Assembly (NCBI GenBank): GCA_951813545.1
Contig: OX638352.1
Location: 4,666,835 to 4,730,834 of the forward strand
Direction: 5' to 3'
From: an uncultured Poribacteria bacterium
Lineage (GTDB): Bacteria > Poribacteria > WGA-4E > WGA-3G
Length of the DNA stretch: 64,000 nt
The notes beneath the pieces were generated by a model. That model saw nothing but the letters and a program-made list of their open reading frames with translations, was not told the DNA's origin and ran no database searches. Shown here piece by piece: positions 1 through 64,000 of this stretch (positions within the stretch are counted from its first letter, which is position 1; each line of letters starts with the position of its first letter). The translations under genes were made by a program, and so were the position numbers.

Positions 1-939
1 GTAGAGGGAATCCAGCCAGATCTTTTTGGCACCTCTTTAAAAATCCTGTTTTTGGATTCCTTGAGAAGTCAAGGCAAATACAAATATTCACGTTACAAAG
101 GGTTGCCGCTCCGCTACGCCGGTGGAAAAAGCCTCGGCGTAGGATACATCTTAGAACAATTACCTAATGGTCTGGAGCGACTTGCCTCTCCCTTTATGGG
201 AGGCGGTGCTGTTGAGATAGCCTCTGCCAAAGAACTGGGAATGCAGGTCTTGGCATACGACGTTTTCGATGTCCTTGTCAACTATTGGCAGGTCCAACTT
301 TCGTCGGGCAATGAACTCGCTGATCGGCTTAAAGACTGGACTCCGACAAAAGCACAATACGCAGAGATTAAGAGCCGACTCAAGGCACATTGGATGAATG
401 AAACACTTATTGCAGATCCAATAGAGTTAGCAGCACACTATTGGTTTAACCACAATCTCTCTTATGGCCCTGGATTCCTAGGTTGGATGTCCAAGATTTA
501 TGAATCGCCAGAGAAATACATACGTGCTGTAAAGGCGGTTCGCAACTTCCGATGCCCGACTCTCTCTGTACACACAGGAAGTTTTGAGGAGACGATTACT
601 CGTCATTTGAATGATTTCCTCTACTGTGATCCGCCCTATTACCTTGATGAGGGTAAGATGTTTCGGGGCATCTATCCGCAACGCAATTTTCCAGTGCATC
701 ATAAGGGATTCAAGCATGAACTCCTCCGAGACTTACTTCATAACCACAAGAATGGCTTTGTTCTTTCTTACAACGATTGCGCGACTATCCGAGAGTGGTA
801 TGCTGATTTTCAGGTTATCGAGGTTCAGTGGCAGTATACCTTAGGGCAAGGCGAAACCCGAATTGGCAAAAATCGGATTGAGAATGGGACAGGGCATGTC
901 AAGCAATCTCATGAACTCTTGATTGTAAAGGAGGGGTAA
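1..939 (+). CDS. DNA adenine methylase, D12 class (probably 5'-truncated by window edge)
   Basis: N6-adenine DNA methyltransferase of the D12 (Dam/MboIIA-like) class, presumably the modification half of a type II system. Counting from the TTG at 52, an AGGK motif (residues 23-26) and an FMGGG loop (48-52) form the SAM site, and DPPY (193-196) is the catalytic motif. The reading frame stays open leftwards to base 1 and encodes plausible protein (IQPDLFGTSLK), so the true start may lie outside the window and the TTG at 52 is only the first in-window candidate. The next ORF starts a few bases downstream and looks like the cognate but truncated endonuclease. Class assignment is firm; target sequence unknown. 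Confidence 0.85.
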   Translation, partial: VEGIQPDLFGTSLKILFLDSLRSQGKYKYSRYKGLPLRYAGGKSLGVGYILEQLPNGLERLASPFMGGGAVEIASAKELGMQVLAYDVFDVLVNYWQVQLSSGNELADRLKDWTPTKAQYAEIKSRLKAHWMNETLIADPIELAAHYWFNHNLSYGPGFLGWMSKIYESPEKYIRAVKAVRNFRCPTLSVHTGSFEETITRHLNDFLYCDPPYYLDEGKMFRGIYPQRNFPVHHKGFKHELLRDLLHNHKNGFVLSYNDCATIREWYADFQVIEVQWQYTLGQGETRIGKNRIENGTGHVKQSHELLIVKEG

Positions 940-958
940 TGTCGTGAGAAGAAGGGCG

Positions 959-1375
959 ATGACTTCGGAACAAGCATCATTAAAAAAGATAAGCGGACAT
1001 GTCAACGAATATGATTTTGCTGAGTTAATTGGCGGAGAGGTTAATTTAGGTGCTCCAACTGACAAAAAAGATGTGATAGATCGGCAACACCGATCTCATT
1101 CCGTCAAAGGAGGAACATGGTGGCAAATTTTCCTGTATGCCAGATCTCGTCTGTTACACAACACTATATTTCGGGGGATAGGAAATCTTGCTGACATCAT
1201 GATACAGTGCATAGATGCTTTTCCTGAAAATCGTAGTGATTATCTTGTGGACAAACAAGCTGCGAAGATTCGCCTGCAGGAGCCAATGCGCCTTCTCAGA
1301 CAGGAAATTGAAAGACCTGATATTTTTCCAGCATTGCTTGAGAAATCAATTTTCAATGGTGGTACGGATTTTTGA
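959..1375 (+). pseudogene. Restriction-endonuclease-like protein, C-terminally truncated
   Basis: ORF of about 138 residues from the ATG at 959 (a GTG at 944 is possible). It begins SGHVNEYDFAELIGGEVNLG and has TDKKDV, SVKGGTWWQIFLY, IGNLADIMIQCIDAFP and FNGGTDF. From memory, this resembles the first half of type II restriction enzymes that sit next to D12 methylases; I could not confirm it by search. Family members are roughly 250-300 residues. Here translation stops right after FNGG, 3 bp before the stop of the convergent gene at 1379, so the catalytic half is likely gone. Position directly after the methylase supports an R-M pair. Inactivity of the nuclease is inferred. Confidence 0.5.
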
Positions 1376-1378
1376 AGA

Positions 1379-2317
1379 TTATACCGCCAACGCTGCGAAC
1401 AGTGCCTTAATGTAGCCAACGGAATAGGCTAACCCGACATCACCTTCTAATTTTGGGATGTGATCGGCGTTGATACATCCGTCGAATCCGACCTTTTGTA
1501 GTTCTCGGACAATTTTGAAGGCGTTCATATCGCCATCGTCAAGGAGGACTTCCTCAAATGCACCCGCTGTCGCGAGACTTCCACGGACGTTTCGCAGGTG
1601 AACCATGAAGATGCGTCCTTTACGTCCATAGTTGTTGATCTCGTCAAGAACTATGGTGCTACCACCGGCTTCAGCGCGAGTGCCGCAGCAGTAAAGGTAG
1701 CCGACATTCTTGCTTGGAAATGTATCGATGACACGGTGAAAACCGAGGCTGCCGAGTGGTGTATCCGGGTTCGGTACGTCTGACGGATGGATGGCGAGTT
1801 TGATGTCGTGCTCATCAGCAATTGGTACGAGCGCGCCGTAAACTTCGGTAAAATGTTTCCACCATTCGTCAAGGGTTTCCATTGTCGGTGTGTCTGGTGG
1901 GTTTTTGGTGGCGGCACGGCTTTCACCGCGTGAGGTATACCCGCCTCTATGAACAGATGGATAACGCGTCATGAGATAGTCGAAGGTATCTCCCCAGAAG
2001 CGTTGACGGGCGATAGGTACACCCGCTTCAGCGAAGACCCGAAGCGCATTACACGTGTTCTCCAGTTCCTTTTCACCCTCCGACTGTCCCGTCATAAACT
2101 GCTCTGTGATGTTTGGAAGCGTTACGCGGTTGATGTCAAGTCCCCATGAACGGATCCGTTTTTTGATTTTCAGCAACTCGTCCAAGTCGGGGTAACCCTG
2201 TTCACTAACGCCGGGGAACGCGCCGTCGTTTCCGAAGTCGATGCAGTCCGCACCGAGTTGTGTAACCTGTTTGAGATAACTCTCTGAAAGTCCACCATCC
2301 CAGACTGAAATTTTCAT
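1379..2317 (-). CDS. Mannonate dehydratase-like TIM-barrel sugar enzyme
   Basis: TIM-barrel protein of about 312 residues, resembling the UxuA/xylose-isomerase-like superfamily; likely acts in hexuronate or sugar-acid catabolism in the cytoplasm. Seen: VWDGGLSESYLKQVTQLGADCIDF start, an AIHPSDVP metal-site motif, GYLYCCGT, and FMVHLRNVRG. The start chosen is the ATG at 2317, preceded by AAGGA 11 nt away. The frame extends upstream to 2416, but that part is translated repeat DNA and is not homologous protein. A tandem 195-bp leader repeat lies upstream. Neighbouring Gfo/Idh and isomerase genes fit a carbohydrate-degradation block. Exact substrate is not determinable; a general sugar isomerase/epimerase is the alternative. 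Confidence 0.75.
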   Translation of the reverse strand: MKISVWDGGLSESYLKQVTQLGADCIDFGNDGAFPGVSEQGYPDLDELLKIKKRIRSWGLDINRVTLPNITEQFMTGQSEGEKELENTCNALRVFAEAGVPIARQRFWGDTFDYLMTRYPSVHRGGYTSRGESRAATKNPPDTPTMETLDEWWKHFTEVYGALVPIADEHDIKLAIHPSDVPNPDTPLGSLGFHRVIDTFPSKNVGYLYCCGTRAEAGGSTIVLDEINNYGRKGRIFMVHLRNVRGSLATAGAFEEVLLDDGDMNAFKIVRELQKVGFDGCINADHIPKLEGDVGLAYSVGYIKALFAALAV

Positions 2318-2342
2318 TTTTCTAACTTTCCTTGCGGATCGC

Positions 2343-2729
2343 TTTTTTAATTTTCCTTGCGGATCGTTTAGGTGGGTTTGACCCTTGAAGTCCCATTCCG
2401 TAGATCCGTCCTCCATTACATTACGGGCTACGGTTGCTCAATATTTTTCATCGGAAATCCGATTTTGAGAACGGAAAAATCGGAGCAGAAACCCGATATT
2501 TAAAAAGCCATGTGGTTCGGTGAAGTAGATTAGGCATTTTTTTAATTTTCCTTGCGGATCGTTTAGGTGGGTTTGACCCTTGAAGTCCCATTCCGTAGAT
2601 CCGTCCTCCATTACATTACGGGCTACGGTTGCTCAATATTTTTCATCGGAAATCCGATTTTGAGAACGGAAAAATCGGAGCAGAAACCCGATATTTAAAA
2701 AGCCTTGTGGTTCGGTGAAGTAGATTAGG
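2343..2729. repeat. 195-bp tandem duplication of a leader repeat
   Basis: Two head-to-tail copies (about 2343-2534 and 2538-2729, period 195 bp) are near identical; I see one substitution (AGCCATGTGG versus AGCCTTGTGG). Each copy contains the TTTTCCTTGCGG block (an AAGGA Shine-Dalgarno on the minus strand), a hairpin-like CCGTAG...CTACGG stretch, and an inverted pair around CATCGGAAATCCGATTTT. Related single copies occur at 8108-8215 and 36961-37050. Confidence 0.9.
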
Positions 2730-2755
2730 GCATTGACATTTATCTCCATGTGCGA

Positions 2756-3763
2756 TTAAAGAGGTAATGGAATGGGTTGTCCGCTCTCAACAGATTGGTA
2801 TGCAGCGAGTGCGATTTCGACTGCTGCGCGACCGTCTAATCCTGTAATCGGAGGCGGGGTATCGTTACGGATTGCATTCACGAAGACACGAATCTCTTCT
2901 TGAACCGGTGGCGGTACCTCAATGTCAGAAATCTTGATCTGCCGTCCTTCACCCTCAAAAGGTTTGATCTGGATAGTCGCATTGCCGCCCCAGGTCTGTG
3001 GGAAATATATGGAACCGCCTTCACAATCGACACGTCCGCCATATCCACCAACAGCAGAAATATGACTGGAGTGGAGCAGCCCCACTGCGCCGTTTGCGAA
3101 CTGTAAGGAAGCAAGCACAACATCTGGATAGTCGCTCTCTTTTTGGACGTATTGACCACCAGCCCCATAAACAGAGACGACATCGCCGCAGGTCCAGCGC
3201 ATAAAGTCGATTTCATGGGCGTTGATTTCCATGAGGCTTCCACCAGACTTTGCGCGTTCTAATCGCCATGGAACATAGCTCCCACCGCTACGCCACGGTC
3301 CACCGATCCGATGGACCATCATACAGGCAGGCGCACCAAGTTCGCCGTTCTGCACAACTTCGCGAACTGCAGAGTGCGTCGCATGGTAACGACACACCAA
3401 GCCGATGGTGAGTTTAACACCATTTTCCTCAGCGGCGGCGATCATCGCGTCACAATCCGGCAGCGTCGGTGCCATCGGTTTTTCGGAGAAAACGTGTTTG
3501 CCGGCGTTTGCAGCATCGACTGCCATCTGTGAGTGCATAAACGGTGGCGACGCGATTAGCACTGCTCGAATCTGATCGTCGGCGAGTAGTTCGTGATAGT
3601 CCAATGTGTAGGAGGCATTGAGGTCTGTGGCAAGTTTTTCTGCCAATGCTTCTTGCAGATCGCTGACGCAGATAACTTCTATGCCTTCAACGGCGTGTGC
3701 ACTCGTCGCAAGACTTCTGCCCATGCCACCGCATCCGATAACGCCGACTCTAATCGTTTCCAT
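2756..3763 (-). CDS. Gfo/Idh/MocA family NAD(P)-dependent oxidoreductase
   Basis: Cytoplasmic sugar or cyclitol dehydrogenase of 335 residues, normal family length. The N-terminal Rossmann fold has VGVIGCGGMGRSLA (residues 6-19) and the family's EKP signature (SEKPMA, about residues 93-98). The C-terminal alpha/beta domain includes GGSLMEINAHEIDFMRW with the expected catalytic His. The start ATG at 3763 has a GGAG Shine-Dalgarno that overlaps the stop of the truncated paralogue upstream (3770-4141). Substrate unknown; probably coupled to the TIM-barrel enzyme downstream. Confidence 0.85.
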   Translation of the reverse strand: METIRVGVIGCGGMGRSLATSAHAVEGIEVICVSDLQEALAEKLATDLNASYTLDYHELLADDQIRAVLIASPPFMHSQMAVDAANAGKHVFSEKPMAPTLPDCDAMIAAAEENGVKLTIGLVCRYHATHSAVREVVQNGELGAPACMMVHRIGGPWRSGGSYVPWRLERAKSGGSLMEINAHEIDFMRWTCGDVVSVYGAGGQYVQKESDYPDVVLASLQFANGAVGLLHSSHISAVGGYGGRVDCEGGSIYFPQTWGGNATIQIKPFEGEGRQIKISDIEVPPPVQEEIRVFVNAIRNDTPPPITGLDGRAAVEIALAAYQSVESGQPIPLPL

Positions 3764-3769
3764 AATTCT

Positions 3770-4141
3770 TTACTCCGTTGAATTAAAATAAAATGCCGCT
3801 GGGGGTAGTAGGTGTTCGATGAGCATGTGTTGAATTTCTTCTGTAGGGATATTTCGATCCATGCCATAGAAATCATATTTACCAGCATTCACCGCATCAG
3901 CGGCTATCTCTCGCATGGAAGGCGATGTCGCAATTAACACCGCCTTAACTCGATCATCAGCGAGCAATTCATGGTAGTCCGATGTATAGGATACACCAAG
4001 GTCTGTGGCAAGTTTTTCTGCAAGTACTTCTTGCGAGTCGCTAACGCAAATGACCTCTAAACCTTCAACAGTATGTGCACTGGTCGCGAGGTTTCTGCCC
4101 ATATCGTCGCACCCAATAACACCAATCCCAATCGTTTCCAT
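3770..4141 (-). pseudogene. Truncated Gfo/Idh paralogue (Rossmann part only)
   Basis: A 123-residue ORF whose first roughly 90 residues closely match the start of the oxidoreductase immediately downstream (METIxxGVIGCxxMGRxLATSAHxVEG, DYHELLADD, VLIA). The glycine motif is altered (GCDDMG for GCGGMG). At the point where EKP should come the sequence diverges to KYDFYGMDRNIPTEE, and the entire catalytic domain is missing. Best read as a decayed tandem duplication. It ends 6 bp before the ATG of the intact copy, so transcription may still run through it. A functional mini-protein cannot be excluded. Confidence 0.75.
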
Positions 4142-4297
4142 TTTTTAATTTATTGCTCCTGGGCTGTGCTCCACTTCGTTTCGCACAGGTTTCCGATTAT
4201 CCCATACGGACTTTTTAAAATCACGGAATTTACGCAATCCTATTGTTCACATTTGGCTGTTCTCACTCCGTAGCATCTACGGACAATTAAAAAAATT

Positions 4298-4345
4298 CAG
4301 AGCACGTAGTCCGTAACGTAGTGGAGGACGGATTTAAAAAGGGAA
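4298..4345. repeat. Partial leader-family repeat
   Basis: ACGTAGTCCGTAACGTAG...GGAGGACGGATTT is the reverse complement of the GATCCGTCCTCCATTAC/ACGGGCTACGG block in the 2343-2729 repeat. It lies in the 252-bp gap between two minus-strand genes, where I see nothing else. Confidence 0.55.
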
Positions 4346-4393
4346 CATTAATTGCCAATTCCATGTTGTTTAACCGCAAGGTAAATTAGAAAA

Positions 4394-5269
4394 TTATCTC
4401 CGTCTTGCTTTGATGTGTCCCCATGTAACGCTCAAGTGGTTCGCGGAGGGGCTAACATCAAGTCCTGTGGCATTCATGTTGTTCTGAACTTCTGCTGCAC
4501 TCAGGACGCGGTCATAGACGCGGAATTCGTCGAGATATCCCTGAATCGTATCGCAATCGCATCCATCTGAACGGTCTCCAATACCGAGAAGAAGCCCACC
4601 TTTCGGAATTTTACCGCCCTTCATGGCGTACCTTTTCTCCTGTTTTCCGTTCACATAATAGTGAACCGTTTCACCGTCGTAGGTGCCGGCAAGGTGCAGC
4701 CACTCTTCAATAGGGATGTCCTCCAGGACATTGTCTTGCGCTGCCACTGTCGATTTGCCACCAGCTCTGATGAAGAAGCCGTGTTGGTTGTCATCATCAT
4801 CGTAATAGAGACTGGCAACTGCACTGTTTGTTGGCATATCGTCGAGTGAGATAATCCGATTCCAACTGTCATCCAGGGCGTTGATATAGACCCAGCATTC
4901 CAAGGTAATCTCATCCCAATCGCGATCAATTGTAGGCGGTTTTGAATCTTCAACAAGGAACCGATCAACACTGCCATCGAAAAGAATGCACTCGCCGACT
5001 TTGCAATCCGAGGCGGGTGCGAGTTCTGGGTCACCGTGGACAGCAGCAACGAGTCCTGTTAGTACATCTGCTGCCTCTGTTTTAATCTTTACCGTATCTT
5101 TGTTAAAAGACCAGTAAGCCACTAAACCATCTTCAACCGCACCGACAAGGGCATCGGCAGGCTGCGCGTTCCATACAAGAAGCGCGAGAAGGAGAAAAGT
5201 TATTGTGAAGCATTGTGAATTTTTCACAAAATGTCTATCCTGAAAACGAGCACCGCTTTTTAGATACAT
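4394..5269 (-). CDS. Secreted LamG/concanavalin-like domain protein with C-terminal WG-x-[IL]-K tag
   Basis: Exported protein of 291 residues. A long n-region, a hydrophobic stretch (ITFLLLALLVW, about 23-33) and a likely cleavage after ADA form the signal peptide. A LamG-type jelly roll follows (GLVAYWSFN, ITLECWVYI, EEWLHLAGTYDGETVHYYVNG, GYLDEFRVYDRVLSAAEV), a fold usually binding carbohydrate or matrix. The C-terminus SANHLSVTWGHIK plus basic residues is shared with two unrelated secreted proteins in this window (22927-23926 and 56016-56744). The start at 5269 has AAGGAG. Ligand unknown. LamG assignment is strong; a sorting role for the tail is inference. Confidence 0.85.
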   Translation of the reverse strand: MYLKSGARFQDRHFVKNSQCFTITFLLLALLVWNAQPADALVGAVEDGLVAYWSFNKDTVKIKTEAADVLTGLVAAVHGDPELAPASDCKVGECILFDGSVDRFLVEDSKPPTIDRDWDEITLECWVYINALDDSWNRIISLDDMPTNSAVASLYYDDDDNQHGFFIRAGGKSTVAAQDNVLEDIPIEEWLHLAGTYDGETVHYYVNGKQEKRYAMKGGKIPKGGLLLGIGDRSDGCDCDTIQGYLDEFRVYDRVLSAAEVQNNMNATGLDVSPSANHLSVTWGHIKARRR

Positions 5270-5395
5270 GATGCGCTCCTTCCACCTATTAAAGTGGTAT
5301 TAGATAGCCGAGGTATGGGTGCCTCGACCCATAGTTTCGGTTCATTCAAGCACTATGTACGAATGCTTCGTGTTCCACTGACAGAAATAGATTGT

Positions 5396-6790
5396 TTAGA
5401 ACATGTCACGCATCGCACGTTCTCGCCGATCGGCGATTTGACGTTCGCGTTCCTCGTCGGTCATTTGACCGGGTTGTACAGCGGTAATGGGACGGTATTC
5501 GGCGACCTCGCTTTTCCGCTTGAATACCCTGAAAAAGTCGAAACGGGTTAAGGTTGGTGGAATGTTCCCTGGACACAGGGAATGTAGTCCAACATGTACT
5601 GAGTTCCCCATGCCGACATTCGTTTGTCCACAGCTTTTCCACTGAATGCCGTCATCGCTGGCGAAAGATGAGAATTGGTTTCCTCTGCGTTCCATACGTA
5701 AGAAGAGTTCTCGCACATTTCTAAGCCCACTGCTGCGCCCACGCAAATTAAAGGAGCGTCCAACATGGCGTTCAAATCGGACATCGCCTCTAAAGGCATG
5801 CGGTCCTGAGGTTTTCTCCAAACGGAGGAACCTGTTTGGATTCTTCCATACTATTATGCCGCCGTGTTCTTTGAGTTGTGGTGAGATTCGCATGCGGGTT
5901 TCGATAGCGAAATCACCTACGACTTCCATGATAAGACGTGGTGCACTCATATCACCGCTTCTGCCATCTGGCCCGTGCCAAAGATCTTGTCCGGGTTCAG
6001 TTCGCATTTCCAGATAGCCTTGGCGTTCTGACCATGCCCCGCCACCTTTCGGATCCTCCCATCGCCATTCTGGACGCATATTGTTTCCAATGAACTCATC
6101 TTCAAATACCATCTCTGTGAATTCGCCAGAGGATGCCCATCCTTCAATCTTCACGGCGGAGATAGAATCCCCGAAGTTTTGCGGGAGTAAATGGAGGTTC
6201 GGTAACTCCTTTTTATATTCCGAGGGTTCCATCCGGATCGGTAGGGGTGCGCCTTCAAAGTCAGGGTGTTCATAGAAGACGACTTCCGCGCCATCTCGTG
6301 GGAAATCGGGACCTTTAAAGATACGAATTGAGGAAATCCGGTCTTCAAACCAAGTCCCGCCTTGTGCATCCCGTAAGTTGGCAATATCCCGCAGGATAGT
6401 GATTTTTCTACCGCGAAATTCGACGTGCTCATAGCAATCCACAATCAGCGGAATAGTCCCCCACTCGGGTCCAACGACTTCCAGTGTGGAGCCAAAGTTA
6501 ATCGAAGAGATCCTGTCGGCGAAATTGTATGAGGTATCGTGCAAATTCGGGTAAAATCCGGGACCGAGTGCCAATTTTTTACCGCGATAGTTAACGTGCT
6601 GATAAAAGATGGCTTTATAGTTCGGATTTGACGAGAAGTTTGGACCCTTATAGATACGAACAGAAGAGATATTGTCTTGAAATCCAATGGTGCGCGTATG
6701 CTGAACAGGTTCAACAACATATCCCATTCTGCCTCGGAAGTTTGTATGTTGGAACACCTCAACAATAAGGCGCGGTATGACGATTGGCAT
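5396..6790 (-). CDS. Beta/gamma-crystallin repeats plus DUF1349/concanavalin-like domain
   Basis: Protein of 464 residues with no clear signal peptide. The N-terminal half holds four Greek-key-like units marked by VFQHTNFRG, FYQHVNYRG, CYEHVEFRG and FYEHPDFEG, each followed by D-[NRS]-ISS or similar (DNISSVRIYKG, DRISSINFG, DRISSIRIFKG, DSISAVKIEG), the calcium-binding signature of beta/gamma-crystallins. The second half (from about residue 230, EFIGNNMRPEWRW to HVGLHSL) resembles the DUF1349/beta-xylosidase C-terminal lectin-like fold. The C-terminal tail is rich in Arg/Glu (DEERERQIADRRERAMRDMF). Likely Ca2+-stabilised carbohydrate binding. Start 6790 has AAGGAG. How it is exported, if at all, is unclear. 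Confidence 0.8.
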   Translation of the reverse strand: MPIVIPRLIVEVFQHTNFRGRMGYVVEPVQHTRTIGFQDNISSVRIYKGPNFSSNPNYKAIFYQHVNYRGKKLALGPGFYPNLHDTSYNFADRISSINFGSTLEVVGPEWGTIPLIVDCYEHVEFRGRKITILRDIANLRDAQGGTWFEDRISSIRIFKGPDFPRDGAEVVFYEHPDFEGAPLPIRMEPSEYKKELPNLHLLPQNFGDSISAVKIEGWASSGEFTEMVFEDEFIGNNMRPEWRWEDPKGGGAWSERQGYLEMRTEPGQDLWHGPDGRSGDMSAPRLIMEVVGDFAIETRMRISPQLKEHGGIIVWKNPNRFLRLEKTSGPHAFRGDVRFERHVGRSFNLRGRSSGLRNVRELFLRMERRGNQFSSFASDDGIQWKSCGQTNVGMGNSVHVGLHSLCPGNIPPTLTRFDFFRVFKRKSEVAEYRPITAVQPGQMTDEERERQIADRRERAMRDMF

Positions 6791-6804
6791 TTTTTATCTC
6801 CTTT

Positions 6805-6896
6805 TTTGATGGCTATCAGCAGTCAGCCATCAGCCATCAGTAAAGAGGTTTCTGGTGCATGAAGTTCTCTCTTATCTTAACTGATAGCCATTCTCA
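6805..6896. repeat. CAGTTATC/CAGCCATC-type inverted repeat
   Basis: GGCTATCAGCAGTCAGCCATCAGCCATCAG...CTTAACTGATAGCC forms an imperfect hairpin (GGCTATCAG versus CTGATAGCC). A related element of the same style occurs at 62243-62341. Confidence 0.6.
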
Positions 6897-7009
6897 AGTT
6901 TTGTTTACGCCGACTCTGTATGAAGTCGTGATTTAGAGAGCATTTCTACGTATCGTTTATATTTTCGATCAATGTTGGGCAGTTAGCTGTGCTATGTAGC
7001 TATTTGTCT

Positions 7010-8107
7010 TTATGTGTTCCTGATGGTTGCTTCGTAGATTTGAGCATACCCGCTTCGATCTGATGTGAACACAATATACCGTCCGTCTGGACTGAAAGAC
7101 GGATGTGGATGTGTATGCTGAGGCGCGTAAACGTGAATCGGACCCGCAGCATACGGAAAGGGTCCGTTCCAATGTTCACCGATAGATGAAGCGTTAGGAT
7201 AACAGAGTGTTTTCGGTTCGCCAACGCCGTCACGCGGGTCGAAAGTTTGAATACCAATATCTGGGAAGTTGGTATCTGCGACCATACGTGTTCCAGCAGG
7301 ATTGCTAATGGCGTGCCACGCGTTGAACGTTGTCACCTGTCGAACTACACCTGTATCGGCATTGACACATCTCACGCCTCGGGGCCAGTCAACGAACGCG
7401 AGTTCGCGCGTCCCCGGAATCCATGTTTCATGTGTAATCCACTCATTCTTTTCGACGTTTTGCGCGTAAAGGCGACGGTTCCGACTTCCGTCGCGATGAA
7501 TGACCCATACTCGGTCGGTGAGGGGACCTGCGTAGTAGAGTAGGTCAGAGTCATCAGGGCAGAATTGAAGGTGTCCGATGCTGTCCCTCTGTAAGATAAT
7601 GTCATGCTTACCGGTATTTGTATCTATAATAGCGAGTGATGACTCCTTGCCAATGTTGAATCTGACTGCCCACCACCGGTCATCATGGCTGATGGCTGTT
7701 GTTCCCATCGCGGCAGCAACCATGCCTTTTTCTTTCATCGCTGTTGCGGCGAAGTTAACAAGTTCTCGTTCTTCCAGTGTGTCTAAATCGAGTCGCCATC
7801 CGCTTGTACCAGCGGTGAAGAAGACCGCTTTTCCATCTCGTGAGGGATGCACAGACCACTCTCCGATGTCAGGTCTGTCTGTTAGTTGGCGAAGTTCACC
7901 CGTGGCGCGTTCTTCTGCGAATATCTGTGGCGTGCCGGTTCGGTACGAGATAAAAATCAGCCGCTGCATCGCGTCATCGTACGCTGGTATGATGAAAAAA
8001 GGGTGGTGATGCAGAGCGGACGCAGTCGTGACCTGTCGGATTTGCGTGCCAGTGCGTTGATCGTAAAAGGTCCGAGATTCGGAACCGTAAACCGTGCCTT
8101 TCGCCAT
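7010..8107 (-). CDS. Oligogalacturonate-lyase-like beta-propeller
   Basis: A 365-residue seven-bladed propeller resembling the oligogalacturonate lyase family (Pectate_lyase22), which cleaves unsaturated pectin oligomers in the cytoplasm using Mn2+. Seen: TQIRQVTTASALHHHPFF at the start, several LxFxxxxxGxxQI propeller blades, EHWNGPF, and near the C-terminus PQHTHPHPSFSPDGRYIVFTSD. The spacing Q-x-x-H-x-H matches the known metal-binding Gln/His trio. No signal peptide is visible, consistent with a cytoplasmic enzyme. The start at 8107 is preceded by AAGGA at 11 nt inside a leader repeat. A TolB-like propeller without lyase activity is the alternative. Confidence 0.75.
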   Translation of the reverse strand: MAKGTVYGSESRTFYDQRTGTQIRQVTTASALHHHPFFIIPAYDDAMQRLIFISYRTGTPQIFAEERATGELRQLTDRPDIGEWSVHPSRDGKAVFFTAGTSGWRLDLDTLEERELVNFAATAMKEKGMVAAAMGTTAISHDDRWWAVRFNIGKESSLAIIDTNTGKHDIILQRDSIGHLQFCPDDSDLLYYAGPLTDRVWVIHRDGSRNRRLYAQNVEKNEWITHETWIPGTRELAFVDWPRGVRCVNADTGVVRQVTTFNAWHAISNPAGTRMVADTNFPDIGIQTFDPRDGVGEPKTLCYPNASSIGEHWNGPFPYAAGPIHVYAPQHTHPHPSFSPDGRYIVFTSDRSGYAQIYEATIRNT

Positions 8108-8215
8108 TCTTTTAATTTTCCTTGCGGTTCGATGAGGCGTGATTAGGAAATTGACATGCCTTTCCGTAGCGTTGAAGAAACACCCAAGCGAAACCCTTCC
8201 ATTTCATTTCAGACT
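8108..8215 (-). promoter_or_regulatory. Leader repeat upstream of the lyase-like gene
   Basis: On the minus strand the last bases before the ATG read CCGCAAGGAAAATTAAAAGA, placing AAGGA 11 nt from the start. The rest (GGTTCGATGAGGCG, TTTCCGTAG, CCATTTCATTTCAGACTAC) matches the layout of the 2343-2729 and 36961-37050 repeats. It also contains a GAAACACCCAAGCGAAAC block found at 30247, 35951 and 46541 (inverted). Confidence 0.6.
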
Positions 8216-8350
8216 ACATTTTGTTTCTATTTTAATTTGGACACTTGATAACACAGAGTGTCCTTAAGACATGCTAATAATTATAGTGCAGAATCGCCAC
8301 ATTTAAGGGGCGGCGGGGATGTTGCCCCGCCGAAACAGTGTTTAAACTTC

Positions 8351-9349
8351 TTATTCTTCAAAGGCAGCATCAAATGCGACAGCAGAGGGTTCAAAATCAT
8401 AGCCCTTGACGGCAGCACAAGATTCACGGGCACCGTGTTCTCGATCCATCCCGCTGTCTTCCCACTCAATGGAAAGCGGACCGTCGTATTCCATATTGTT
8501 CAAGGCTCGGATAATCTCTTCAAAATTGATACTGCCGCGACCGATGGATCGGAAATCCCAGTTTCTTTGAGAATCGCCGAAGTTCAGGTGTCCGCCGAAC
8601 ACACCGGATAACCTCGGTGTATCTGCCCACCAGACATCTTTCATGTGGACGTGATAAATTCGGTCGCTTAACCGTTCAAGGAATGCAACGTAGTCAACCC
8701 CTTGGTAACCGAGATGGCTTGGGTCGTAGTTGAATCCGAATGCTTCTCTGCCATTGACTGCTTCAATCGCGCGTTCTGCAGTGACGATGTCGAAAGCGAT
8801 TTCAGTCGGGTGGACTTCGAGTCCGAACTTGACACCAACCTCATCAAAGACATCGAAAATCGGGTTCCAACGGTTCGCAAAATCTTCAAAACCGGCATCA
8901 ATTTGTCCCGGATCGTTGGGTGGGAAAGAGTAGAGGAGATGCCATATAGAGCTGCCAGTAAATCCGTTAACAACATTCACGCCGAGTTTTGCGGCAGCGC
9001 GCGCCGTGTTCTTCATCTCTTCAGCGGCGCGTTCTTGAACACCTGCCGGATCGCCATCGCCCCAAATAGCCTCTGACAAAATGCCTTGATGCCGACTGTC
9101 GATATTATCACAGACGGCTTGTCCAACAAGGTGGTTGCTGATTGACCAGACCTTTAGTCCGTATTTCGCGAGGAGGTCATGCCTGCCTTGGCAGTAGTTA
9201 TCGTCTGCGAGTGCTTTATCCACTTCAAAGTGGTCACCCCAGCAAGCGAGTTCTAAGCCGTCATAGCCCCATCCGCTCGCTTTTTCTGCTAATTCTTCCA
9301 ACGTTAAATCTGCCCATTGGCCTGTAAAGAGTGTTACAGGTCTTGCCAT
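8351..9349 (-). CDS. Sugar phosphate isomerase/epimerase (xylose-isomerase-like TIM barrel)
   Basis: AP-endonuclease-2/xylose-isomerase superfamily protein of 332 residues, cytoplasmic. Seen: [48 protein letters not shown] (metal-ligand Glu and His), [24 protein letters not shown] and [17 protein letters not shown], the expected metal-binding set. Start 9349 has AAGGAG. It sits between the lyase-like and Gfo/Idh genes, supporting a sugar or uronate pathway. Such enzymes often work with Gfo/Idh dehydrogenases by 3-keto-sugar chemistry; the exact reaction here is inference. Confidence 0.85.
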
Positions 9350-9542
9350 AATAGTGTTGCTCCTTCATATTTTTATTTTTCCGTGCGGTTCGTTTAGGAG
9401 GGTTTAGTAAGAACGCTCCTAATATCCCAACTTAGGCGTAATTTCTGGTTTCCAAGTGCTGTTTTAGCGAGTCAGAAAGAGAGTCCAGTTTTACAATCCT
9501 AAATTGTGCTGTGAAAGCACAATGCCTGGAGAAAAATTGAGA

Positions 9543-10331
9543 TTAACTGCGTGCTTTCAAGCGTTCGAGCTCTTCTCGGAGTTCTGTAAGTTCTGCCTCG
9601 GCTCTCTGGCGTGCAGCGGCTTCTTGGTTAGCGCGTGAGGCTTCTTGGTCAGCGCGTGTTTCAGCCATGTCAGCGCGTATCGTTTGCAGCTCAGCACGTG
9701 TGGCTTCTCGATCAGCGCGTGCGGTTGCTGACTCCGCGGGTGTTTGCAACCAAGCACCCGCAACCGGATCATAAATACCTAAACCGACTTCGCCAACAGA
9801 GAAATCTAAACCGAGAGCAGTGGAGTGCAAACGTCGATTTGAAATTTCCAAGATTGGTGTATACACACCATCAACCAAGGTAAAACCCATTATAGGCGAT
9901 GATAGATATAGACCCTCGGCATCATATAGAAAATAGTCTCGGATTCCGAGTGAAGCGTAGAGCTTCATCTTGCTTCCTAAGTCGTTGCGATAGGTGCCTT
10001 TGCTCGAAAACTCCATCACGAAATCAGGTACCTTTCCCTCTTCCCAGACGAGATACGTCCGTCGATTTTTCTTACCCATTCCGAAAGTGACCAGCACGTC
10101 TGGTGCAACCGATTTACGTGGATCACCCTCTACGTAATACATGAGTATATCACCGGAGACGTAGACTTCCGGTCTCTCTGCAAAATGGGTGTCAAGGACA
10201 TCCAAAGTTCGTGTAAGAATACGTCTGTGAAGGTCACTAACTGCCATAGGTTGTCCATCCGAGTCAGGGTAAAGTTCCTCCGTTTCCGTGGGCGCGTAAC
10301 GGATGTGACGTTGGTCTCGGTAGGTTCCCAT
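9543..10331 (-). CDS. Uma2-family (DUF820) PD-(D/E)XK nuclease-like protein with repeat coiled-coil tail
   Basis: 262 residues from the ATG at 10331, chosen because AAGGAGG lies just upstream and a longer start at 10412 would overlap the upstream gene. The core (SVAPDVLVTFG, VPDFVMEFSSKGT, LGIRDYFLYDAE) fits the Uma2/DUF820 putative nuclease fold. The last 70 or so residues are charged heptads of the form ADxxxxR, encoded by near-repeats of about 21 nt (the TCAGCGCGTG word recurs on the plus strand), predicting a coiled coil. Biological role of Uma2 proteins is unknown. It lies 52 bp after the Gfo/Idh gene and may be co-transcribed. Confidence 0.85.
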   Translation of the reverse strand: MGTYRDQRHIRYAPTETEELYPDSDGQPMAVSDLHRRILTRTLDVLDTHFAERPEVYVSGDILMYYVEGDPRKSVAPDVLVTFGMGKKNRRTYLVWEEGKVPDFVMEFSSKGTYRNDLGSKMKLYASLGIRDYFLYDAEGLYLSSPIMGFTLVDGVYTPILEISNRRLHSTALGLDFSVGEVGLGIYDPVAGAWLQTPAESATARADREATRAELQTIRADMAETRADQEASRANQEAAARQRAEAELTELREELERLKARS

Positions 10332-10383
10332 TAGTCCCCTCCTTTTCCGTTTTAATAGATCCTCCACATAAAACAGAATTTGA

Positions 10384-11556
10384 TTACGTAGGTGGTGTAT
10401 AACTCGCGTCAATCCATGCCCGCTGTTTGCCGCTTTCTACAGCAGCGTTGATAAAATACACACCGCGTGCACCGTCTTGGACGGTCGGGAAATCCGTGTC
10501 AAATTCAGCTGGGGCTTCGCCTGTGATTTTCGCCGATATTGTGCGTGCAGCGTTTACATAGATATTCGCGAATGCCTCAATAAATGCTTCGGGATGTCCA
10601 AAGGGTATCCGTGAGTTGTGTTGGACAACCTCCGACAAATAGTCGTTTCCACGTTTGTAAACCTGCTCGGGACCGTCTGGGAAACGGACAGAGAGATAGT
10701 TCGGGTTCTCTTGATGCCATTCCAGTGAAGCCTCTGTACCATAAACACGAATGCGTAGATTGTTCTCTTCACCGACTGAGATCTGTGAGGCATACAGAAC
10801 GCCGCGGACACCGTTTTCATAGTGTACCAGTAGATTTCCGTCATCTTCCAACAAACGTCCCTCTACAAAAGTGGTCATGTCTGCACAGAGTTCTTCGATT
10901 TCCAGTCCTGTGATGTAGTGTGCTAAGTTCTCAGCGTGCGAACCGATGTCTCCGATACATGAAGATGCGCCTGCTTGCTTAGGGTCTGTGCGCCAGACGG
11001 CTTGCTTCGCGCCTTCGTCTTCTAAGAATGTGGCGAGCCAGCCTTGTGGGTATTCTACGACGATTTTGCGGAGCGTTCCGAGTTTCCCCTCTTTTACGAG
11101 TTCGCGCGCCTGCTTCACCATCGGATAGCCTGTATAGTTGTGTGTCAGTGCAAAGACAGCGTCGTGCTTTTTGACGAGGTCGCAGAGTGCTTCAGCATCG
11201 GCAATCGTCGTGGTCATCGGCTTGTCACAGACGACATGGAATCCAGCTTCAAGAAAGGTTTTGGCGACATCGAAATGGACATGGTTTGGTGTTACGATTG
11301 AGACGAAATCGATACGTTCGCCTTCGGGCAATTGACTCTCTTTTTCTGCCATTTCGTGGTAAGAGCCGTAAACTCGGTTTGCGTTGAGGAAGAGTTCAGC
11401 ACCTTGTTGGCGGGATTTTTCGGGTGATGATGAGAATGCGCCAGCGATGAGGTCAATTTCCCCGTCAAGTGCCGCGGCTTTTCGATGAACAGCACCGATG
11501 AACGCATCCGGTCCGCCGCCTACCATGCCGTAACGTATTTTCCTGTTTAGTGGCAT
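10384..11556 (-). CDS. Gfo/Idh/MocA family oxidoreductase
   Basis: NAD(P)-dependent dehydrogenase of 390 residues. Seen: YGMVGGGPDAFIGAVHRKAA (dinucleotide loop), VSIVTPNHVHFD, the family signature CDKPMTTT (DKP variant of EKP), and SSCIGDIGSHAENLAHYITG carrying the conserved D-x-x-x-H. Sequence and length fit the inositol or sugar dehydrogenase-like subgroup, distinct from the shorter homologue at 2756-3763. Start 11556 has AAGGAG. Substrate not determinable. Confidence 0.88.
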   Translation of the reverse strand: MPLNRKIRYGMVGGGPDAFIGAVHRKAAALDGEIDLIAGAFSSSPEKSRQQGAELFLNANRVYGSYHEMAEKESQLPEGERIDFVSIVTPNHVHFDVAKTFLEAGFHVVCDKPMTTTIADAEALCDLVKKHDAVFALTHNYTGYPMVKQARELVKEGKLGTLRKIVVEYPQGWLATFLEDEGAKQAVWRTDPKQAGASSCIGDIGSHAENLAHYITGLEIEELCADMTTFVEGRLLEDDGNLLVHYENGVRGVLYASQISVGEENNLRIRVYGTEASLEWHQENPNYLSVRFPDGPEQVYKRGNDYLSEVVQHNSRIPFGHPEAFIEAFANIYVNAARTISAKITGEAPAEFDTDFPTVQDGARGVYFINAAVESGKQRAWIDASYTPPT

Positions 11557-11770
11557 CTTGCGTATTTTCTCCTTTGCTTTGTAATTTGGGCTTGCAAGTT
11601 TCGCCCTACAATAGATATTTTAATTCCAATATACATTATCTCATATTTGGGTACTTTTTTCAAGATTTTTTGTTTTAGCGGGGTGTGTAAAGTTTTTGGT
11701 AAGAGGTGGAGACTGTGAAGCGTTGGAAGAATGGAAGGAAACGATAGGTGTGCCAAGATTTTGCCAATTA
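11557..11770. other. Intergenic stretch before the accessory island
   Basis: AT-rich non-coding DNA upstream of the Gfo/Idh start. I see no gene or clear promoter. It ends where the first GCGGATT-type repeat begins, marking the left edge of the accessory island. Confidence 0.5.
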
Positions 11771-11845
11771 TCTGAATCACAGATTATTGCGGATTACACG
11801 GATGACGCGGATTGAAAATCTGTAACATCAAGCAATCCGCTAACG
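11771..11845 (+). repeat. GCGGATT-family repeat copy 1 (long form)
   Basis: Begins TCTGAATCACAGATTA, continues ACACGGATGACGCGGATTG, and ends with CTGTAACATCA...ATCCGCTAA. It shares its full length with copy 5 (14966-15043). It lies downstream of the DUF5615 gene. Confidence 0.85.
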
Positions 11846-11927
11846 GGAGAACTGAATGACTCTGTCTGTGTTCAGGGTTTGTTTTCTAAATGGCGATTTC
11901 TCTGTTGGTTGTTGGCGTTTAATCCGA

Positions 11928-12260
11928 TTACCGCAGGATAAATAATCCCGCATTTGCGTTCCTCGCAAATTCTTTAATATCAGCGAAATGCTTTCTCAAA
12001 TTGTATTCGACAGCACTTGTCGAACAATTCCCTATCCTGATCCAAATCACTTTTGGCGGATAACCGTGAATAACGCTCCTATTCCTAAAGTCTGTATCCT
12101 TTGAAACGATGAGATAGTCGTTATCACGAGCGTAATCCCATAACTCGGTATCCGCTGCTGTATTTAACCCTATCGTTTTGACATGGGTAGAATTAGGAAA
12201 CAGGTCCGTCAGCAGCGTCACCAGTTGGTCGGATAGGTTCTGATCGAATAGAAGTTTCAT
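11928..12260 (-). CDS. DUF5615 PIN-like toxin-type protein
   Basis: A 110-residue protein of the DUF5615 PIN-like family. Acidic residues expected of a PIN-type nuclease are present (LLFDQNLSDQL at the start, DTELWDYARDNDYLIVSKDTDF in the middle). PIN-like proteins of this type are usually paired with DUF433 proteins as a putative toxin-antitoxin module, and that is the case here: the upstream DUF433 gene overlaps it by 68 bp. RNase activity is inferred from family, not shown. Confidence 0.85.
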   Translation of the reverse strand: MKLLFDQNLSDQLVTLLTDLFPNSTHVKTIGLNTAADTELWDYARDNDYLIVSKDTDFRNRSVIHGYPPKVIWIRIGNCSTSAVEYNLRKHFADIKEFARNANAGLFILR

Positions 12261-12486
12261 CTGTGTAAACGACCATCTGCGATTTTTCCTTGTCCGCAGC
12301 GTAAGCGAAACAGGCGCGAATATCTGTCTCGGTTAACTCGGGAAAATCGTGAAGCACTTCCGCGACTGTCATACCCGATGCCAGATATTCAAAGACATCG
12401 TAAACGGTGATCCGCATTCCCCGAATACACGGCTGCCCGCTGCGTTTCCCCGGTTCAATGGTAATAATGTCTCTATAGTGGTTCAT
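12193..12486 (-). CDS. DUF433 antitoxin-type protein
   Basis: 97 residues from the ATG at 12486 (AGAGG 8 nt upstream; an in-frame GTG at 12495 lacks room for a Shine-Dalgarno). The DUF433 helix-turn-helix pattern is clear: KRSGQPCIRGMRITVYDVFEYLASGMTVAEVLHDFPELTETDIRACFAYAADKE. The C-terminal tail extends over the start of the DUF5615 gene, so the two are translationally coupled. Presumed antitoxin and autoregulator. Flanked by GCGGATT repeats on both sides of the pair. Confidence 0.88.
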   Translation of the reverse strand: MNHYRDIITIEPGKRSGQPCIRGMRITVYDVFEYLASGMTVAEVLHDFPELTETDIRACFAYAADKEKSQMVVYTDETSIRSEPIRPTGDAADGPVS

Positions 12487-12604
12487 GGTATCCACCTCTT
12501 CCTATAAATAGTTGAGAAAAGTATACCACAACTCGCGTCGGTTATCAACGGTTTTAGTGGCAAGTTTCTAATCGGCAGGGTTAGAGTTTGGCGTTTTCTT
12601 ATTA

Positions 12605-12743
12605 TCTGAATCGCAGATTACGCAGATTATTGCCTTTGGATATCTGAACCTTGCTTCACAAAAGTACTCGTCTGAATTACAGATTTTGCGGATTGTTTTC
12701 TGAATCTCGGATTAGGTGGATTTCACAGATTTCGCGGATTTTA
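12605..12743 (+). repeat. GCGGATT-family repeats copy 2 (degenerate cluster)
   Basis: Three degenerate starts in the plus orientation (TCTGAATCGCAGATTACGC, TCTGAATTACAGATTTTGCGG, TCTGAATCTCGGATTAGG) between the DUF433 start and the GxxExxY gene. Confidence 0.75.
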
Positions 12744-12830
12744 AGTGTATTGTATCAGGGCAACCCCTCGCACGCGTGGACATACTATTTCTGCAACCTT
12801 AGACAATATAATTTGACGATACCAGTGTCA

Positions 12831-12864
12831 ATAATCCGCGTCATCCGATAAATCCGCGATTCAG
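12831..12864 (-). repeat. GCGGATT-family repeat copy 3 (inverted)
   Basis: Plus strand ATAATCCGCGTCATCCG...CGCGATTCAG, the inverse of copy 4. It ends 15 bp before the stop of the GxxExxY gene, so that gene is bracketed by copies 3 and 4 in inverted orientation. Confidence 0.8.
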
Positions 12865-12878
12865 AAAGAAAAGCAGCG

Positions 12879-13286
12879 TCAACTGCGTCTACCCGGATTG
12901 GGTTGTGAGAGAATTAGTCTTTTGTAGTTTAAACTTTTCTCACCGAAGTTGATTAATAAACCGACTTCCAATCGATACGCTTTCAAGTAATTTAAGAGTT
13001 GTGCCTCATGCACAGCCTCCAATTCAGTAATCGCCTTCAATTCAACCAACACTCTCCCTGCTACTACAAAATCTGCTCTACGCGTACCGATAGGCTTCGG
13101 AAAATCTTTGTAGTAAATATCCTGCTTAATTTCCCTAACAAATTCCAACCCCGCTTTTCTCATCTCAATTTCTAACGCTCGCTGGTAAATTACTTCTTGG
13201 AAGCCGTTACCGAAAAATTTATGTACCTCAAATGCTGCTCCAATGATCTTTTGGGTTATGTCTTTATGTTTCAGATTAGTGTTCAT
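12879..13286 (-). CDS. GxxExxY family protein (PD-(D/E)XK nuclease-like)
   Basis: 135 residues, typical for the GxxExxY family (TIGR04256/PDDEXK_3). The signature is GFQEVIY (residues 28-34), preceded by IIGAAFEVHKFFGNG. A nuclease-like D72...E82-x-K84 set is visible in RRADFVVAGRVLVELKA. The function of this widespread family is unknown. The gene is bracketed by inverted GCGGATT repeats. The PDDEXK fold suggests DNA cleavage; that it acts on the flanking repeats is speculation. Confidence 0.9.
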   Translation of the reverse strand: MNTNLKHKDITQKIIGAAFEVHKFFGNGFQEVIYQRALEIEMRKAGLEFVREIKQDIYYKDFPKPIGTRRADFVVAGRVLVELKAITELEAVHEAQLLNYLKAYRLEVGLLINFGEKSLNYKRLILSQPNPGRRS

Positions 13287-13321
13287 TTTTGTAGTGTTCT
13301 TGTGTTTGTTCGCGCGTCTTT

Positions 13322-13406
13322 TCTGAATCGCGGATTAGGCGGATTATACGGATTATTTTTTTCTGAATCGCGGATTGTCGCGGATTGCGCAGATTACACG
13401 GATTTT
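13322..13406 (+). repeat. GCGGATT-family repeat copy 4
   Basis: Two adjacent units in the plus orientation, each starting TCTGAATCGCGGATT, ending GCAGATTACACGGATTTTT. It lies just upstream of the GxxExxY start codon, opposite in orientation to copy 3. Confidence 0.85.
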
Positions 13407-13589
13407 TGACTTTTGTGTCATCAAGTTGTATTCTTATGTTTACCAATATGGAATGTTGAGGCACTCGTAGGTCGTTGGGATGCGATGCCTTTAAAATCTG
13501 CGTTACAGGATATTATGAGTATAGCAACGGACGCTCTCATTTTCAAGCGAAACGTTAAGATGAGCAGGGTCATTCAATTTTAAGATTTC

Positions 13590-14768
13590 TCATTTTATGA
13601 TGTTAACTGCGAGTATAGGTTTTGCGGCGAAAAGTTGAAGTGCGTCGGTGATTTTAGTATGTCCAGTGAATCGTAAGACGGAGATTGCGGTGTTTCGCAA
13701 AGCTGCCATGACTTGGGGGAGCACACCTGTTCTGACGGTTGAGGCGTCCTCTTGAAAGACGGCATCTCGGATCCAATGGAGTTTATTCTCAATCGTCCAG
13801 TGTTGGCGTCGGAGTTTGAGCAAGTCAGCTGCCGAGGCGCGTTCAGGTGATAGACTCGTGATGCCATACTGCACGTGGAAACCCTTGACGTGTGCGGTGC
13901 TTTTCTGTTTCTGGTGTGTGGTGTATTGATAAACTTGTTGTAGCCCCGGCCAGTCGGTATGTTCGGTCAAGAGAGTGCTTGTGGTGAGGGTGCGAGTGGT
14001 AATCCTGCCTTTTGCGTCTTCTGTATTCGTATACGTTTGAAGATGTGCGCCGACTTCTGCGTGAAGATTTTCAAACCGGCGGTGTTCAACTTCGGGTGGA
14101 TCTGTTTCATCCAAGGGTTCAAAGAGGTCTCGAATATCCTCATATAACTGCTTCTGATTCGCTTTGACGGGGAGGCAGTAATCTGCTTGAGCATCAAGGA
14201 TTTGTTGACAGAACTTACGTTGGGTCAAAAGTGCGTCCGTGGTGATGACGAGACCTGAGACATCAAACGCTTTCAAGAGTTCAATGGAAACAGGGATTTC
14301 ATTGGTCTTTTCACTCACCGCACATTCTGCGACAGGGATGCCTAACTCATGAAAGACCGCTGCGAGCAGATGGGTCCTGCGGACATCTTCGGTATGACTG
14401 TTGCCTAAGGTTTTACCATCTATCGCAAGTCCCTTCAAGTTAGATGTGGAAATGCGCAAACTTGCTAAAGTCTGTGTCGTCCACTGCGTGAGCGTCTTTT
14501 CTACAGTGGCGATGTCAAGACGCCGATAGAGATAATGAAACGTTGATGCCGCCGGGGTTTGTTTCGCCGTGAACCCCAAGGCGTTTCGAAGGGCAGGGTG
14601 GAGCCGCGCCCATTTGGCAAGCTGTGTATAGCTGCGTTGACCACACAAGAGACCGACAACCGTGAGCGCAAGCATCGAGGCTAACGGATGCCGGAGCCCT
14701 TTTTTCTTGCGGGGATCTGGCACTTCTGCTAACATATCAACTAAGTGGCAGGAAGAAGTTCTTGTCAT
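13590..14768 (-). CDS. ISAs1 family transposase
   Basis: DDE-type transposase of 392 residues, full length for ISAs1. Seen: LAEVPDPRKKKGLRHPLASMLALTVVGLLCG (N-terminal H-repeat-associated domain), LAIDGKTLGNS (first Asp), VITTDALLTQRKF (second Asp), DYCLPVKANQ, and RQHWTIENKLHWIRDAVFQEDAS carrying the catalytic Glu. Start 14768 has GAGGTGA just upstream. It nearly fills the element between the inverted repeats. A strong hairpin lies in its 5' leader. No frameshift or stop is seen, so it is probably active. Confidence 0.95.
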   Translation of the reverse strand: MTRTSSCHLVDMLAEVPDPRKKKGLRHPLASMLALTVVGLLCGQRSYTQLAKWARLHPALRNALGFTAKQTPAASTFHYLYRRLDIATVEKTLTQWTTQTLASLRISTSNLKGLAIDGKTLGNSHTEDVRRTHLLAAVFHELGIPVAECAVSEKTNEIPVSIELLKAFDVSGLVITTDALLTQRKFCQQILDAQADYCLPVKANQKQLYEDIRDLFEPLDETDPPEVEHRRFENLHAEVGAHLQTYTNTEDAKGRITTRTLTTSTLLTEHTDWPGLQQVYQYTTHQKQKSTAHVKGFHVQYGITSLSPERASAADLLKLRRQHWTIENKLHWIRDAVFQEDASTVRTGVLPQVMAALRNTAISVLRFTGHTKITDALQLFAAKPILAVNIIK

Positions 14769-14808
14769 ACTTCACCTCAAAAGTGTGCTACTTTTTATGG
14801 TGAAGTAT

Positions 14809-14844
14809 AGCAGAAGTCGCGTGACTTTTCACGCGACTTCTGCT
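14809..14844 (-). terminator. Perfect 16-bp hairpin inside the IS, upstream of the transposase
   Basis: AGCAGAAGTCGCGTGA (14809-14824), a 4-nt CTTT loop, then its exact complement (14829-14844). It lies between the right inverted repeat and the transposase start. Likely blocks read-in transcription or translation from outside the IS, as known for other insertion sequences; role inferred. Confidence 0.75.
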
Positions 14845-14965
14845 TATCTGAAGTATTAACACCCGTGAAAAATATAACACAAAAAACCTACAATTGAATG
14901 ACCCTGTTAAGATGAGGGGTGCGTGTTCAGAAAAGCAGTGGGTTTGTGTGTTCCGGTTTTTTTTT

Positions 14966-15043
14966 TCTGAATCGCGGATTTTCGCGGATTACACGGATGA
15001 CGCGGATTGGAAATCTGTAACATCAGGTGATCCGCTAAGGGCA
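14966..15043 (+). repeat. GCGGATT-family repeat copy 5 (long form)
   Basis: TCTGAATCGCGGATTTTCGC...ACACGGATGACGCGGATTGG followed by CTGTAACATCAGGTGATCCGCTAAGG; nearly identical to copy 1. It lies just beyond the stop of the TPR gene. Confidence 0.88.
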
Positions 15044-15059
15044 GTTTTTTGTTTTGCAG

Positions 15060-15863
15060 CTATGCCTGCGATGGAGTTAGCATCGCGGCGAGGTCTTTCG
15101 GTAGTTTAATCTCATGTTTCTGTTCAAAGTCGGCAACGTTTTCGTATTCTTTGCGGAACTGTTCAAGGATGATATTTTCCTGCTTGTCTCTGGCAGTTGT
15201 CAGGTCTTCTTTGGCTTTTTCCCATTCTTGCAGAAGTACAAACACCATACCGCGATTGTAGTATGGCTCTGCTAAATCAGTATTGCGTTCTATCGCTGCG
15301 TTATAATCTTTAATGGCACATTCATACTCGCCTTTTTTACTATAAACATTCCCGCGATTGTTATAGGGATGGACAAGGTCTGGCCTCAGTTCTATTGCTT
15401 TGGTATAATCTTTAATGGCGTGATCAAACTCTTGTTTTTCGTAGTAAACAATACCGCGGTTGTAATAGGGATAGGCAAAACTTGGATCAAGTTCTATTGC
15501 TGTGTTATAGTCTTTAATAGCGGATGCTATATCATCTTTGAGTTTATAAACTATCCCGCGATTGTTATAGGCTTCTGGCAAATTTGGGTCAAGTCTTATT
15601 GCCATGTTGCAGTCTTTGATGGCGCGGTCATATTCACCTTTGAGGCGATAGACACCACCGCGATTGCTATAGGCTTCGGCATAGTTTTCTTTGAGTTGTA
15701 TTGCCTTGTTAAAGTCTTCAATAGCGCGGTCAATCTCGCCTGTATTCCCATAAGCAATCCCTCGATAATTATAGGCTTGGGCAAAAGTAGGTAGTTCTTT
15801 GATTGCTTTGTTATACCGCTGGATAGCAATTTCATAAGATGCTGGATCTGTTTGTGCCTGCAT
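15060..15863 (-). CDS. TPR-repeat protein
   Basis: 267 residues made almost entirely of about seven 34-residue tetratricopeptide repeats (recurrent A-x-x-x-Y-N-R-G and A-I-x-D-[FY]-[NT]-x-A-I), residues 8 to about 220. A helical tail ends FEQKHEIKLPKDLAAMLTPSQA. TPRs mediate protein binding; no enzymatic domain and no signal peptide. It starts 27 bp after the stop of the FRG gene, so the two likely form one operon and may act together. Bracketed by GCGGATT repeats. Confidence 0.88.
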   Translation of the reverse strand: MQAQTDPASYEIAIQRYNKAIKELPTFAQAYNYRGIAYGNTGEIDRAIEDFNKAIQLKENYAEAYSNRGGVYRLKGEYDRAIKDCNMAIRLDPNLPEAYNNRGIVYKLKDDIASAIKDYNTAIELDPSFAYPYYNRGIVYYEKQEFDHAIKDYTKAIELRPDLVHPYNNRGNVYSKKGEYECAIKDYNAAIERNTDLAEPYYNRGMVFVLLQEWEKAKEDLTTARDKQENIILEQFRKEYENVADFEQKHEIKLPKDLAAMLTPSQA

Positions 15864-15890
15864 ATTTTAAATCTCCATTGTTTCACTGGA

Positions 15891-16817
15891 TCAAGACCGA
15901 TCTTGCAATAAGAAATCCTTATGCTGTGCTGGTTCACTTTTGTAAATTTCTATATATGTCCTCTGGTGGGCACTCTGATTTCTAATGAATCCATGTAGAT
16001 CGTTATAGACGGTTTTTGTTGAAATGCCGTGCTGTTTTTGAAGATGATTTAACATCGGTTCTTTGAGTAATCCGGGAATGTCTATTACAGTGAAGTGTTC
16101 AGGTTCAATAAAGCCCTTTGGTGGCCGAACAAATATGCTTTTCTGTGCTATAACACGGTTTCTTGGGTTTTGTGGTTCCTTAATTTTGTACTCTTCATTT
16201 GTCTTTTCAGTTCTTTGAAATAAAATTATCCTGCCGGGTTTTTCTGGGAAACCGTCGCATGCGAAGAAAAGGGCTATATGGTTGTCGATTGTAAAGTCTA
16301 TAAGATTGGTATGACCACCATAGTGTTGGAGTTCAGTTAAGATTTCAAAGTTATCTTCTTCATGGTGAGTATAGTCTTTAGCCACTGTCAGCATTCGCTG
16401 TTGGATGGTTTCTATATCAAATTGCTCTGCTCCAAATACTTTATCGCATTCACGCCACAGGCTTGAGGATACTTTCTCATAGTGTTCAGGCTCACCACGA
16501 TAGATGAAGTCGCCATCAGCAGTTGTTTCTGCTATCCTGCCAATTACCTCTAAAATCCTGTTCAGTTCAATTCTTTGTGTGTTCAAACGCTGTTCTCCAA
16601 TACGGATTCTCCCAGATGTTAAATCATACCATGTTCGCGCCCACTTGTCAATTTCAATTTTGGGGAACTGTCTGAATCGCGGATTATCACGGATTTCACG
16701 AATGCTGCGAGTTTTTGGGTCTCTGTGTGATGGTGTTTTGTGACCAGCATTGTGCCTGACTGTGATTTTGAATCCGACAGAAAACGTATCTACATTTAGA
16801 TTGGATTTGATGAACAT
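15891..16817 (-). CDS. FRG-domain protein
   Basis: Contains an FRG domain, named for conserved Phe, Arg and Gly: FIYRG (residues 104-108) and LQHYGGHTNLIDFT (163-176), followed by ALFFACD and AQKSIFVRP. The biochemical role of FRG domains is not established. The first 50 or so residues are doubtful: RSIREIRDNPRF is translated from repeat copy 6. Starting at the ATG at 16817 there is no good Shine-Dalgarno; a TTG at 16586 with GGAG upstream is an alternative start giving about 231 residues. Operon partner of the TPR gene, in an island with defence-type genes. Confidence 0.7.
   Translation of the reverse strand: MFIKSNLNVDTFSVGFKITVRHNAGHKTPSHRDPKTRSIREIRDNPRFRQFPKIEIDKWARTWYDLTSGRIRIGEQRLNTQRIELNRILEVIGRIAETTADGDFIYRGEPEHYEKVSSSLWRECDKVFGAEQFDIETIQQRMLTVAKDYTHHEEDNFEILTELQHYGGHTNLIDFTIDNHIALFFACDGFPEKPGRIILFQRTEKTNEEYKIKEPQNPRNRVIAQKSIFVRPPKGFIEPEHFTVIDIPGLLKEPMLNHLQKQHGISTKTVYNDLHGFIRNQSAHQRTYIEIYKSEPAQHKDFLLQDRS
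16671..16703 (+). repeat. GCGGATT-family repeat copy 6
   Basis: TCTGAATCGCGGATTATCACGG followed by ATTTCACGAATG, lying inside the 5' part of the annotated FRG frame. Confidence 0.75.
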
Positions 16818-16821
16818 TTTT

Positions 16822-16865
16822 AAAATCCGCGTAATCTGCGTAATCCGCGCAAATCCGCGATTCAG
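16822..16865 (-). repeat. GCGGATT-family repeat copy 7 (inverted)
   Basis: AAATCCGCGTAATCTGCG...AAATCCGCGATTCAG. It is inverted relative to copy 6 and overlaps the stop codon of the methylase remnant at 16862-16912. No further copies are seen to the right. Confidence 0.82.
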
Positions 16866-16912
16866 ACGCTCCCCTCCACAATCGCAATCTCATTTTCCGT
16901 TAAATTATACAA
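16862..16912 (-). pseudogene. C-terminal remnant of a type II DNA methylase
   Basis: The minus strand encodes LYNLTENEIAIVEGSV then a TGA stop. The pattern LYGLTEEEIxIVEG is, from memory, the standard last few residues of Eco57I/N6-adenine methylase-restriction proteins. Only these 16 codons remain; the IS5-type element begins 2 bp beyond. With the PLD-helicase fragment on the other side of the IS, this looks like the far end of a lost helicase-methylase defence locus. Short length makes this moderate confidence. Confidence 0.55.
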
Positions 16913-16913
16913 T

Positions 16914-17959
16914 AGAGATTATAATGATTTAGTTGTAAATCTGAGTTGGTCTATGATAAGCTGAGAAAAAACAAACGATAGGAGACCAACAGATGATTCG
17001 TTATGAAGTCCTCAAGGATAAACCGAAACAACTTCTGTCCTTGACGGGTTTTACCGCTGAAGAGTTCTCAGCACTTTTGCCGTCTTTCTCCAAGCGATTC
17101 TTGGAGTTGGTCAAAACCAAGACGCTTGAGGGTAAAGACCGGAAGAACCGGCAGTATACGCCGTATAAAAATAGTTGCTTGCCAAATCCTGAAGACATGT
17201 TGCTCTTTATCTTGATGTGCCTGCGAAAAGCGATGACGCAAGATGTGCTGGGTGCGATCTTTAGTATGGCTCAACGTGTTGCCAACAAGTGGATTCATTT
17301 GCTTTTGCCCATCGTCAATGAGGCGTTGGCAGCCCTTGGGGAGCTGCCGGCTCGGCAACCAAGAGAACCTTCAGTTTCTGATGAATCGTCGGAAACTTCA
17401 GTTGACGCTCCGGTTTCCACCCCTTTTTTTTCAGGATGGCGTAGAACGTCCGATTCAGCGTCCGAAAGATGCCGAAGCCCAAAAGGCATATTACAGTGGG
17501 AAAAAGAAGCACCATAGTATCAAAAACAATATCCTAATCAATGCCGAGAGCAAAGTCGTGTTTCTTACACCTTCGTGTGAAGGTCGCATCCACGACGAGC
17601 GTATTGCTGACATCGCAGGTTATTCGCCACCCCCTGGGAGTGTTTTGTATCAAGACACAGGTTTTCAAGGGTTTAAGTGTCCGGGCCTTAAGATCATTCA
17701 ACCCAAAAAGAAGCCGAAAGGTCAAGACTTGACATCTGAAGAAAAAGCGAAGAATCGCGAGATTCCATCAATACGCATACGCGTTGAACACGCCATTGCG
17801 GGCATCAAAAGGTTTCGCATCGTCAAAGATAAACTGCGAAACTTCAAGAAAGGATTCGCTGATTGCGTCATGGAAACTTGCTGCGGCTTACACAACTTTA
17901 GACTCAACTTCAGACCTTGGGTTTATCCGATACCTCAAGATTAAATTAATATAATGTCT
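16914..17959 (+). mobile_element. IS5-superfamily insertion sequence, about 1046 bp
   Basis: One transposase region lies between imperfect inverted ends (16914-16931 and 17942-17959; 14 of 18 positions match by my alignment). The transposase stop codon lies inside the right end. A 3-bp direct repeat AAT flanks both ends (16911-16913 and 17960-17962), the target size typical of several IS5 groups. It separates a truncated PLD-helicase gene from a methylase remnant. Ends were deduced by eye. Confidence 0.65.
16993..17944 (+). pseudogene. IS5-type (DDE_Tnp_4) transposase in two frames
   Basis: Frame 1 (16993-17517) encodes the N-terminal helix-turn-helix part (LPNPEDMLLFILMCLRKAMTQDVLGAIF, RVANKWIHLLLPIVNEALAALGELPAR). 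The next frame (to 17944) encodes the catalytic part: FQDGVERPIQRPKDAEAQ (first Asp), YYSGKKKHHSIKN, YQDTGFQGF, and RIRVEHAIAGIKRF (Glu). The frame must change by +1 between about 17343 and 17431. Family similarity suggests near 17365 (...QPRE / NLQFL...), i.e. a decaying gene. A run of eight T at 17424-17431 just before the first Asp is an alternative slippage site. Confidence 0.8.
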
Positions 17960-18599
17960 AATAGATGAGTTCTGGTGGGTGATCTTGCCCTATCTGCTTC
18001 AGTTTTGCGAGTACTTTATTTTTCACATCTTCAACGAGTTTATCGTTATTCCAGAGTTCATCAAACCATGCTTTGAGGTCAGTTCGGTCTCGGTCGCTAT
18101 CCACCTCAAGATTAAGTTCAATGTTGCTATTATTTGAACTGAGTCCGAGTCCGCGCACCGTAAAGTTGGAGCTGCCGAGAATTGCTTTGTCAACGCCGTT
18201 ATTGGCGATATGGTACATTTTCCCGTGTATCAGATTTGATTCGCGGGTCGTGCGGATTTCTACCTTCTCTTTTATCCATTTGGCACACGCTTTGGCAATC
18301 GGTTTCTGTCGAAGTTGCTGGTTGAGTTCTAAACCTGTATCCGTTATGTCAAACGCTTTTTTATCTGAATTATTCGGATCCATGCGTTTGATAAAATCAG
18401 GGTCACCAAAAAGAAAACGAAGTTCCTCTATTTTGTTGAAGGAGTGTTGCATCTTTTCATAGGCATAGATGGTGAAGTAGGCGGATACGATGGAGAGTGC
18501 GGAACCGTTCTTAATTTCTTGTTCTAAGAAATCGTGAACTGTTTCACGAAGAAGGTTATCTCGGATGCCGGATTTTAGGGATGTATTTTTATTTGACAT
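17958..18599 (-). pseudogene. N-terminal PLD-like fragment of a SNF2-type helicase
   Basis: 213 residues: LSIVSAYFTIYAYEKM, ELRFLFGDPDFI, KAFDITDTGLELNQ, LIHGKMYHI and AILGSSNFTVRGLGL (HxK and N/S of the phospholipase D-like motif), ELNLEVDSDRDRTDLKAWFDELW. This is the N-terminal module of long PLD-SNF2 helicases (about 1000 residues) common in defence islands. The frame ends DHPPELIY then TAG, where family proteins continue into the helicase; the stop comes from the IS end at 17959. Hence a truncated gene with the ATPase missing. The stand-alone PLD domain could still be expressed. Confidence 0.8.
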
Positions 18600-19131
18600 A
18601 AATATCTCTATTTGTAGTGTAATTTGATTTCGACGAAATCAATAGTGTTGTGCCCATTCAGATTTTGTTGCGTAACATTCTCAACAAGGAGGCGGTTCCT
18701 ATACGGTTTTCCAAAACACTAATCAGGAAATTTGACACGTTCGTAAATTTCTTGTAAGGGCAGTTTGCATTGGATGGTGGTGAGGGGGTTGCCATGATTT
18801 CCTCCGGTAGTGTCCTGAATAATTTGCATTATAGCGTAACGCCGAGAAGATGTCAAGGATGGTAGGATCATTTTCGGAGCGATTAAGTCAAGGGATTGCG
18901 AAGAAAAAGGCGAGGTTAGAAACCTCGCCAGCAGCGGGTAAAGCGGTTTAGATATTCCGATGCGGTTACGGAATCGGAGAGTTTTTGCTGGGGTGTTTCC
19001 GCTGTCCTACAGGCGAACTGAATGCCCTTGGGTTACAGATAGATTTTCTGTGTACAACTTCTCAATTTGTGGTATACTATTACGGAAACTGAAAGCGTTC
19101 TGCTGTTTAGTACAACTTGGAGGAAATTTGC
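18600..19131. other. Intergenic region with a GGCGAGG hairpin
   Basis: No gene seen. At 18909-18929 AGGCGAGGTT-AGAA-ACCTCGCC forms a hairpin, a minimal version of the core of the MITE family described at 30196, 36036, 49156 and 63085. A TATACT at 19073-19078 could be a -10 for the next gene, but no good -35 is visible. Confidence 0.5.
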
Positions 19132-20106
19132 ATGAATACACCACCAGAAAGAAAGTGGGATGGGACGGTTGTCCGCTATCCGGATCCGGCGATTGAGGTG
19201 CTGGATCCTCGTTTTGGAAAATATAAAATCGGGAATTCCGTTGTTGAAAAATTGTGGACGGGGTCGCGCTGGACAGAGGGACCTGTCTGGTTCGGTGATG
19301 GCGGTTATCTGCTGTGGAGCGATATTCCGAACAATCGGATTCTGAAATGGGAGGAATCCACCGGTAAAGTGAGTGTCTATCGCAAACCGTCTAATTATAG
19401 CAATGGACACACCCGCGATCGGCAGGGTAGACTCATCAGTTGTGAGCACGGTGCGCGGCGCGTTACACGAACCGAGTATGACGGAACGATTACCGTACTG
19501 ATGGACAGCTTCGATGGAAAACCGCTCAACGCACCGAACGATGTGGCAGTCCATCCTGATGGGGGTATCTGGTTTACTGATCCCGGATATGGTATCATGC
19601 TCAACTACGAAGGACATATAGCCGAATTTGAACTGCCAACCTGTGTTTATCGTCTCAACCCAGATACTGGAGACGCAACTGTGGTGATAGATGAGCTCGA
19701 AAAGCCGAACGGCATCTGCTTTTCACCCGATTATGATAAACTTTATGTCGTTGATACGGGTGTTACACATAAAGAGGGAACACCGCGGCATCTCTTCGTC
19801 TACGATGTAATAGATGGTGAGCGATTGGGCGACCAAGAGGTCTTCTGTGATATGTCACCGGGGATTGCTGACGGTATTCGATGTGATGTTGATGGAAATT
19901 TGTGGGCAAGTGCGGGTTGGGTTGGCGACGGATACGACGGCGTGCATGTCTTCGCACCAGATGGAACACGTATCGGACAAATTCACCTCCCAGAAATCTG
20001 CGCAAATCTCTGTTTCGGCGGTGTGAAACGGAACCGATTGTTTATGGCGGGGAGTCAGTCTCTCTACTCGGTTTATGTAGAAGCACAAGGCGTGCCGCTA
20101 TTTTAG
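19132..20106 (+). CDS. SMP-30/gluconolactonase/LRE family protein
   Basis: 324-residue six-bladed propeller of the SMP-30/gluconolactonase type, which hydrolyses sugar lactones using a divalent metal. Seen: TEGPVWFGDGGYLLWSDIPNNRILKW (metal-ligand Glu), NGHTRDRQGRLISCEHGARRVTR, NAPNDVAVHPDGGIWFTDPGYG (Asn and Asp), KPNGICFSPDYDKLYVVDT, GIADGIRCDVDGNLWAS (third Asp). Start ATG 19132 is preceded by GGAGGAA; the longer TTG start at 19117 is inside that Shine-Dalgarno. Cytoplasmic. Fits the sugar-catabolic character of the region. Confidence 0.88.
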   Translation: MNTPPERKWDGTVVRYPDPAIEVLDPRFGKYKIGNSVVEKLWTGSRWTEGPVWFGDGGYLLWSDIPNNRILKWEESTGKVSVYRKPSNYSNGHTRDRQGRLISCEHGARRVTRTEYDGTITVLMDSFDGKPLNAPNDVAVHPDGGIWFTDPGYGIMLNYEGHIAEFELPTCVYRLNPDTGDATVVIDELEKPNGICFSPDYDKLYVVDTGVTHKEGTPRHLFVYDVIDGERLGDQEVFCDMSPGIADGIRCDVDGNLWASAGWVGDGYDGVHVFAPDGTRIGQIHLPEICANLCFGGVKRNRLFMAGSQSLYSVYVEAQGVPLF

Positions 20107-20131
20107 TTTACGGCACGGAACGGTAGAGTTC

Positions 20132-20959
20132 ATGAGCACGTTGGAACACATTGACTGCCCCATTTGTGAGCGCGATGAGACGGAATTGCTTTTTAACAAA
20201 GATTCCCTGTCAGTAGTTGCCTGCAAGCGGTGTCGGTTGAGATATGTCAATCCACGGGTTGATCGTCAGACACTTGAGGTGGGTTACACTGAGACTTACT
20301 ATCCGCCAGATAAAGTGGAACGCATTCGGACGGATAGCATGGAATGGTTGCAGATGTCAGAGCGTCTCACGGAGTTAGAGAAACAGCATCAAGGTAAAGG
20401 AAGACTGCTGGATGTTGGGTGTGGCATCGGTACCTTTCTTCATCTCGCACATGAACGGGGTTGGGAATCGCACGGTGTTGATCCCTCCAAGAGCGGAAGT
20501 GATTTTGCGCAAGAAGTCCATAAACTGGATGTGCAGTGTGGAGACCTCTTTGATGCGGATTTTCCGTCTGCACATTTCGACGCGATTACACTCTACCATG
20601 TGTTAGAACATATCTCTGAACTAAATCCATTTCTCAGTGAATTACGCAGGGTTTTGAAACCTGCAGGGAGTGAGAAGAAGGCGAGCACTTTGGTCATCGA
20701 AGTTCCGAACGGTGAAGGACTGCAGAGCCGTCTCCAGAAGGCGGATTGGCCCTACGTCCATCCGCGCGATCATCTCTACTATTTCTCTGCGCGTTCCTTG
20801 CCAAGATTACTTGAGAAGCACGGTTTTGGGAACATTACGTTGGGGAAACCGAGGCGCGTTAGTCCTTCAGCAGGTATCCATTTCGCACTCCGTCAAGCAG
20901 CGACTGCCACACTCGTTCGGTTTCACTTAGGCACAGTGATTCGGGTGTACGCAAGTTAG
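20132..20959 (+). CDS. SAM-dependent methyltransferase with N-terminal zinc ribbon
   Basis: 275 residues. An N-terminal Cys motif (CPIC at 9-12, CKRC at 31-34) followed by LRYVNPR is typical of class I methyltransferases with a zinc-binding head. The SAM-binding loop is LLDVGCGIGTFLHLA, then HGVDPS, and DAITLYHVLEHISEL (post-I and motif IV equivalents). The last domain (HPRDHLYYFSARSLPRLLEKHGF) is the common Methyltransf_23 tail, often acting on sugars or lipids in envelope biosynthesis. Starts 26 bp after the SMP-30 gene and may share its transcript. Substrate unknown. Confidence 0.85.
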   Translation: MSTLEHIDCPICERDETELLFNKDSLSVVACKRCRLRYVNPRVDRQTLEVGYTETYYPPDKVERIRTDSMEWLQMSERLTELEKQHQGKGRLLDVGCGIGTFLHLAHERGWESHGVDPSKSGSDFAQEVHKLDVQCGDLFDADFPSAHFDAITLYHVLEHISELNPFLSELRRVLKPAGSEKKASTLVIEVPNGEGLQSRLQKADWPYVHPRDHLYYFSARSLPRLLEKHGFGNITLGKPRRVSPSAGIHFALRQAATATLVRFHLGTVIRVYAS

Positions 20960-20969
20960 TAGTCATGCG

Positions 20970-21437
20970 TTATGATGATGGTTTTTCATAAGAGAACGTT
21001 TGGATGACATCGTTCATGAGAAGACGCTGCGCAATTGTCTCAAGGATTTCAGCATTCAGGGCACCCATCAGCCAGTATTTATGTCCAGTCTGGACGGTGG
21101 TGACACCTGTGATGCCTAAATCTTTGATGCCTTTGACAGTGCTATCGCCCACTGCGTCAGTGACACCGGGTTTGAATTGCACTTCAAGCGTCCAACCTGC
21201 TGCAGTGTCATTTTGAGCATCGAAGGTATATGCTTGTGTAATAGGATCGGCGAGGAGTTCAGTGCCTATTCGGTCAATAGTTTGGGCATCGAGAGAACCT
21301 TCAATCCAATAAACCGTGGCTGTGCGGACAGAATCGATGCCACTGATACCGAGGTCGGCGATGTCTTCAAGAATGCCCTGTCCAACTGTGTCAGGGACTT
21401 CGGGTTTATAGTAAACTTCAACTTTCCAGTTTCTCAT
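20970..21437 (-). CDS. Tandem PurS-like domain protein
   Basis: 155 residues from the ATG at 21437 (the frame runs up to 21512, but the extra residues look non-homologous). Two PurS-like domains lie in tandem: WKVEVYYKPEVPDTVGQGI...LADPITQAYTFD and WTLEVQFKPGVTDAVGDST...LMNDVIQTFSYE, each with the KPxVxDxxG and DLGIxG marks. PurS is normally a single 80-residue subunit of FGAM synthase, encoded beside purL and purQ. Here it is duplicated, fused, and neither gene is nearby. It could be a PurS pair or a PurS-derived protein with a new role. Confidence 0.75.
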   Translation of the reverse strand: MRNWKVEVYYKPEVPDTVGQGILEDIADLGISGIDSVRTATVYWIEGSLDAQTIDRIGTELLADPITQAYTFDAQNDTAAGWTLEVQFKPGVTDAVGDSTVKGIKDLGITGVTTVQTGHKYWLMGALNAEILETIAQRLLMNDVIQTFSYEKPSS

Positions 21438-21547
21438 ATTTTTAATTCTGGGCTTATCTAAGCACTCTTTCTCCGTTGTCGAAAAACGGGCGTTGAATTC
21501 GGTTTTGGACAACGGACAAAACCGAGCAACCTAATGGTAAAAAACAG

Positions 21548-22357
21548 ATGAATATTTTAGTTTTCGGCGCACATCCCGATGATTGTGATATTAAAGCGGG
21601 CGGTGTTGCTGCTCTATATGTGCAACAGGGTCATCACGTTAAATTTGTCTCTGTTACGAACGGCGATGCTGGTCACCACGAAATGGGTGGTGGTCCCTTA
21701 GCTCAACGGCGATACGCTGAAGCACAAGCTGCCGCTGAAGTTATCGGTATCGAATACGAACTGCTGGACAATCACGATGGCGAACTGATGCCGACGTTAG
21801 AAAACCGATATAAGGTTATTCGCACAATACGTGAATTCCGTCCGGATTTGATTATGACGCACCGCCCGAACGATTATCATCCTGACCATCGGTATACGTC
21901 AACGTTGGTACAGGATGCGGCGTATATGGTTACCGTGCCGAATATCTGTGCGCTCACGCCCGATCTGAGAAAAAATCCTGTTATTGTCTATTTGAGCGAT
22001 GGCTTCATGAAACCTTATCCGTTCACACCGGATGTTGTTGTTGGCATTGATGCTGTTGTCGAACAGAAGATTGATATGCTCCACTGTCACGTATCGCAGT
22101 TTTACGAGTGGCTTCCGTACAACGGCGGCACATTAGGCGCTGTTCCTACTGACGCATCGGCGCGGCGCGCATGGCTTGCTGAACGGCTGTTGAACCGTTT
22201 CCGAGATACCGCTGAAAAGTATCGAGATGTGCTAATAGCACTCTACGGCGAAGAAGCAGGGGCACAAGTCGAATATGCTGAGGCGTTTGAAGGGTGCGAA
22301 TACGGGTCTTCGCTCACAGCAGAAAATATCCCAATCCTCTTTCCATTTTTTCAATAA
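21548..22357 (+). CDS. PIG-L/LmbE family zinc deacetylase
   Basis: 269 residues of the PIG-L deacetylase family, which removes acetyl groups from N-acetylglucosaminyl conjugates. The zinc motif GAHPDD (7-12) and the second metal-site motif NDYHPDHR are both intact. Cytoplasmic, no signal peptide. Divergent from the PurS-like gene with about 110 bp between starts. The diheme protein gene follows after 19 bp. Substrate is not determinable. Confidence 0.9.
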   Translation: MNILVFGAHPDDCDIKAGGVAALYVQQGHHVKFVSVTNGDAGHHEMGGGPLAQRRYAEAQAAAEVIGIEYELLDNHDGELMPTLENRYKVIRTIREFRPDLIMTHRPNDYHPDHRYTSTLVQDAAYMVTVPNICALTPDLRKNPVIVYLSDGFMKPYPFTPDVVVGIDAVVEQKIDMLHCHVSQFYEWLPYNGGTLGAVPTDASARRAWLAERLLNRFRDTAEKYRDVLIALYGEEAGAQVEYAEAFEGCEYGSSLTAENIPILFPFFQ

Positions 22358-22376
22358 GGAGTCCTGTTTTAACTCT

Positions 22377-22643
22377 ATGCCGACAGAACAAGCCAGTGCC
22401 AGGACGCTCATGGTTATTGTCAGCGTTATTGGTCTCATCTTTGCGATTGTTATGGTTATTCTCTTTTTCAATGCTGCGCCCGCGCGTTCTAATATTGAGG
22501 TGCATCGCGGTTCAGAGGAAGCGTCTGAGTGTCTGAAGTGCCATTTGAGAGGCGATGAGAAATCGCCGACAATGCCGCATCTCAATGTAGGTCAGTGTAA
22601 CCTCTGTCACGGACTATCAAAGGAGAAAGCGGACGTTAAATAA
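22377..22643 (+). CDS. Small membrane-anchored diheme cytochrome-like protein
   Basis: 88 residues from the ATG at 22377; AAGGAG lies about 14 nt upstream, and the longer frame from 22275 runs inside the previous gene. One N-terminal transmembrane helix (about 11-32, LMVIVSVIGLIFAIVMVILFF), then a small domain outside the cytoplasm with two heme-c motifs, CLKCH (52-56) and CNLCH (74-78), and extra His residues that could be the distal ligands. Probably an electron carrier like short NapC/c7-type proteins. No partner oxidoreductase is adjacent. Confidence 0.8.
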   Translation: MPTEQASARTLMVIVSVIGLIFAIVMVILFFNAAPARSNIEVHRGSEEASECLKCHLRGDEKSPTMPHLNVGQCNLCHGLSKEKADVK

Positions 22644-22722
22644 AGTGAATTTCATAATAAAAGCATGGTAGAAAGAGAACCCTTTTGGTATAGTCAAAAA
22701 CCTCTCACAGAAGGCGTTCTCT

Positions 22723-22902
22723 ATGGATATTGTATCACTTTTCTGTGAAATTGACGACTTTTTTCTTCCGTTTGAAAAATATAAGGCACGACGACTATCA
22801 AAGCCCCTAAAAAAACGGGGTCGCCCCCGAAGGCTGTATCCCAGCGTGGTAATAGTGATCCTCGTCAACTTGCATCAGAATCAGTTTATTAGGCATTTCT
22901 GA
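22723..22902 (+). pseudogene. IS982-family transposase remnant (N-terminus)
   Basis: A 59-residue frame beginning MDIVSLFCEIDDFFLPFEKY and continuing GRPRRLYPSVVIVILVNLHQNQF matches the start of IS982 transposases (SLFC-x-IDDFF...RP-x-L-x-x-SEV...IL-x-x-FHQ) as I know them. Full transposases are about 290-300 residues; here the catalytic part is absent. ACCCTTTTGGT at 22679-22689 upstream could be the old IS end. It lies directly upstream of the TolB-like gene, whose leader begins right after it. Confidence 0.8.
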
Positions 22903-22926
22903 ATAGCAGACATGGAGGAGATAAAA

Positions 22927-23926
22927 ATGAAACGGCCCCTGACTTATATCATGTTCGGAACGACCCTGTTTTTGTTGCACTTTATGTTTTCGGTAAACCT
23001 CTATGTCTACGCATCCGATGCTCCGTATATTGCTTTCAGTTCCAACCGAGATGGAGATTATGATATCTACATCATGGATATAAAAGGAAAGAATCTCCAG
23101 AACCTAACAAACAGCCCAACGCATGAGTTTAAACCAGCGTTTTCGCCGGACGGACATCAGATGGCTTATGTTTCCTCTCGGCATGATGGCAATCCCGAAA
23201 TCTATGTGATGAATCTCAATACAAAGGTATCCTACCGCTTGACGAACCATCCCGGGCATGACGATAATCCTGCATGGTCCCCAGACGGACGATGGATTGC
23301 GTTTGACTCCTATAGAGAAGTGACGTATGACATCTATAAAATCGAACCGGATGGCGAGAATCTACAACGCTTGACGCACGGGGTGGTGGATAGAAACTAC
23401 AACGCGACTTGGTCCCCTGATAGTCAATCAATCGCTTTTGCTTCTTTCAGAGCGGCTCCTGGCATCTACATCATGGATGCCGATGGCGGAAATCAAAGAC
23501 GACTCGAAAACCAACCGCTGTCGGGACACATGCCCTCATGGTCGCCAGATGGAAAACAGATCGCTTTTAGTGATATGATTTTAGGCGGACATCGGGATCC
23601 CCTTTTCGGAGGAAGTCGGGATATCTACACGCTAAACGTTGACGGGAGTAATCTCAGGCGGCGGACACACCATCCAGCTATGGACATATTTCCGGATTGG
23701 AGTCCTGATGGACGATCGATTGTTTACTATTCCAGGTGGAATCAGAAAACTGACATTTATCTTATAGAAGGTGGGCTTGGACGACATGGCGGTCGATCGA
23801 TTGACGCGCCATCCAGCGGATGATAAGTATCCAGCGTGGGTGCCTGCGGGTTCTCTCTCTATTTCTCCAACCGCAGAGACACAAACGACCTTGTGGGGCA
23901 AACTAAAGCAGTCTGGGCAGGACTAA
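22927..23926 (+). pseudogene. Secreted TolB-like WD40 propeller, frameshifted, with C-terminal WG-K tag
   Basis: Start ATG 22927, preceded by GGAGGAG (an ATG at 22912 lies inside that site). A signal peptide (IMFGTTLFLLHFMFSVNLYVYA) precedes repeated propeller blades (FSPDGHQMAYVSSRHDGNPEIYVMN, WSPDGRWIAFDS, WSPDGKQIAFSD, WSPDGRSIVYYS). The reading frame ends early at 23823, but one extra G around 23766-23771 explains it. In the +1 frame the protein resumes (GLDDMAVDRLTRHPADDKYPAW) and ends ETQTTLWGKLKQSGQD at 23926, carrying the tail shared with two other secreted proteins. Mutation and assembly error are both possible. Confidence 0.75.
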
Positions 23927-23993
23927 ATGAGACGCGTCTAATGCCACAACACGGTTGGTTCCTGTCCTCCACCACTTCGGATTAGACAACGCG

Positions 23994-24890
23994 CTATAGA
24001 ACATCTATAGATTGGAACACAGCCTTGATTCCTACCCAAGTGATACTGTCTTCCGCCTCGCGCATAACTTCAAGGCATTCAAACCGATTTGCCTCTAAAG
24101 CCGATTTGACCTGCGCAAGCTCCGTCTCCAAAATCCCAGAAAAAATGACGATCCCTTCAGGATGTAACCGCGGCGCACAGTGCGGAATGATCGGGAGAAT
24201 CGCCTTCGTTAAGATATTTCCAATAATAAGATGGTATTTGCTCTCTGTTCCCTTGAGTCCATCGCCTTGAGATAAGCACACCTGTGATGCTACACCGTTC
24301 GCCTGGAAATTCTCTGCTGCGACAGGAATTGCTGTCGGATCGAGTTCAATCGCGTCAACGTGTTTCGCCCCTAACTTAATAGCAGCGATTGTTAATATAC
24401 CTGAGCCGGTCCCGATGTCGGCAACGCTGTGGTGCAGTTCGACGGTGGATTCCAATAGGTCGAGGGAGAGCCGTGTGGTCGGATGGTAACCCGTGCCGAA
24501 CGCCATGCCGGGGTCGAGTTGAACCAGGATGTCTGTTTCGTTGGGACGAGTATCGTGCCAGGTCGGTGTGATGAGAATCCGTTTTCCGACCCGTTGGGGG
24601 GGAAAGGCGGCTTTCCAAGTTTCCTCCCACTTTTCAGATTTGACATGCTGTAAATCAATTGTGGCGGGATGTGGTTCTATGCCCCACGTTGGAAGTTCCG
24701 CGAGGAAGTCGCGAAGTCTCTGCATCCGTGCCCCGACTCTATCATCTAAAGGATAGTGCGCGATGAGGTTTATTGTGGACGTAGTGCTGTCTTTGAGTTC
24801 AACACCGGTTGCATTCATTTCAAAGAGACAGTGTGCGACAGCTTCGGATGCCTCTTGAGAGGTTGTTACCGTGATCTTTGCCCAATTCAT
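23994..24890 (-). CDS. prmA: Ribosomal protein L11 methyltransferase
   Basis: 298 residues from the ATG at 24890; the frame extends upstream into the dnaJ 3' end but that part is not PrmA. Trimethylates ribosomal protein L11. Seen: SEKWEETWKAAFPPQRVGKRILITPTW (interdomain), LDPGMAFGTGYHPTTRLSL, VADIGTGSGILTIAAIKLGA (SAM site), IELDPTAIPVAAENFQANG and IIGNILTKAI. Downstream of dnaJ by 46 bp, a common prmA-dnaJ-grpE arrangement, so probably in the same operon. Confidence 0.95.
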   Translation of the reverse strand: MNWAKITVTTSQEASEAVAHCLFEMNATGVELKDSTTSTINLIAHYPLDDRVGARMQRLRDFLAELPTWGIEPHPATIDLQHVKSEKWEETWKAAFPPQRVGKRILITPTWHDTRPNETDILVQLDPGMAFGTGYHPTTRLSLDLLESTVELHHSVADIGTGSGILTIAAIKLGAKHVDAIELDPTAIPVAAENFQANGVASQVCLSQGDGLKGTESKYHLIIGNILTKAILPIIPHCAPRLHPEGIVIFSGILETELAQVKSALEANRFECLEVMREAEDSITWVGIKAVFQSIDVL

Positions 24891-24936
24891 TTTTTCGCAC
24901 CTACGTGCTCGCTCTCGGAAAACTGAACAACACTTT

Positions 24937-26058
24937 CTATTCGTCTTCTTCGTCTTCGTGTCTACCGAGCAATTTATCCCAGAATCCACCGTGTTCGGTT
25001 TGATGGGATTCTCCTCGCAATTTTGCAAATTCTTCCAATGCTCTTCGCTGCTCGGCATTGAGGTGTGCTGGTGTCTCAATCTCCATTCTCACAACCAGGT
25101 CGCCTGAATAGGAGCGCTTATAGTGCGGAACCCCTTTATTAGGGATACGCAGTTGGGCACCGTACTGTGTACCGGGCGGAATATCTAATTCTTCCTCTCC
25201 ATCAATAGTTTTAACTTTAATTTTCCCTCCGAGAGCGGCTTGGACGAATGAGATTCTGGCTGATGTAATAAGATCGTTTCGGTCGCGTTGGAAACGCGCG
25301 TGTGGCAAAACATTGATAACGACGAACAGATCGCCCGAAGGTGCGCCGTGTGCTCCTACCTCGCCTTCACCTCGCAATTGGTATTTGAAACCGGTATCAA
25401 CGCCTTTTTCAACGTTCAATTTAATGTCACGCATATTTCGGACAACCCCTCTCCCACCACAGGGTTGGCAGGGTTCTTGAATAATTTCACCTTCGCCACG
25501 ACATCTTGAGCAGGTGCGAGACATTGTGAAAAAACCTTGTGACTGGCTGACTTGTCCTCTGCCGTGACATTGCGGACATGTTACAACGCTTGTCCCTCTT
25601 TTGGCACCACTACCTTCACATTCGGGACACGATTCAACCCGTGGCACCTGAATTGTGACCTGTTTACCGTGGATGATATCTTCCAGTGTGACCTCTAAGT
25701 TATATTGTAGACTACGTCCGCGTTTGGGGGCGCGCTGGCTGCCGCCGAATCCTCCCAAGAGATCACCAAAGACATCACCGAAGATGTCATCGAGATTTAC
25801 GCTAAAGCCTCCGAAGTCGGGACCAAGATCGTCTAATCCTGCGTGGCCGAACCTGTCGTAACGTCCCCTCTTCTCAGGATCGCGTAGGACTTCATAAGCC
25901 TCTGTGGCTTCCTTAAATTGATCTTCAGCTTCTTTATCGCCTGGATTTTTGTCGGGGTGAAATTGAATAGCGAGTTTACGATAAGCCTTTTTTATCTCGT
26001 CTTCGTCGGCGTCACGATTCACACTCAAAATTTCATAATAGTCGCGTTTTTGTCTCAT
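24937..26058 (-). CDS. dnaJ: Chaperone DnaJ
   Basis: 373 residues, full length. J domain (DYYEIL...FHPDKNPG with the HPD triad), a Gly/Phe-rich linker ([25 protein letters not shown]), four zinc-finger repeats ([32 protein letters not shown]) and the C-terminal substrate-binding domain ([35 protein letters not shown]). Stimulates DnaK ATPase. grpE lies 19 bp upstream; dnaK is not in the window. Confidence 0.97.
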
Positions 26059-26077
26059 ATACTCCGCCTCCTATACC

Positions 26078-26929
26078 CTATTCAACAGCGTCAGTCGCTT
26101 CCGTATCGTCGTCTGATACGTCATTTGGTGTTTCTTCCTCCTCCTGAGCAGGTCCCTGTGAGACTACAACTTGTGAGGCACGTAGAACACGGGTGTGCAA
26201 CATATAGCCACGCCGAAATTCCTCGATTATTTTCCCTTCCGGTACATCATCCGATGTTGTGACAAGGAGTGCTTCGTGCTGATTCGGGTCAAATGTTTCA
26301 CCGACTGCTTCAATTGGGGTAAGCCCGTGAATTTTGAGCGCATCCAAGAGTTGTTTGTGAACGAGTTCCACACCTTCCTTGAAGCTTGTAGACTCTGATG
26401 GAGCATCGTCTGCTTCAACTTTCTCGGTTACGCTTTTAATTGCAGCTTCCAAGCTGTCCAAGACCGGAACCATTCCTTCAAGGATGCCTTCGTTGGCGTA
26501 CTTAAGCTGTCGCTGATAATCGGTTTGCAAGCGTTTTTTGGTATTTTCAGCTTCTGCCGCTGTACGTAGGAGGCGGTCGCGTTCCTCTTGGTGTTCATCA
26601 TGCACTTGTTGAACGGCAGCCTTTACCTCTTTTTCGATTTCTTCGCGCAACAGATCTTCGCGTTCCGATTCATATTGCTCCCGTACTCTCTGTCCGATAG
26701 CTTCTACCTCTTTCTTAACTTCCGATTTGAGGTCGACGGCGGTTTTTTCGACACGCAAAACGCGCTCTTCTATCTCTTTCTTAACTTCCGATTTAACGGT
26801 GTCAAGTGCTCCTTCTGCCATTTCTCGCATGCGTGTGGCGAGTGTTTTTTCTTTGTTGTCAGTGGAATCGTCATCGGTAGACGCTTCTTCTATTTCTGCT
26901 TTTATGTGTATCTTTTTAACTTCAGACAT
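26078..26929 (-). CDS. grpE: Nucleotide exchange factor GrpE (long N-terminal coiled coil)
   Basis: 283 residues. The C-terminal 180 or so residues are standard GrpE (RTAAEAENTKKRLQTDY, LKYANEGILEGMVPVLDSLE, DPNQHEALLVTTSDDVPEGKIIEEFRRGYMLHTRVLRAS). The N-terminal 100 residues are a highly charged helical extension with two related segments (TVKSEVKKEIEERV and DLKSEVKKEVEAIG), making it well over the usual 180-220 residues. Releases ADP from DnaK. An acidic tail follows. Likely operon grpE-dnaJ-prmA. Confidence 0.94.
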   Translation of the reverse strand: MSEVKKIHIKAEIEEASTDDDSTDNKEKTLATRMREMAEGALDTVKSEVKKEIEERVLRVEKTAVDLKSEVKKEVEAIGQRVREQYESEREDLLREEIEKEVKAAVQQVHDEHQEERDRLLRTAAEAENTKKRLQTDYQRQLKYANEGILEGMVPVLDSLEAAIKSVTEKVEADDAPSESTSFKEGVELVHKQLLDALKIHGLTPIEAVGETFDPNQHEALLVTTSDDVPEGKIIEEFRRGYMLHTRVLRASQVVVSQGPAQEEEETPNDVSDDDTEATDAVE

Positions 26930-27005
26930 GATGGAATCCTTTTGTCTTTCTGTGAGTGTGGATTTGTATGAAGATTAGAAACTGAGACGGATGACTTCGT
27001 CTGTT

Positions 27006-27800
27006 TTAGCTGTGAATGGCGTTAGCGAATGCCTTCATAAGTTCAAAGGAACCGTTTTTTTCAAGAATATTGCCTGTGACGATGAAATCGGCACCTGCTT
27101 CTACTTTCTCTGCGGCGATTTCTGGTGTACGAATACCACCACCGACGATTAACGGAATGCTGATTTGATCTTTTACCACAGTGATCATATCATCTGGAAC
27201 AGGGTGTGTCGCCCCACTTCCTGCCTCCAAATATACCATCTGCATACCAAGGTACTGTGCGGCTAATGCATGCGGTCCCGCGATATCTGGTTTATCACGT
27301 GGGATGGGCATTGTGCCGCTCATAAATTCAACAGCGGTTTTGTTGCCGCCTTCAATAAGCATGTAGCCAGTAGGAATAGGTTCAAGCGCGTAACGTTGTA
27401 TCCACGGTGCAGCTTTGACCTGTTCGTTAATGAGATAGTTCGGGTTGCGCCCACTTATAAGGCTGATGTACAGAATCGCATCAGCGTGGGGCGTGAGGTG
27501 CATCGAATCACCGGGAAACAGAACGAGTGGGAGCTCTATTGCCTGCTTAAGGGCTTTCGCAATAGAGTGCAAATCGTTCGTTAAAAAGCTGCCACCGAGC
27601 AAAATCGCATCTACGCCCGCCTGCTCAACTTCCCTCGCAAGCTTGACGCATTTTTCAATTTCGCACTGCTCCGGATCGATCAGAACGAAATAGCCAGCAT
27701 GATGTTTTTTCAGTACCTCGTGAAAGTAGTTAAGAACCCAATTTGATCTCAAATGCAATTTTCCTTTTTTACCCGTATTAACCCTCGGTTTGCCAGCCAT
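27006..27800 (-). CDS. Geranylgeranylglyceryl phosphate synthase-like (PcrB/GGGPS)
   Basis: 264-residue TIM barrel of the GGGPS/PcrB family, which joins sn-glycerol-1-phosphate to a polyprenyl diphosphate, the first committed step of archaeal-type ether lipid synthesis. Seen: HHAGYFVLIDPEQ (Asp for Mg/diphosphate), DAILLGGSF, VLFPGDSMHLTPHADAILYISLISGRNPNYLI, GYMLIEGGNKTAVEF, VYLEAGSGATHPV and LIVGGGIRTPE, the standard substrate sites. Group II bacterial members make C20 GGGP, while PcrB of Firmicutes makes heptaprenyl; I cannot tell chain length here. Own promoter at 27848-27876. Confidence 0.9.
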   Translation of the reverse strand: MAGKPRVNTGKKGKLHLRSNWVLNYFHEVLKKHHAGYFVLIDPEQCEIEKCVKLAREVEQAGVDAILLGGSFLTNDLHSIAKALKQAIELPLVLFPGDSMHLTPHADAILYISLISGRNPNYLINEQVKAAPWIQRYALEPIPTGYMLIEGGNKTAVEFMSGTMPIPRDKPDIAGPHALAAQYLGMQMVYLEAGSGATHPVPDDMITVVKDQISIPLIVGGGIRTPEIAAEKVEAGADFIVTGNILEKNGSFELMKAFANAIHS

Positions 27801-27847
27801 GCCTTTTCTGAAGTTGAGGGAGTCGTGAATCGACGGTTACGTTAAGA

Positions 27848-27876
27848 ATTTTAACACATTTATGACAATTTGTCAA
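27848..27876 (-). promoter_or_regulatory. Sigma-70-type promoter for the GGGPS gene
   Basis: Minus strand TTGACA (27871-27876), 17-bp spacer, TAAAAT (27848-27853), about 48 bp upstream of the start at 27800. The -35 overlaps the stop codon of the SpoU methyltransferase gene. Confidence 0.75.
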
Positions 27877-29093
27877 ATTCTGTGTTGTCGTGTTAACTCA
27901 TAGAGTAAAACGCCTGCCGCGACACCTACATTAAGTGATGATTGTCCGGGTGCCATCGGAATGCGGACTAATTCTGTACAGTGTTCACGTGTTTCAATGG
28001 TGAGACCTGTGTTCTCATTGCCGACAACGATAGCCGTAGGCAACGAAAATTTTACCTCATATAACTGGTTTTGGGCACTCGCTGTTGCACCTAATACGCT
28101 CCAACCTGTGGAACGAAGTGCTTCAATTGCCTTAACGGTGTCCGGTGTATAAAATAAGGGTAAACGCCCAACAGCACCGCGGGAAGCGCGAATGCAGTTT
28201 TTATGAAACGGGTTGGCACCTGACCCACTCAGTAGGACAGCGGATACCCCCGCCGCGTCTGCTGTTCGTAGCGTCATTCCAAGATTGTCAGGATTTCCGA
28301 TATCCTCCGCAATGAGTAACGTACATCTCGGACTGAAGTGAAAATTGAGACTTCCAGATTCTGAGAGGAAGTGCGGGTAGTTAAGATGGACCGAAGCGAC
28401 TATTGATGGCACAGGTCTTGTCGTTGTAACCGAACCCATCACGCCAGTGCTTACCTGATAAAAGGATAGATTTTCTGTTGCTGCACGTTTGAGGAGAGCG
28501 TGCCCTTCTGATGTGGCAACAAATTCAGTGGTATAGAGCAGCGTTTCAATCGGAAACCCACCTTCCACGGCTCGCTCCACTGTCAGATGTCCTTCAATGA
28601 CGAATTGGGCATGTTCAAGTTTTCCTTTCAAGGAGGCTAATTTGCGAAGATGCGAAACGACTGTATCTTTCCGTTTTGAGACAGCGCGTTGTTCTGATTT
28701 TGTGCTGCTGCCGCGTTTGGTCCCTCGATAGAAAGAATCGGTACTCGTCTGAACCACGTCCCCATCTAAAAGGTCCTGAAATCTATCTTCTATCCACTTC
28801 TCTGTGAGAGGGAACAGACCTATGCGACCTCGTGGAAATGCGAGCAGAAGTTCTCTCAAACCGCGTTCGGTTGTCGTTGTGAGATGAACTTGGTAATCAC
28901 TGTTGAGTGTATCCACTGGTTCCAGGAGCATAACCCCGTCGAGCTGCTGCCAGCCTGTAACAAATACCTCATAGGCAGGATGCCATTTGCCCGTTTCTCG
29001 GAAGGTATGATACGCCTGTTTGAAACGTGACACCGCGTTTGCGCTCAGGTTCTCTCTTTCTAAGAAATCAAAGACTTTATCGTAGTCTATCAT
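27873..29093 (-). CDS. SpoU/TrmH family RNA 2'-O-methyltransferase with extra N-terminal domain
   Basis: 406 residues from the ATG at 29093, which shares ATGA with the stop of the upstream UbiA gene, so the two are translationally coupled. The C-terminal 240 residues are an RNA-binding L30e-like part (FVIEGHLTVERAVEGGFPIETLLYT) plus the SPOUT knot (LLIAEDIGNPDNLGMTLRTADAAGV, AIVVGNENTGL, IPMAPGQSSLNVGVAAGVLLYE). The first 130 residues (FRETGKWHPAYEVFVTGWQ, TTERGLRELLLAFPRGRIGLFPL) are an additional domain I do not recognise with certainty. Target RNA unknown. Confidence 0.85.
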   Translation of the reverse strand: MIDYDKVFDFLERENLSANAVSRFKQAYHTFRETGKWHPAYEVFVTGWQQLDGVMLLEPVDTLNSDYQVHLTTTTERGLRELLLAFPRGRIGLFPLTEKWIEDRFQDLLDGDVVQTSTDSFYRGTKRGSSTKSEQRAVSKRKDTVVSHLRKLASLKGKLEHAQFVIEGHLTVERAVEGGFPIETLLYTTEFVATSEGHALLKRAATENLSFYQVSTGVMGSVTTTRPVPSIVASVHLNYPHFLSESGSLNFHFSPRCTLLIAEDIGNPDNLGMTLRTADAAGVSAVLLSGSGANPFHKNCIRASRGAVGRLPLFYTPDTVKAIEALRSTGWSVLGATASAQNQLYEVKFSLPTAIVVGNENTGLTIETREHCTELVRIPMAPGQSSLNVGVAAGVLLYELTRQHRI

Positions 29094-29938
29094 AGAAATG
29101 TCCCAAGGTAAATTGCTCCGAGTCCGATGAATATATCCCATTTCATCCAGCGTTGAATGAACGCACAACTTTCTCTGGATACATCTCGCCACAGGCGAAT
29201 TGCCAAACCGATGAGCACCAGATCAACACCCAGTACGACGACAATCAGATAGTGCCATGAATACCATCCGAATAGATAGGGAATGAGGCTAAACAGAATA
29301 ACCAATGTCATGAAGCTAATGGCTATCCACACGGCAATCCGTGGATTAAGCGTCGCAAGCGTTTTCACATTGTTTTTCAGATCGCCTTCTGTGTCTTCAA
29401 GGTCTTTGACAATCTCTCTTGCCATTGTGAACAGGAACGCAAAGATCGCTGGAATCAACGTGCCTTGTACCGAATCTATAGCGACACCACCAGCAATGAA
29501 GGTTAAACCGGTTAATCCACTGACGACTAAATTGCCGACAAAAGGGGTGCGCTTCAGCCAGAAAGCGTAACTCACAAGAGCGACAAGCACGAGGATTGCA
29601 ATACCTGTTGCAGTTTTGCTAATAAGTGTACCTAACCAGATGCCGATTCCGATAAGCACTATGGCGAAAATTAGTGCGTTCAAGCGTCGAATTCGTCCGG
29701 AAGGGAGAGGTCGCTGAGGACGATTGATCCGGTCAATTTTATAATCGCAGTAGTCGTTTATGGCGTTTCCAGCAGAAAGCAGAACGAGTGCGGAGACCGA
29801 AACCAGCAGGAGCCGGATGTCGGCAAGGTTTTCTATGTTTCCTTGACTGGCGAACATCCCGCCGAGCCATGCGGAGATGAAAGCGATAATTCCGTTAAGT
29901 GGACGTGCCAGTTCGAGATACGCGATCAACGTCTTCAT
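29090..29938 (-). CDS. UbiA prenyltransferase, DGGGP-synthase-like
   Basis: 282 residues from the ATG at 29938 (the frame reaches 29983, but residue 16 is the natural start). Integral membrane enzyme with about eight hydrophobic helices. The first Asp-rich motif NAINDYCDYKIDRINRPQRPLPSG is the form typical of digeranylgeranylglyceryl phosphate synthases, and a second motif is KDLEDTEGDLKNNVKTL. It would add the second prenyl chain to GGGP, and a GGGPS gene is two genes downstream. Quinone-pathway UbiA members are the alternative. Translationally coupled to the SpoU gene. Confidence 0.8.
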   Translation of the reverse strand: MKTLIAYLELARPLNGIIAFISAWLGGMFASQGNIENLADIRLLLVSVSALVLLSAGNAINDYCDYKIDRINRPQRPLPSGRIRRLNALIFAIVLIGIGIWLGTLISKTATGIAILVLVALVSYAFWLKRTPFVGNLVVSGLTGLTFIAGGVAIDSVQGTLIPAIFAFLFTMAREIVKDLEDTEGDLKNNVKTLATLNPRIAVWIAISFMTLVILFSLIPYLFGWYSWHYLIVVVLGVDLVLIGLAIRLWRDVSRESCAFIQRWMKWDIFIGLGAIYLGTFL

Positions 29939-30001
29939 TTTTTTTAGCCTTGATCCGCTGAATGAGAAGCTTGCTAAGGACAACGGATACCGAAGCGCGC
30001 C

Positions 30002-30635
30002 CTATAATACCAGCGGACAGATAGTCGTATTGCAACAAACCAGAGTAGATATATTGGAAATAACAAGCCTGCGCACGGAGTAGGCAAATCCGAGTATGAT
30101 TGATAACGAAATGAGGGTAAGATAGGCGAGATTTCTGGGAAAAACGAGCAGGCTCAGGAGAATTGAGAGCGTCATCAGGACACCAATTTGCCATTTATAG
30201 TAAAGTTTAGAATTAATTAGACACTCCAAAGAGGCGAGGATACTAGCGGAAACACCCAAGCAAAAACCCCCTCGCCAGCGGTGGTGAGGTGTTTTGTGTT
30301 TTCCAAAGTGCTCTCTTATTTTCGGGTTTTACTATAAACACCGTTAGTTTAACATAACCTCGCGCAACGAGATATAACTTGTTATTGACTGCATCCGTCT
30401 CCCGATCTGTTATCTGATTGACGATGTAAACAGGTCCAATAAGGAGTGCGTAGAGACAGAGCGTTGTCCACAACCGTAGGGGTTGAGATGCAGTCGGTGC
30501 TTCTGGCATCGTACTTCCGTGGTGATAGCCTAAAAGGACGAGTGTCCAGACCGGCAAAAGGAGTGTTGGTCGCAAAACCGCCACAAAGTCGAGGCATTGA
30601 AACATCTCGTTTCTAATAGTGTGTTTACGATTCAT
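30002..30635 (-). pseudogene. Second UbiA-family gene interrupted by a MITE
   Basis: N-terminal part (30350-30635): FVAVLRPTLLLPVWTLVLLGY and VYIVNQITDRETDAVNNKLYLVARGYV, a UbiA Asp-rich motif. It runs into the MITE at 30196-30336, and translation then reads MITE sequence (VKPENKRALWKTQNTSPPLARG). Beyond the MITE (to 30002), membrane segments resume (IGVLMTLSILLSLLVFPRNLAYLTLISLSIILGFAYSV) but the frame ends early and the C-terminal half is missing. So there was at least one insertion plus other decay. It overlaps the end of lpxD by 11 bp and once lay in the same operon. Confidence 0.78.
30196..30336. repeat. MITE copy A (inside UbiA pseudogene)
   Basis: Non-coding element bounded by TATAGTAAA and TTTACTATA inverted ends, with TA at each border. 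It shares GTTTAGAATTAATTAGACAC, GGCGAGG, CTCGCCAGCGGTGGTGAGG and CCAAAGTGCTCTC with copy B (36036-36154). Its central hairpin loop is enlarged by TAGCGGAAACACCCAAGC-type DNA absent from copy B. Confidence 0.85.
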
Positions 30636-31671
30636 CCTCCAACTTTTGAAGTTTTGCTTCTAACTCCACCACCCGTTTTTGGAGTTTCGTGAATTCAGGG
30701 AGCAATTCTGGCAATTTTCGAGTTGCGGCGTGGATTCGCAATTCCTGCTTATGCGGGCGCGCGGGAAATCCGGAGAGATGGCTTCCGGCGGGCATATCCT
30801 TTGTAACTGCGGATTTTGCGTAGACGACACTATCCTCGCCGAGTGTTAAATGTCCTGCTGCACCGCCATGTCCTGCAATATTGACTCGGTCCCCTAATAT
30901 TGTACTGCCGGCAATACCGACTTGTGCAGCGAGGCAGCAATCTTCGCCGATGACAACGTTGTGTGCGATTTGAACGAGATTATCCAATTTGGTGCCGCGT
31001 TTGATAAGCGTTTCGGAGAGTGTCGCTCTATCAATTGTCGTATTCGCCCCGATCTCAACATCGTCCTCAATGACGACGGTGCCGATCTGCGGGATTTTAT
31101 GGTGGCGGTTGCTAACAGGTGCGAATCCAAAACCATCGCTTCCGATAACTGCCCCGCAATGGATAATCACCCGATCGCCGATGGTTATCTCTTCTCGGAT
31201 ATTAACGTGTGGGTAGATAAGTCCATCAGCCCCTATCTTGCTTCCTTCACCGATGTAGACAAAGGGTTGGATAACAGTGTCATCTCCAATTTCAACATTG
31301 TCCCCGATGTAAGCGAACGCTTGAATTGAGACGCGCTGACCGAGTTTGACGTTCTCTCCCAAAATTGCGGTCTCATGAACCCCAGGAAGTGCTTGATGGT
31401 TTTTGTCCCATGCGAACATTTCCAGAACTTTAACGAAAGCCCAATAGGGGTTTTCAACACGGATCGTTGGCTTTCCATTCCCGTTAACACCGTGGCCGAT
31501 GATAATAGCACCCGCTTGCGTTGTGGCTATAGCGGCGATATATTTCGGATTGGCAACGAAGGTAATCTGAGTCGGGAGTGCCTCTTTGATTCCGGAAACC
31601 CCTGTAATCTCAATATCACCATCCCCAGAAAGATCGCCATTCAAGCGTTCACAAATTTCCTTGAGTTTCAT
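30625..31671 (-). CDS. lpxD: UDP-3-O-acylglucosamine N-acyltransferase
   Basis: 348 residues, normal for LpxD (third step of lipid A synthesis). N-terminal uridine-binding domain (DGDIEITGVSGIKEALPTQITFVANPKY), then left-handed beta-helix hexapeptide repeats (VKLGQRVSIQAFAYIGDNVEIGDD onward), the catalytic-His region (VQIAHNVVIGEDCCLAAQVGIAGST), and a C-terminal coiled coil (LLPEFTKLQKRVVELEAKLQKLE). Presence supports a lipopolysaccharide-bearing outer membrane. Upstream are skp/ompH and bamA, the classical bamA-skp-lpxD order. Confidence 0.95.
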   Translation of the reverse strand: MKLKEICERLNGDLSGDGDIEITGVSGIKEALPTQITFVANPKYIAAIATTQAGAIIIGHGVNGNGKPTIRVENPYWAFVKVLEMFAWDKNHQALPGVHETAILGENVKLGQRVSIQAFAYIGDNVEIGDDTVIQPFVYIGEGSKIGADGLIYPHVNIREEITIGDRVIIHCGAVIGSDGFGFAPVSNRHHKIPQIGTVVIEDDVEIGANTTIDRATLSETLIKRGTKLDNLVQIAHNVVIGEDCCLAAQVGIAGSTILGDRVNIAGHGGAAGHLTLGEDSVVYAKSAVTKDMPAGSHLSGFPARPHKQELRIHAATRKLPELLPEFTKLQKRVVELEAKLQKLEDES

Positions 31672-31761
31672 ACGTATCTAATCCTAATCCTTTCTCCGTA
31701 GAGGTAGTGGTTATTCGGTGTTACAAACCCCATCCACAACAGGAGTTTAGGCGGTGCAACA

Positions 31762-32334
31762 TTATTCAGGATTTTCGTCGTTTTCGCCATTCTTGTTGTC
31801 TTTATTCAGTAAGCCGATTAACTGCTGAGTCAAGTCATAGTCTTTTTTGACGTAAAGTGTGATAAGCCGTTTTTCGAGGATGATGTCAAAGTTTTCGGCT
31901 TCACCAACCTTGATAATGAGTTCTTGGAGGCTGTTATAAATCGGTTCCATCAACTCTTGCTCTTTTTCAAGGAGTGCCTGTTGACCGATTTCGACCTCAC
32001 GTTGGTATTCCTGTTGTTTGAGGCGAATTTCGTTATCCAAATCCGCGGTCTGCGCTTGTTCCACGAAGAGCTCGGTTTTTGCCTTCTTTTCTTGTAGTGT
32101 TCTGATTTCGTCTACAAGCTGTTGTACCTTCGTTTTCAGGCGTTCACTGGCTGCTTGGAGCAGATCAGTTGCGTCCTTTGCTTTTGCAGATCCTTCTAAG
32201 ACTTCTTGTGTGTTCACTACACCAATTTTGAAGGCTTCCTGCCCAATACTTCCGGTGTTGAAACAAAAAGCTGTGAGACCGATAATTAATAAAGTTAGGC
32301 ATACTTGACAAGCACCCAACCGAAATGGTTTCAT
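31762..32334 (-). CDS. OmpH/Skp family periplasmic chaperone
   Basis: 190 residues with a signal peptide (VCLTLLIIGLTAFCFNTGSIG), then FKIGVVNTQEVLEGSAKAKDA, the conserved Skp opening, a long charged coiled coil forming the tentacles (about 45-120), and IYNSLQELIIKVGEAENFDIILEK in the body domain. Holds unfolded outer-membrane proteins for BamA, which is encoded just upstream. Starts about 195 bp after the bamA stop; lpxD follows. Confidence 0.92.
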   Translation of the reverse strand: MKPFRLGACQVCLTLLIIGLTAFCFNTGSIGQEAFKIGVVNTQEVLEGSAKAKDATDLLQAASERLKTKVQQLVDEIRTLQEKKAKTELFVEQAQTADLDNEIRLKQQEYQREVEIGQQALLEKEQELMEPIYNSLQELIIKVGEAENFDIILEKRLITLYVKKDYDLTQQLIGLLNKDNKNGENDENPE

Positions 32335-32529
32335 AATTTAAATCCTTTCTTTCTTTTGAGAAAGAAATTAGTAGCCTCATTTTCTGAAGTTCTGACATTT
32401 TCTGCCAGAACTTCCAGTGTATGAGTTTGTCCATGGTTTCCTCGCTCTCCAGAGCGAGAACTTTAAACGAGTGTTATTGCCACCCGTAACTTTGGTATTT
32501 TACACGAATTGAACGCTTGAATCCTTCTA

Positions 32530-34980
32530 TTAGAATCCAGGTCCAACTGTGAAGTGGAATTTACCAGCAGGTTCGCCGGTAACACGGTCTAAGCCATATC
32601 CCCAACCTAACCGAACTAACATACCGAGCATGGTAAACCGAGCCTCAAGACCGAGCCCTCGTTTTGGGTTGATTTGGCTAAAGACATTTGTAACGCTTTC
32701 ATCCCACACTTGCCCTATGTCGAAAAACAGAGCTGCTGTGAGCTGCTGGGAAACGGGGATGCGATACTCAAGGTTAGCGAAGAATATCTTGTCACCGCCA
32801 TAAGGATTAGGAATACCCGATTCATCTGGATCAGGGTAGATTTCCCAATCTTCGTAACCACGAATGCTATCTACACCACCGAGGAAAAAGCGTTCATAGA
32901 ATAGGAAATACGCATCAGTGCTTTTACTGTGCATGTAACCAGCCCGGGCATGCGCGGCGATGACGTGGTTCCACCATCCACTATAGAACCAACTCGTGTC
33001 TGCATGATATTTTTGGAATTTGTTGTCCGCTCCCAGGAAACCACCGGAGTATTCATAGGAGAGTGTATTAAGTGAACCTGCGGTTGGATCAAACAGGGAG
33101 GTGCGGTAATCTCTGGTATCCCTTCCAAGAGCAAACAGAATACTTCGCGTGGAGCGGTCGTATAGTTTTTCATCAAGGTTGTATGACGCCACACTTTCGT
33201 TCCGAAAGCGCACGGACAGATCAATGTCGTGTGCGATTGGTCGTCCGAGTGTTAGTGATGCCCCTCGTCTTGCCCAAATGTACCGATCATATATGGAATT
33301 GCTTCCTAAACTACGATTATAGAGAGCACCGATCGTTCCATAGTAGCGGCGGAAGCGGCGGTTGTCGTAGAGCCTTGCATTAAGCCGAGTGGGTGTTCCC
33401 AAGATCCAAGGGGTTCCAAAACTGAGTTCAGCTGTATGATGGTCACGGGTGCCCAATTCGCCTTTTACATGGACCCGATAAGCGCGTCCGCGGAAATTAT
33501 TTTGCCCAACTTCTGCGACACCGAAGATACCTCCTTCACTGCCGTAGCCACCACCAAGGCTTAACATTCCTGTTCGTGGCGTTTCCGCGATGTTAACTCT
33601 TAACTCTTTTCGGTTTTCTTCGTCTGTATCACTTGGGACAAAATCGACAGCACGGATGAAAGAACCCATCTGGAACAAACGTTGCCGCGCTTTGCGTAGG
33701 GATTTCACATCTAACAATTCATCGGACCTGATCTTCAGGAAATCCAATTCACGTTTGACCACATGTTCTTTCGTTTTTTCCAACCCGGTAATAACCACCT
33801 TATCGATAATTATCACATCTCCTTCGTTAATCTGCAAGGTGATGTCAACGACACCCTCTGTTTCATTGAAGGTGGGAGTCGGTAAGACTTCCGAAAGTAG
33901 GTAGCCTTTATCGAGATAAGCCTGCTGTAATTTTGCGATTGATTCGTCGAAGGTGCCACGATTGAAAACCTCTCCTTCTGCTGGGTCGAGCATTCCACGA
34001 ATCTTTTTTTCCGAAAAAAGGGTTTTAGCACCGCCTTCTACTTCAAGTGTGTAAGTTCCTATAATAAATTCAGGACCTTCGTCAACGGTGATGTCAAGCA
34101 TTAAGCCGGTCTTGTCTTCTGTGAACCGTTTTTCATACCCATGAACTTTCACTTGTGCGAACCCTCGATCCTGATAGTAGTTCCGAAGGTTGAGAGATAA
34201 ATCCTCTTCCTCAAAGAGCATCTGATCGAAGGGCTTACCGGTACGGGTTTTGAGTTTTTTCTGTAGTGTGTTGGCGGAGACCTGTGTATTTCCGATAAAA
34301 TTAATCTCCTCAATTCGCACCCTTGGTCCTTCGTTTATTTCAAATGTAACCTGAACAGTATTATTCTCCTCGTCTTTATCTCCAAGATGGGTTTGGATGC
34401 CGACGAGATAATATCCCTTTTCGTGGTAAAGATTCTGGAGTGCTTTCTCACTCTCCCATCGTCGCCGATCGCTATAAATTTCTGAGGGGCGGAGCGTAAT
34501 CTTATCCTTAAGTTTGCCGGTGCCCAAATTTTCGTTTCCGATAATGTTAATTCCAGAGATCTTTGGGCTTTCGACGACTTTGTAGATAACTTCCAATCCA
34601 CCGCCTTCAACGGGTTCGATGTCTACCTTTATTTCAGAGAAGAAGCCTGTATCTTTGTAAAGACTCTTCAGGTCCTCCGTAAGGAGTTCTTCAGAGACTT
34701 CGGACCCAATCTGCGTCTGTATAAGGGTGCGCAGCATATCTTCAGAGGTGGTTTTCACGCCTTCAAAAGAGATTTTCTTGACAAGGAATATCGCGTCAAC
34801 AGGCGGTTTAGTAGCACTTGCTGTAGTGTCTTTATCAGTCTCAGATTTTTGTTCTTGTTCGGCGGTAGTTGCTGCCTTAGGTCCGAACACTGTATTTGTC
34901 GTTTCTTCTGAAAAAGCGGTGATTGCTGCAAGTCCAAAGATTAGACTTATCAGAATCAGGATGCCTTTTGATGCCTTCAT
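32530..34980 (-). CDS. bamA: Outer membrane protein assembly factor BamA
   Basis: 816 residues, standard for BamA. Signal peptide (GILILISLIFGLAAITAFSEE), a Thr/Lys-rich linker, then five POTRA domains starting at VKKISFEGVKTTSEDMLRTLIQT, SGINIIGNENLGTGKLKD, RIEEINFIGNTQVSANTLQKKL, FIIGTYTLEVEGGAKTLFSEK and DKVVITGLEKTKEHVVKREL. The 16-strand barrel contains the VRGY-like motif as IRGYEDW, and the last residues HFTVGPGF form the beta-signal ending in Phe. Folds outer-membrane proteins. Start 34980 has GGGAGG. Confidence 0.96.
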   Translation of the reverse strand: MKASKGILILISLIFGLAAITAFSEETTNTVFGPKAATTAEQEQKSETDKDTTASATKPPVDAIFLVKKISFEGVKTTSEDMLRTLIQTQIGSEVSEELLTEDLKSLYKDTGFFSEIKVDIEPVEGGGLEVIYKVVESPKISGINIIGNENLGTGKLKDKITLRPSEIYSDRRRWESEKALQNLYHEKGYYLVGIQTHLGDKDEENNTVQVTFEINEGPRVRIEEINFIGNTQVSANTLQKKLKTRTGKPFDQMLFEEEDLSLNLRNYYQDRGFAQVKVHGYEKRFTEDKTGLMLDITVDEGPEFIIGTYTLEVEGGAKTLFSEKKIRGMLDPAEGEVFNRGTFDESIAKLQQAYLDKGYLLSEVLPTPTFNETEGVVDITLQINEGDVIIIDKVVITGLEKTKEHVVKRELDFLKIRSDELLDVKSLRKARQRLFQMGSFIRAVDFVPSDTDEENRKELRVNIAETPRTGMLSLGGGYGSEGGIFGVAEVGQNNFRGRAYRVHVKGELGTRDHHTAELSFGTPWILGTPTRLNARLYDNRRFRRYYGTIGALYNRSLGSNSIYDRYIWARRGASLTLGRPIAHDIDLSVRFRNESVASYNLDEKLYDRSTRSILFALGRDTRDYRTSLFDPTAGSLNTLSYEYSGGFLGADNKFQKYHADTSWFYSGWWNHVIAAHARAGYMHSKSTDAYFLFYERFFLGGVDSIRGYEDWEIYPDPDESGIPNPYGGDKIFFANLEYRIPVSQQLTAALFFDIGQVWDESVTNVFSQINPKRGLGLEARFTMLGMLVRLGWGYGLDRVTGEPAGKFHFTVGPGF

Positions 34981-35044
34981 GATTAAATGACCTCCCGTGT
35001 GTTATCTGCCTCCACGCGCGTGCAGACGCTAGTCTATAATACTT

Positions 35045-35926
35045 TCATGCCTCAGTGGTGTAGATTGGGGTGCCGCAGCTATGTGCGAATTTCCGAAATG
35101 CAGCGATTAATTTCTCTGTTATTTGTCCGGGTTGTCCGTTTCCGATGGCACGACGATCTATTTTCACGACAGGTATAACCTCGGCGGCTGTACCCGTCAG
35201 AAAGCATTCATCAGCGATGTAAAGGTCGTGTCGTGTAAAAACACGTTCCTCAACCTGGATACCTGCCTCACGAGCGAGATCAATAACGCTGTTTCGGGTC
35301 ACACCCTCCAAAATCCCCATGTGAACGGGGGGTGTGACAAGGACACCGTTCTTTACCCAGAAAATATTATCGCCGCTACACTCAACGACATAGCCTTCCG
35401 CATTGAGCATCAGCACCTCTTCTGCGCCGGACTGTTTGCCCTCAATTTTTGCTAAGATATTGTTTAGATAGTTCAACGACTTGATACGCGGATTAATGGC
35501 TTCTGCATAATTTCGCCGGACAGAAGCGGTTACGATTTCTAATCCCTCTTCATAGTATTTTTGTGGGTAGAGGGTGATTTTATCTGCAATAATAATGATA
35601 CTTGGCTTTGGACATTTATCCGGATCGAGTCCGAGATCCCCTATACCACGAGTTATCACCAGTCGAATATAGGCTTCTGTGAGGTTGTTTCGACGGAGTG
35701 TTTCCAGAACCGTTGACTTCATTGTTTCAATGGATATTGGGATCTGTAACATAATCGATTTCGCAGAATCGTAAAGTCGTTCGAGGTGTTCATCGAGTTT
35801 GAAGACTCTGCCGTTATAGGAACGGATGCCTTCAAAAACACCGTCACCATACAGCAAACCGTGGTCAAAGACCGAGACTTTCGCTTCTGCTTTTGGTAAA
35901 AATTCTCCATCGATATAAATCAACAT
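35045..35926 (-). CDS. ilvE: Branched-chain amino acid aminotransferase (PLP fold IV)
   Basis: 293 residues. Fold-type IV aminotransferase: DHGLLYGDGVFEGIRSYNGRVF at the N-terminus, VITRGIGDLGLDP, INPRIKSLNYLNNILAK (PLP Lys in IKSLNYL), EVLMLNAEGYVVECSGDNIFWVK and ITRNSVIDLA-like GVTRNSVIDLAREAGI. Interconverts branched-chain amino acids and 2-oxo acids. Start 35926 has GGAG. A D-amino acid transaminase is the main alternative; the pattern favours IlvE. Confidence 0.9.
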   Translation of the reverse strand: MLIYIDGEFLPKAEAKVSVFDHGLLYGDGVFEGIRSYNGRVFKLDEHLERLYDSAKSIMLQIPISIETMKSTVLETLRRNNLTEAYIRLVITRGIGDLGLDPDKCPKPSIIIIADKITLYPQKYYEEGLEIVTASVRRNYAEAINPRIKSLNYLNNILAKIEGKQSGAEEVLMLNAEGYVVECSGDNIFWVKNGVLVTPPVHMGILEGVTRNSVIDLAREAGIQVEERVFTRHDLYIADECFLTGTAAEVIPVVKIDRRAIGNGQPGQITEKLIAAFRKFAHSCGTPIYTTEA

Positions 35927-36276
35927 TTTTTAATTTTGGTCTCCTGAGCTAAAGAAACACCCAAGCAAAACCCGTCCATTACATTTTGGGCAGGTTTCTG
36001 GTCATCCTAGGCTAATATTATATAGTCGTGCAGTTAATAGTAAAGTTTAGAATTAATTAGACACTCCAAAGAGGCGAGGATATAATCCTCGCCAGCGGTG
36101 GTGAGGTGTTTTGTGTTTTCCAAAGTGCTCTCTTATTTTCGGGTTTTACTATAAGTAAGTAAAGAGAAAACCGTTCAGATCCTTAATACGGTTGAAATTC
36201 ACTGGAAACCGGGGTCCCCACCCGTTACTGGGAAGAGGCGCGAAATGTAATAGAGTGGTGTCCAGGATACCCATAG
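35927..36276. other. Intergenic region between ilvE and lolD
   Basis: Contains a GAAACACCCAAGCAAAACCC block (35951-35970, also at 8175, 30247 and inverted at 46541) and MITE copy B. I see no further gene. The 120 bp left of the lolD stop have no recognised element. Confidence 0.6.
36036..36154. repeat. MITE copy B
   Basis: Ends TAATAGTAAAG and TTTACTATAA. Internal GGCGAGGATATAATCCTCGCC is a perfect hairpin, followed by AGCGGTGGTGAGG. Almost identical to copy A apart from the loop, which makes it a good reference for the undisturbed element. Confidence 0.88.
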
Positions 36277-36960
36277 TTAAGAAACCTTTCCATCAACGAG
36301 TTGAACAACCCTATCCACTCGTTGAGAGAGATCTTGATTATGCGTTACGATGACAAAGGTCTGCCCAGATTTCGAGTTCAAGTCCCATAAAAGTTCCAGC
36401 ACTGATTCGCTACTTCGTCGGTCAAGGTTGCCAGTCGGTTCATCGGCGAGGACAACCTTCGGTTGATTGATTAGCGCACGCGCAATAGCAACGCGTTGCC
36501 GTTCACCTCCGGACAATTGGCTTGGGTAATGCGAAAGCCTTTCGGAGAGTCCAACATAGTCCAGTAGAGCCTCTGCTTCCTCGTAAACTAATTTATTATT
36601 TCTGGTCGTGATTAAAGCACCCATTGCGACATTTTCAAGTGCTGTAAATTCCGGTAATAGGTGATGAAATTGAAACACAAATCCTATTTCCTTATTCCGG
36701 AATAGGGCGAGATCTGTATCAGGCAGCGTGAAAATGTCTTGTTCGTCATACAAAACGCTTCCTACTGTCGGTTGGTCGAGCGTTCCAATAATATGGAGCA
36801 ATGTGCTTTTACCGACTCCTGATGCGCCGACGACTGCGAGTAATTCCGACGTATAGATTTCAAGATCGATACCTTGAAGTACTGGAAGTTCTACCTCGCC
36901 ATCATAGTAGGACTTGTGTAAATCTATAACGCGGATAAGTGTTTCTACTGTGTTTCCCAC
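36277..36960 (-). CDS. lolD: Lipoprotein-releasing ABC transporter ATPase
   Basis: 227 residues with Walker A (GASGVGKST), Q-loop (FVFQFHHLLPEFTALENVAMG), ABC signature (LSGGERQRVAIARAL), Walker B (VVLADEPTGNLD) and the switch His (IVTHN). The LLPEFTALENV string is characteristic of LolD. With LolC/E it extracts lipoproteins from the inner membrane. Starts with GTG, AAGGA being 11 nt upstream in a leader repeat. lolC/E lies 125 bp upstream. Confidence 0.93.
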   Translation of the reverse strand: MGNTVETLIRVIDLHKSYYDGEVELPVLQGIDLEIYTSELLAVVGASGVGKSTLLHIIGTLDQPTVGSVLYDEQDIFTLPDTDLALFRNKEIGFVFQFHHLLPEFTALENVAMGALITTRNNKLVYEEAEALLDYVGLSERLSHYPSQLSGGERQRVAIARALINQPKVVLADEPTGNLDRRSSESVLELLWDLNSKSGQTFVIVTHNQDLSQRVDRVVQLVDGKVS

Positions 36961-37050
36961 TTTTTAAATTTTCCTTGCGGTTCGTTGAGGCAAGTTTGAA
37001 CATTGACGTTGCTTTCCGTAGATCCACCTTCCACTTCGTTTCAGGCTATG
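36961..37050 (-). promoter_or_regulatory. Leader repeat upstream of lolD
   Basis: Minus strand ends CCGCAAGGAAAATTTAAAAA immediately before the GTG. Other shared blocks: GGTTCGTTGAGG, TTTCCGTAGATCCACCTTCC and ACTTCGTTTCAGGC, in the same order as in 2343-2729 and 8108-8215. Confidence 0.65.
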
Positions 37051-37085
37051 TTCCAGATGTCACGGTTGCCCTCCACTTCGTTTCA

Positions 37086-38546
37086 TTATTCATGTTGCAA
37101 GGCTTCGACCGGCTTCAAATTTGCAGCCTGCCATGCTGGATACAACGTTGCGAGCCAACAAATCAAGAATGAAAGCGCGTTGATGAAGATGACAAAAAAC
37201 CAATTCACCTGTACCGGTAATTGATGCATCTGATAGACTTGACTGAGCCCAAGATCTACGAGCGAAATAGGTCTAACAGCACAATAGAGAGCAAACCCTA
37301 TTGAAATGAGCCATAAAACACTGAGTCCAAACTTCCATCCGCCGCCGCGTGGCAGTGCTCGCCGTAATATGATAAACACCTGTAGCAGAACCGGCACAAT
37401 AAGCGCGAAAGTGTACCAGTAAGAGGGCCTCACACTATTGGAACTCAGCAGCCAACAGAGCGAGAGACCTAAGGCAGTGCCGAGTATCGTTCCGAGTAAC
37501 CCGATAACGCTGCCCTGAATCATAAATATTCTCATGATGTTTCCACGTGATGCCCCAAGCGTCCGCAACGTGCCGACCGCCTTTGTCTTTTCCATCACAG
37601 TCATAATTAGCGTGCTTGCGATGTTGAACGCCGCTACGAGGATGATAAGTGCCTCAATGACAACGGTTAGGATTTTTTCCATTCGAAGTGCCGAGAAGAG
37701 TGGTGCTTGTAGCTCCATCCATGTTCTTGCATCCGGCATCCCCTCTAACACGCTGAACTGAACAGTGTCCTCAATTTGTCTGGCGATCTGTGGTGCCAAG
37801 TCAGCATCAGTGAGTTGGACGAAGATGGTATTTACCCGATTTGGTCTGTTATACAGTTTTTGGGCAGTATCTATATGAACAAACCCAAAGTTGTTATCGT
37901 AAACCGCCATCTCGGACTCATAGAATCCAATCACAACGAAGTTCGCCAGATCCGGCACGAGCATTGACGCGTGCATTGGGCTCTCCACCAGTTTAACGAT
38001 GAGCCGCAAAACATCGCCTTTAATAACACCGAGTCGGGCTGCCAAGCGTGCCCCGAGAATAATGCCGCCGGTGATGGTTTCATTTCTGATGAGCCGAGCG
38101 TCTTCAAGAAATGTCGAGTTTAGAAAATCGGTTGAGCCATCCACAAATTTTGAGAAACCCGTGACTTTGTCTTCCAAAACTGGATCGACACCTTTGATGT
38201 GGATTACGTCCTGAATAGAGTCACTATGTTCCGGAAAAACAGCAGTCTGCGACAAAACAACGGGCGATGTGGCTATGACTTCATCGATTGCTTCAATCTG
38301 CTCAATTCGCTTTTGGTAATTATCGAAAAAACTGTAATTGTGCAAGTGGAAGACGATATGTGCCTCATTCGCAAGAAACCGATCCTTTAATCCATGCTCA
38401 ACACCGTTTAAGACAGCAATCGCAAGAATCACGGTTGCGACACCGAGTGCAACACCACCGATGGAGATGATGCTGATAATTGAGATAAAAGACTGCTTTC
38501 GCCGAGAACGCAGGTAGCGGGAGGCTACGAACCATTCAAATTTCAT
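37086..38546 (-). CDS. Lipoprotein-releasing ABC transporter permease (LolC/E family)
   Basis: 486 residues, against about 400-415 usually. N-terminal SRYLRSRRKQSFISIISIISIGGVALGVATVILAIAVLNGVEHGLKDRFL and the periplasmic MacB-like domain are typical. The C-terminal membrane part has LILVAAFNIASTLIMTVMEKTKAVGTLRTLGAS, and the end is YPAWQAANLKPVEALQHE. Between the third and fourth membrane helices, where LolC has a short loop, there are about 60 extra residues with two hydrophobic stretches (YTFALIVPVLLQVFIIL and LSVLWLISIGFALYCAV). Only one permease gene is present, suggesting a homodimer. Confidence 0.9.
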   Translation of the reverse strand: MKFEWFVASRYLRSRRKQSFISIISIISIGGVALGVATVILAIAVLNGVEHGLKDRFLANEAHIVFHLHNYSFFDNYQKRIEQIEAIDEVIATSPVVLSQTAVFPEHSDSIQDVIHIKGVDPVLEDKVTGFSKFVDGSTDFLNSTFLEDARLIRNETITGGIILGARLAARLGVIKGDVLRLIVKLVESPMHASMLVPDLANFVVIGFYESEMAVYDNNFGFVHIDTAQKLYNRPNRVNTIFVQLTDADLAPQIARQIEDTVQFSVLEGMPDARTWMELQAPLFSALRMEKILTVVIEALIILVAAFNIASTLIMTVMEKTKAVGTLRTLGASRGNIMRIFMIQGSVIGLLGTILGTALGLSLCWLLSSNSVRPSYWYTFALIVPVLLQVFIILRRALPRGGGWKFGLSVLWLISIGFALYCAVRPISLVDLGLSQVYQMHQLPVQVNWFFVIFINALSFLICWLATLYPAWQAANLKPVEALQHE

Positions 38547-38659
38547 TTTTTTAATTATTAAATCTGGTCACCATTCCACTTCGTTTCATGGTGGTTTTTG
38601 GTGAAGCCCATCGGTCCTTCGCATTTTTGGAAGTTAGATAATTGGACCACCGTTATATC

Positions 38660-39223
38660 CTAAAACGAGATGGAAACTAATGAATCATAGTCCGCTTTTA
38701 GCATCCCGTATCCGATTGAATCCTCAAAGCTTCCCCATTTTTTTGTATGTTGTCGGCGGCACCCTTCATAGTGCATTCCGATTTTTTCCAGCACCCGCCC
38801 AGAGGCAGGATTTCGTGTGAAGTGATAAGCATAGATTCGGTTCAACTTCAACACTTCAAAACTGTAGGCGACAACAGCGCGCGCTGCCTCAGTAGCATAA
38901 CCAAGATTCCAGTAAGGTTTACCTATCCAATAACCAAGCTCGGCTCTCTCGTTTTCTTGCTCGAGTTCAAGTCCTATAGTGCCGATTAAGTTTCTGTCTG
39001 TTCTCAGTGTAATCGCGAAGTTTATTGCTTCGTCTTTTTTATACGCGTCAGCACAGGCACGAATCCATTCTTCAGCCATGTCATCTTCATAAGGGTGCGG
39101 AATGCGGAGAACCATTAATGCTATATCGCGATCACCAGCAAGGCATTGCACATCCGCCGTATCTTCAAGTGTAAGCGAACGAAGTAGCAATCTTTCTGTA
39201 AGGAGGGGCGGTGCGGACCTCAT
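38660..39223 (-). CDS. GNAT N-acetyltransferase, RimJ/RimL-like
   Basis: 187 residues of the Acetyltransf_3 group. Begins LLTERLLLRSLTLEDTADVQCLAGDRD, then IGTIGLELEQENERAELGYWIGKPYWNLGYATEAARAVVAYSF (acetyl-CoA-binding region) and RIYAYHFTRNPASGRVLEKIGMHYEG. Likely acetylates a protein N-terminus or small molecule. It overlaps the upstream paralogue by 4 bp (ATGA), so they are coupled. The two share clear similarity and arose by tandem duplication. Confidence 0.88.
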   Translation of the reverse strand: MRSAPPLLTERLLLRSLTLEDTADVQCLAGDRDIALMVLRIPHPYEDDMAEEWIRACADAYKKDEAINFAITLRTDRNLIGTIGLELEQENERAELGYWIGKPYWNLGYATEAARAVVAYSFEVLKLNRIYAYHFTRNPASGRVLEKIGMHYEGCRRQHTKKWGSFEDSIGYGMLKADYDSLVSISF

Positions 39224-39771
39224 TTTTCTATGAACTCACTCTTTAAGATTTTGTAACGAATCATATCCTTGGAAGAATCGTCTTCTGGGTCTTTGGGTAA
39301 ATCATAAGCGTAGCGCATCCCAATTTTTTGCATCACCCGTCCAGAGGCGGGATTTCGATTGAAGTAATCGGCGTAAATCAGATCAAGGTCATGCTCACGA
39401 AATCCATAAGCGACCATAGCCTTTGCCGCCTCTGTAGCATACCCACAGTTCCAATAGGGTTTTCCAATCCAATAGCCAAGTGACGCATCATTATAAGGTA
39501 GGTGAATCCGGAAGGTCAATTCAACTGTGCCAATCAACGTTCCATCCATTCTAAGTGTGATTGCCAAATTTGCGCGTTCGCCGTCTTCAAGCCATTCGTG
39601 ACACCACCAAATCCACTCTTCCGCCGCACCCTCTTCATAGGAACGTTCTATGAAATAGGTTGCCGGTGCTACGTCAGGATCGCTGGCAAGGCGTTTCACA
39701 TCGGCTGCGTCTTCAAGCGTAAACGAACGGAGTATCAACCTTTCTGTGTGAAGTATCGGTGCTGTTATCAT
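39220..39771 (-). CDS. GNAT N-acetyltransferase, RimJ/RimL-like (paralogue)
   Basis: 183 residues: LHTERLILRSFTLEDAADVKRLASDPD, ASLGYWIGKPYWNCGYATEAAKAMVAYGF and NRNPASGRVMQKIGMRYAYD. Same fold and probable function class as its downstream neighbour. Follows the lysS stop by 1 bp, so lysS and both GNAT genes are likely one transcript. Substrate unknown. Confidence 0.88.
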   Translation of the reverse strand: MITAPILHTERLILRSFTLEDAADVKRLASDPDVAPATYFIERSYEEGAAEEWIWWCHEWLEDGERANLAITLRMDGTLIGTVELTFRIHLPYNDASLGYWIGKPYWNCGYATEAAKAMVAYGFREHDLDLIYADYFNRNPASGRVMQKIGMRYAYDLPKDPEDDSSKDMIRYKILKSEFIEK

Positions 39772-39772
39772 A

Positions 39773-41266
39773 TTAACTTTCCGGGCGCATCTGAGGAAAC
39801 AGGATTACATCGCGGATAGAGTATTGGTTCGTTAGCAGCATCGTCAACCGGTCAATACCGATACCGAGTCCACCTGTTGGTGGCATACCGTACTCCAGTG
39901 CGCGTAGATAGTCCTCGTCTACCATAAAGGCTTCATCATCGCCAGCCTCTAAACTGCTCGCTTGCTCAAGGAAGCGTTGGCGTTGGTCTATCGGATCGTT
40001 GAGTTCACTAAAAGCGTTTCCAACCTCCATCCCGCAGATAAAAAATTCAAAGCGTTCAACAAACTCCGGATCTTCCGGCTTCTTTTTCGCAAAGGGTGAG
40101 ACCTCGATAGGGTGATCCGTTATAAATGTCGGCTGGATCAGTTTTGATTCCACAAATGTGTCGAAGAGTTCAGCTATAATTTTGCCTTTCGTCTCATCAC
40201 CCGCTAAGTCAATCCCTGCGTCAACTGCTGCTTTGTATAGTTCGTCGGCTGATAATGCTGTTGGGTCAATACTGCTATACTCCCGAACTGCATCGACCAT
40301 ACTCAGTCTACGCCACGGAGGAGTCAGGTCGAGTTCATGCTCTTGATAGGGAATCTTCGTTGTCCCGTGAATAGTTTTTGCTGTATTCGCGATTAGGTTC
40401 TCAGTTAACTCCATTATCTGAATGTAGTCAGCGTAGGCTTGGTAAAGTTCAAGCATCGTAAATTCAGGGTTGTGGTCTCTGTCCATACCTTCATTTCGGA
40501 AATCGCGCGAGAATTCGTAAACCCGATCGAAACCGCCCACGATCAAACGTTTGAGATAGAGTTCATTTGCGATGCGTAGATAAAGTGATTGCTCCAAAGT
40601 ATTATGATACGTTGTGAACGGGCGAGCGTTTGCACCCCCATAGATTGGTTGAAGGACTGGGGTTTCAACTTCAATAAAATTTTGAGCATTGAGCATGTCG
40701 CGAATCGCTTGGACAATTTGTGTTCTTTTAAGAAAAACGTCCTTCACCTCAGGATTCATGATGAGATCGGCGTATCGTTGTCTATAGCGTGTCTGTTTAT
40801 CTTGCAAACCGTGCCATTTTTCGGGGAGCGGTCGGATAGATTTGGAGAGGAGTTCTATGGAATCAACGAGCACGGTTAATTCGCCTGTACGTGTTCGGAA
40901 AACTGTTCCTTCAGCACCAACAATATCACCTGTATCAAAGCGTCGATAGATTTTGTAGGGTTCTGCACCGACTTTATCCCTGCGGACGTAAATCTGAATT
41001 TTGCCTTCACTATCCTGTAGATGTGCGAAGCTGCTTTTCCCGTGGTCTCGCTTCGTCATAATTCTGCCTGCGACGCGAATCGTTTCGGTTTCATCGGGCT
41101 TTTCTTCAATGTCAGCAAAATCTTGATGGATTGCGGAAGTTGAGTGCGTTGGTTCGTATTTATGCGGATACGGTTCAACACCAAATTTGCGAATTTCGTC
41201 CAACTTCTCGCGACGCTGTTCAATTAAATCCTTTGTTTCTTCCACAATTCTTCCCTCTTTTTCCAT
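39773..41266 (-). CDS. lysS: Lysine--tRNA ligase (class II)
   Basis: 497 residues, standard for class II LysRS. Anticodon-binding OB fold (IRVAGRIMTKRDHGKSSFAHLQDSEGKIQIYVRRD), motif 1 region (FIEVETPVLQPIYGGANARPF), motif 2 (YEFSRDFRNEGMDRDHNPEFTMLELYQAY) and motif 3 (GMPPTGGLGIGIDRLTMLLT). FICGMEVGNAFSELNDPIDQ shows the lysine pocket. On the minus strand TTGACA lies just upstream of the start, so transcription may begin very close to the ATG. Confidence 0.96.
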   Translation of the reverse strand: MEKEGRIVEETKDLIEQRREKLDEIRKFGVEPYPHKYEPTHSTSAIHQDFADIEEKPDETETIRVAGRIMTKRDHGKSSFAHLQDSEGKIQIYVRRDKVGAEPYKIYRRFDTGDIVGAEGTVFRTRTGELTVLVDSIELLSKSIRPLPEKWHGLQDKQTRYRQRYADLIMNPEVKDVFLKRTQIVQAIRDMLNAQNFIEVETPVLQPIYGGANARPFTTYHNTLEQSLYLRIANELYLKRLIVGGFDRVYEFSRDFRNEGMDRDHNPEFTMLELYQAYADYIQIMELTENLIANTAKTIHGTTKIPYQEHELDLTPPWRRLSMVDAVREYSSIDPTALSADELYKAAVDAGIDLAGDETKGKIIAELFDTFVESKLIQPTFITDHPIEVSPFAKKKPEDPEFVERFEFFICGMEVGNAFSELNDPIDQRQRFLEQASSLEAGDDEAFMVDEDYLRALEYGMPPTGGLGIGIDRLTMLLTNQYSIRDVILFPQMRPES

Positions 41267-41773
41267 TTTGTTTTGTATTACAGCCTACTCGTTTTGTCAA
41301 TACTATGCTCTTAATATCTTAACAATTATACTTCAGTTTTGCGTATAAAGCAACCAAAAAAGCGGTGGTGTATCGGCGTAGGATATTTCGTTGAGAGATT
41401 CTGCTCTGAATCCTGGACTCAAGGCACTTCTATCGGATAGATGCCGCCCCTACGGGGCTTAGAGAGTTAGGTGCCATTGGTTCTATAGAGATGTCGCCCC
41501 TACGGGGCTGCTTTTCTGAAGACTCTGTTCACGGCATCTATATATCGATCATTGTATTGAATTCAAGTTAAGAACTCATAGCGAGTAAGAGCTAAGAATT
41601 CAAAGTAAATGGGGATCTGAAGCGGAAAGAAAAGGACGCAAATTATCTCCCTTTCTTTCCCTATCTGACGACCTCCTTATGTTTTACTCAATATAACTTC
41701 TAAGATAAAAATCCAATTCTGAGATAGAATGAACGACGAATACCGGACAGAGCACTTTTTGTGCACTAACCGG
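41267..41773. other. Intergenic region with CGCCCCTACGGGGC repeats
   Basis: About 500 bp without a gene. Two copies of GATG[CT]CGCCCCTACGGGGCT (41440-41460 and 41492-41511) form short palindromes; a variant recurs at 55903-55922. An imperfect inverted repeat GAATTCAAGTTAAGA / GCTAAGAATTC spans 41558-41601. I see no open frame or RNA gene. Confidence 0.6.
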
Positions 41774-42881
41774 TTACGGTTTTTGTTGTGCTTTCATTTT
41801 GAGATAACTTTCGATAAACGGATCTAAGGCGCCATCTAAGACGGCGTTAACATTACCGGTCTCGACGTTCGTACGTAAATCCTTAACGCGTTGGTAAGGG
41901 TGCAGCACATAAGAACGAATTTGGCTTCCGAAGTCGATGTCCAGACGTTCACTTCGCTGTTTTGAAATTTCTGCTTCACGTTCCGCGCGATACTTCTCAT
42001 GAAGACGCGAACGGAGTAGTTTCATGGCGATTTCTCTGTTCTTATGCTGTGAACGCTCATTCTGGCACTGCACGATAATCCCAGTCGGTTTATGTGTAAT
42101 CCGAACCGCTGAGTCTGTCACATTGACATGCTGACCCCCTGCACCACTTGCTCGATAGAAATCTATCCGCAGATCTTCCTGTTGAATATCTACCTCCACG
42201 GTGTCGTCAACTTCCGGCGTAACGTCGATAGCGGCGAAGGAGGTGTGCCGTCGTTTGTTGAAATCGTAGGGGGATAGGCGAACAAGACGATGCACGCCGG
42301 CTTCAGATTGGAGATAACCGTAAGCGGATGTGCCTGTAACGAGGATAGTTGTGCCTTTGATACCAGCTTCATCTCCGGCGGTGATGTCTATGATTTCGGT
42401 CTGATAGTCACGCTGGTCACACCAGCGAAGATACATCCGCATTAACATCCCCGCCCAATCTTGTGCGTCAATCCCACCCGCACCTGAGTGGATATTGAGA
42501 ATGGCATTATTTTCATCAAATTCACCGGTTAGCATTAACCGGAGTTCCATCTGCTCAAGGCGACTTGAAACGCTATCCAATCCGTCTATAATCTCGGTTT
42601 GTAGACTTTCATCGTTCTCTTCAGTAGCGAGTTCAATTAGTGTCTGGATGTCTTCAATTTTGAGGTTAAGTTCTTCGTACGCCCCAACTTCGTCTCGGAG
42701 AGCAGCAATACGCTGGTTAACTTTTTGGACCCGTTGTGTATTACTCCAGAAATCCGGTGCGATAGTTGCTTCTTCGAGTTCCGTTAATTCTTTCTGTTTT
42801 TCAGCCAGGTCAAAGATAGCCTCTGAGTTCTAAGAGACGAGTCTGTATCTCTTCGACCTGGATTTTCAAATCTACAAGCAT
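41774..42881 (-). CDS. prfB: Peptide chain release factor 2 (programmed +1 frameshift)
   Basis: Terminates translation at UGA/UAA. The first frame starts at 42881 (MLVDLKIQVEEIQTRLLELRGYL; GAGGAA upstream; an ATG at 42893 is also possible) and stops at TGA 42812-42810. The main frame resumes with GAC at 42811 (DLAEKQKELTELEEATIAPDFW) and runs to 41774. GGQ motif: RASGAGGQHVNVTDSAVRITH. The tripeptide anticodon region reads SPYDFN (SPY, not SPF). The shift site is intact, so this is normal autoregulation and not a pseudogene. lnt ends 19 bp upstream. Confidence 0.95.
42806..42823 (-). promoter_or_regulatory. prfB programmed +1 frameshift site
   Basis: Minus strand AGAGGCTATCTTTGACC: an internal Shine-Dalgarno-like AGAGG, then TAT-CTT-TGA-C, the canonical RF2 slippery context. 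Low RF2 favours slippage past the in-frame UGA, giving autoregulation (known mechanism). Confidence 0.93.
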
Positions 42882-42899
42882 TTCGTTCCTCATGAATAG

Positions 42900-44651
42900 T
42901 TAGGAATGTCTATGGCGGAATCGGAGGACGATTTGACGACCGAACCATCCAACGCAAATTAAAGCACAAAAAATCGGAAACCAATCACCGTAGCGGGTAT
43001 AGAGTGTCTGTTCACGTTCCTCAGACGAAAGAAGCGGAACGGGTGCGATAAGCATCTCTTCGGTGGTATCTGGTGTAATCAAGGGCGTCGTTGTCCGCCC
43101 CAACCTATCCACTACACATGTAAATCCACCGTTTGCACATCGGAATACTGTGATTCGATTCTCGATCGCTCGGAAAGGTGCCATTGACAAGTGTAGTTCC
43201 GGGAAAGCCGTCCCTTTGAACCATGCATCGTTTGTGAAGATTCCCATGACCCTGGCACCTTTTTGGACAGGTCTGCGAAATTCGTCTGGAAACACTGACT
43301 CAAAGCAGATTGAAACACCAATCTCTATTTTCTGCGGATCCGTCTTATCTTCAGCATTAAACACCGCCTCCTGGTACGGAGGTCCCAATCCGTTACTGGC
43401 AATTTCCGTTTTATCTTTAACGTTAAACACCGGTAAAAGGTTTACTGTTTTTCCCGGAGTAAAGGGTTTAAACTGAATAAAATTAGGGATGAAATCTGGA
43501 AGAAGGTGTGCCAGAGGTACATATTCGCCGAACGGAACCAGGTGCATCTTTGCATATCCACCGTGTATCTTTCCGTCTGCGGATATTGAAAGGACACGGT
43601 TGTATATATCTTTACTCTTTTTGGTGTTCTTGGAAAATTCACCTATTGCCTCGTCTATCTCTGCTCCCACATTAGCGGTGCCAATCAGCATCGGAATTGC
43701 AGTATTGCGAAGCATTTGTGAGAACCTACCGTAGTATGTCGGCCATGCGCCTGTCAATGCTTGGCTTCGTACCGCTGTCTCGGGCCATACGATTATATCC
43801 GGATTCTCTCTGCTTGCTTTATAGGTCAATCTAATATAGCGCTGCAAGATCGCTGGAAATTTATTCTCATTCCATTTGTCAAGTTGTGAGATATTACCCG
43901 GGACGAGCGCAACGTTTAACGTTTCGATGTCCGTGGGAACCACGGCGTTCGACGACTGGTCTATAGGGGAAGCACTTCCGAGTTGAAAGGCACCGTAACC
44001 GAAGCAGAGAATCGCCAGAATTAGAGGGAAAACTACAGCAGGTATCTCCTGTCGCCACTGGTGACGGTTGTAAAGCAAGGTAGCAATACCAGCATTGAAT
44101 AGGACAATGACGAAGCTGATACCGTGTACACCCACAACGGAGGCAATCTGTATTCCGGGAAGATTGTTCCATTGCGAGTAACCGATGCTCCCCCACGGAA
44201 ACCCTGTTATCATCCAACTCCGCACCCACTCGAGTGCTGTCCAGATACAGGCAGCTGCGATAGGAAACAATACGCCGGAACGCCACGGCACGAACCTCAT
44301 CAGCACAGCGAACGCAGCGAAATAGACAGCAGTATATCCAACTAATAGGAGGTATCCCACCAGTGTTGCGAAGATATTTGCGTACGGATAGAGAAGGAGG
44401 ATGGCAGGAAGCAGACCTGCGAAAAACAGGAACCCCGTTAGGTAACCGATCCAGAAAGCGGATTTCCAGTCCGTTGCGCGCGTCAATGCAATGAAAAATG
44501 GTACCATCGCAACCCAAGCACACGGAAATAGATTTAAATTCGGGAAGCTGAGAAACAACAATAGTGCTGAAAGTGCCGCAAGTATCCAATGTTGGTAGCG
44601 TTTCAAAAAGTTTTCCGTGGGGATACCCTCCATTTTTCGTATTTGGCTCAC
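42900..44651 (-). CDS. lnt: Apolipoprotein N-acyltransferase
   Basis: 583 residues. N-terminal membrane half with several helices (ILAALSALLLFLSFPNLNLFPCAWVAMVPFFIAL; IGYLTGFLFFAGLLPAILLLY; FVIVLFNAGIATLLY), then a periplasmic nitrilase domain: PDIIVWPETAVRSQ (catalytic Glu), GGYAKMHLVPFGEYVPL (Lys), and IGVSICFESVFPDEFRRPV (Cys), and a final membrane helix. Adds the third acyl chain to lipoproteins, consistent with lolD/lolC nearby. A spacer before GLGPPYQEAVF appears partly duplicated (PVFNVKDKTEI / AVFNAEDKTDP). Confidence 0.94.
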   Translation of the reverse strand: MSQIRKMEGIPTENFLKRYQHWILAALSALLLFLSFPNLNLFPCAWVAMVPFFIALTRATDWKSAFWIGYLTGFLFFAGLLPAILLLYPYANIFATLVGYLLLVGYTAVYFAAFAVLMRFVPWRSGVLFPIAAACIWTALEWVRSWMITGFPWGSIGYSQWNNLPGIQIASVVGVHGISFVIVLFNAGIATLLYNRHQWRQEIPAVVFPLILAILCFGYGAFQLGSASPIDQSSNAVVPTDIETLNVALVPGNISQLDKWNENKFPAILQRYIRLTYKASRENPDIIVWPETAVRSQALTGAWPTYYGRFSQMLRNTAIPMLIGTANVGAEIDEAIGEFSKNTKKSKDIYNRVLSISADGKIHGGYAKMHLVPFGEYVPLAHLLPDFIPNFIQFKPFTPGKTVNLLPVFNVKDKTEIASNGLGPPYQEAVFNAEDKTDPQKIEIGVSICFESVFPDEFRRPVQKGARVMGIFTNDAWFKGTAFPELHLSMAPFRAIENRITVFRCANGGFTCVVDRLGRTTTPLITPDTTEEMLIAPVPLLSSEEREQTLYTRYGDWFPIFCALICVGWFGRQIVLRFRHRHS

Positions 44652-44822
44652 TTTAATTTTATGCTATGGAATCGGCATCTGTCAAGGGAATTCTATCAGA
44701 GCTATTTAGTTTTCTCTTTTGTGGCGTATCCTGTTAGGGTGCGCCTCATACACGCACAGGAAACCAACAGTCTCCTAACCTACGTTATACCGAACTCACT
44801 TTTTTATTAAACTCACGCTAAT

Positions 44823-44852
44823 TTGACATATACGTCAGAAATGTGATATAAT
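44823..44852 (+). promoter_or_regulatory. Sigma-70-type promoter
   Basis: TTGACA (44823-44828), 18-bp spacer, TATAAT (44847-44852). Points to the lipoprotein gene at 45241, but two MITE-like elements lie between, so it could be the ancient promoter of that gene or drive a short transcript. Confidence 0.65.
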
Positions 44853-44883
44853 TCATTCAATATTGCTTATACGAATGATAAGA

Positions 44884-45041
44884 TTAACCCAAGTTGCCCC
44901 TTTGTAGCATAAACTTTTAGATTGTGCTTGCGAGGACACAAACTAAAAGTTTACGCTACAAAATCCTGCGGAGAGTCAATGACTTTCAATGAAAAATGGT
45001 CTCTGCCTGCCTAAAATTTTGTAAGTAGCAAGTTGGGTTAA
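44884..45041. repeat. 158-bp element with 14-bp inverted ends
   Basis: TTAACCCAAGTTGC (44884-44897) and its exact complement (45028-45041) enclose non-coding DNA with a second inverted pair, GTAGCATAAACTTTTAG / CTAAAAGTTTACGCTAC. No ORF. MITE-like. Confidence 0.75.
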
Positions 45042-45048
45042 GATTAAT

Positions 45049-45140
45049 AGAACTTACGCAATTTACTGATGAGTCCCTACGGCCCGCACGCCGCTGGCGA
45101 GGTTTGAAACCTCGCCAGCAAAGGACGCTGCGTAAGTCCT
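45049..45140. repeat. MITE-like element with ACTTACGCA ends and GGCGAGG hairpin
   Basis: ACTTACGCA (45052-45060) and TGCGTAAGT (45129-45137) are inverted ends; the centre CTGGCGAGGTTTGAAACCTCGCCAG is a perfect hairpin. The core resembles the TATAGTAAA MITE family but the ends differ. Confidence 0.75.
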
Positions 45141-45240
45141 AATTAATTTATTTGTTATACGTGACGTAAGATGTACGTAAGATGTAAAGAATCCTCTACA
45201 CCTCTCAGCGAGATATATTGGACTTCACAACATTTAGGAG

Positions 45241-46437
45241 ATGCCACGATTGAAACGTTTTCACATCCGCCGAGGGCTCCCGGTTCTGTTCCTCGTGCTT
45301 TTTCTCATCAGCTGCGGCGACACAGAAGACCCGCTGGACCCTGAGCCGAACACGGCAACGCACACGCTCGGCACCCTGAAAATCACAGGCGCGGACACCC
45401 CCGGTGCGCCAGCGGCACCCGGCGCGGGGGTGCCGTTCGTCAAAGAAGTCGGCTATTACAAAGACTGGAAGCTGACAGAGCCACTGTCAGGCACAGTTAA
45501 GCCGGGAACCACCTTCCGGGTGAAGATAGTGTTCTCTGAACCGATGAAGTTCAAACCGGCAGACAACGACGATGCCCGCCCGATCCTCTACTATCGGCTC
45601 GGGAAAGAGCAGCACCGCTTCAAGGTCGCCAAACACGGCGCGCGGGACGAGGACTTCGTCTCCGGCGATGCCAAGCCGCTGGGCAGTGGTACTGACGACT
45701 TCGTCTGCAAGTACACCGTCCCGGCAGATGCAACAGGAAAGTTCCGTGTAGAGATTGGAAAATTCAACGCTGATCTGGACGGCAACAACCTCGCGGCGTT
45801 CTATGTCCACGATACAAAACTGATGTTAGGAGAACAGACCCCGCAGCCACCGCAAGAACCGGTAGCCCCCACGCCAGCAACATCAGAAGACACCACGCCG
45901 CCGAGCGTTGTAGAAGTTGGCTTCTATCGCAACGCGCAGGTGAGTAATCCGATCACCAGCGAGGCTGTCCACGCTGGAGACACCATCTACACCAAGGTTG
46001 TATTTTCCAAACCGATGCAGCTGGTGGCAGGCAGCGGTGCCGCGGCGCGTCCGTCTCTTTTTTTCGTCATAGACGGTGTAGCGACCCCGTATCGGATGAA
46101 AGAGAAAGGTGCCTTCGCTTCTGGCGAGTGCAAACCGAAATGGGCAAGCAGGAACATCTATATCTGCAAGTATACGGTGCGCGGTGAAACCTTAGGGACG
46201 TTCAGCCTGAAGGTCGGTGAGACGAGCATAGACACCACAGGCGTGGCAGTGGCGGCAGCCTATGTCCACCCGGCCTCGCTACTGAAGTCTGCTGAACGTC
46301 CCAATTATGATGACGTGCTTCCGCAAAGACGGCAGGCACCCTTCCTGCAAAGTTTGTGTATTCGCCAAGCGGTCTGTCGGGGTATCTTTCAATTTGAATT
46401 TTCTTTTTCAAAACCGGTGCGGTTAGATAAGGTTTAA
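45241..46437 (+). CDS. Lipoprotein with two Ig-like repeats; 3' end possibly frameshifted
   Basis: 398 residues. Signal peptide with lipobox (LVLFLISCG), so a lipid-anchored envelope protein; lolD, lolC/E and lnt are nearby. Two homologous units of about 130 residues (VKEVGYYKDWKL...FYVHDTKLML and VVEVGFYRNAQV...AAYVHPASLLKS) resemble bacterial Ig-like modules, separated by a Pro/Thr linker. After SLLKSAERPNYDD the sequence loses its character, and a +1 frame (KTAGTLPAKFVYSPSGLSGYLSI, then stop) looks more protein-like, so a frameshift near 46315 is possible. Noticeably GC-richer than its neighbours. Ligand unknown. Confidence 0.75.
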   Translation: MPRLKRFHIRRGLPVLFLVLFLISCGDTEDPLDPEPNTATHTLGTLKITGADTPGAPAAPGAGVPFVKEVGYYKDWKLTEPLSGTVKPGTTFRVKIVFSEPMKFKPADNDDARPILYYRLGKEQHRFKVAKHGARDEDFVSGDAKPLGSGTDDFVCKYTVPADATGKFRVEIGKFNADLDGNNLAAFYVHDTKLMLGEQTPQPPQEPVAPTPATSEDTTPPSVVEVGFYRNAQVSNPITSEAVHAGDTIYTKVVFSKPMQLVAGSGAAARPSLFFVIDGVATPYRMKEKGAFASGECKPKWASRNIYICKYTVRGETLGTFSLKVGETSIDTTGVAVAAAYVHPASLLKSAERPNYDDVLPQRRQAPFLQSLCIRQAVCRGIFQFEFSFSKPVRLDKV

Positions 46438-46623
46438 TTATTTAAATCGGTAATTCTAATTCCCCTAGACCCGGTAGAGTCTTTCACCTAACCGCCCCAT
46501 AGGTGGCAATTTTGGAAAAAACCCATCATAGCATCGTAGGTGTTTTTGCTTGGGTGTTTCCATCAGGTTGAGCGGAACCGAGAAAAATGATATGGACACC
46601 CCAAGCACATCTTACCACTCTAT

Positions 46624-46723
46624 ACCGCGCTATCAATCAAGGAGATAGTGAAACCTGGTTATCGTGGGTCAAGACCTTCCGAAGCTGTGGAACCGCGCTA
46701 TCAATCAAGGAGATAGTGAAACC
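46624..46723. CRISPR. CRISPR-like relic: two repeats, one spacer
   Basis: Two identical 32-bp repeats (46624-46655 and 46692-46723), beginning ACCGCGCTATCAATC and ending GGAGATAGTGAAACC, separated by a 36-bp unique stretch; period 68 bp. Repeat length, spacer length and the GAAAC end fit CRISPR. No cas gene lies in the window and no third repeat is visible, so it is a relic or solo mini-array. A simple duplication is the alternative. Confidence 0.5.
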
Positions 46724-46754
46724 CAACGTAAACCTACTGCCATGTTTGTAGAAA

Positions 46755-48947
46755 CTAAAAAAGGTCTGTTTTCAACAGATGCGCGATTTTGATGAACACA
46801 ATTCGCTCAGTGTCTCCTTCTACGTCCCGGTTATCGTTGTAGACGATAAACAAATTGCTTTCAGGGCGGTACTCATAAGCGAAGAGTGCAAAGACTCGGC
46901 GTTCTCTCTCTAACGTGAATTCCGCACTCGCTCTTGCATACATTCGTTGCGCAAACTGATAGTTTACAATAAAACGGCGCGTCCATTCTGAAAGTTCCCA
47001 TTGTGTTCCATTGGGTTGTTTCTCGTGAAGCCGCTGTAAAATAAACTCGAAACTGAGTTTTGCCGTGGGTCGGATGGTGATCTCAGGGCGGATGAAGACA
47101 GTGTTTTTATCATCACGGACACCGAAGCGACCTGTGTTTCGGATCTGCACATATTTCGGTGGGAACCACCCCGCGAAGAAACGGACGGTTCTATCAGTAA
47201 AGGGTTTGTTGTCCTCATCAACATGATAGTACCATTCAGGTCCGAGCAGGAAAAAGAAATTGTAAACCCCGAAGAGTCCGCTAAAACTTGATCTGTGATT
47301 TGTCAGTTCACCTGCGTGGTTCGCGAGGCGTTCATACTCAACCTCCCCCCGCAACCTTTCGATTGCCCCTTTGTATTGCTTATTATAGCGACTCCTGATG
47401 ACAAATCCACGTCTATCAACGCGTGGAACGAAGCCGGTTTCAGGGTTAAAGTGCTCCCCGAAATCTGCATAAATCGCGTCGAGTGAGAAGACATTCGTAC
47501 GACGGGCAAGTTGGACAAAAATAAGGTCATCCGCAGTGCTCTCTGCCATATCAAGCCCTCCTGCCTTCCATTCCCTTGCATACTCCAAATTAAGATTCGT
47601 AGCGGCGGGAAGTTGGATGCGGGCATCAAGCCCTCCTGCGCGGTCATACGTGGCACCGCGTTGCTTGTTCACACCCAGAATGCCCACAGATGAGGTTTTT
47701 CCGACTTCCCGTTGTAGTCGCAAAACGGAGTAGTTATAGTTCGCGAGCGGCAATTCACCTGCTTCTATCTCTTTATCAGGGTTTTCGGGACCCGCGACTG
47801 CTCCCATGAAGGCGAGATTATACTTGCTGAATTTTCCGATGACCTTTCCACCACCGATCAAATCTTCGACCCGTCGGCTATAGAATAGGTCGAGAGGCAT
47901 TTGGAAGAGTTCGTTCCCTTCAAGGAAAAACGGACGTTTTTCGGGAAAACGGAGCGGGATATCGCTGAGGTTCACGAGGTCGGGATCTGCTTCAATTTGT
48001 GCGAAATCAGGGTTTAACGTCAAATCGATTGTAAAATCTTTGATGGGATACCGTAGATCGAGTCCAGCGTCCGGTTTCACGGCTGTTGTCGTTTCACCGT
48101 CTTCTGATTGCAGTATTTGTGGCTTTAGCGTACCATACGGTTTGAATTTCACGGGTCGTTTGGTAACCAAGTCTGCAATTGGAAGATTTGTTAGACGTCC
48201 GAATTTTGAGACGGCGTACTGTCGATCGCCTAAATCCGCCCATGTCTGTTCTTCCGCGGGGACTTCATCATTTCGCCAAAAGTTGATACCCCATGTCGCT
48301 GTTTCCATTCCCTTTGAAAATCGGAGTTCGGCGAACGGGATAGCAAATTCTGCTGTCCACTTGTCTGCTGCCTCGCTTGCTTGACCTTGCCAATCGCAAT
48401 CCCACGAAATTGCAGTGCCGATCGTAGACTGCCCTGTGCGTCTGTTTGCGCCTTCATTAATCAGACGCCGATCGGTTTGTGTGCCAAGAGGGTTCAAGGC
48501 AAACGTATAGCAGTTCCTGCCATCAAGAAATGTATCGATGAGCACCTCGACATGATCATCGGAGAAGAAAAAGGAGTCGCGTCGCGTCTGATTTGCCGCG
48601 AGATTATTTATGTCCGTTTTAAAGCATTCAAATGCGACATAGAGTTTGTTTTCATCATAGGTGAGATAGACGGTGGTTGGCTGAGTTGCGGGTTCACCAC
48701 GCTGCGGTTCAAATTGGATGAGTTCGCCGGTTTTGGCACTATTTTGCCAGCAGGCATCGTCCAATTTTCCATCGATTTTTGGAGGTGTTTCTGTTCGGAC
48801 TGCTCTAATTTCTCTGTTCGTCTGAGTTTCGGGGATCTCTTGATCTATGTTAGCAGGTAATGCATTAACCCCCGACAGACAGAGCATGAGATAGATGAGT
48901 AACGTAAAAAAGTATCGGTTTCCAAGCCGTGCCTTAATTGTTCGCAT
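46755..48947 (-). CDS. DUF5916 protein: CBM9-like domain plus outer-membrane barrel
   Basis: 730 residues. Signal peptide (YFFTLLIYLMLCLSGVNA), then a CBM9-like carbohydrate-binding fold (PKIDGKLDDACWQNSAKTGELIQFEPQRGEPATQPTTVYLTYDENKLYVAFEC, FSDDHVEVLIDTFLDGRNCYTFALNPLGTQTD). The DUF5916 part follows (FTIDLTLNPDFAQIEADPDLVNLSDIPLRFPEKRPFFLEG, FYSRRV), and alternating beta strands run to the end, predicting a barrel with aromatic final residue (LLKTDLF). Probably an outer-membrane glycan-related receptor. Function of DUF5916 is unknown. No starch-utilisation partners are adjacent. Confidence 0.85.
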   Translation of the reverse strand: MRTIKARLGNRYFFTLLIYLMLCLSGVNALPANIDQEIPETQTNREIRAVRTETPPKIDGKLDDACWQNSAKTGELIQFEPQRGEPATQPTTVYLTYDENKLYVAFECFKTDINNLAANQTRRDSFFFSDDHVEVLIDTFLDGRNCYTFALNPLGTQTDRRLINEGANRRTGQSTIGTAISWDCDWQGQASEAADKWTAEFAIPFAELRFSKGMETATWGINFWRNDEVPAEEQTWADLGDRQYAVSKFGRLTNLPIADLVTKRPVKFKPYGTLKPQILQSEDGETTTAVKPDAGLDLRYPIKDFTIDLTLNPDFAQIEADPDLVNLSDIPLRFPEKRPFFLEGNELFQMPLDLFYSRRVEDLIGGGKVIGKFSKYNLAFMGAVAGPENPDKEIEAGELPLANYNYSVLRLQREVGKTSSVGILGVNKQRGATYDRAGGLDARIQLPAATNLNLEYAREWKAGGLDMAESTADDLIFVQLARRTNVFSLDAIYADFGEHFNPETGFVPRVDRRGFVIRSRYNKQYKGAIERLRGEVEYERLANHAGELTNHRSSFSGLFGVYNFFFLLGPEWYYHVDEDNKPFTDRTVRFFAGWFPPKYVQIRNTGRFGVRDDKNTVFIRPEITIRPTAKLSFEFILQRLHEKQPNGTQWELSEWTRRFIVNYQFAQRMYARASAEFTLERERRVFALFAYEYRPESNLFIVYNDNRDVEGDTERIVFIKIAHLLKTDLF

Positions 48948-49297
48948 CGGTTTATCTATTCAGAGTCTCCTTTTGATGTCGGTCTATTTAGGATTTTAGC
49001 GTTGGTTCGTTTTTTTGTCAATATCAAAAAGAGACGGAACGGGTCTTTTTGTGTGCGCAATATTTTTAAAGTAAACCAAATTAAAGCGATTTGCGTTTTT
49101 AAGGCAAATTGCGTTATTATATATAAGCGCAAACAGATAAAATCAGAATAGCATTTATAGTAAAATTCGTAATTATTTGGGCATTGTGGATAGGCGAGGA
49201 TACAATCCTCGCCAGCGGTGGTGAGAGTTTTTTCAGTGAACAACTGTCCACATATCTTCAGAGTTTACTATAAATCTACAAGAGGAGTTACATTTCA
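48948..49297. other. AT-rich intergenic region with MITE C
   Basis: AT-rich DNA between divergent genes. It contains AAAGCGATTTGCGTTTTTAAGGCAAATTGCG and MITE copy C. The regulatory region of both genes should lie here, but I could not place convincing promoters. Confidence 0.5.
49156..49272. repeat. MITE copy C
   Basis: TATAGTAAA and TTTACTATA ends, central GGCGAGGATACAATCCTCGCC hairpin and AGCGGTGGTGAG. More diverged from copies A and B outside the hairpin (TTCGTAATTATTTGGGCATTG). Confidence 0.85.
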
Positions 49298-50422
49298 GTG
49301 TGCTTTTTTACACGTAAAACCTTTACACTACTTATATGGATCGCTGTCTTTTTCCCAGTTACGGCACTTGCGGGACCCGGGCGAACAGGGGCACAAATTT
49401 TGAATCTTGGCGGCGGTGCACGAGCGAGATCCCTCGGCGACGCATTTTCTGCGATGTCTGGTGATGTGACGACATCGCTCTGGAACCCAAGCGGGCTTGC
49501 CGATATGCCCGATAGTAAATTCCGATCTGGCAAAAAAGCGACACAAATCTCAACGTTTTATACAGATTACAGTGCCCCTTTTGGGGAAGCCGGAGAAGGG
49601 TTATATTATACTTTCATCTCTGGTGCAATGCCCCTCGGTGAGATTGGAACTATCGGGGCAACACTTCAGATGCAAGGGCAAGGCACAATAGCGGTGACAA
49701 CTGATTCTCCCGATGTCCTTCGTGAGGAAAGTCTCGGGACCAACTTCGCATTCACATTTTCTTATGCGGACCGAATTACAGAGTCTCTATCAGCGGGGAT
49801 CAGCGGTAAAATGATTCGGATGGTTCTCGGACGCGAGAACGGAAGTTCTTATGCCGTTGATTTGGGAATGCAGTATCTCTTTCCTTTTGATCTTTTTCCC
49901 ACAACACTCGGTGTTGCCGTCCAGAACATTGGACCGGGTATCTCTTTCATTGATGAAAACCAAGCAGATCCATTACCACGGTTTTTGCGGCTTGGCACTT
50001 CAGTAAGTCTCTATCATGATCGATATAACCACGTGCGTTTGGTTAGCGGTCTCACCGCCTATATTGATAAATTGGCAGAAGATGAAGATGAATTAGCCGT
50101 TGATTTAGAACGACTTAACCTTGAAAGAGAGGAAAAACTGACGCGCGAGCAACTACTCTCTGACCGCGGAGTGGGTGTCCGCGCATTTGAATGGCGGCAT
50201 CTGCAAAAGAATGTCGGCTTAGAGTATTGGCTCGGCGATCTACTTGCGCTCCGAGTGGGCTATAAAGTTGAACCCGGTATCCATCTCGCAAATTGGACGG
50301 ATTATTTTACCGGTGGTATCGGTGTGAAGATATACCTATTCAATCTGGATTTGAGTTACGGTCCCAGTTTTGGTCCAAACAATCAGCGGCTCATTGAAGT
50401 AACAGGAATAGTCGCCTTTTAA
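49298..50422 (+). CDS. PorV/PorQ-family outer-membrane protein
   Basis: 374 residues from a GTG start. Signal peptide (LLIWIAVFFPVTALA), then GRTGAQILNLGGGARARSLGDAFSAMSGDVTTSLWNPSGLADM, the hallmark opening of PorV/PorQ (UPF0164) beta-barrel proteins, and many amphipathic strands; the last residue is Phe (TGIVAF). In Bacteroidota, PorV shuttles type 9 secretion substrates to the attachment complex; in other phyla it is a generic barrel. No T9SS core genes are in the window. Followed 21 bp later by the DUF5683 gene. Confidence 0.85.
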   Translation: MCFFTRKTFTLLIWIAVFFPVTALAGPGRTGAQILNLGGGARARSLGDAFSAMSGDVTTSLWNPSGLADMPDSKFRSGKKATQISTFYTDYSAPFGEAGEGLYYTFISGAMPLGEIGTIGATLQMQGQGTIAVTTDSPDVLREESLGTNFAFTFSYADRITESLSAGISGKMIRMVLGRENGSSYAVDLGMQYLFPFDLFPTTLGVAVQNIGPGISFIDENQADPLPRFLRLGTSVSLYHDRYNHVRLVSGLTAYIDKLAEDEDELAVDLERLNLEREEKLTREQLLSDRGVGVRAFEWRHLQKNVGLEYWLGDLLALRVGYKVEPGIHLANWTDYFTGGIGVKIYLFNLDLSYGPSFGPNNQRLIEVTGIVAF

Positions 50423-50443
50423 CTAAGAAGGAAATAACGGAAA

Positions 50444-51271
50444 GTGAAATTTAACGCCCAAATTTTAATACTTGTGCTGCTGTTGTGTTTATCGTCTGGT
50501 GTATGCCTCGCTGCTGAGGGTCTTAATGCAGAACCGTTTACAGCCTTCTATCTGGATTCTACTCTTGGAAATCGTTCGCTCGCGAATCAATCTGCTGTCA
50601 CTATGCAGGCGACCCAAAACCTCCAACCCCAGAAGTCTCCAAATGAAGCGTTCCTTTATTCGCTCGTCATTCCGGGTATGGGGCAACTCTATACGGGTGC
50701 CAAGCGTGGCTATTTCTACATGGCAGCAGAGGGAGTTTTGCTCGCGGGCTATTTTATTTTGTGGAACAATGCTTCAAACATTCGAGACGACTATCGAGAT
50801 GTTGTCAGGCAACATGTTGTTTTTATCGGTCCTGGTTCGTTTGAGGATTGGGATCCTGTTGAGGATTTTGAGCACGCCACGCAGTATGAAACATGGAACC
50901 ATGTCTATGATTCAGAAGAGACCCGAACACGGACTGGCAAGTGGTACTGGGGCGATCTTGACCCGACACTAAAGAACGAGAAACACAACGAAATTGAGAC
51001 TGCAGGTATTGTTTCAAAATACCGATCGGAAGCTTTTGATTTACGGCAAAAAGCGAACAATACCTTTGAACGCGCGAAGTTCTTTTTAGGTATGGCAATT
51101 TTGAACCATGTTGTTAGTGCTGTGGAAGCGAGGATTACAACTAAACGTTTCAATGCCCGCTTGCAGAATACACCTATGCAGATGAGAGCCAATGCTTTTG
51201 AAATAGATGTCCAAACTGACATGTCGGCAGGTGCGCTAACAAGTGCGCTTGTGATACGAAAAAGGTTTTAA
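50444..51271 (+). CDS. DUF5683-like membrane protein
   Basis: 275 residues from a GTG start with a signal peptide (ILILVLLLCLSSGVCLA). A conserved segment EAFLYSLVIPGMGQLYTGAKRGYFYMAAEGVLLAGYFILWN is the DUF5683 core, two membrane helices separated by a GxGQxYxGxxxxG turn, also known in other envelope proteins. The rest is charged, possibly extra-cytoplasmic. Function is unknown. Close coupling to the PorV-like gene suggests a shared role in the cell envelope. Confidence 0.8.
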   Translation: MKFNAQILILVLLLCLSSGVCLAAEGLNAEPFTAFYLDSTLGNRSLANQSAVTMQATQNLQPQKSPNEAFLYSLVIPGMGQLYTGAKRGYFYMAAEGVLLAGYFILWNNASNIRDDYRDVVRQHVVFIGPGSFEDWDPVEDFEHATQYETWNHVYDSEETRTRTGKWYWGDLDPTLKNEKHNEIETAGIVSKYRSEAFDLRQKANNTFERAKFFLGMAILNHVVSAVEARITTKRFNARLQNTPMQMRANAFEIDVQTDMSAGALTSALVIRKRF

Positions 51272-51284
51272 GAAGGAGGATTCT

Positions 51285-52223
51285 ATGCCATTAGACTTAT
51301 CACTACTTTTGGAAGCACTCAATTCGGTTACTGCGATTCCTATCATCCCTTTTAAGGGCGACAAGATTGATTACACCGGACACGCCAAAAACGTTGACTA
51401 TTTGATGCGTAACAACTATCTCGATGAAGGGCGGCAGCGGGTCATTGCTATTGCCGGAACAAGTTTGATTCATCACATCAGTGAAACCGAGCAGCTTCGC
51501 CTTATCGACAAAACTGGACAACAGATGGGAGATGATGGTATCCTCATGTCCGGTATTGTCCCCAATCCAATTCGTCAGGCTGGGCAGCTTATTGAGGCAC
51601 AAGCCGAACTTCGTAGACCGCCAGATGTGTATTTGCTCATGCCCTTGACTGGTGTCTCCAGTCCGGAGGGTATTTATCAAGCGTACATGAAATTCGGAGA
51701 AGACTATGGCACTGCCTGCGGTGCGAGGTTTCTCTACTATTTCCGTCAGAAACGCGACATGGCAGCGGTCATCCGTCTCTTAAACGATTCTCCCCATTTC
51801 GTCGGTGTGAAAATAGGGACAGGTGAGAAAGATGTGACACCGCTCGTGGAAGGGATCGGGGACAATGGAATTGTGATGTGGGGCATCGGGGACAGATGTA
51901 CCCGTCCTGCGCAGTTGGGGACGAAAGGGCATACTTCCGGTATTGCGGTTGCCTTTGCCCGCGCTTCCGATGAGATTAACAATGCGCAACGCAAGGGCGA
52001 TTACGAGACCTCAGCACGTATTGAAGCCGACATCGCACCGCTTGAGGAGATCCGTTTCATGAACGAGCGTGTTTATAATTATTCTGCTGTCATTGAGGCG
52101 ATGATCTTAAGCGGTTTTGATGACATCGCTGCTGGGACTGGAGGTCCGTTTAACCCGCGCGTTCCATCAGAAATTCAAGAGCAGCTCCGCGAGGTGGCAC
52201 AAGAATTAAAGCGGTATCATTAG
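51285..52223 (+). CDS. DapA-family aldolase
   Basis: 312-residue TIM barrel of the dihydrodipicolinate synthase/N-acetylneuraminate lyase family. Seen: TAIPIIPFKGDKIDYTGHAKNVDYLM, IAGTSLIHHISETEQLRLIDKTGQ (the usual GTTGE loop altered to GTSLI), YLLMPLTGVSSPEG, FLYYFRQ (Tyr) and FVGVKIGTGE (Schiff-base Lys). The altered glycine-rich loop suggests a substrate other than pyruvate/aspartate semialdehyde. Start has AAGGAGG, 13 bp after the preceding gene. Cytoplasmic; likely another sugar-acid catabolic enzyme. Confidence 0.85.
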   Translation: MPLDLSLLLEALNSVTAIPIIPFKGDKIDYTGHAKNVDYLMRNNYLDEGRQRVIAIAGTSLIHHISETEQLRLIDKTGQQMGDDGILMSGIVPNPIRQAGQLIEAQAELRRPPDVYLLMPLTGVSSPEGIYQAYMKFGEDYGTACGARFLYYFRQKRDMAAVIRLLNDSPHFVGVKIGTGEKDVTPLVEGIGDNGIVMWGIGDRCTRPAQLGTKGHTSGIAVAFARASDEINNAQRKGDYETSARIEADIAPLEEIRFMNERVYNYSAVIEAMILSGFDDIAAGTGGPFNPRVPSEIQEQLREVAQELKRYH

Positions 52224-52360
52224 AAGTCAGGGTTAGGTTGATTTCTGTTTTACATTGTTTCAAATTCCTGTGGAGTGAGTCTACTGTTATATCCATCTAT
52301 AGAACAAGAGTCGGAGATCGCGGTTCCTTCCTATAGGAAGACTGAATACCTCTGGTTGAT

Positions 52361-52389
52361 TTGACAACGGCATTGCTTCATGATACAAT
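52361..52389 (+). promoter_or_regulatory. Sigma-70-type promoter left of the TnpB element
   Basis: TTGACA (52361-52366), 17-bp spacer, TACAAT (52384-52389). About 15 bp before the right end of the TnpB element. Once the element is removed, it would sit directly upstream of rqcH. Confidence 0.7.
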
Positions 52390-52403
52390 AAATACTATTG
52401 GTC

Positions 52404-52560
52404 AAGGCACCCACTGCCTAAAGGCAGGGGCTTGTGCTTCGTCGCAGTTAGCATTTCCGAGGAAACGTCTTACATCTGCTCCACAGAGGGACCACAAGCA
52501 GCCCTCAAAATGTTTATCGCAGCGTTGACATCTCTATCGTGGTGAGAACCACATTCAGGA
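52404..52560 (-). ncRNA. Candidate omega/reRNA of the TnpB element
   Basis: TnpB proteins use a guide RNA transcribed from the 3' part of tnpB through the right end (known mechanism). By analogy it would run to about 52404, with the 52409-52430 hairpin near its 3' end and the guide taken from flanking DNA. The extent is a guess from family layout. Confidence 0.35.
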
Positions 52561-53591
52561 CATGTCCACTGCCTATCAGAAAGAGAAAGATTTTCGTTGT
52601 GGTGTCCACAGTCCGAACACGGCTTACTCGTAGCCGTCCACTGCCCCACTTGAAAGAACTCACGCTTATGTTTTTGACACTTATACTTCAATATCTCAAC
52701 AAACTGGTAGAAGGCGAGATCAGATACTTTGCGTCCCCACAAGCGTTTCATGCCGTCAAGGTTCAGCGTCTCGGTAGCGATGGTATCAAAACGCCTGCAC
52801 AAATCGGTGGCAAGTTTCCAATGCCAATCTTTGCGTTGGTTGGCAACTTTGCGATAGAAACGTGCGAGTTCACGGACAGCCCTCCACCAGTTATTAGAAC
52901 CTTTGACCTTTCGTCTGACGGCTTTATTGAGGGTTCGGAGTTGATTCAAGGATGCTTTCAAGGGTTGTGGGTGTTGTATCTTTTCACCCGTGCTAAGTGT
53001 CAAATATGCGTCTTTCATACCGAAGTCTGCCCCAACGCTTTCACCTGTTGTTGGCAGCGGTTTGAAATCTGTATAGGTTGTTGTGATATAAAGCCAATAA
53101 TCTCCACAACTATCACGCTTAATCGTGATACGTTTAAGCGTGCCGTGCCATTGGCGGTGTTTATGAAACGTATATGGCACTTTATCAAATCGCCATTTAC
53201 CTTTATCCCACTTGCGAAATGTGAGTGTGATACGGTTGTTAGTGAGTTTATACCCAGTTTGTTTAAGAGTGATAGACTTAAACTTATGGCGAGGTTTGAT
53301 ATGGGGTTTACCCCCACGTTTATTAAAGAACCTTTGATACGCATTATCAATGCGTTCCAACTCTGCTTGGATCGCTTGACTCGGCAATGCGTTCCAATGC
53401 GGGTGCGTCGTCTGTTTCAAATCCGTCAGGTGAGCAGACATAGCATTGTAGTTCGCATACGGCAGCCCGTCTTTATACCGCTGACGCTGCCACTTATGGA
53501 AATACGCATGCACTTGCCACATATCATCAAGCAAGTTACCCAAACGGATTGTATTAGATTGCTTACCTATTTTATATTTATACGTTTTCAT
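52470..53591 (-). CDS. tnpB: RNA-guided nuclease TnpB
   Basis: 373 residues. RuvC-like catalytic set: D189 (VGADFGMKD), E274 (ATETLNLDG), D354 (DRDVNAAINIL). Zinc finger C325-x-x-C328 (CSDC) and C344-x-x-C347 (CPEC). The N-terminal RNA/DNA-binding wedge has the expected LTDLKQ and FFNKRGGKPHIKPRHK. All active-site residues are intact, so nuclease function is plausible. The frame on the opposite strand (52539-53630) is a shadow. Likely expressed from its own left-end region. Confidence 0.95.
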   Translation of the reverse strand: MKTYKYKIGKQSNTIRLGNLLDDMWQVHAYFHKWQRQRYKDGLPYANYNAMSAHLTDLKQTTHPHWNALPSQAIQAELERIDNAYQRFFNKRGGKPHIKPRHKFKSITLKQTGYKLTNNRITLTFRKWDKGKWRFDKVPYTFHKHRQWHGTLKRITIKRDSCGDYWLYITTTYTDFKPLPTTGESVGADFGMKDAYLTLSTGEKIQHPQPLKASLNQLRTLNKAVRRKVKGSNNWWRAVRELARFYRKVANQRKDWHWKLATDLCRRFDTIATETLNLDGMKRLWGRKVSDLAFYQFVEILKYKCQKHKREFFQVGQWTATSKPCSDCGHHNENLSLSDRQWTCPECGSHHDRDVNAAINILRAACGPSVEQM

Positions 53592-53830
53592 GGACTATCA
53601 AGTACCAAGTCTTTAACCCCTATACAGTAGGTAGGCTGGCACGTCACCAAGAGGTAACGCTGTATATGCCAGCCAACTTGATACTTTAATTATACTACAT
53701 TTTTAGGCAAAAGTCAAATGTTTTTCTTGACACAAACCTAATGCCCGTCTACATCCCGCAAGCTAAAGCATGGGGGCTTGACGGGAAGATTGATAACGTA
53801 TGTTTGTTTTAATGAAGAGAGATCTCCACA

Positions 53831-55540
53831 ATGTCGTATGATAGTTTAGCACTTCGTCTGGTTGTTGAAGAGTTGCGTGAAGTCCTTTTAGGCAGTACAA
53901 TCCGACACATTGAACAGGCGAACCCCCATACCTTTTCGTTTAAAGTCGGTCGCGCTGCCGAGACGCAGTGGCTTACTTTATCCGCACATTCATTGCATGC
54001 CCGCGCACATCTCACCCAGAAACCTGCGCCGGGGCAAAAGCAATCTTATCTGGCGGATTTCCTCACAACACATCTCAGGCGTGGTACTATTACTGCAATT
54101 GAGCAACTCGGTTGGGATCGGATACTCAAGATAACGGTTCAACCCACTTCCGATGAACCGATACAACCACCCCCCAAAGCGATCATTGCTGAATTTATGG
54201 GTAAGCATAGCAACATTATTCTCATTGATGCCAGCGATGATAGGATTTTGGAAAGTCTCAAGCGCATTGATGAGACAATGAGCCGACACCGAGAGATTTT
54301 ACCCGGTGAAACTTACGTTTTACCGCCACAGCAAGATAAATTAAATCCCTTGACCTTAGACGAATCGGCGTTTATCCAACTATTTGGTGAGCGAGTAGAG
54401 GTGAGTTGGCGACAACTTTTTAACAAAATTGACGGTCTCAGTCCTACTTTAGCGAAAGAGATTATCGCGCGGGCAGCGCAAACAGATCTTTGGAGTGCCT
54501 ATCAGCAAGTAATCGCCTGTTTCGATCCGGGAAACGCTTCACCGCAGCTGCTCATGGATGAAGATGTGCCTCTTGCGGTATCACCTATGCCGTTGCATCA
54601 ATTGCCGGACGCAACCTCTCAAACGTTTGACACGATGAGTGACGCTCTCACTGCCTATTACGATGCAATCACTCTGAATGAGAGTATTGCTTCGGAACGC
54701 CGCTCCCTCACACAGGCGTTGACAAAACAGGAGAACCTGCTCCAACGAAAGGCGGAAGGGCTCCATACTGACCTTGAACGGGCAGAAAAAGCGGATGATT
54801 ACCGTATTCAAGGCGAACTGATTCTCGCTAATTTACATGCTATCACCCGAGGACAGAAACAGGTTGAGCTACAAAACTACTATAGTTCTGAGCTGGAGAT
54901 GTTGTCCATCCCGCTCAATCCGGAGCGAAGCCCTTCCGAAAATGCTCAGGCTTATTTCAAAAGATATACAAAAGCGAAACGGGGGCGTTCGCGTATCCAG
55001 CAGCTCATTTCAGATGTAGAGGCGGATCAGGAAACATTGCGTCTTTATGCGTCCAAGTTAGAAGCCGCCGACACTTTAGAAGCACTACAGCGTCTTCGCA
55101 CGGAGTTTGTCGCGAACGGCTATCTTAAGGCATCGCATCGCGGTAAACAGAAACAGGAGGTCGGCGAAGGGGCTTTCCGAAGATATACCTCCAGCAATGG
55201 ATTCCAGATATATGTTGGACGCAACAGTCAGTCCAATGACCTACTCTTACGTCAGATCGCTAAGCCGCGCGATATGTGGCTTCATGCGAAGCAGATTCAC
55301 GGCTCACATGTTATCATCCGAAACCCGGAGCATCGTCAGGATATTCCGATGCCGACGTTATTACAAGCCGCTCAACTCGCTGCTTACTACAGCAAAGCAC
55401 ATCATGCCAGCAATGTGCCTGTTGATTATACGTGGGCGCGGTATGTTGTGAAGCGGAAAGGCAACGTCGCGGGTTATGTGCATTACACGCGTGAAAAGAC
55501 ACTATATGTTGAGCCTGCTGTGCCAACATCGAAAGGATAG
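53831..55540 (+). CDS. rqcH: RqcH-like NFACT protein (ribosome quality control)
   Basis: 569 residues. N-terminal NFACT-N domain (SLALRLVVEELREVLLGSTIRHIEQANPHTFSFKV, FLTTHLRRGTITAIEQLGWDRIL, AEFMGKHSNIILID, LSPTLAKEII), a long coiled-coil middle (about 290-400), then the NFACT-R domain (FRRYTSSNGFQIYVGRNSQSNDLLLRQIAKPRDMWLHAKQIHGSHVIIR, AAYYSKAHHASNVPVDYTWARYVVKRKG). Adds alanine tails to nascent chains on stalled 50S subunits. The TnpB element stands between it and the only obvious upstream promoter. Confidence 0.93.
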   Translation: MSYDSLALRLVVEELREVLLGSTIRHIEQANPHTFSFKVGRAAETQWLTLSAHSLHARAHLTQKPAPGQKQSYLADFLTTHLRRGTITAIEQLGWDRILKITVQPTSDEPIQPPPKAIIAEFMGKHSNIILIDASDDRILESLKRIDETMSRHREILPGETYVLPPQQDKLNPLTLDESAFIQLFGERVEVSWRQLFNKIDGLSPTLAKEIIARAAQTDLWSAYQQVIACFDPGNASPQLLMDEDVPLAVSPMPLHQLPDATSQTFDTMSDALTAYYDAITLNESIASERRSLTQALTKQENLLQRKAEGLHTDLERAEKADDYRIQGELILANLHAITRGQKQVELQNYYSSELEMLSIPLNPERSPSENAQAYFKRYTKAKRGRSRIQQLISDVEADQETLRLYASKLEAADTLEALQRLRTEFVANGYLKASHRGKQKQEVGEGAFRRYTSSNGFQIYVGRNSQSNDLLLRQIAKPRDMWLHAKQIHGSHVIIRNPEHRQDIPMPTLLQAAQLAAYYSKAHHASNVPVDYTWARYVVKRKGNVAGYVHYTREKTLYVEPAVPTSKG

Positions 55541-55569
55541 AAAGTTTTGTTTTTTGTCGGAGTTATGCT

Positions 55570-55896
55570 ATGATGGAATATAAAGGTTATATGGGGGCTA
55601 TCGACTTCGATCCAGAAATCTACCTTTTCCATGGAACAGTCATTAATACCAGTGACGTGATCACGTTCTATGGAGCATCTGTAACTGAACTTCGCGAAGA
55701 GATGGAAAAATCCGTTGAGGGTTACCTTGAATTCTGCCGAGAACAAGGGATAACACCAGAAAAACCTTTCTCTGGTAAATTCACGATTCAGATGAGCCCC
55801 GAGATGCATTGCAAACTTGCTTTGAATGCTGAGCGGCTCCATTTAGATTTCGATGCCTATCTCCAAAAAATTTTGGAGGATGTCACTTCGGCATAA
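55570..55896 (+). CDS. HicB-family antitoxin-like protein (no HicA partner)
   Basis: 108 residues. MEYKGYMGAIDFDPEIYLFHGTVINTSDVITFYGASVTELREEMEKSVEGYLEFCREQGITPEKPFSGKF is the HicB RNase-H-like fold, followed by a ribbon-helix-helix-like tail (IQMSPEMHCKLALNAERLHLDFDAYLQKILEDV). HicB normally neutralises the HicA RNase encoded next to it; neither neighbour is HicA. So it may be a solitary regulator. Starts 29 bp after rqcH. Confidence 0.85.
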   Translation: MMEYKGYMGAIDFDPEIYLFHGTVINTSDVITFYGASVTELREEMEKSVEGYLEFCREQGITPEKPFSGKFTIQMSPEMHCKLALNAERLHLDFDAYLQKILEDVTSA

Positions 55897-55901
55897 CAGA
55901 T

Positions 55902-55935
55902 GTCGCCCGTACGGGGCTGTTGCGATTTTTTTATG
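55902..55935 (+). terminator. Probable terminator after hicB
   Basis: GATGTCGCCCGTACGGGGCTGT hairpin followed by TTGCGATTTTTTTA. Same GCCCC-TA-GGGGC element as at 41440 and 41492. Confidence 0.55.
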
Positions 55936-56015
55936 GTTTCTGGTTAATCTAATTTGTGCGCTTAAGTTGAACCTACATTATATTGTCTTGCAGATTAACA
56001 TAGGAGGAATTTGTT

Positions 56016-56744
56016 ATGAAACTGGTTAAGGTGTTCGTACTGATTGCTCTGTTTTGTGGCATCAGTCTTTTTTCAGTAGGAATTGCTACAGCCTTAGACG
56101 AATGGGTACATATTGATTTGGAACCCGTTGTCAACACAAAATTGGTTGACCACGAATGGTGGACACTGAACGCTGGGGACAGTACGCTTTCACGTTTGCC
56201 TATTGGTGAGGTCGGCGAATTTGAGGGACCAGATGGAAAGGTAGAGTTTCAAATTATAGACGGTGCCATTGTCATCTTCGGCACCAATGCCGCGAAATGG
56301 CCCAAGGCGGTTAACGATATTGTCATTGGGGGTAAGGCAAAATTCGTCTATTTTTTTCATGCGACCGGGTGGGAACAGAATGGTGTTCCAAGTTACAAAT
56401 TTGTGATGCACTATCGGAGTGGCAAGAAAGAGGAACTTGAGATGATCTCGGGTTTTAACTCCGATGATTGGTGTCACGATGATGCTGCACTCGAAGACGA
56501 TAATTCTGTCTGGGGATGGGTTAAGAAGGAAGGCGGTCCTTGTGGACACGCAGGGTTAATTACCACAAAGTGGGAGAACCCACGACCCGATGATTGGATT
56601 GAGACAATAGATGCCGTCTCTTTGGAATTAGGTTCGGTGCCTGTCATTCCAGCGATTACCTTAGGTGAAGCAACACTCGCAGTTGACCCATCGGCAAAAT
56701 TGGCTGTTACATGGGGTAGCCTGAAAAGTCCACGTGGACTCTAA
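56016..56744 (+). CDS. Secreted protein of unknown function with C-terminal WG-x-[IL]-K tag
   Basis: 242 residues. Signal peptide (VFVLIALFCGISLFSVGIATA), then a beta-rich domain (WVHIDLEPVVNTKLVDHEWWTLNAGDSTLSRLP, VYFFHATGWEQNGVPSYKFVMHYRSGKKEELEM, ETIDAVSLELGSVPVIPAIT) reminiscent of carbohydrate-binding jelly rolls, though no named family is certain. The C-terminus SAKLAVTWGSLKSPRGL carries the tail shared with the LamG protein at 4394-5269 and the TolB-like protein at 22927-23926. Ends just before a strong terminator. Start has GGAGGAA. Confidence 0.8.
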   Translation: MKLVKVFVLIALFCGISLFSVGIATALDEWVHIDLEPVVNTKLVDHEWWTLNAGDSTLSRLPIGEVGEFEGPDGKVEFQIIDGAIVIFGTNAAKWPKAVNDIVIGGKAKFVYFFHATGWEQNGVPSYKFVMHYRSGKKEELEMISGFNSDDWCHDDAALEDDNSVWGWVKKEGGPCGHAGLITTKWENPRPDDWIETIDAVSLELGSVPVIPAITLGEATLAVDPSAKLAVTWGSLKSPRGL

Positions 56745-56766
56745 GAATCGCTTTAACATTAATCGC

Positions 56767-56800
56767 AGGCGAGGTTTTCAACCTCGCCTATTTTTATTTT
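56767..56800 (+). terminator. Rho-independent terminator
   Basis: AGGCGAGGTT-TTC-AACCTCGCCT hairpin followed by ATTTTTATTTT. The stem is the same GGCGAGG core as in the MITE family, here used as a terminator. Confidence 0.85.
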
Positions 56801-56874
56801 TACGCGTTCAAGTAGAGCTCTTTCGCCATTTTTGTCGGAAAGTCGGGAATCGGGGTTCCTTCCTACACAAAAAA

Positions 56875-56903
56875 TTGACTTTACGGGTCGTCTATGCTAT
56901 AAT
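56875..56903 (+). promoter_or_regulatory. Strong sigma-70-type promoter of groEL
   Basis: TTGACT (56875-56880), 17-bp spacer, TATAAT (56898-56903), 75 bp before the start. No CIRCE operator (TTAGCACTC-N9-GAGTGCTAA) is visible between it and the gene. Confidence 0.85.
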
Positions 56904-56978
56904 TATACCAGCGATCTGTAATCGCAACACTTTTTATATCTAACATTGAAACACTAAAATTTATATAGGAGGAATTCA

Positions 56979-58616
56979 ATGCCAGCAAAACAAATTATCT
57001 TTGACGAAGAAGCAAGGGTGGCACTCAAGCGCGGCGCAGATGTGCTTGCCAATGCCGTGAAAGTCACCCTTGGTCCCCGTGGAAGGAATGTTGTCATTCA
57101 AAAATCTTTCGGGGCACCGCTGGTAACATGCGATGGTGTCACCGTCGCAAAAGAAATTGAACTCCCGGACCCATACGAAAATATGGGTGCCCAGCTGCTC
57201 GAATCCATTGCAACGAAAACAAATGATGTTGCTGGAGATGGTACTACTACTGCGACCTTGTTAGGTCAGGAAATTCTTCACGAAGGTCTCAAAAACGTCA
57301 CTGCGGGTGCCGACCCAATGCAGTTGAAAATCGGCATAGACAAAGCCGTGAGCACTGTCGTTGACGCAATCACCGCACAGAGTCGTGCTGTCAATACACA
57401 CGAGGAGGTTTTACAAGTAGCCTCAATCGCAGCCAACGATCCGGCGAATGATAGCAACATCGGTACTATTGTTGCTGAATCTCTTGAAAAAGTTGGAAAC
57501 GACGGTGCTATCACTATTGAGGAAGGGAAAACCTCAGAAACGACCGTTGACATTGTTGAGGGTATGCAGTTCGATCGCGGTTTCCTCTCACCCAACTTCG
57601 TAACTGATGTGCAGGAACAAGTGGTCGAATTTGAGAATCCTTATATTCTTATCAATACCGAGAAAATTACCACAGTGACCGCTCTCGCACCGATTCTGGA
57701 AAAGACGATGCAACTCGGTAGACCCTTGCTTATTATCGCTGAGGATGTTGAAGGAGAGGCACTCTCTACATTAGTAGTGAATACACTTCGTGGCAACCTT
57801 CAAGTTGCCGCTGTTAAAGCCCCCGGTTTCGGTGACCGACGCAAAGAGATGTTGGAAGACATTGCGGTCCTAACGGGTGGTCAAGTCATCTCTGAAGAGA
57901 CCGGCATCCGTTTAGAAAACATTGTTGTTGGTATGCTGGGAACAGCCCGACGTGTCATTGTTGACAAGGATAATACCACAATCGTTGGTGGTAGTGGTGC
58001 CAAAGGTGACGTTGATGGAAGGGTCACACAGATTCGTAGGCAGATAGAAGAGACGACTTCTGAGTATGACCAAGAAAAGTTGGAGGAACGGCTCGCGAAA
58101 CTCGCGGGTGGTGTCGCAGTTGTCAATGTCGGTGCCGCTACAGAAGTAGAAATGAAAGAGAAGAAGGCTCGATTTGAAGATGCCCTCGCCGCAACGCGCG
58201 CTGCAGTCGAAGAAGGCATAGTCCCTGGTGGTGGCACGGCACTTTTACGAGCTGCGTTGGCACTTAACACGTTGGAATTGGAAGGCGACCAGGACACAGG
58301 ACGCAACATTATCCGACGAAGCTTGCTCTCACCTATCCGTGCTATTGCAGAAAATGCGGGTATGGAAGGTTCGGTTGTTGTCGCGAAAGTCCAAGAAGGT
58401 GAAGGCAATTACGGGTTCAACGCTGCGACAAACGAATACGGCGACATGCTTGAAGAAGGGGTTGTTGATCCGACGAAGGTTGTCCGCTCGGCACTACAGA
58501 ATGCCTCCAGTATCGCAGGCTTGTTGTTAACTACGGAAACCCTCATTACAGAAATTGAAGAGCCACCGGATCCAGCTGCTGCCGCTGCTGATCCGCACGC
58601 TGGTCACTTCCATTAG
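56979..58616 (+). CDS. groEL: Chaperonin GroEL
   Basis: 545 residues, full length. Seen: [69 protein letters not shown] (ATP site), [40 protein letters not shown], and [14 protein letters not shown]. Forms the folding cage with GroES. Odd points: groES is not adjacent, and the C-terminus is PHAGHFH (His-rich), not the usual Gly-Gly-Met repeat, recalling GroEL1-type paralogues. Promoter immediately upstream lacks CIRCE. Start has GGAGGAA. Confidence 0.96.
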
Positions 58617-58628
58617 GTTCATTTCTCA

Positions 58629-58655
58629 GTAGGCGCGCTTCCAAAGCGCGTCTAC
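58629..58655 (+). terminator. Hairpin after groEL
   Basis: GTAGGCGCGCTT-CCAA-AGCGCGTCTAC, a near-perfect 11-bp stem, 12 bp beyond the stop codon. The following T-tract is weak. Confidence 0.6.
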
Positions 58656-58678
58656 TTATTACTGCACAACGCTACCTA

Positions 58679-59161
58679 CTATTCTACTTGACGCTGCGGT
58701 TGATACCGTGCCTCCATCCCACTGTCCCAATCACAATCGAGACAAAACATCACTTTCGGTCCTAAATACTGAATGTTTTCGCTTTCACACTCTGGGCATA
58801 TTTTTATCGGCTTTTCCATTTCCTCCCTCACATCGTGTTGGAAAATATTCAGATAGTATATCTTCAACTCACCTGGGTAACGGTGTCCCATCGGACAACG
58901 AATGAGATTGGAGCTATCCTCAGTAAAACGTTCCATTGTTTCCCGAAGAAACGTCAAGCGGTGCTGACAGACGGGACATGGATTAGGGACCAATTCTTTC
59001 ACGATGACCAAATCGGTATCTTCTTGTTGAATAGAGACTGTCAAGGCAAGATGATGCGCGAGTTGCAAATGCGATACGCCTGGGGACCCAAGTTTTTCAG
59101 CGAGTTCCGAAGCAATTTCTGCGTAACTTTGCGGGCTTAGTACCAATTCCGCTGGAATCAT
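58679..59161 (-). CDS. Double zinc-ribbon protein of unknown function
   Basis: 160 residues, not recognised as a named family. C-terminal half has two zinc-binding patterns: CPVC (with CPMGH about 25 residues later) and CPEC...CLDC. The N-terminal part (LVLSPQSYAEIASELAEKLG, SHLQLAHHLALTVSIQQED) is helical. The CPVCQHRLTFLRETMERF region slightly resembles CpXC-type domains. No signal peptide. Convergent with groEL. Confidence 0.6.
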   Translation of the reverse strand: MIPAELVLSPQSYAEIASELAEKLGSPGVSHLQLAHHLALTVSIQQEDTDLVIVKELVPNPCPVCQHRLTFLRETMERFTEDSSNLIRCPMGHRYPGELKIYYLNIFQHDVREEMEKPIKICPECESENIQYLGPKVMFCLDCDWDSGMEARYQPQRQVE

Positions 59162-59247
59162 CGTTCCGCCCTTTAAACTGGAGAGAAGCCGATAGATGCG
59201 TTCTAAAATGGGCAGCCACCCCCTATAATTTCATAGTGGAAAGAGAA

Positions 59248-59628
59248 CTAAACTGTCCTGCCCTCAGCCGGTTCAGAAGCCAAAGGTGTTGCACTATTCC
59301 GGGCGAGTGGTGATGATGATACACCTCTCTGGGAGCGGTAAGCGTCAGCGGGTTGGTTTCGGATCAAAATCAGGTCCTCCCCATCACGCTCAATGATATC
59401 GTTCTGCATTAACGTAATTTCAAACTTTCGCATACTGGTCATAAAGTTGATGGTGACGCGTGCTGATGCTTCCAACTTAATCTGCCAGCCTGTTTCCGTT
59501 TTGGTACGAGTGAACCGATCGCTAATATCAAGAGACTGCATTTGCGCCGCGTTGATAATTACGCCGCTTGTTGCTTCGGTCTGATCTTCGGTTTCGACAA
59601 CGTTCTCGTTATTATTTTGTTCCGCCAT
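59248..59628 (-). CDS. Small hypothetical protein
   Basis: 126 residues from the ATG at 59628 (GGAG 8 nt upstream; a GTG at 59640 is less likely). An acidic, disordered N-terminus (EQNNNENVVETEDQTEATSG) precedes a compact central part (RFTRTKTETGWQIKLEASARVTINFMTSMRKFEITLMQNDIIERDGEDLILIRNQ) and a low-complexity Ser/Ala tail. No family recognised. A good promoter lies just upstream (59666-59695), supporting a real gene. Confidence 0.6.
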   Translation of the reverse strand: MAEQNNNENVVETEDQTEATSGVIINAAQMQSLDISDRFTRTKTETGWQIKLEASARVTINFMTSMRKFEITLMQNDIIERDGEDLILIRNQPADAYRSQRGVSSSPLARNSATPLASEPAEGRTV

Positions 59629-59665
59629 GTTCTGCTCCACCTCATATAAGATATGAATTGAGCAT

Positions 59666-59695
59666 ATTTTAGCATAGAGGATCTTCTATTGTCAA
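59666..59695 (-). promoter_or_regulatory. Sigma-70-type promoter for the 59628 gene
   Basis: Minus strand TTGACA (59690-59695), 18-bp spacer, TAAAAT (59666-59671). Confidence 0.72.
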
Positions 59696-59794
59696 AACTA
59701 TTTTTTTATTTTCGCAATAATATATTCATGTGGTGGTCAGCAAGCATCGTGAGGCTAAAATTGGAGTTCGCTCCTACAGAAGCGGAAAATCCGG

Positions 59795-59824
59795 TTGACA
59801 TCAATCCCTGAATTGGACTATAAT
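59795..59824 (+). promoter_or_regulatory. Sigma-70-type promoter for the VWA gene
   Basis: TTGACA (59795-59800), 18-bp spacer, TATAAT (59819-59824). Its predicted start of transcription is near 59831, which rules out the GTG at 59830 as start codon and favours the ATG at 59851. Confidence 0.8.
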
Positions 59825-59850
59825 ATGTTGTGAAAGGACTGAAACCAGAT

Positions 59851-62235
59851 ATGCGATTCACCTATTTTTGGCCTGGATGGGCAGTTACGCTCGGTATTTG
59901 CATCGTCATCGGTATAACCGTATTCGTTTACTTGCGAGTCGCGCGTCCGATAGATCCAAGGTATAGATTTTTACTCGTCGTACTGCGGGTCGTTGCAGCG
60001 TCAATTCTGCTTGGGTGTCTTTTAGCCCCCGTTGTCATTGAAAAGAAAGATGTCACACCGTCAATGCACCTCTCCATTTTGGTGGATACGTCGCGAAGTA
60101 TGCAGCTCGTTGATACTCCTATGCGTGAGATGTCCGAGTCGAGACTCAGTCAGGTGAATCAACTACTATTCAGCGTGCCAAGGCAATTCCTGCAAGCCTT
60201 ACAGGACAGGTTTGAGGTTCATCTCTACCCTTTCGATACGGGACTGCATCAAAGTGTTCTATTGGTCGAAGATGATGATTCTCCTATGCCAACGTTTGAA
60301 CCGGAAGGTGCGCTCACCGATATTGGAACCGCTGTTCGGGAAGCGGCAGCAGCGTGGAAAGGACAGCAAACCGCGGGTATTTTACTTATTACAGACGGGG
60401 CACATAATTCTGGACAATTTCCTTTGGAAAAGATAGCCGCGTTGGAGGTGCCGATCTATTCAATAGGTGTGGGTTCCGTGGATCCGCCAAAAGATATTCA
60501 GATCCAGCGTGTTGATTACACGCCGATTGCTTACACAAATCATGAGAGCACTGTTCGTGTGAGTGTTACACAAACGGGCTACACTGGTAAAACGACACGA
60601 CTTTCTTTGCGAGAAGCAGATAGTAAGCGTTTCATAGATGACGCGACGTTGACTTTTGAACCACATCAGGACTCGGATTCTACGAGTGATCGTACAAAAC
60701 AGGTTGTTGAATTAAAGTTGACACCGCAGACGGAGGGGAACTTTCAATATACTGTCGTGCTTCCAACACTTGATGGAGAACTCACGGAGGCAAACAATCA
60801 AAAGACTTTTTCGGTGAAGGTTGTAAAAGCAAAACTCAACGTTTTCTATCTGGAAGGCAAACCGAGATGGGACTACGCGTTCTTAAAACGAGCACTGGAG
60901 CGAGATCCAGATATTGAGGCTACCTGTGCAATCTTATCGCGTAAGGGATTAGAGCAGGCACTTGCGGGGACTGCACTCAACCGCTTAGATGGCTATTATC
61001 CACAAACAACTCCGGTATCGGAAACCCCACGGTTCCCTGAAACACTCACTGAACTTTCCAAGTACGATGTGCTGATTTTAGGAGATTTAGAGGCTGAGCA
61101 TCTTACCCGGACGCAACAACGTGCAATTATTGACTTCGTTGAAGTTCAAGGGAAACCAATTATCTTTCTGCCCTCTCGGAACATGCTCGGTATCAATGGA
61201 CTCGGAAATACAGAATTGGCACAGCTTTTGCCGATTGATATTCCCAAAAACGGATGTCGTGTAGAGGATACGGAATTCACTGTACGTCTAACCCAATCTG
61301 GGGTGTTTCACCCAATGCTGCAGCTTGGTGAGACGCAAAGCACACAAACAAACCAGATCGCAGCATTAGACAGAAGCAATGCGACCTTATGGCAAAACAT
61401 GCCAGCGTTGTCGAGATCCTTCAATGGATTCCGTCTCAGAGGTGGAACTACCGTTCTAATGGAGAACGGAAAAGGGAGACCTATTCTGATGCTTCAGAGA
61501 ACTGGCTTAGGTAAAAGTTTACTCATTGCAGCAGAAGGCTTCTGGAATTGGGATTTCGGGGTTAGAACCTTTAAAGACACTCGCTATCACACCATCTATC
61601 CACGTTTTTGGGCACAAGTACTGCGATGGATGGCAACAAACACCGATGACAAGAATGTATACCTTACGACAGATGCTTCCACTTATACAATAGGAGATAC
61701 CGCGAGGGTTACGGCATATTTGTACTCTGAGACTTATCAACCGCAAGCAGGCGCGACAGTTCAGATTGAAGTGGTGCCTCCTGATGGAGCTACCTTCCAA
61801 CTCCAGATCCATGCAGCGGTTGAAAACACGAGCGAAGCACCGTCAGAGCAAGGCATAACTGCCGATATAGGCAACCTCTATACTGCCCAATTTGCGCTAC
61901 TACAGAAGGGAAACTACCGCATTCGGGCAACCGGTAGGAGTGGCAATCTAACATTAGGTGAGGATCAAACTGATATTTACGTCCATCCACAGCTCGCTGA
62001 ATTGGAAACACCACAACTCAATGAAAACTTGCTGAAACAACTCGCCTCGCAAACCGGTGGTGCCTATTTTACTATAGCGGATGCGGAATTAGTACCTGAA
62101 AACATTGCCGATGTCCAAAACCCTATATTTGTTGATGCAGAACGCGAACTCTGGGCACATCCCTTAATTCTTATTACGGTTGTTGGATTGTTGGGGACTG
62201 AGTGGTTTTTACGCAAGCGGATTGGACTGACTTGA
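59851..62235 (+). CDS. VWA-domain membrane protein with GATase1-like domain
   Basis: 794 residues. Two N-terminal membrane helices (WAVTLGICIVIGITVFVYL and FLLVVLRVVAASILLGCLLAPVV), then a von Willebrand A domain with MIDAS motif DTSRS (SILVDTSRSM) and LLITDGAHNSG, an Ig/CARDB-like stretch (about 215-320), a glutamine-amidotransferase-like fold without obvious catalytic Cys (FYLEGKPRWDYAFLKRALERDP, VLILGDLE), and a final helix (LILITVVGLLGTEWFL). Together with the following DUF4159 and DUF4175 genes it matches the MoxR/DUF58/VWA-associated envelope cluster of many bacteria. Role unknown. Start chosen from promoter position. Confidence 0.82.
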   Translation: MRFTYFWPGWAVTLGICIVIGITVFVYLRVARPIDPRYRFLLVVLRVVAASILLGCLLAPVVIEKKDVTPSMHLSILVDTSRSMQLVDTPMREMSESRLSQVNQLLFSVPRQFLQALQDRFEVHLYPFDTGLHQSVLLVEDDDSPMPTFEPEGALTDIGTAVREAAAAWKGQQTAGILLITDGAHNSGQFPLEKIAALEVPIYSIGVGSVDPPKDIQIQRVDYTPIAYTNHESTVRVSVTQTGYTGKTTRLSLREADSKRFIDDATLTFEPHQDSDSTSDRTKQVVELKLTPQTEGNFQYTVVLPTLDGELTEANNQKTFSVKVVKAKLNVFYLEGKPRWDYAFLKRALERDPDIEATCAILSRKGLEQALAGTALNRLDGYYPQTTPVSETPRFPETLTELSKYDVLILGDLEAEHLTRTQQRAIIDFVEVQGKPIIFLPSRNMLGINGLGNTELAQLLPIDIPKNGCRVEDTEFTVRLTQSGVFHPMLQLGETQSTQTNQIAALDRSNATLWQNMPALSRSFNGFRLRGGTTVLMENGKGRPILMLQRTGLGKSLLIAAEGFWNWDFGVRTFKDTRYHTIYPRFWAQVLRWMATNTDDKNVYLTTDASTYTIGDTARVTAYLYSETYQPQAGATVQIEVVPPDGATFQLQIHAAVENTSEAPSEQGITADIGNLYTAQFALLQKGNYRIRATGRSGNLTLGEDQTDIYVHPQLAELETPQLNENLLKQLASQTGGAYFTIADAELVPENIADVQNPIFVDAERELWAHPLILITVVGLLGTEWFLRKRIGLT

Positions 62236-62242
62236 GGAATAG

Positions 62243-62341
62243 TTGTCAGTTATCAGTTATCGGTTGTCGGTTACAAGAGGTATCTGGTTAAATTACATCC
62301 CTCTTTACTGATAACTGAAAACCGAGAACCGATAACTATTC
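62243..62341. repeat. CAGTTATCAG/CGGTT inverted repeat
   Basis: TTGTCAGTTATCAGTTATCGGTTGTCGG ... ACTGATAACTGAAAACCGAGAACCGATAACT: the two arms are complementary in scrambled blocks, giving a long imperfect hairpin between the VWA and DUF4159 genes. Same style as 6805-6896. Confidence 0.65.
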
Positions 62342-62356
62342 AACTAACGATAAAAT

Positions 62357-63049
62357 ATGATACTATCAATCAGATGGAAACTACTTTTGGTCGGTTGTCT
62401 CCTATTTTGCACGGTGATTGGGATACAGGAGATGCGAAGTTTGCAAGCCTCCAATATCCCATTGACAATCGCCCAAATCCACTATGGCGGGGGTGGCGAT
62501 TGGTACGGGGACGCGACGACCATTAAGAATTGGCTCCGACTCCTCCGAACTCGAACAGGTATTGAGACTGCTAAAGACAGAGTGATCCTTAAGTTGACAG
62601 ATCACATGCTTTATCAATACCCGATGCTCTACTTGGTGGGGCACGGGAATATTCGGTTAACCGAAAGTGAAGTTGAGGCGTTGCGCGATTATCTCAAGCA
62701 GGGTGGTTTTCTATTCGCCAATGATGATTACGGACTTGATGAGAGTTTTCGCCGTGAAATCCGTAGGGTCTTTCCAGAACAGGCGTTACAACCGATACCA
62801 AATACACATCTAATCTATCAGTGCTTCTATGAACTACAGGGTTTGCCGAAAATTCATGAACATGACGCGGAACCTGCACAGGGATTTGGACTCTTTCACG
62901 ATGGACGCATGGTTGTTTATTACGCTTACAGTGCGGACATCGGCGATGGACTTGAAGATGCCGACGTACATCCAGAGGATACGCCTCAAGTACGCGAACT
63001 CGCGGCAAAGATGGCGGTAAATATTGCTGTGTATGCTCTAACGCACTAA
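62357..63049 (+). CDS. DUF4159-domain protein
   Basis: 230 residues. N-terminal hydrophobic segment (WKLLLVGCLLFCTVIGI), a signal or anchor, then the DUF4159 domain: IAQIHYGGGGDWYGDATTIKNWLRLLRTRTGIE, LYLVGHGNIRLTESEVEALRDYLKQGGFLFANDDYG, DESFRREIRRVFP and FGLFHDGRMVVYYAYSADIGDG. The fold resembles a class I glutamine amidotransferase without a clear catalytic triad. Usually found with VWA and MoxR genes, as here. Function unknown. Confidence 0.88.
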   Translation: MILSIRWKLLLVGCLLFCTVIGIQEMRSLQASNIPLTIAQIHYGGGGDWYGDATTIKNWLRLLRTRTGIETAKDRVILKLTDHMLYQYPMLYLVGHGNIRLTESEVEALRDYLKQGGFLFANDDYGLDESFRREIRRVFPEQALQPIPNTHLIYQCFYELQGLPKIHEHDAEPAQGFGLFHDGRMVVYYAYSADIGDGLEDADVHPEDTPQVRELAAKMAVNIAVYALTH

Positions 63050-63084
63050 AAAATCTAATGCGACTAGATGCTCGCATCGGTTGT

Positions 63085-63200
63085 TATAGTGAAGCCCATA
63101 ATTACTTGGACATTGATAGTAGGCGAGGTTAGAACCTCGCCAGCGACGGTGTGGGATTCGTTGGTTGAGCAACTATCTACATATTTTCGAGCTTTACTAT
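63085..63200. repeat. MITE copy D
   Basis: TATAGTGAAG and TTTACTAT ends, central AGGCGAGGTTAGAACCTCGCC hairpin with AGCGACGGTG. It lies between the DUF4159 and DUF4175 genes, right before the leader that carries the DUF4175 Shine-Dalgarno. Confidence 0.82.
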
Positions 63201-63238
63201 CAAAGCGAACCTTATTGACCGCAAGGAACATTAAAAAG

Positions 63239-64000
63239 ATGGAAACACAAAATGTGAACCGCGCTTACGAAAACATTATGACTCGCCTGCGCGCCATTCG
63301 GAGACAGTGGCGATGGCTCATTTTCTCCGAAAGCGTGCTAAAATGCTTTGCGATTCTTGCACTTCTGATGGCAAGCACACTTATCATTCTAACGTTTAGT
63401 TTCCAAGCATGGCAGTTTCCTTTCTCGCGTTGGATACGTATTGCAATCCTTTTTTTGGCGATAGGGGGTGCTATCTACGCGGTAATCCGAACGCTTATTC
63501 TACCTCTCAGCAGTAAATTCACGGATGCTGCGGTCGCAGTGCGCCTTGAGTCAACACAGACAGAAACGGAGTTTGCATCCCAAAACCGAATTCTCAGTGC
63601 TATACAACTTCGGAAAAACTTGACGGATAATCCACTCGGATATGCGCCTGAATTTATTGAACATCTTATTGTGCAAGCCGGTCAAGATATAGAACAGATC
63701 CAACCCAAGCGGGTGTTCCAGAGCGAGTTTCAGAAGATTAAACGAAGTGCTGGTATCGCTATCGCAGGTGCGGGGCTTCTCTTGGTTACACATCTTTTCT
63801 TACCTACTGCTTTCATGGGTTTTGCACGGACCTTTGAGACTTTACCAACCGCACTGCAGGAAGATTCCGCGTATCTGAAAGACTCCATTCAGATTACAGA
63901 AATTCAGCCGGGTAGTATTCAGATTGAGCGTGGGAGCGATGTTAATGTGACTGCCGAAGTAAATGGGCACTTCGATGCACCTGTCTCACTTTACTATCGC
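63239..64000 (+). CDS. DUF4175-like membrane protein (3' end beyond window)
   Basis: 254 codons open to the right edge. Start ATG at 63239, with AAGGA exactly 11 nt upstream inside CCGCAAGGAACATTAAAAAG. Begins NRAYENIMTRLRAIRRQWRWLIFSESVLKCFAILALLMASTLIILTF (first membrane helix), WIRIAILFLAIGGAIYAVI (second), then TDAAVAVRLESTQTETEFASQNRILSAIQL and a third helix (AGIAIAGAGLLLVTHLFLPTAF), the typical DUF4175 start. Family proteins exceed 800 residues. Context with VWA and DUF4159 genes supports the call. Confidence 0.8.
   Translation, partial: METQNVNRAYENIMTRLRAIRRQWRWLIFSESVLKCFAILALLMASTLIILTFSFQAWQFPFSRWIRIAILFLAIGGAIYAVIRTLILPLSSKFTDAAVAVRLESTQTETEFASQNRILSAIQLRKNLTDNPLGYAPEFIEHLIVQAGQDIEQIQPKRVFQSEFQKIKRSAGIAIAGAGLLLVTHLFLPTAFMGFARTFETLPTALQEDSAYLKDSIQITEIQPGSIQIERGSDVNVTAEVNGHFDAPVSLYYR

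Follow-up and report, generated by a model that had tools for sequence, protein, structure and literature searches.

Could a short tail shared by unrelated exported proteins serve as a sorting or anchoring signal in Poribacteria? The question arises from a window of 64,000 nucleotides (the whole stretch of DNA analysed here) of an uncultured poribacterial genome, hereafter the parent genome, for which a preliminary description had pointed to three secreted proteins with like tails. A six-frame scan of the window with the pattern [TLSA]W[GA].[ILVMF][KR] gives exactly three matches, and these belong to the same three genes; the stop codon follows after 4, 5 and 5 residues, respectively.

The first gene encodes an exported LamG protein (4394..5269, minus strand; Pfam Laminin_G_3, 8.6e-26) with the tail SPSANHLSVTWGHIKARRR. 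Its tag core, VSPSANHLSVTWGHIK, occupies 4409..4456 on the minus strand and is followed by ARRR and the stop. The second is a TolB/PD40-type propeller gene, whose open reading frame (ORF) with a signal peptide (22912..23823, plus strand) stops before the tag. The tail SPTAETQTTLWGKLKQSGQD is found at about 23861-23923 in a neighbouring frame, with the core ISPTAETQTTLWGKLK at 23861..23908 (plus strand) ahead of QSGQD and the stop. At another place in the parent genome, SPTTETQTTLWGRLKQSVQD forms the end of a reading frame. Based on the tail in another frame and this second ending, the earlier reading that the tail becomes visible once a frameshift is corrected is right. The third is an exported protein (56016..56744, plus strand) with the tail DPSAKLAVTWGSLKSPRGL, for which no Pfam family was matched at E ≤ 0.01; the core VDPSAKLAVTWGSLK lies at 56682..56726 (plus strand), and then SPRGL and the stop follow. 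Among the orthologues of the third protein, the tag is kept at 21 named poribacterial loci, in one case as the variant AW-A-S-L-K, and the core is conserved while the last 3-6 residues vary; the alignment of these orthologues (A3) omits five of the 21 loci, in which the genes are broken or gapped (L119, L120, L132, L145 and L146).

Abundance and position of the tag

In the parent genome, the tag core approximates L-A-V-[ED]-P-x-G-K-L-A-T-T-W-[GA]-x-[LI]-K followed by a few residues. The shorter consensus is V-x-P-x-x-K-L-x-T-T-W-[GA]-x-[LI]-K, that is, about 15 residues with a short variable end. The search of genome and phylum proposed in the preliminary description was run. A DNA-level search of the entire parent genome for T-W-G-x-NTN-K finds 90 places, compared with 2 for the reversed pattern, and the tag profile gives at least 150 matches; the frequency of the tag in this genome is far above chance. 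The core pattern exceeds its own control in all 84 Poribacteria genomes searched, which represent 21 genera; two of these genomes, G009 and G017, are poor in the tag. A 34-column profile also matches 84/84 genomes, but its initial columns follow the end of the LamG domain and its scoring was limited to 93 candidates in each genome, and therefore the core pattern with its control is preferred as evidence.

It should be noted that the 90 places correspond to 88 TWG contexts, owing to two exact repeats. The alignments A1 and A2 (80 rows) leave out four contexts in ORFs of 11-43 aa (L008, L021, L086 and one of L059) and four internal contexts (L024, L027, L038 and L076), and keep L037 (44 aa). The 40 non-TWG regions were picked in the order of the profile match list, not randomly.

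As to position, 84 of the 88 TWG contexts in the parent genome are located no more than 10 residues from the stop, and so are the three in the window. In the two most distant genomes, all 27 contexts within 20 chosen regions stop 0-3 residues past the Lys. Of 157 profile matches, 150 are no more than 12 residues away from the end of their ORF. A larger set of 160 contexts has 149 within 10 residues of the end, 1 at 11-30 and 10 beyond 30, although its loci were mostly chosen for holding the tag, and the unbiased evidence on position is that of the 88 contexts and the window. The Lys of these 149 C-terminal contexts has only 1-10 residues behind it, and no segment able to span the membrane was found after the tag.

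A search of solved structures for relatives of the tail returned three insignificant matches, the best with E 0.11. Mean pLDDT values are 49 for the structure model of the 56016 protein and 45 for that of the LamG protein, with the tag region below 50. Both poor models place a short strand around L-x-x-T-W, which is too weak for use.

Export and diversity of the tagged proteins

According to a crude rule, 127 of 138 tagged ORFs have signal-peptide-like starts, compared with 13/45 other ORFs in the window and 56/201 at the same loci, the latter mostly chosen for carrying the tag. The 11 tagged ORFs without a signal call were inspected by eye: about five have no proper N-terminus, the others have a hydrophobic start missed by the rule, and no clear cytoplasmic carrier was seen among them. 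The expectation that the carriers would be exported and the tag C-terminal is thus borne out.

With the tail removed, the 138 tagged proteins fall into 20 clusters that are unlinked at E<1e-4, such as LamG proteins, disaccharide-hydrolase-like proteins, TolB propellers and others, and the largest comprises 93 mutually linked proteins. Their Pfam matches are mostly of beta type, as seen in a summary that lists 25 of the 35 families. At the level of sequence, the above counts and alignments show that the tail is a genuine C-terminal tag, carried by exported proteins of many families and conserved among orthologues. In the best explanation, it would be added to Sec-exported proteins, mostly of carbohydrate-binding type.

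Comparison with known sorting signals

None of the NCBIfam tail models matches the tag. The type A sorting domain of the type 9 secretion system (T9SS; TIGR04183, Por_Secre_tail) is like the tag in being soluble, C-terminal and present on many Sec-exported cargo proteins per genome, and in composite proteins it follows the tag immediately. However, it is a domain of 72 positions, whereas the tag of about 15 residues usually ends the protein alone, and TIGR04183 is absent among the 19 NCBIfam families matched by 80 tag-only proteins (E ≤ 0.1). PEP-CTERM, GlyGly-CTERM and LPXTG are likewise short conserved C-terminal motifs on unrelated exported proteins, but they require a membrane-spanning segment behind the motif, which the poribacterial tag does not have. 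The preliminary description had likewise found the tail unlike the T9SS C-terminal domain (CTD), PEP-CTERM and LPXTG. The MYXO-CTERM/myxosortase system also involves a C-terminal sorting tag that is found throughout a phylum, on dozens of surface proteins in each genome; MYXO-CTERM has a transmembrane helix, an Arg-rich end and a Cys that is invariant (PMC11980579). The poribacterial tag, in contrast, has no conserved Cys and no helix, and only 1-10 residues past the core.

The tag, a C-terminal signal that lacks a membrane helix, has apparently not been described before. Such a tag was not found in a literature search covering titles and the openings of abstracts, with subscription journals mostly outside its coverage, and six printed forms of the motif returned no papers in this search.

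Proposed association with the type 9 secretion system

The tag adjoins a T9SS CTD in 57 of the 84 genomes, and in 0 controls. The spacing between the tag Lys and N[YF]PNPF is exactly 6 residues in 60 of 64 composites, and this register of tag and CTD is seen across 10 genera; the regions upstream, read at 22 loci, are WD40-like, UnbV-like and others. The strict register suggests joint use or joint origin of the tag and the CTD. In the parent genome, the CTD has 34 matches, of which 30 were retrieved and 28 tails examined, and 2 of the 28 contain the tag or a variant. The relevant part of a 2014 study describes the T9SS CTD in Poribacteria and reports no secretion genes for that domain (PMC3909097).

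A SprA-like homologue is present in 83/84 genomes at E ≤ 0.001, and above the SprA cut-off in 1/84 only; that of the parent genome reaches 154.5 of 200 bits in five stretches. Three PorU-like proteins of the parent genome stay below the cut-off of 420 bits, with 390, 389 and 342, and Peptidase_C25 is above its cut-off in 83/84 Poribacteria genomes versus 0/14 control genomes. About 15 PorV-family-like loci were also found in the parent genome, 8 of them above the PorV/PorQ family cut-off. One of these is the outer membrane protein at 49298..50422 (plus strand) in the window, whose assignment to the PorV family in the preliminary description holds for the family as a whole (NF033709, with 188 bits and a cut-off of 90) but not for the PorV equivalog (105 of 250 bits). 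Judged from these scores, the SprA, PorU and PorV relatives of Poribacteria are distant homologues. The advice to look for a co-occurring transpeptidase or PorV paralogue has thus provided candidates, namely the three PorU-like proteins, one SprA-like protein and the PorV-family-like loci. Nevertheless, co-occurrence gives no contrast, since nearly every genome of the phylum carries the T9SS parts examined. Nor are the PorV-family loci concentrated near tag genes (2/15 within 3 kb versus 2.0 expected at random), and a search of the parent genome for the motor protein GldM (TIGR03517) gave nothing at E ≤ 1; the motor of the poribacterial system may have diverged or be of a different type.

Proposed role and alternatives

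The original reading of the tail as a sorting or anchoring signal is supported by these comparisons. Based on the CTD composites and the SprA, PorU and PorV homologues, the tag looks like a short soluble signal of this kind, acting at the surface and tied to the T9SS. We consider it probable that the tail is a phylum-wide C-terminal sorting or anchoring tag, which would be bound by the outer-membrane arm of the T9SS and lead proteins to the surface or hold them there. A tagged protein would be exported by Sec; a component of the arm, possibly one of the PorU-like transpeptidases (three in number) or a shuttle of the PorV family, would then bind the tag; and the bound tag would direct its carrier to the surface of the cell or retain it there. 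Both the tie to this arm and the candidate receptor are what we infer from the genomes. In proteins with tag and CTD, the CTD may be cut off near the junction, which would leave the tag at the mature C-terminus, where tag-only proteins already end; the latter thus resemble T9SS cargo with the CTD already removed. More tentatively, the tag could be the CTD-free code of a diverged T9SS, the mature address left after CTD removal, where a PorU-like transpeptidase or PorV paralogue would read the 15-residue motif and attach well over 100 lectin-like proteins per genome to the sponge-facing surface. For comparison, PorU of P. gingivalis is described as removing the signal by cleavage and joining A-LPS to the newly formed C-terminus (PMC7468200).

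Then, could the tag act without the T9SS? It might be a surface or envelope docking motif whose receptor is an S-layer-like protein, a glycan, peptidoglycan or an outer membrane protein; tagged proteins would then arrive at the envelope by another route, and in the composites, as fusions, each of the two signals would act on its own. Tag matches far outnumber CTD matches, the tag is rare on CTD proteins, and tag genes show no clustering with PorV-family loci, all of which fit this possibility; the strict 6-residue register over 10 genera argues against it, and we regard it as a possible but clearly less favoured explanation than binding by the T9SS arm.

A C-terminal recognition motif for periplasmic quality control, a chaperone or a protease, with no sorting role, would also be short, soluble and carried by Sec-exported, mostly beta-type proteins. 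However, only part of the exported proteins have the tag (in the window, 2/15 ORFs that the crude rule calls signal-peptide-like), and it also occurs internally before the CTD; since a C-terminal degron is not free when a CTD follows, the degron reading is disfavoured and this role is improbable.

The position of the tag exactly upstream of the CTD in composites could also mean that tag-only genes are former CTD genes and the tag a remnant of a degraded T9SS CTD. This is very unlikely: behind 145 tag genes, a motif search of as much as 450 bases of downstream sequence gave 2 incidental matches and no remnant of a CTD, and loss cannot account for the conservation of the tag across so many proteins. 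Still less credible is a functionless tail, spread as LamG-type genes were duplicated and their domains shuffled; the cluster of 93 linked proteins would fit such a spread, but there are 19 other clusters, the core is conserved among orthologues whose trailing residues have drifted, and the pattern is enriched in 84/84 genomes, and this conservation disfavours it.

Encapsulin cargo-loading peptides are short C-terminal linear motifs too, on cytoplasmic cargo, and the ...GSLK ending is superficially similar to them. This resemblance and the microcompartment shell domains mentioned for Poribacteria in part of the 2014 study (PMC3909097) are all that favours an encapsulin or microcompartment cargo-loading peptide, an explanation that can practically be set aside, as the tagged proteins have signal-peptide-like starts. 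For encapsulin (PF04454), the parent genome gives no match at E ≤ 1, and the same search matched 4/14 control genomes.

Implications

At least 150 exported proteins of one genome bear the tag, which is enriched in every genome searched of this sponge-symbiont phylum. The tag predicts proteins at the host interface of uncultured poribacterial cells. The composites physically tie it to the T9SS CTD, and the distant SprA, PorU and PorV homologues make the secretion question testable.

The tag in the window and the parent genome

The tag is a C-terminal motif of about 15 residues, V-x-P-x-x-K-L-x-T-T-W-[GA]-x-[LI]-K, followed by a short variable end. In a six-frame scan of the 64 kb, the motif expression gave exactly three matches, each 4-5 residues before a stop, at the three places where the preliminary description had put the tails, namely the LamG gene (4394-5269, minus strand), the TolB-type gene (22912-23926, plus strand) and a gene without Pfam match (56016-56744, plus strand). 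The tail of the TolB-type gene is indeed visible only past a frame break shortly ahead of the C-terminus, in the neighbouring frame, and one reading frame elsewhere in the genome has a near-identical ending. Several other tagged ORFs of the genome are also short (e.g., at loci L011, L043, L053 and L081), and these short or broken ORFs reflect either real decay or assembly errors.

In the whole parent genome (6.1 Mb; the window is G000:C1:4666835-4730834), there are 90 occurrences of the DNA pattern encoding T-W-G-x-[NTN]-K and 2 of its reversed form. Among 88 distinct translated contexts, the ORF ends no more than 10 residues past the Lys of the pattern in 84, four of which, in ORFs of only 11-43 aa, are probably due to chance; in the other four the pattern lies inside the ORF, once ahead of a T9SS domain. 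A profile built from 80 tails retrieved at least 150 matches at E<=1 among 243 candidates, and 40 regions with non-TWG matches carry TWA, TWS, LWG and similar variants at the same C-terminal position. The extreme C-terminal location also held in the fetched loci, where no more than 12 residues separate 150 of 157 profile matches from the end of the ORF. In the 149 C-terminal contexts counted, residue frequencies were V 85%, P 66% (A 21%), K 85%, L 80%, T 80%, T 79%, W, G 67%/A 24%/S 8%, x, L 62%/I 30% and K. In this count W and the final K were preset by the search expression, which also restricted what could stand before W, after W and before K. The core is followed by 1-10 residues, most commonly 3, and there is no room for a membrane-spanning segment after the tag.

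Breadth, export and diversity

The pattern exceeds its control in all 84 phylum genomes (21 genera), with 4 to 119 places per genome against 0 to 8, the weakest being G009 (4 vs. 0) and G017 (19 vs. 8). In 27 of 27 contexts, from 20 regions picked in the two most distant genomes, the protein ends 0-3 residues past the Lys. The tail is kept in 21 of 21 named orthologous loci of the 56016-56744 protein, as T-W in 20 and A-W-A-S-L-K in one. An alignment of the 17 intact orthologues shows no change at V, K, T, W, S, L and K of the tail and almost none at G, while the residues past the last K vary, as would be expected of a motif under selection whose end is free.

As had been proposed, the tagged proteins appear to be exported and are of diverse kinds. 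Among 138 tagged ORFs of 150 aa or more, 127 have a signal-peptide-like start by a crude rule, compared with 56 of 201 other ORFs of the same loci (some of them spurious) and 13 of 45 window ORFs; by eye, about five of the 11 missed lack a proper N-terminus and the remainder have a hydrophobic start. Once trimmed of their final 30 residues, these 138 proteins fall into 20 single-linkage clusters (E<1e-4), of which the largest holds 93. Pfam matches among 80 tagged proteins, counted from 25 of 35 families listed, include Laminin_G_3 (36), 3keto-disac_hyd (10), PD40 (6), F5_F8_type_C (3), CBM9_1 (2) and LTD (1), and on another poribacterial contig (L151) a tagged protein looks beta-helix-like by eye. 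Structure models were too poor for use. No C-terminal tail model is among the 19 NCBIfam families matched by the 80 proteins at E<=0.1, and literature searches, including one with the motif string, showed no description of the tag among the papers listed.

Relation to the T9SS

The T9SS C-terminal domain (CTD, TIGR04183) has 34 matches in the parent genome, and in 2 of the 28 tails examined the tag or a TFG variant stands directly before it. The corresponding composite pattern (W-[GA]-x-NTN-K, then 12-30 bases, then [YF]PNPF) has 64 occurrences, spread over 57 of 84 genomes and 10 of 21 genera, and its control has none. The gap from the Lys to N[YF]PNPF is exactly 6 residues in 60 of the 64 and 5 or 7 in the others; consequently, the CTD begins about where tag-only proteins stop. 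The parts upstream differ over 22 composite contexts (WD40-like, UnbV-like and others, named by eye). A motif search found no CTD remnant downstream of 145 tag-only genes, which argues against these being simply broken CTD genes. Many CTD-only proteins of the parent genome (among L088-L116) have a different conserved stretch before NYPNPF, roughly L-x-Q-L-L...P-x-x-T-x-L-L, which is perhaps an alternative to the tag.

A 2014 poribacterial single-cell study noted TIGR04183 domains and reported Por-system structural genes as not found (PMC3909097). Here, SprA-like proteins were detected in 83 of 84 genomes (above the curated cut-off in one), as was Peptidase_C25 (83 of 84). The SprA/Sov-like protein of the parent genome (2228 aa; L277:5039-11725, G000:C1 at about 2.181-2.188 Mb) scores 154.5 of 200 bits over five stretches, short of the equivalog cut-off. 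Its neighbour just upstream, in the same orientation, is a tagged LamG gene (L277:3913-4701). The suggested look-out for a transpeptidase and PorV paralogues yielded candidates of both kinds. Three PorU-like C25 proteins (L282:2406-8708, L283:3447-8603 and L284:1049-7450) score 390, 389 and 342 bits, all below the PorU cut-off of 420, and end in CTD-like stretches (20, 27 and 22.5 bits; cut-off 23) that are over the TIGR04183 cut-off in a frame search of the genome. The three paralogues might act on different signals. The first of them (L282) is followed at about 190 bases by a PorV-family gene. The PorV/PorQ family is expanded in the parent genome, with 17 matched stretches at about 15 loci, of which 8 score above the cut-off; the window copy at 49298-50422 (plus strand) is among these loci. 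The relatives of that copy (51 loci, identity up to 95%) are all on poribacterial contigs. GldM was not found in the parent genome by profile search. These distant SprA, PorU and PorV homologues suggest a diverged T9SS outer-membrane arm.

A less likely but serious alternative is a docking partner of the tag that has no part in the T9SS. PorV-family loci near tag genes are in no excess, as 2 of 15 lie within 3 kb and 2.0 would be expected at random, and co-occurrence is unable to single out a partner, because nearly every genome of the phylum has both the tag and the T9SS parts; on the other side stands the register of the tag with the CTD. For P. gingivalis, PMC7468200 describes PorV as a shuttle for cargo and PorU as the enzyme that cuts off the signal and links the C-terminus so exposed to A-LPS. 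The poribacterial enzymes may likewise cut composites near the tag-CTD junction, and mature composites would then end with the tag, like tag-only proteins. The tag would be recognised by part of the T9SS outer-membrane arm. The best reading is that the tag may serve these bacteria as a surface-sorting or anchoring address, read by a component of that arm.
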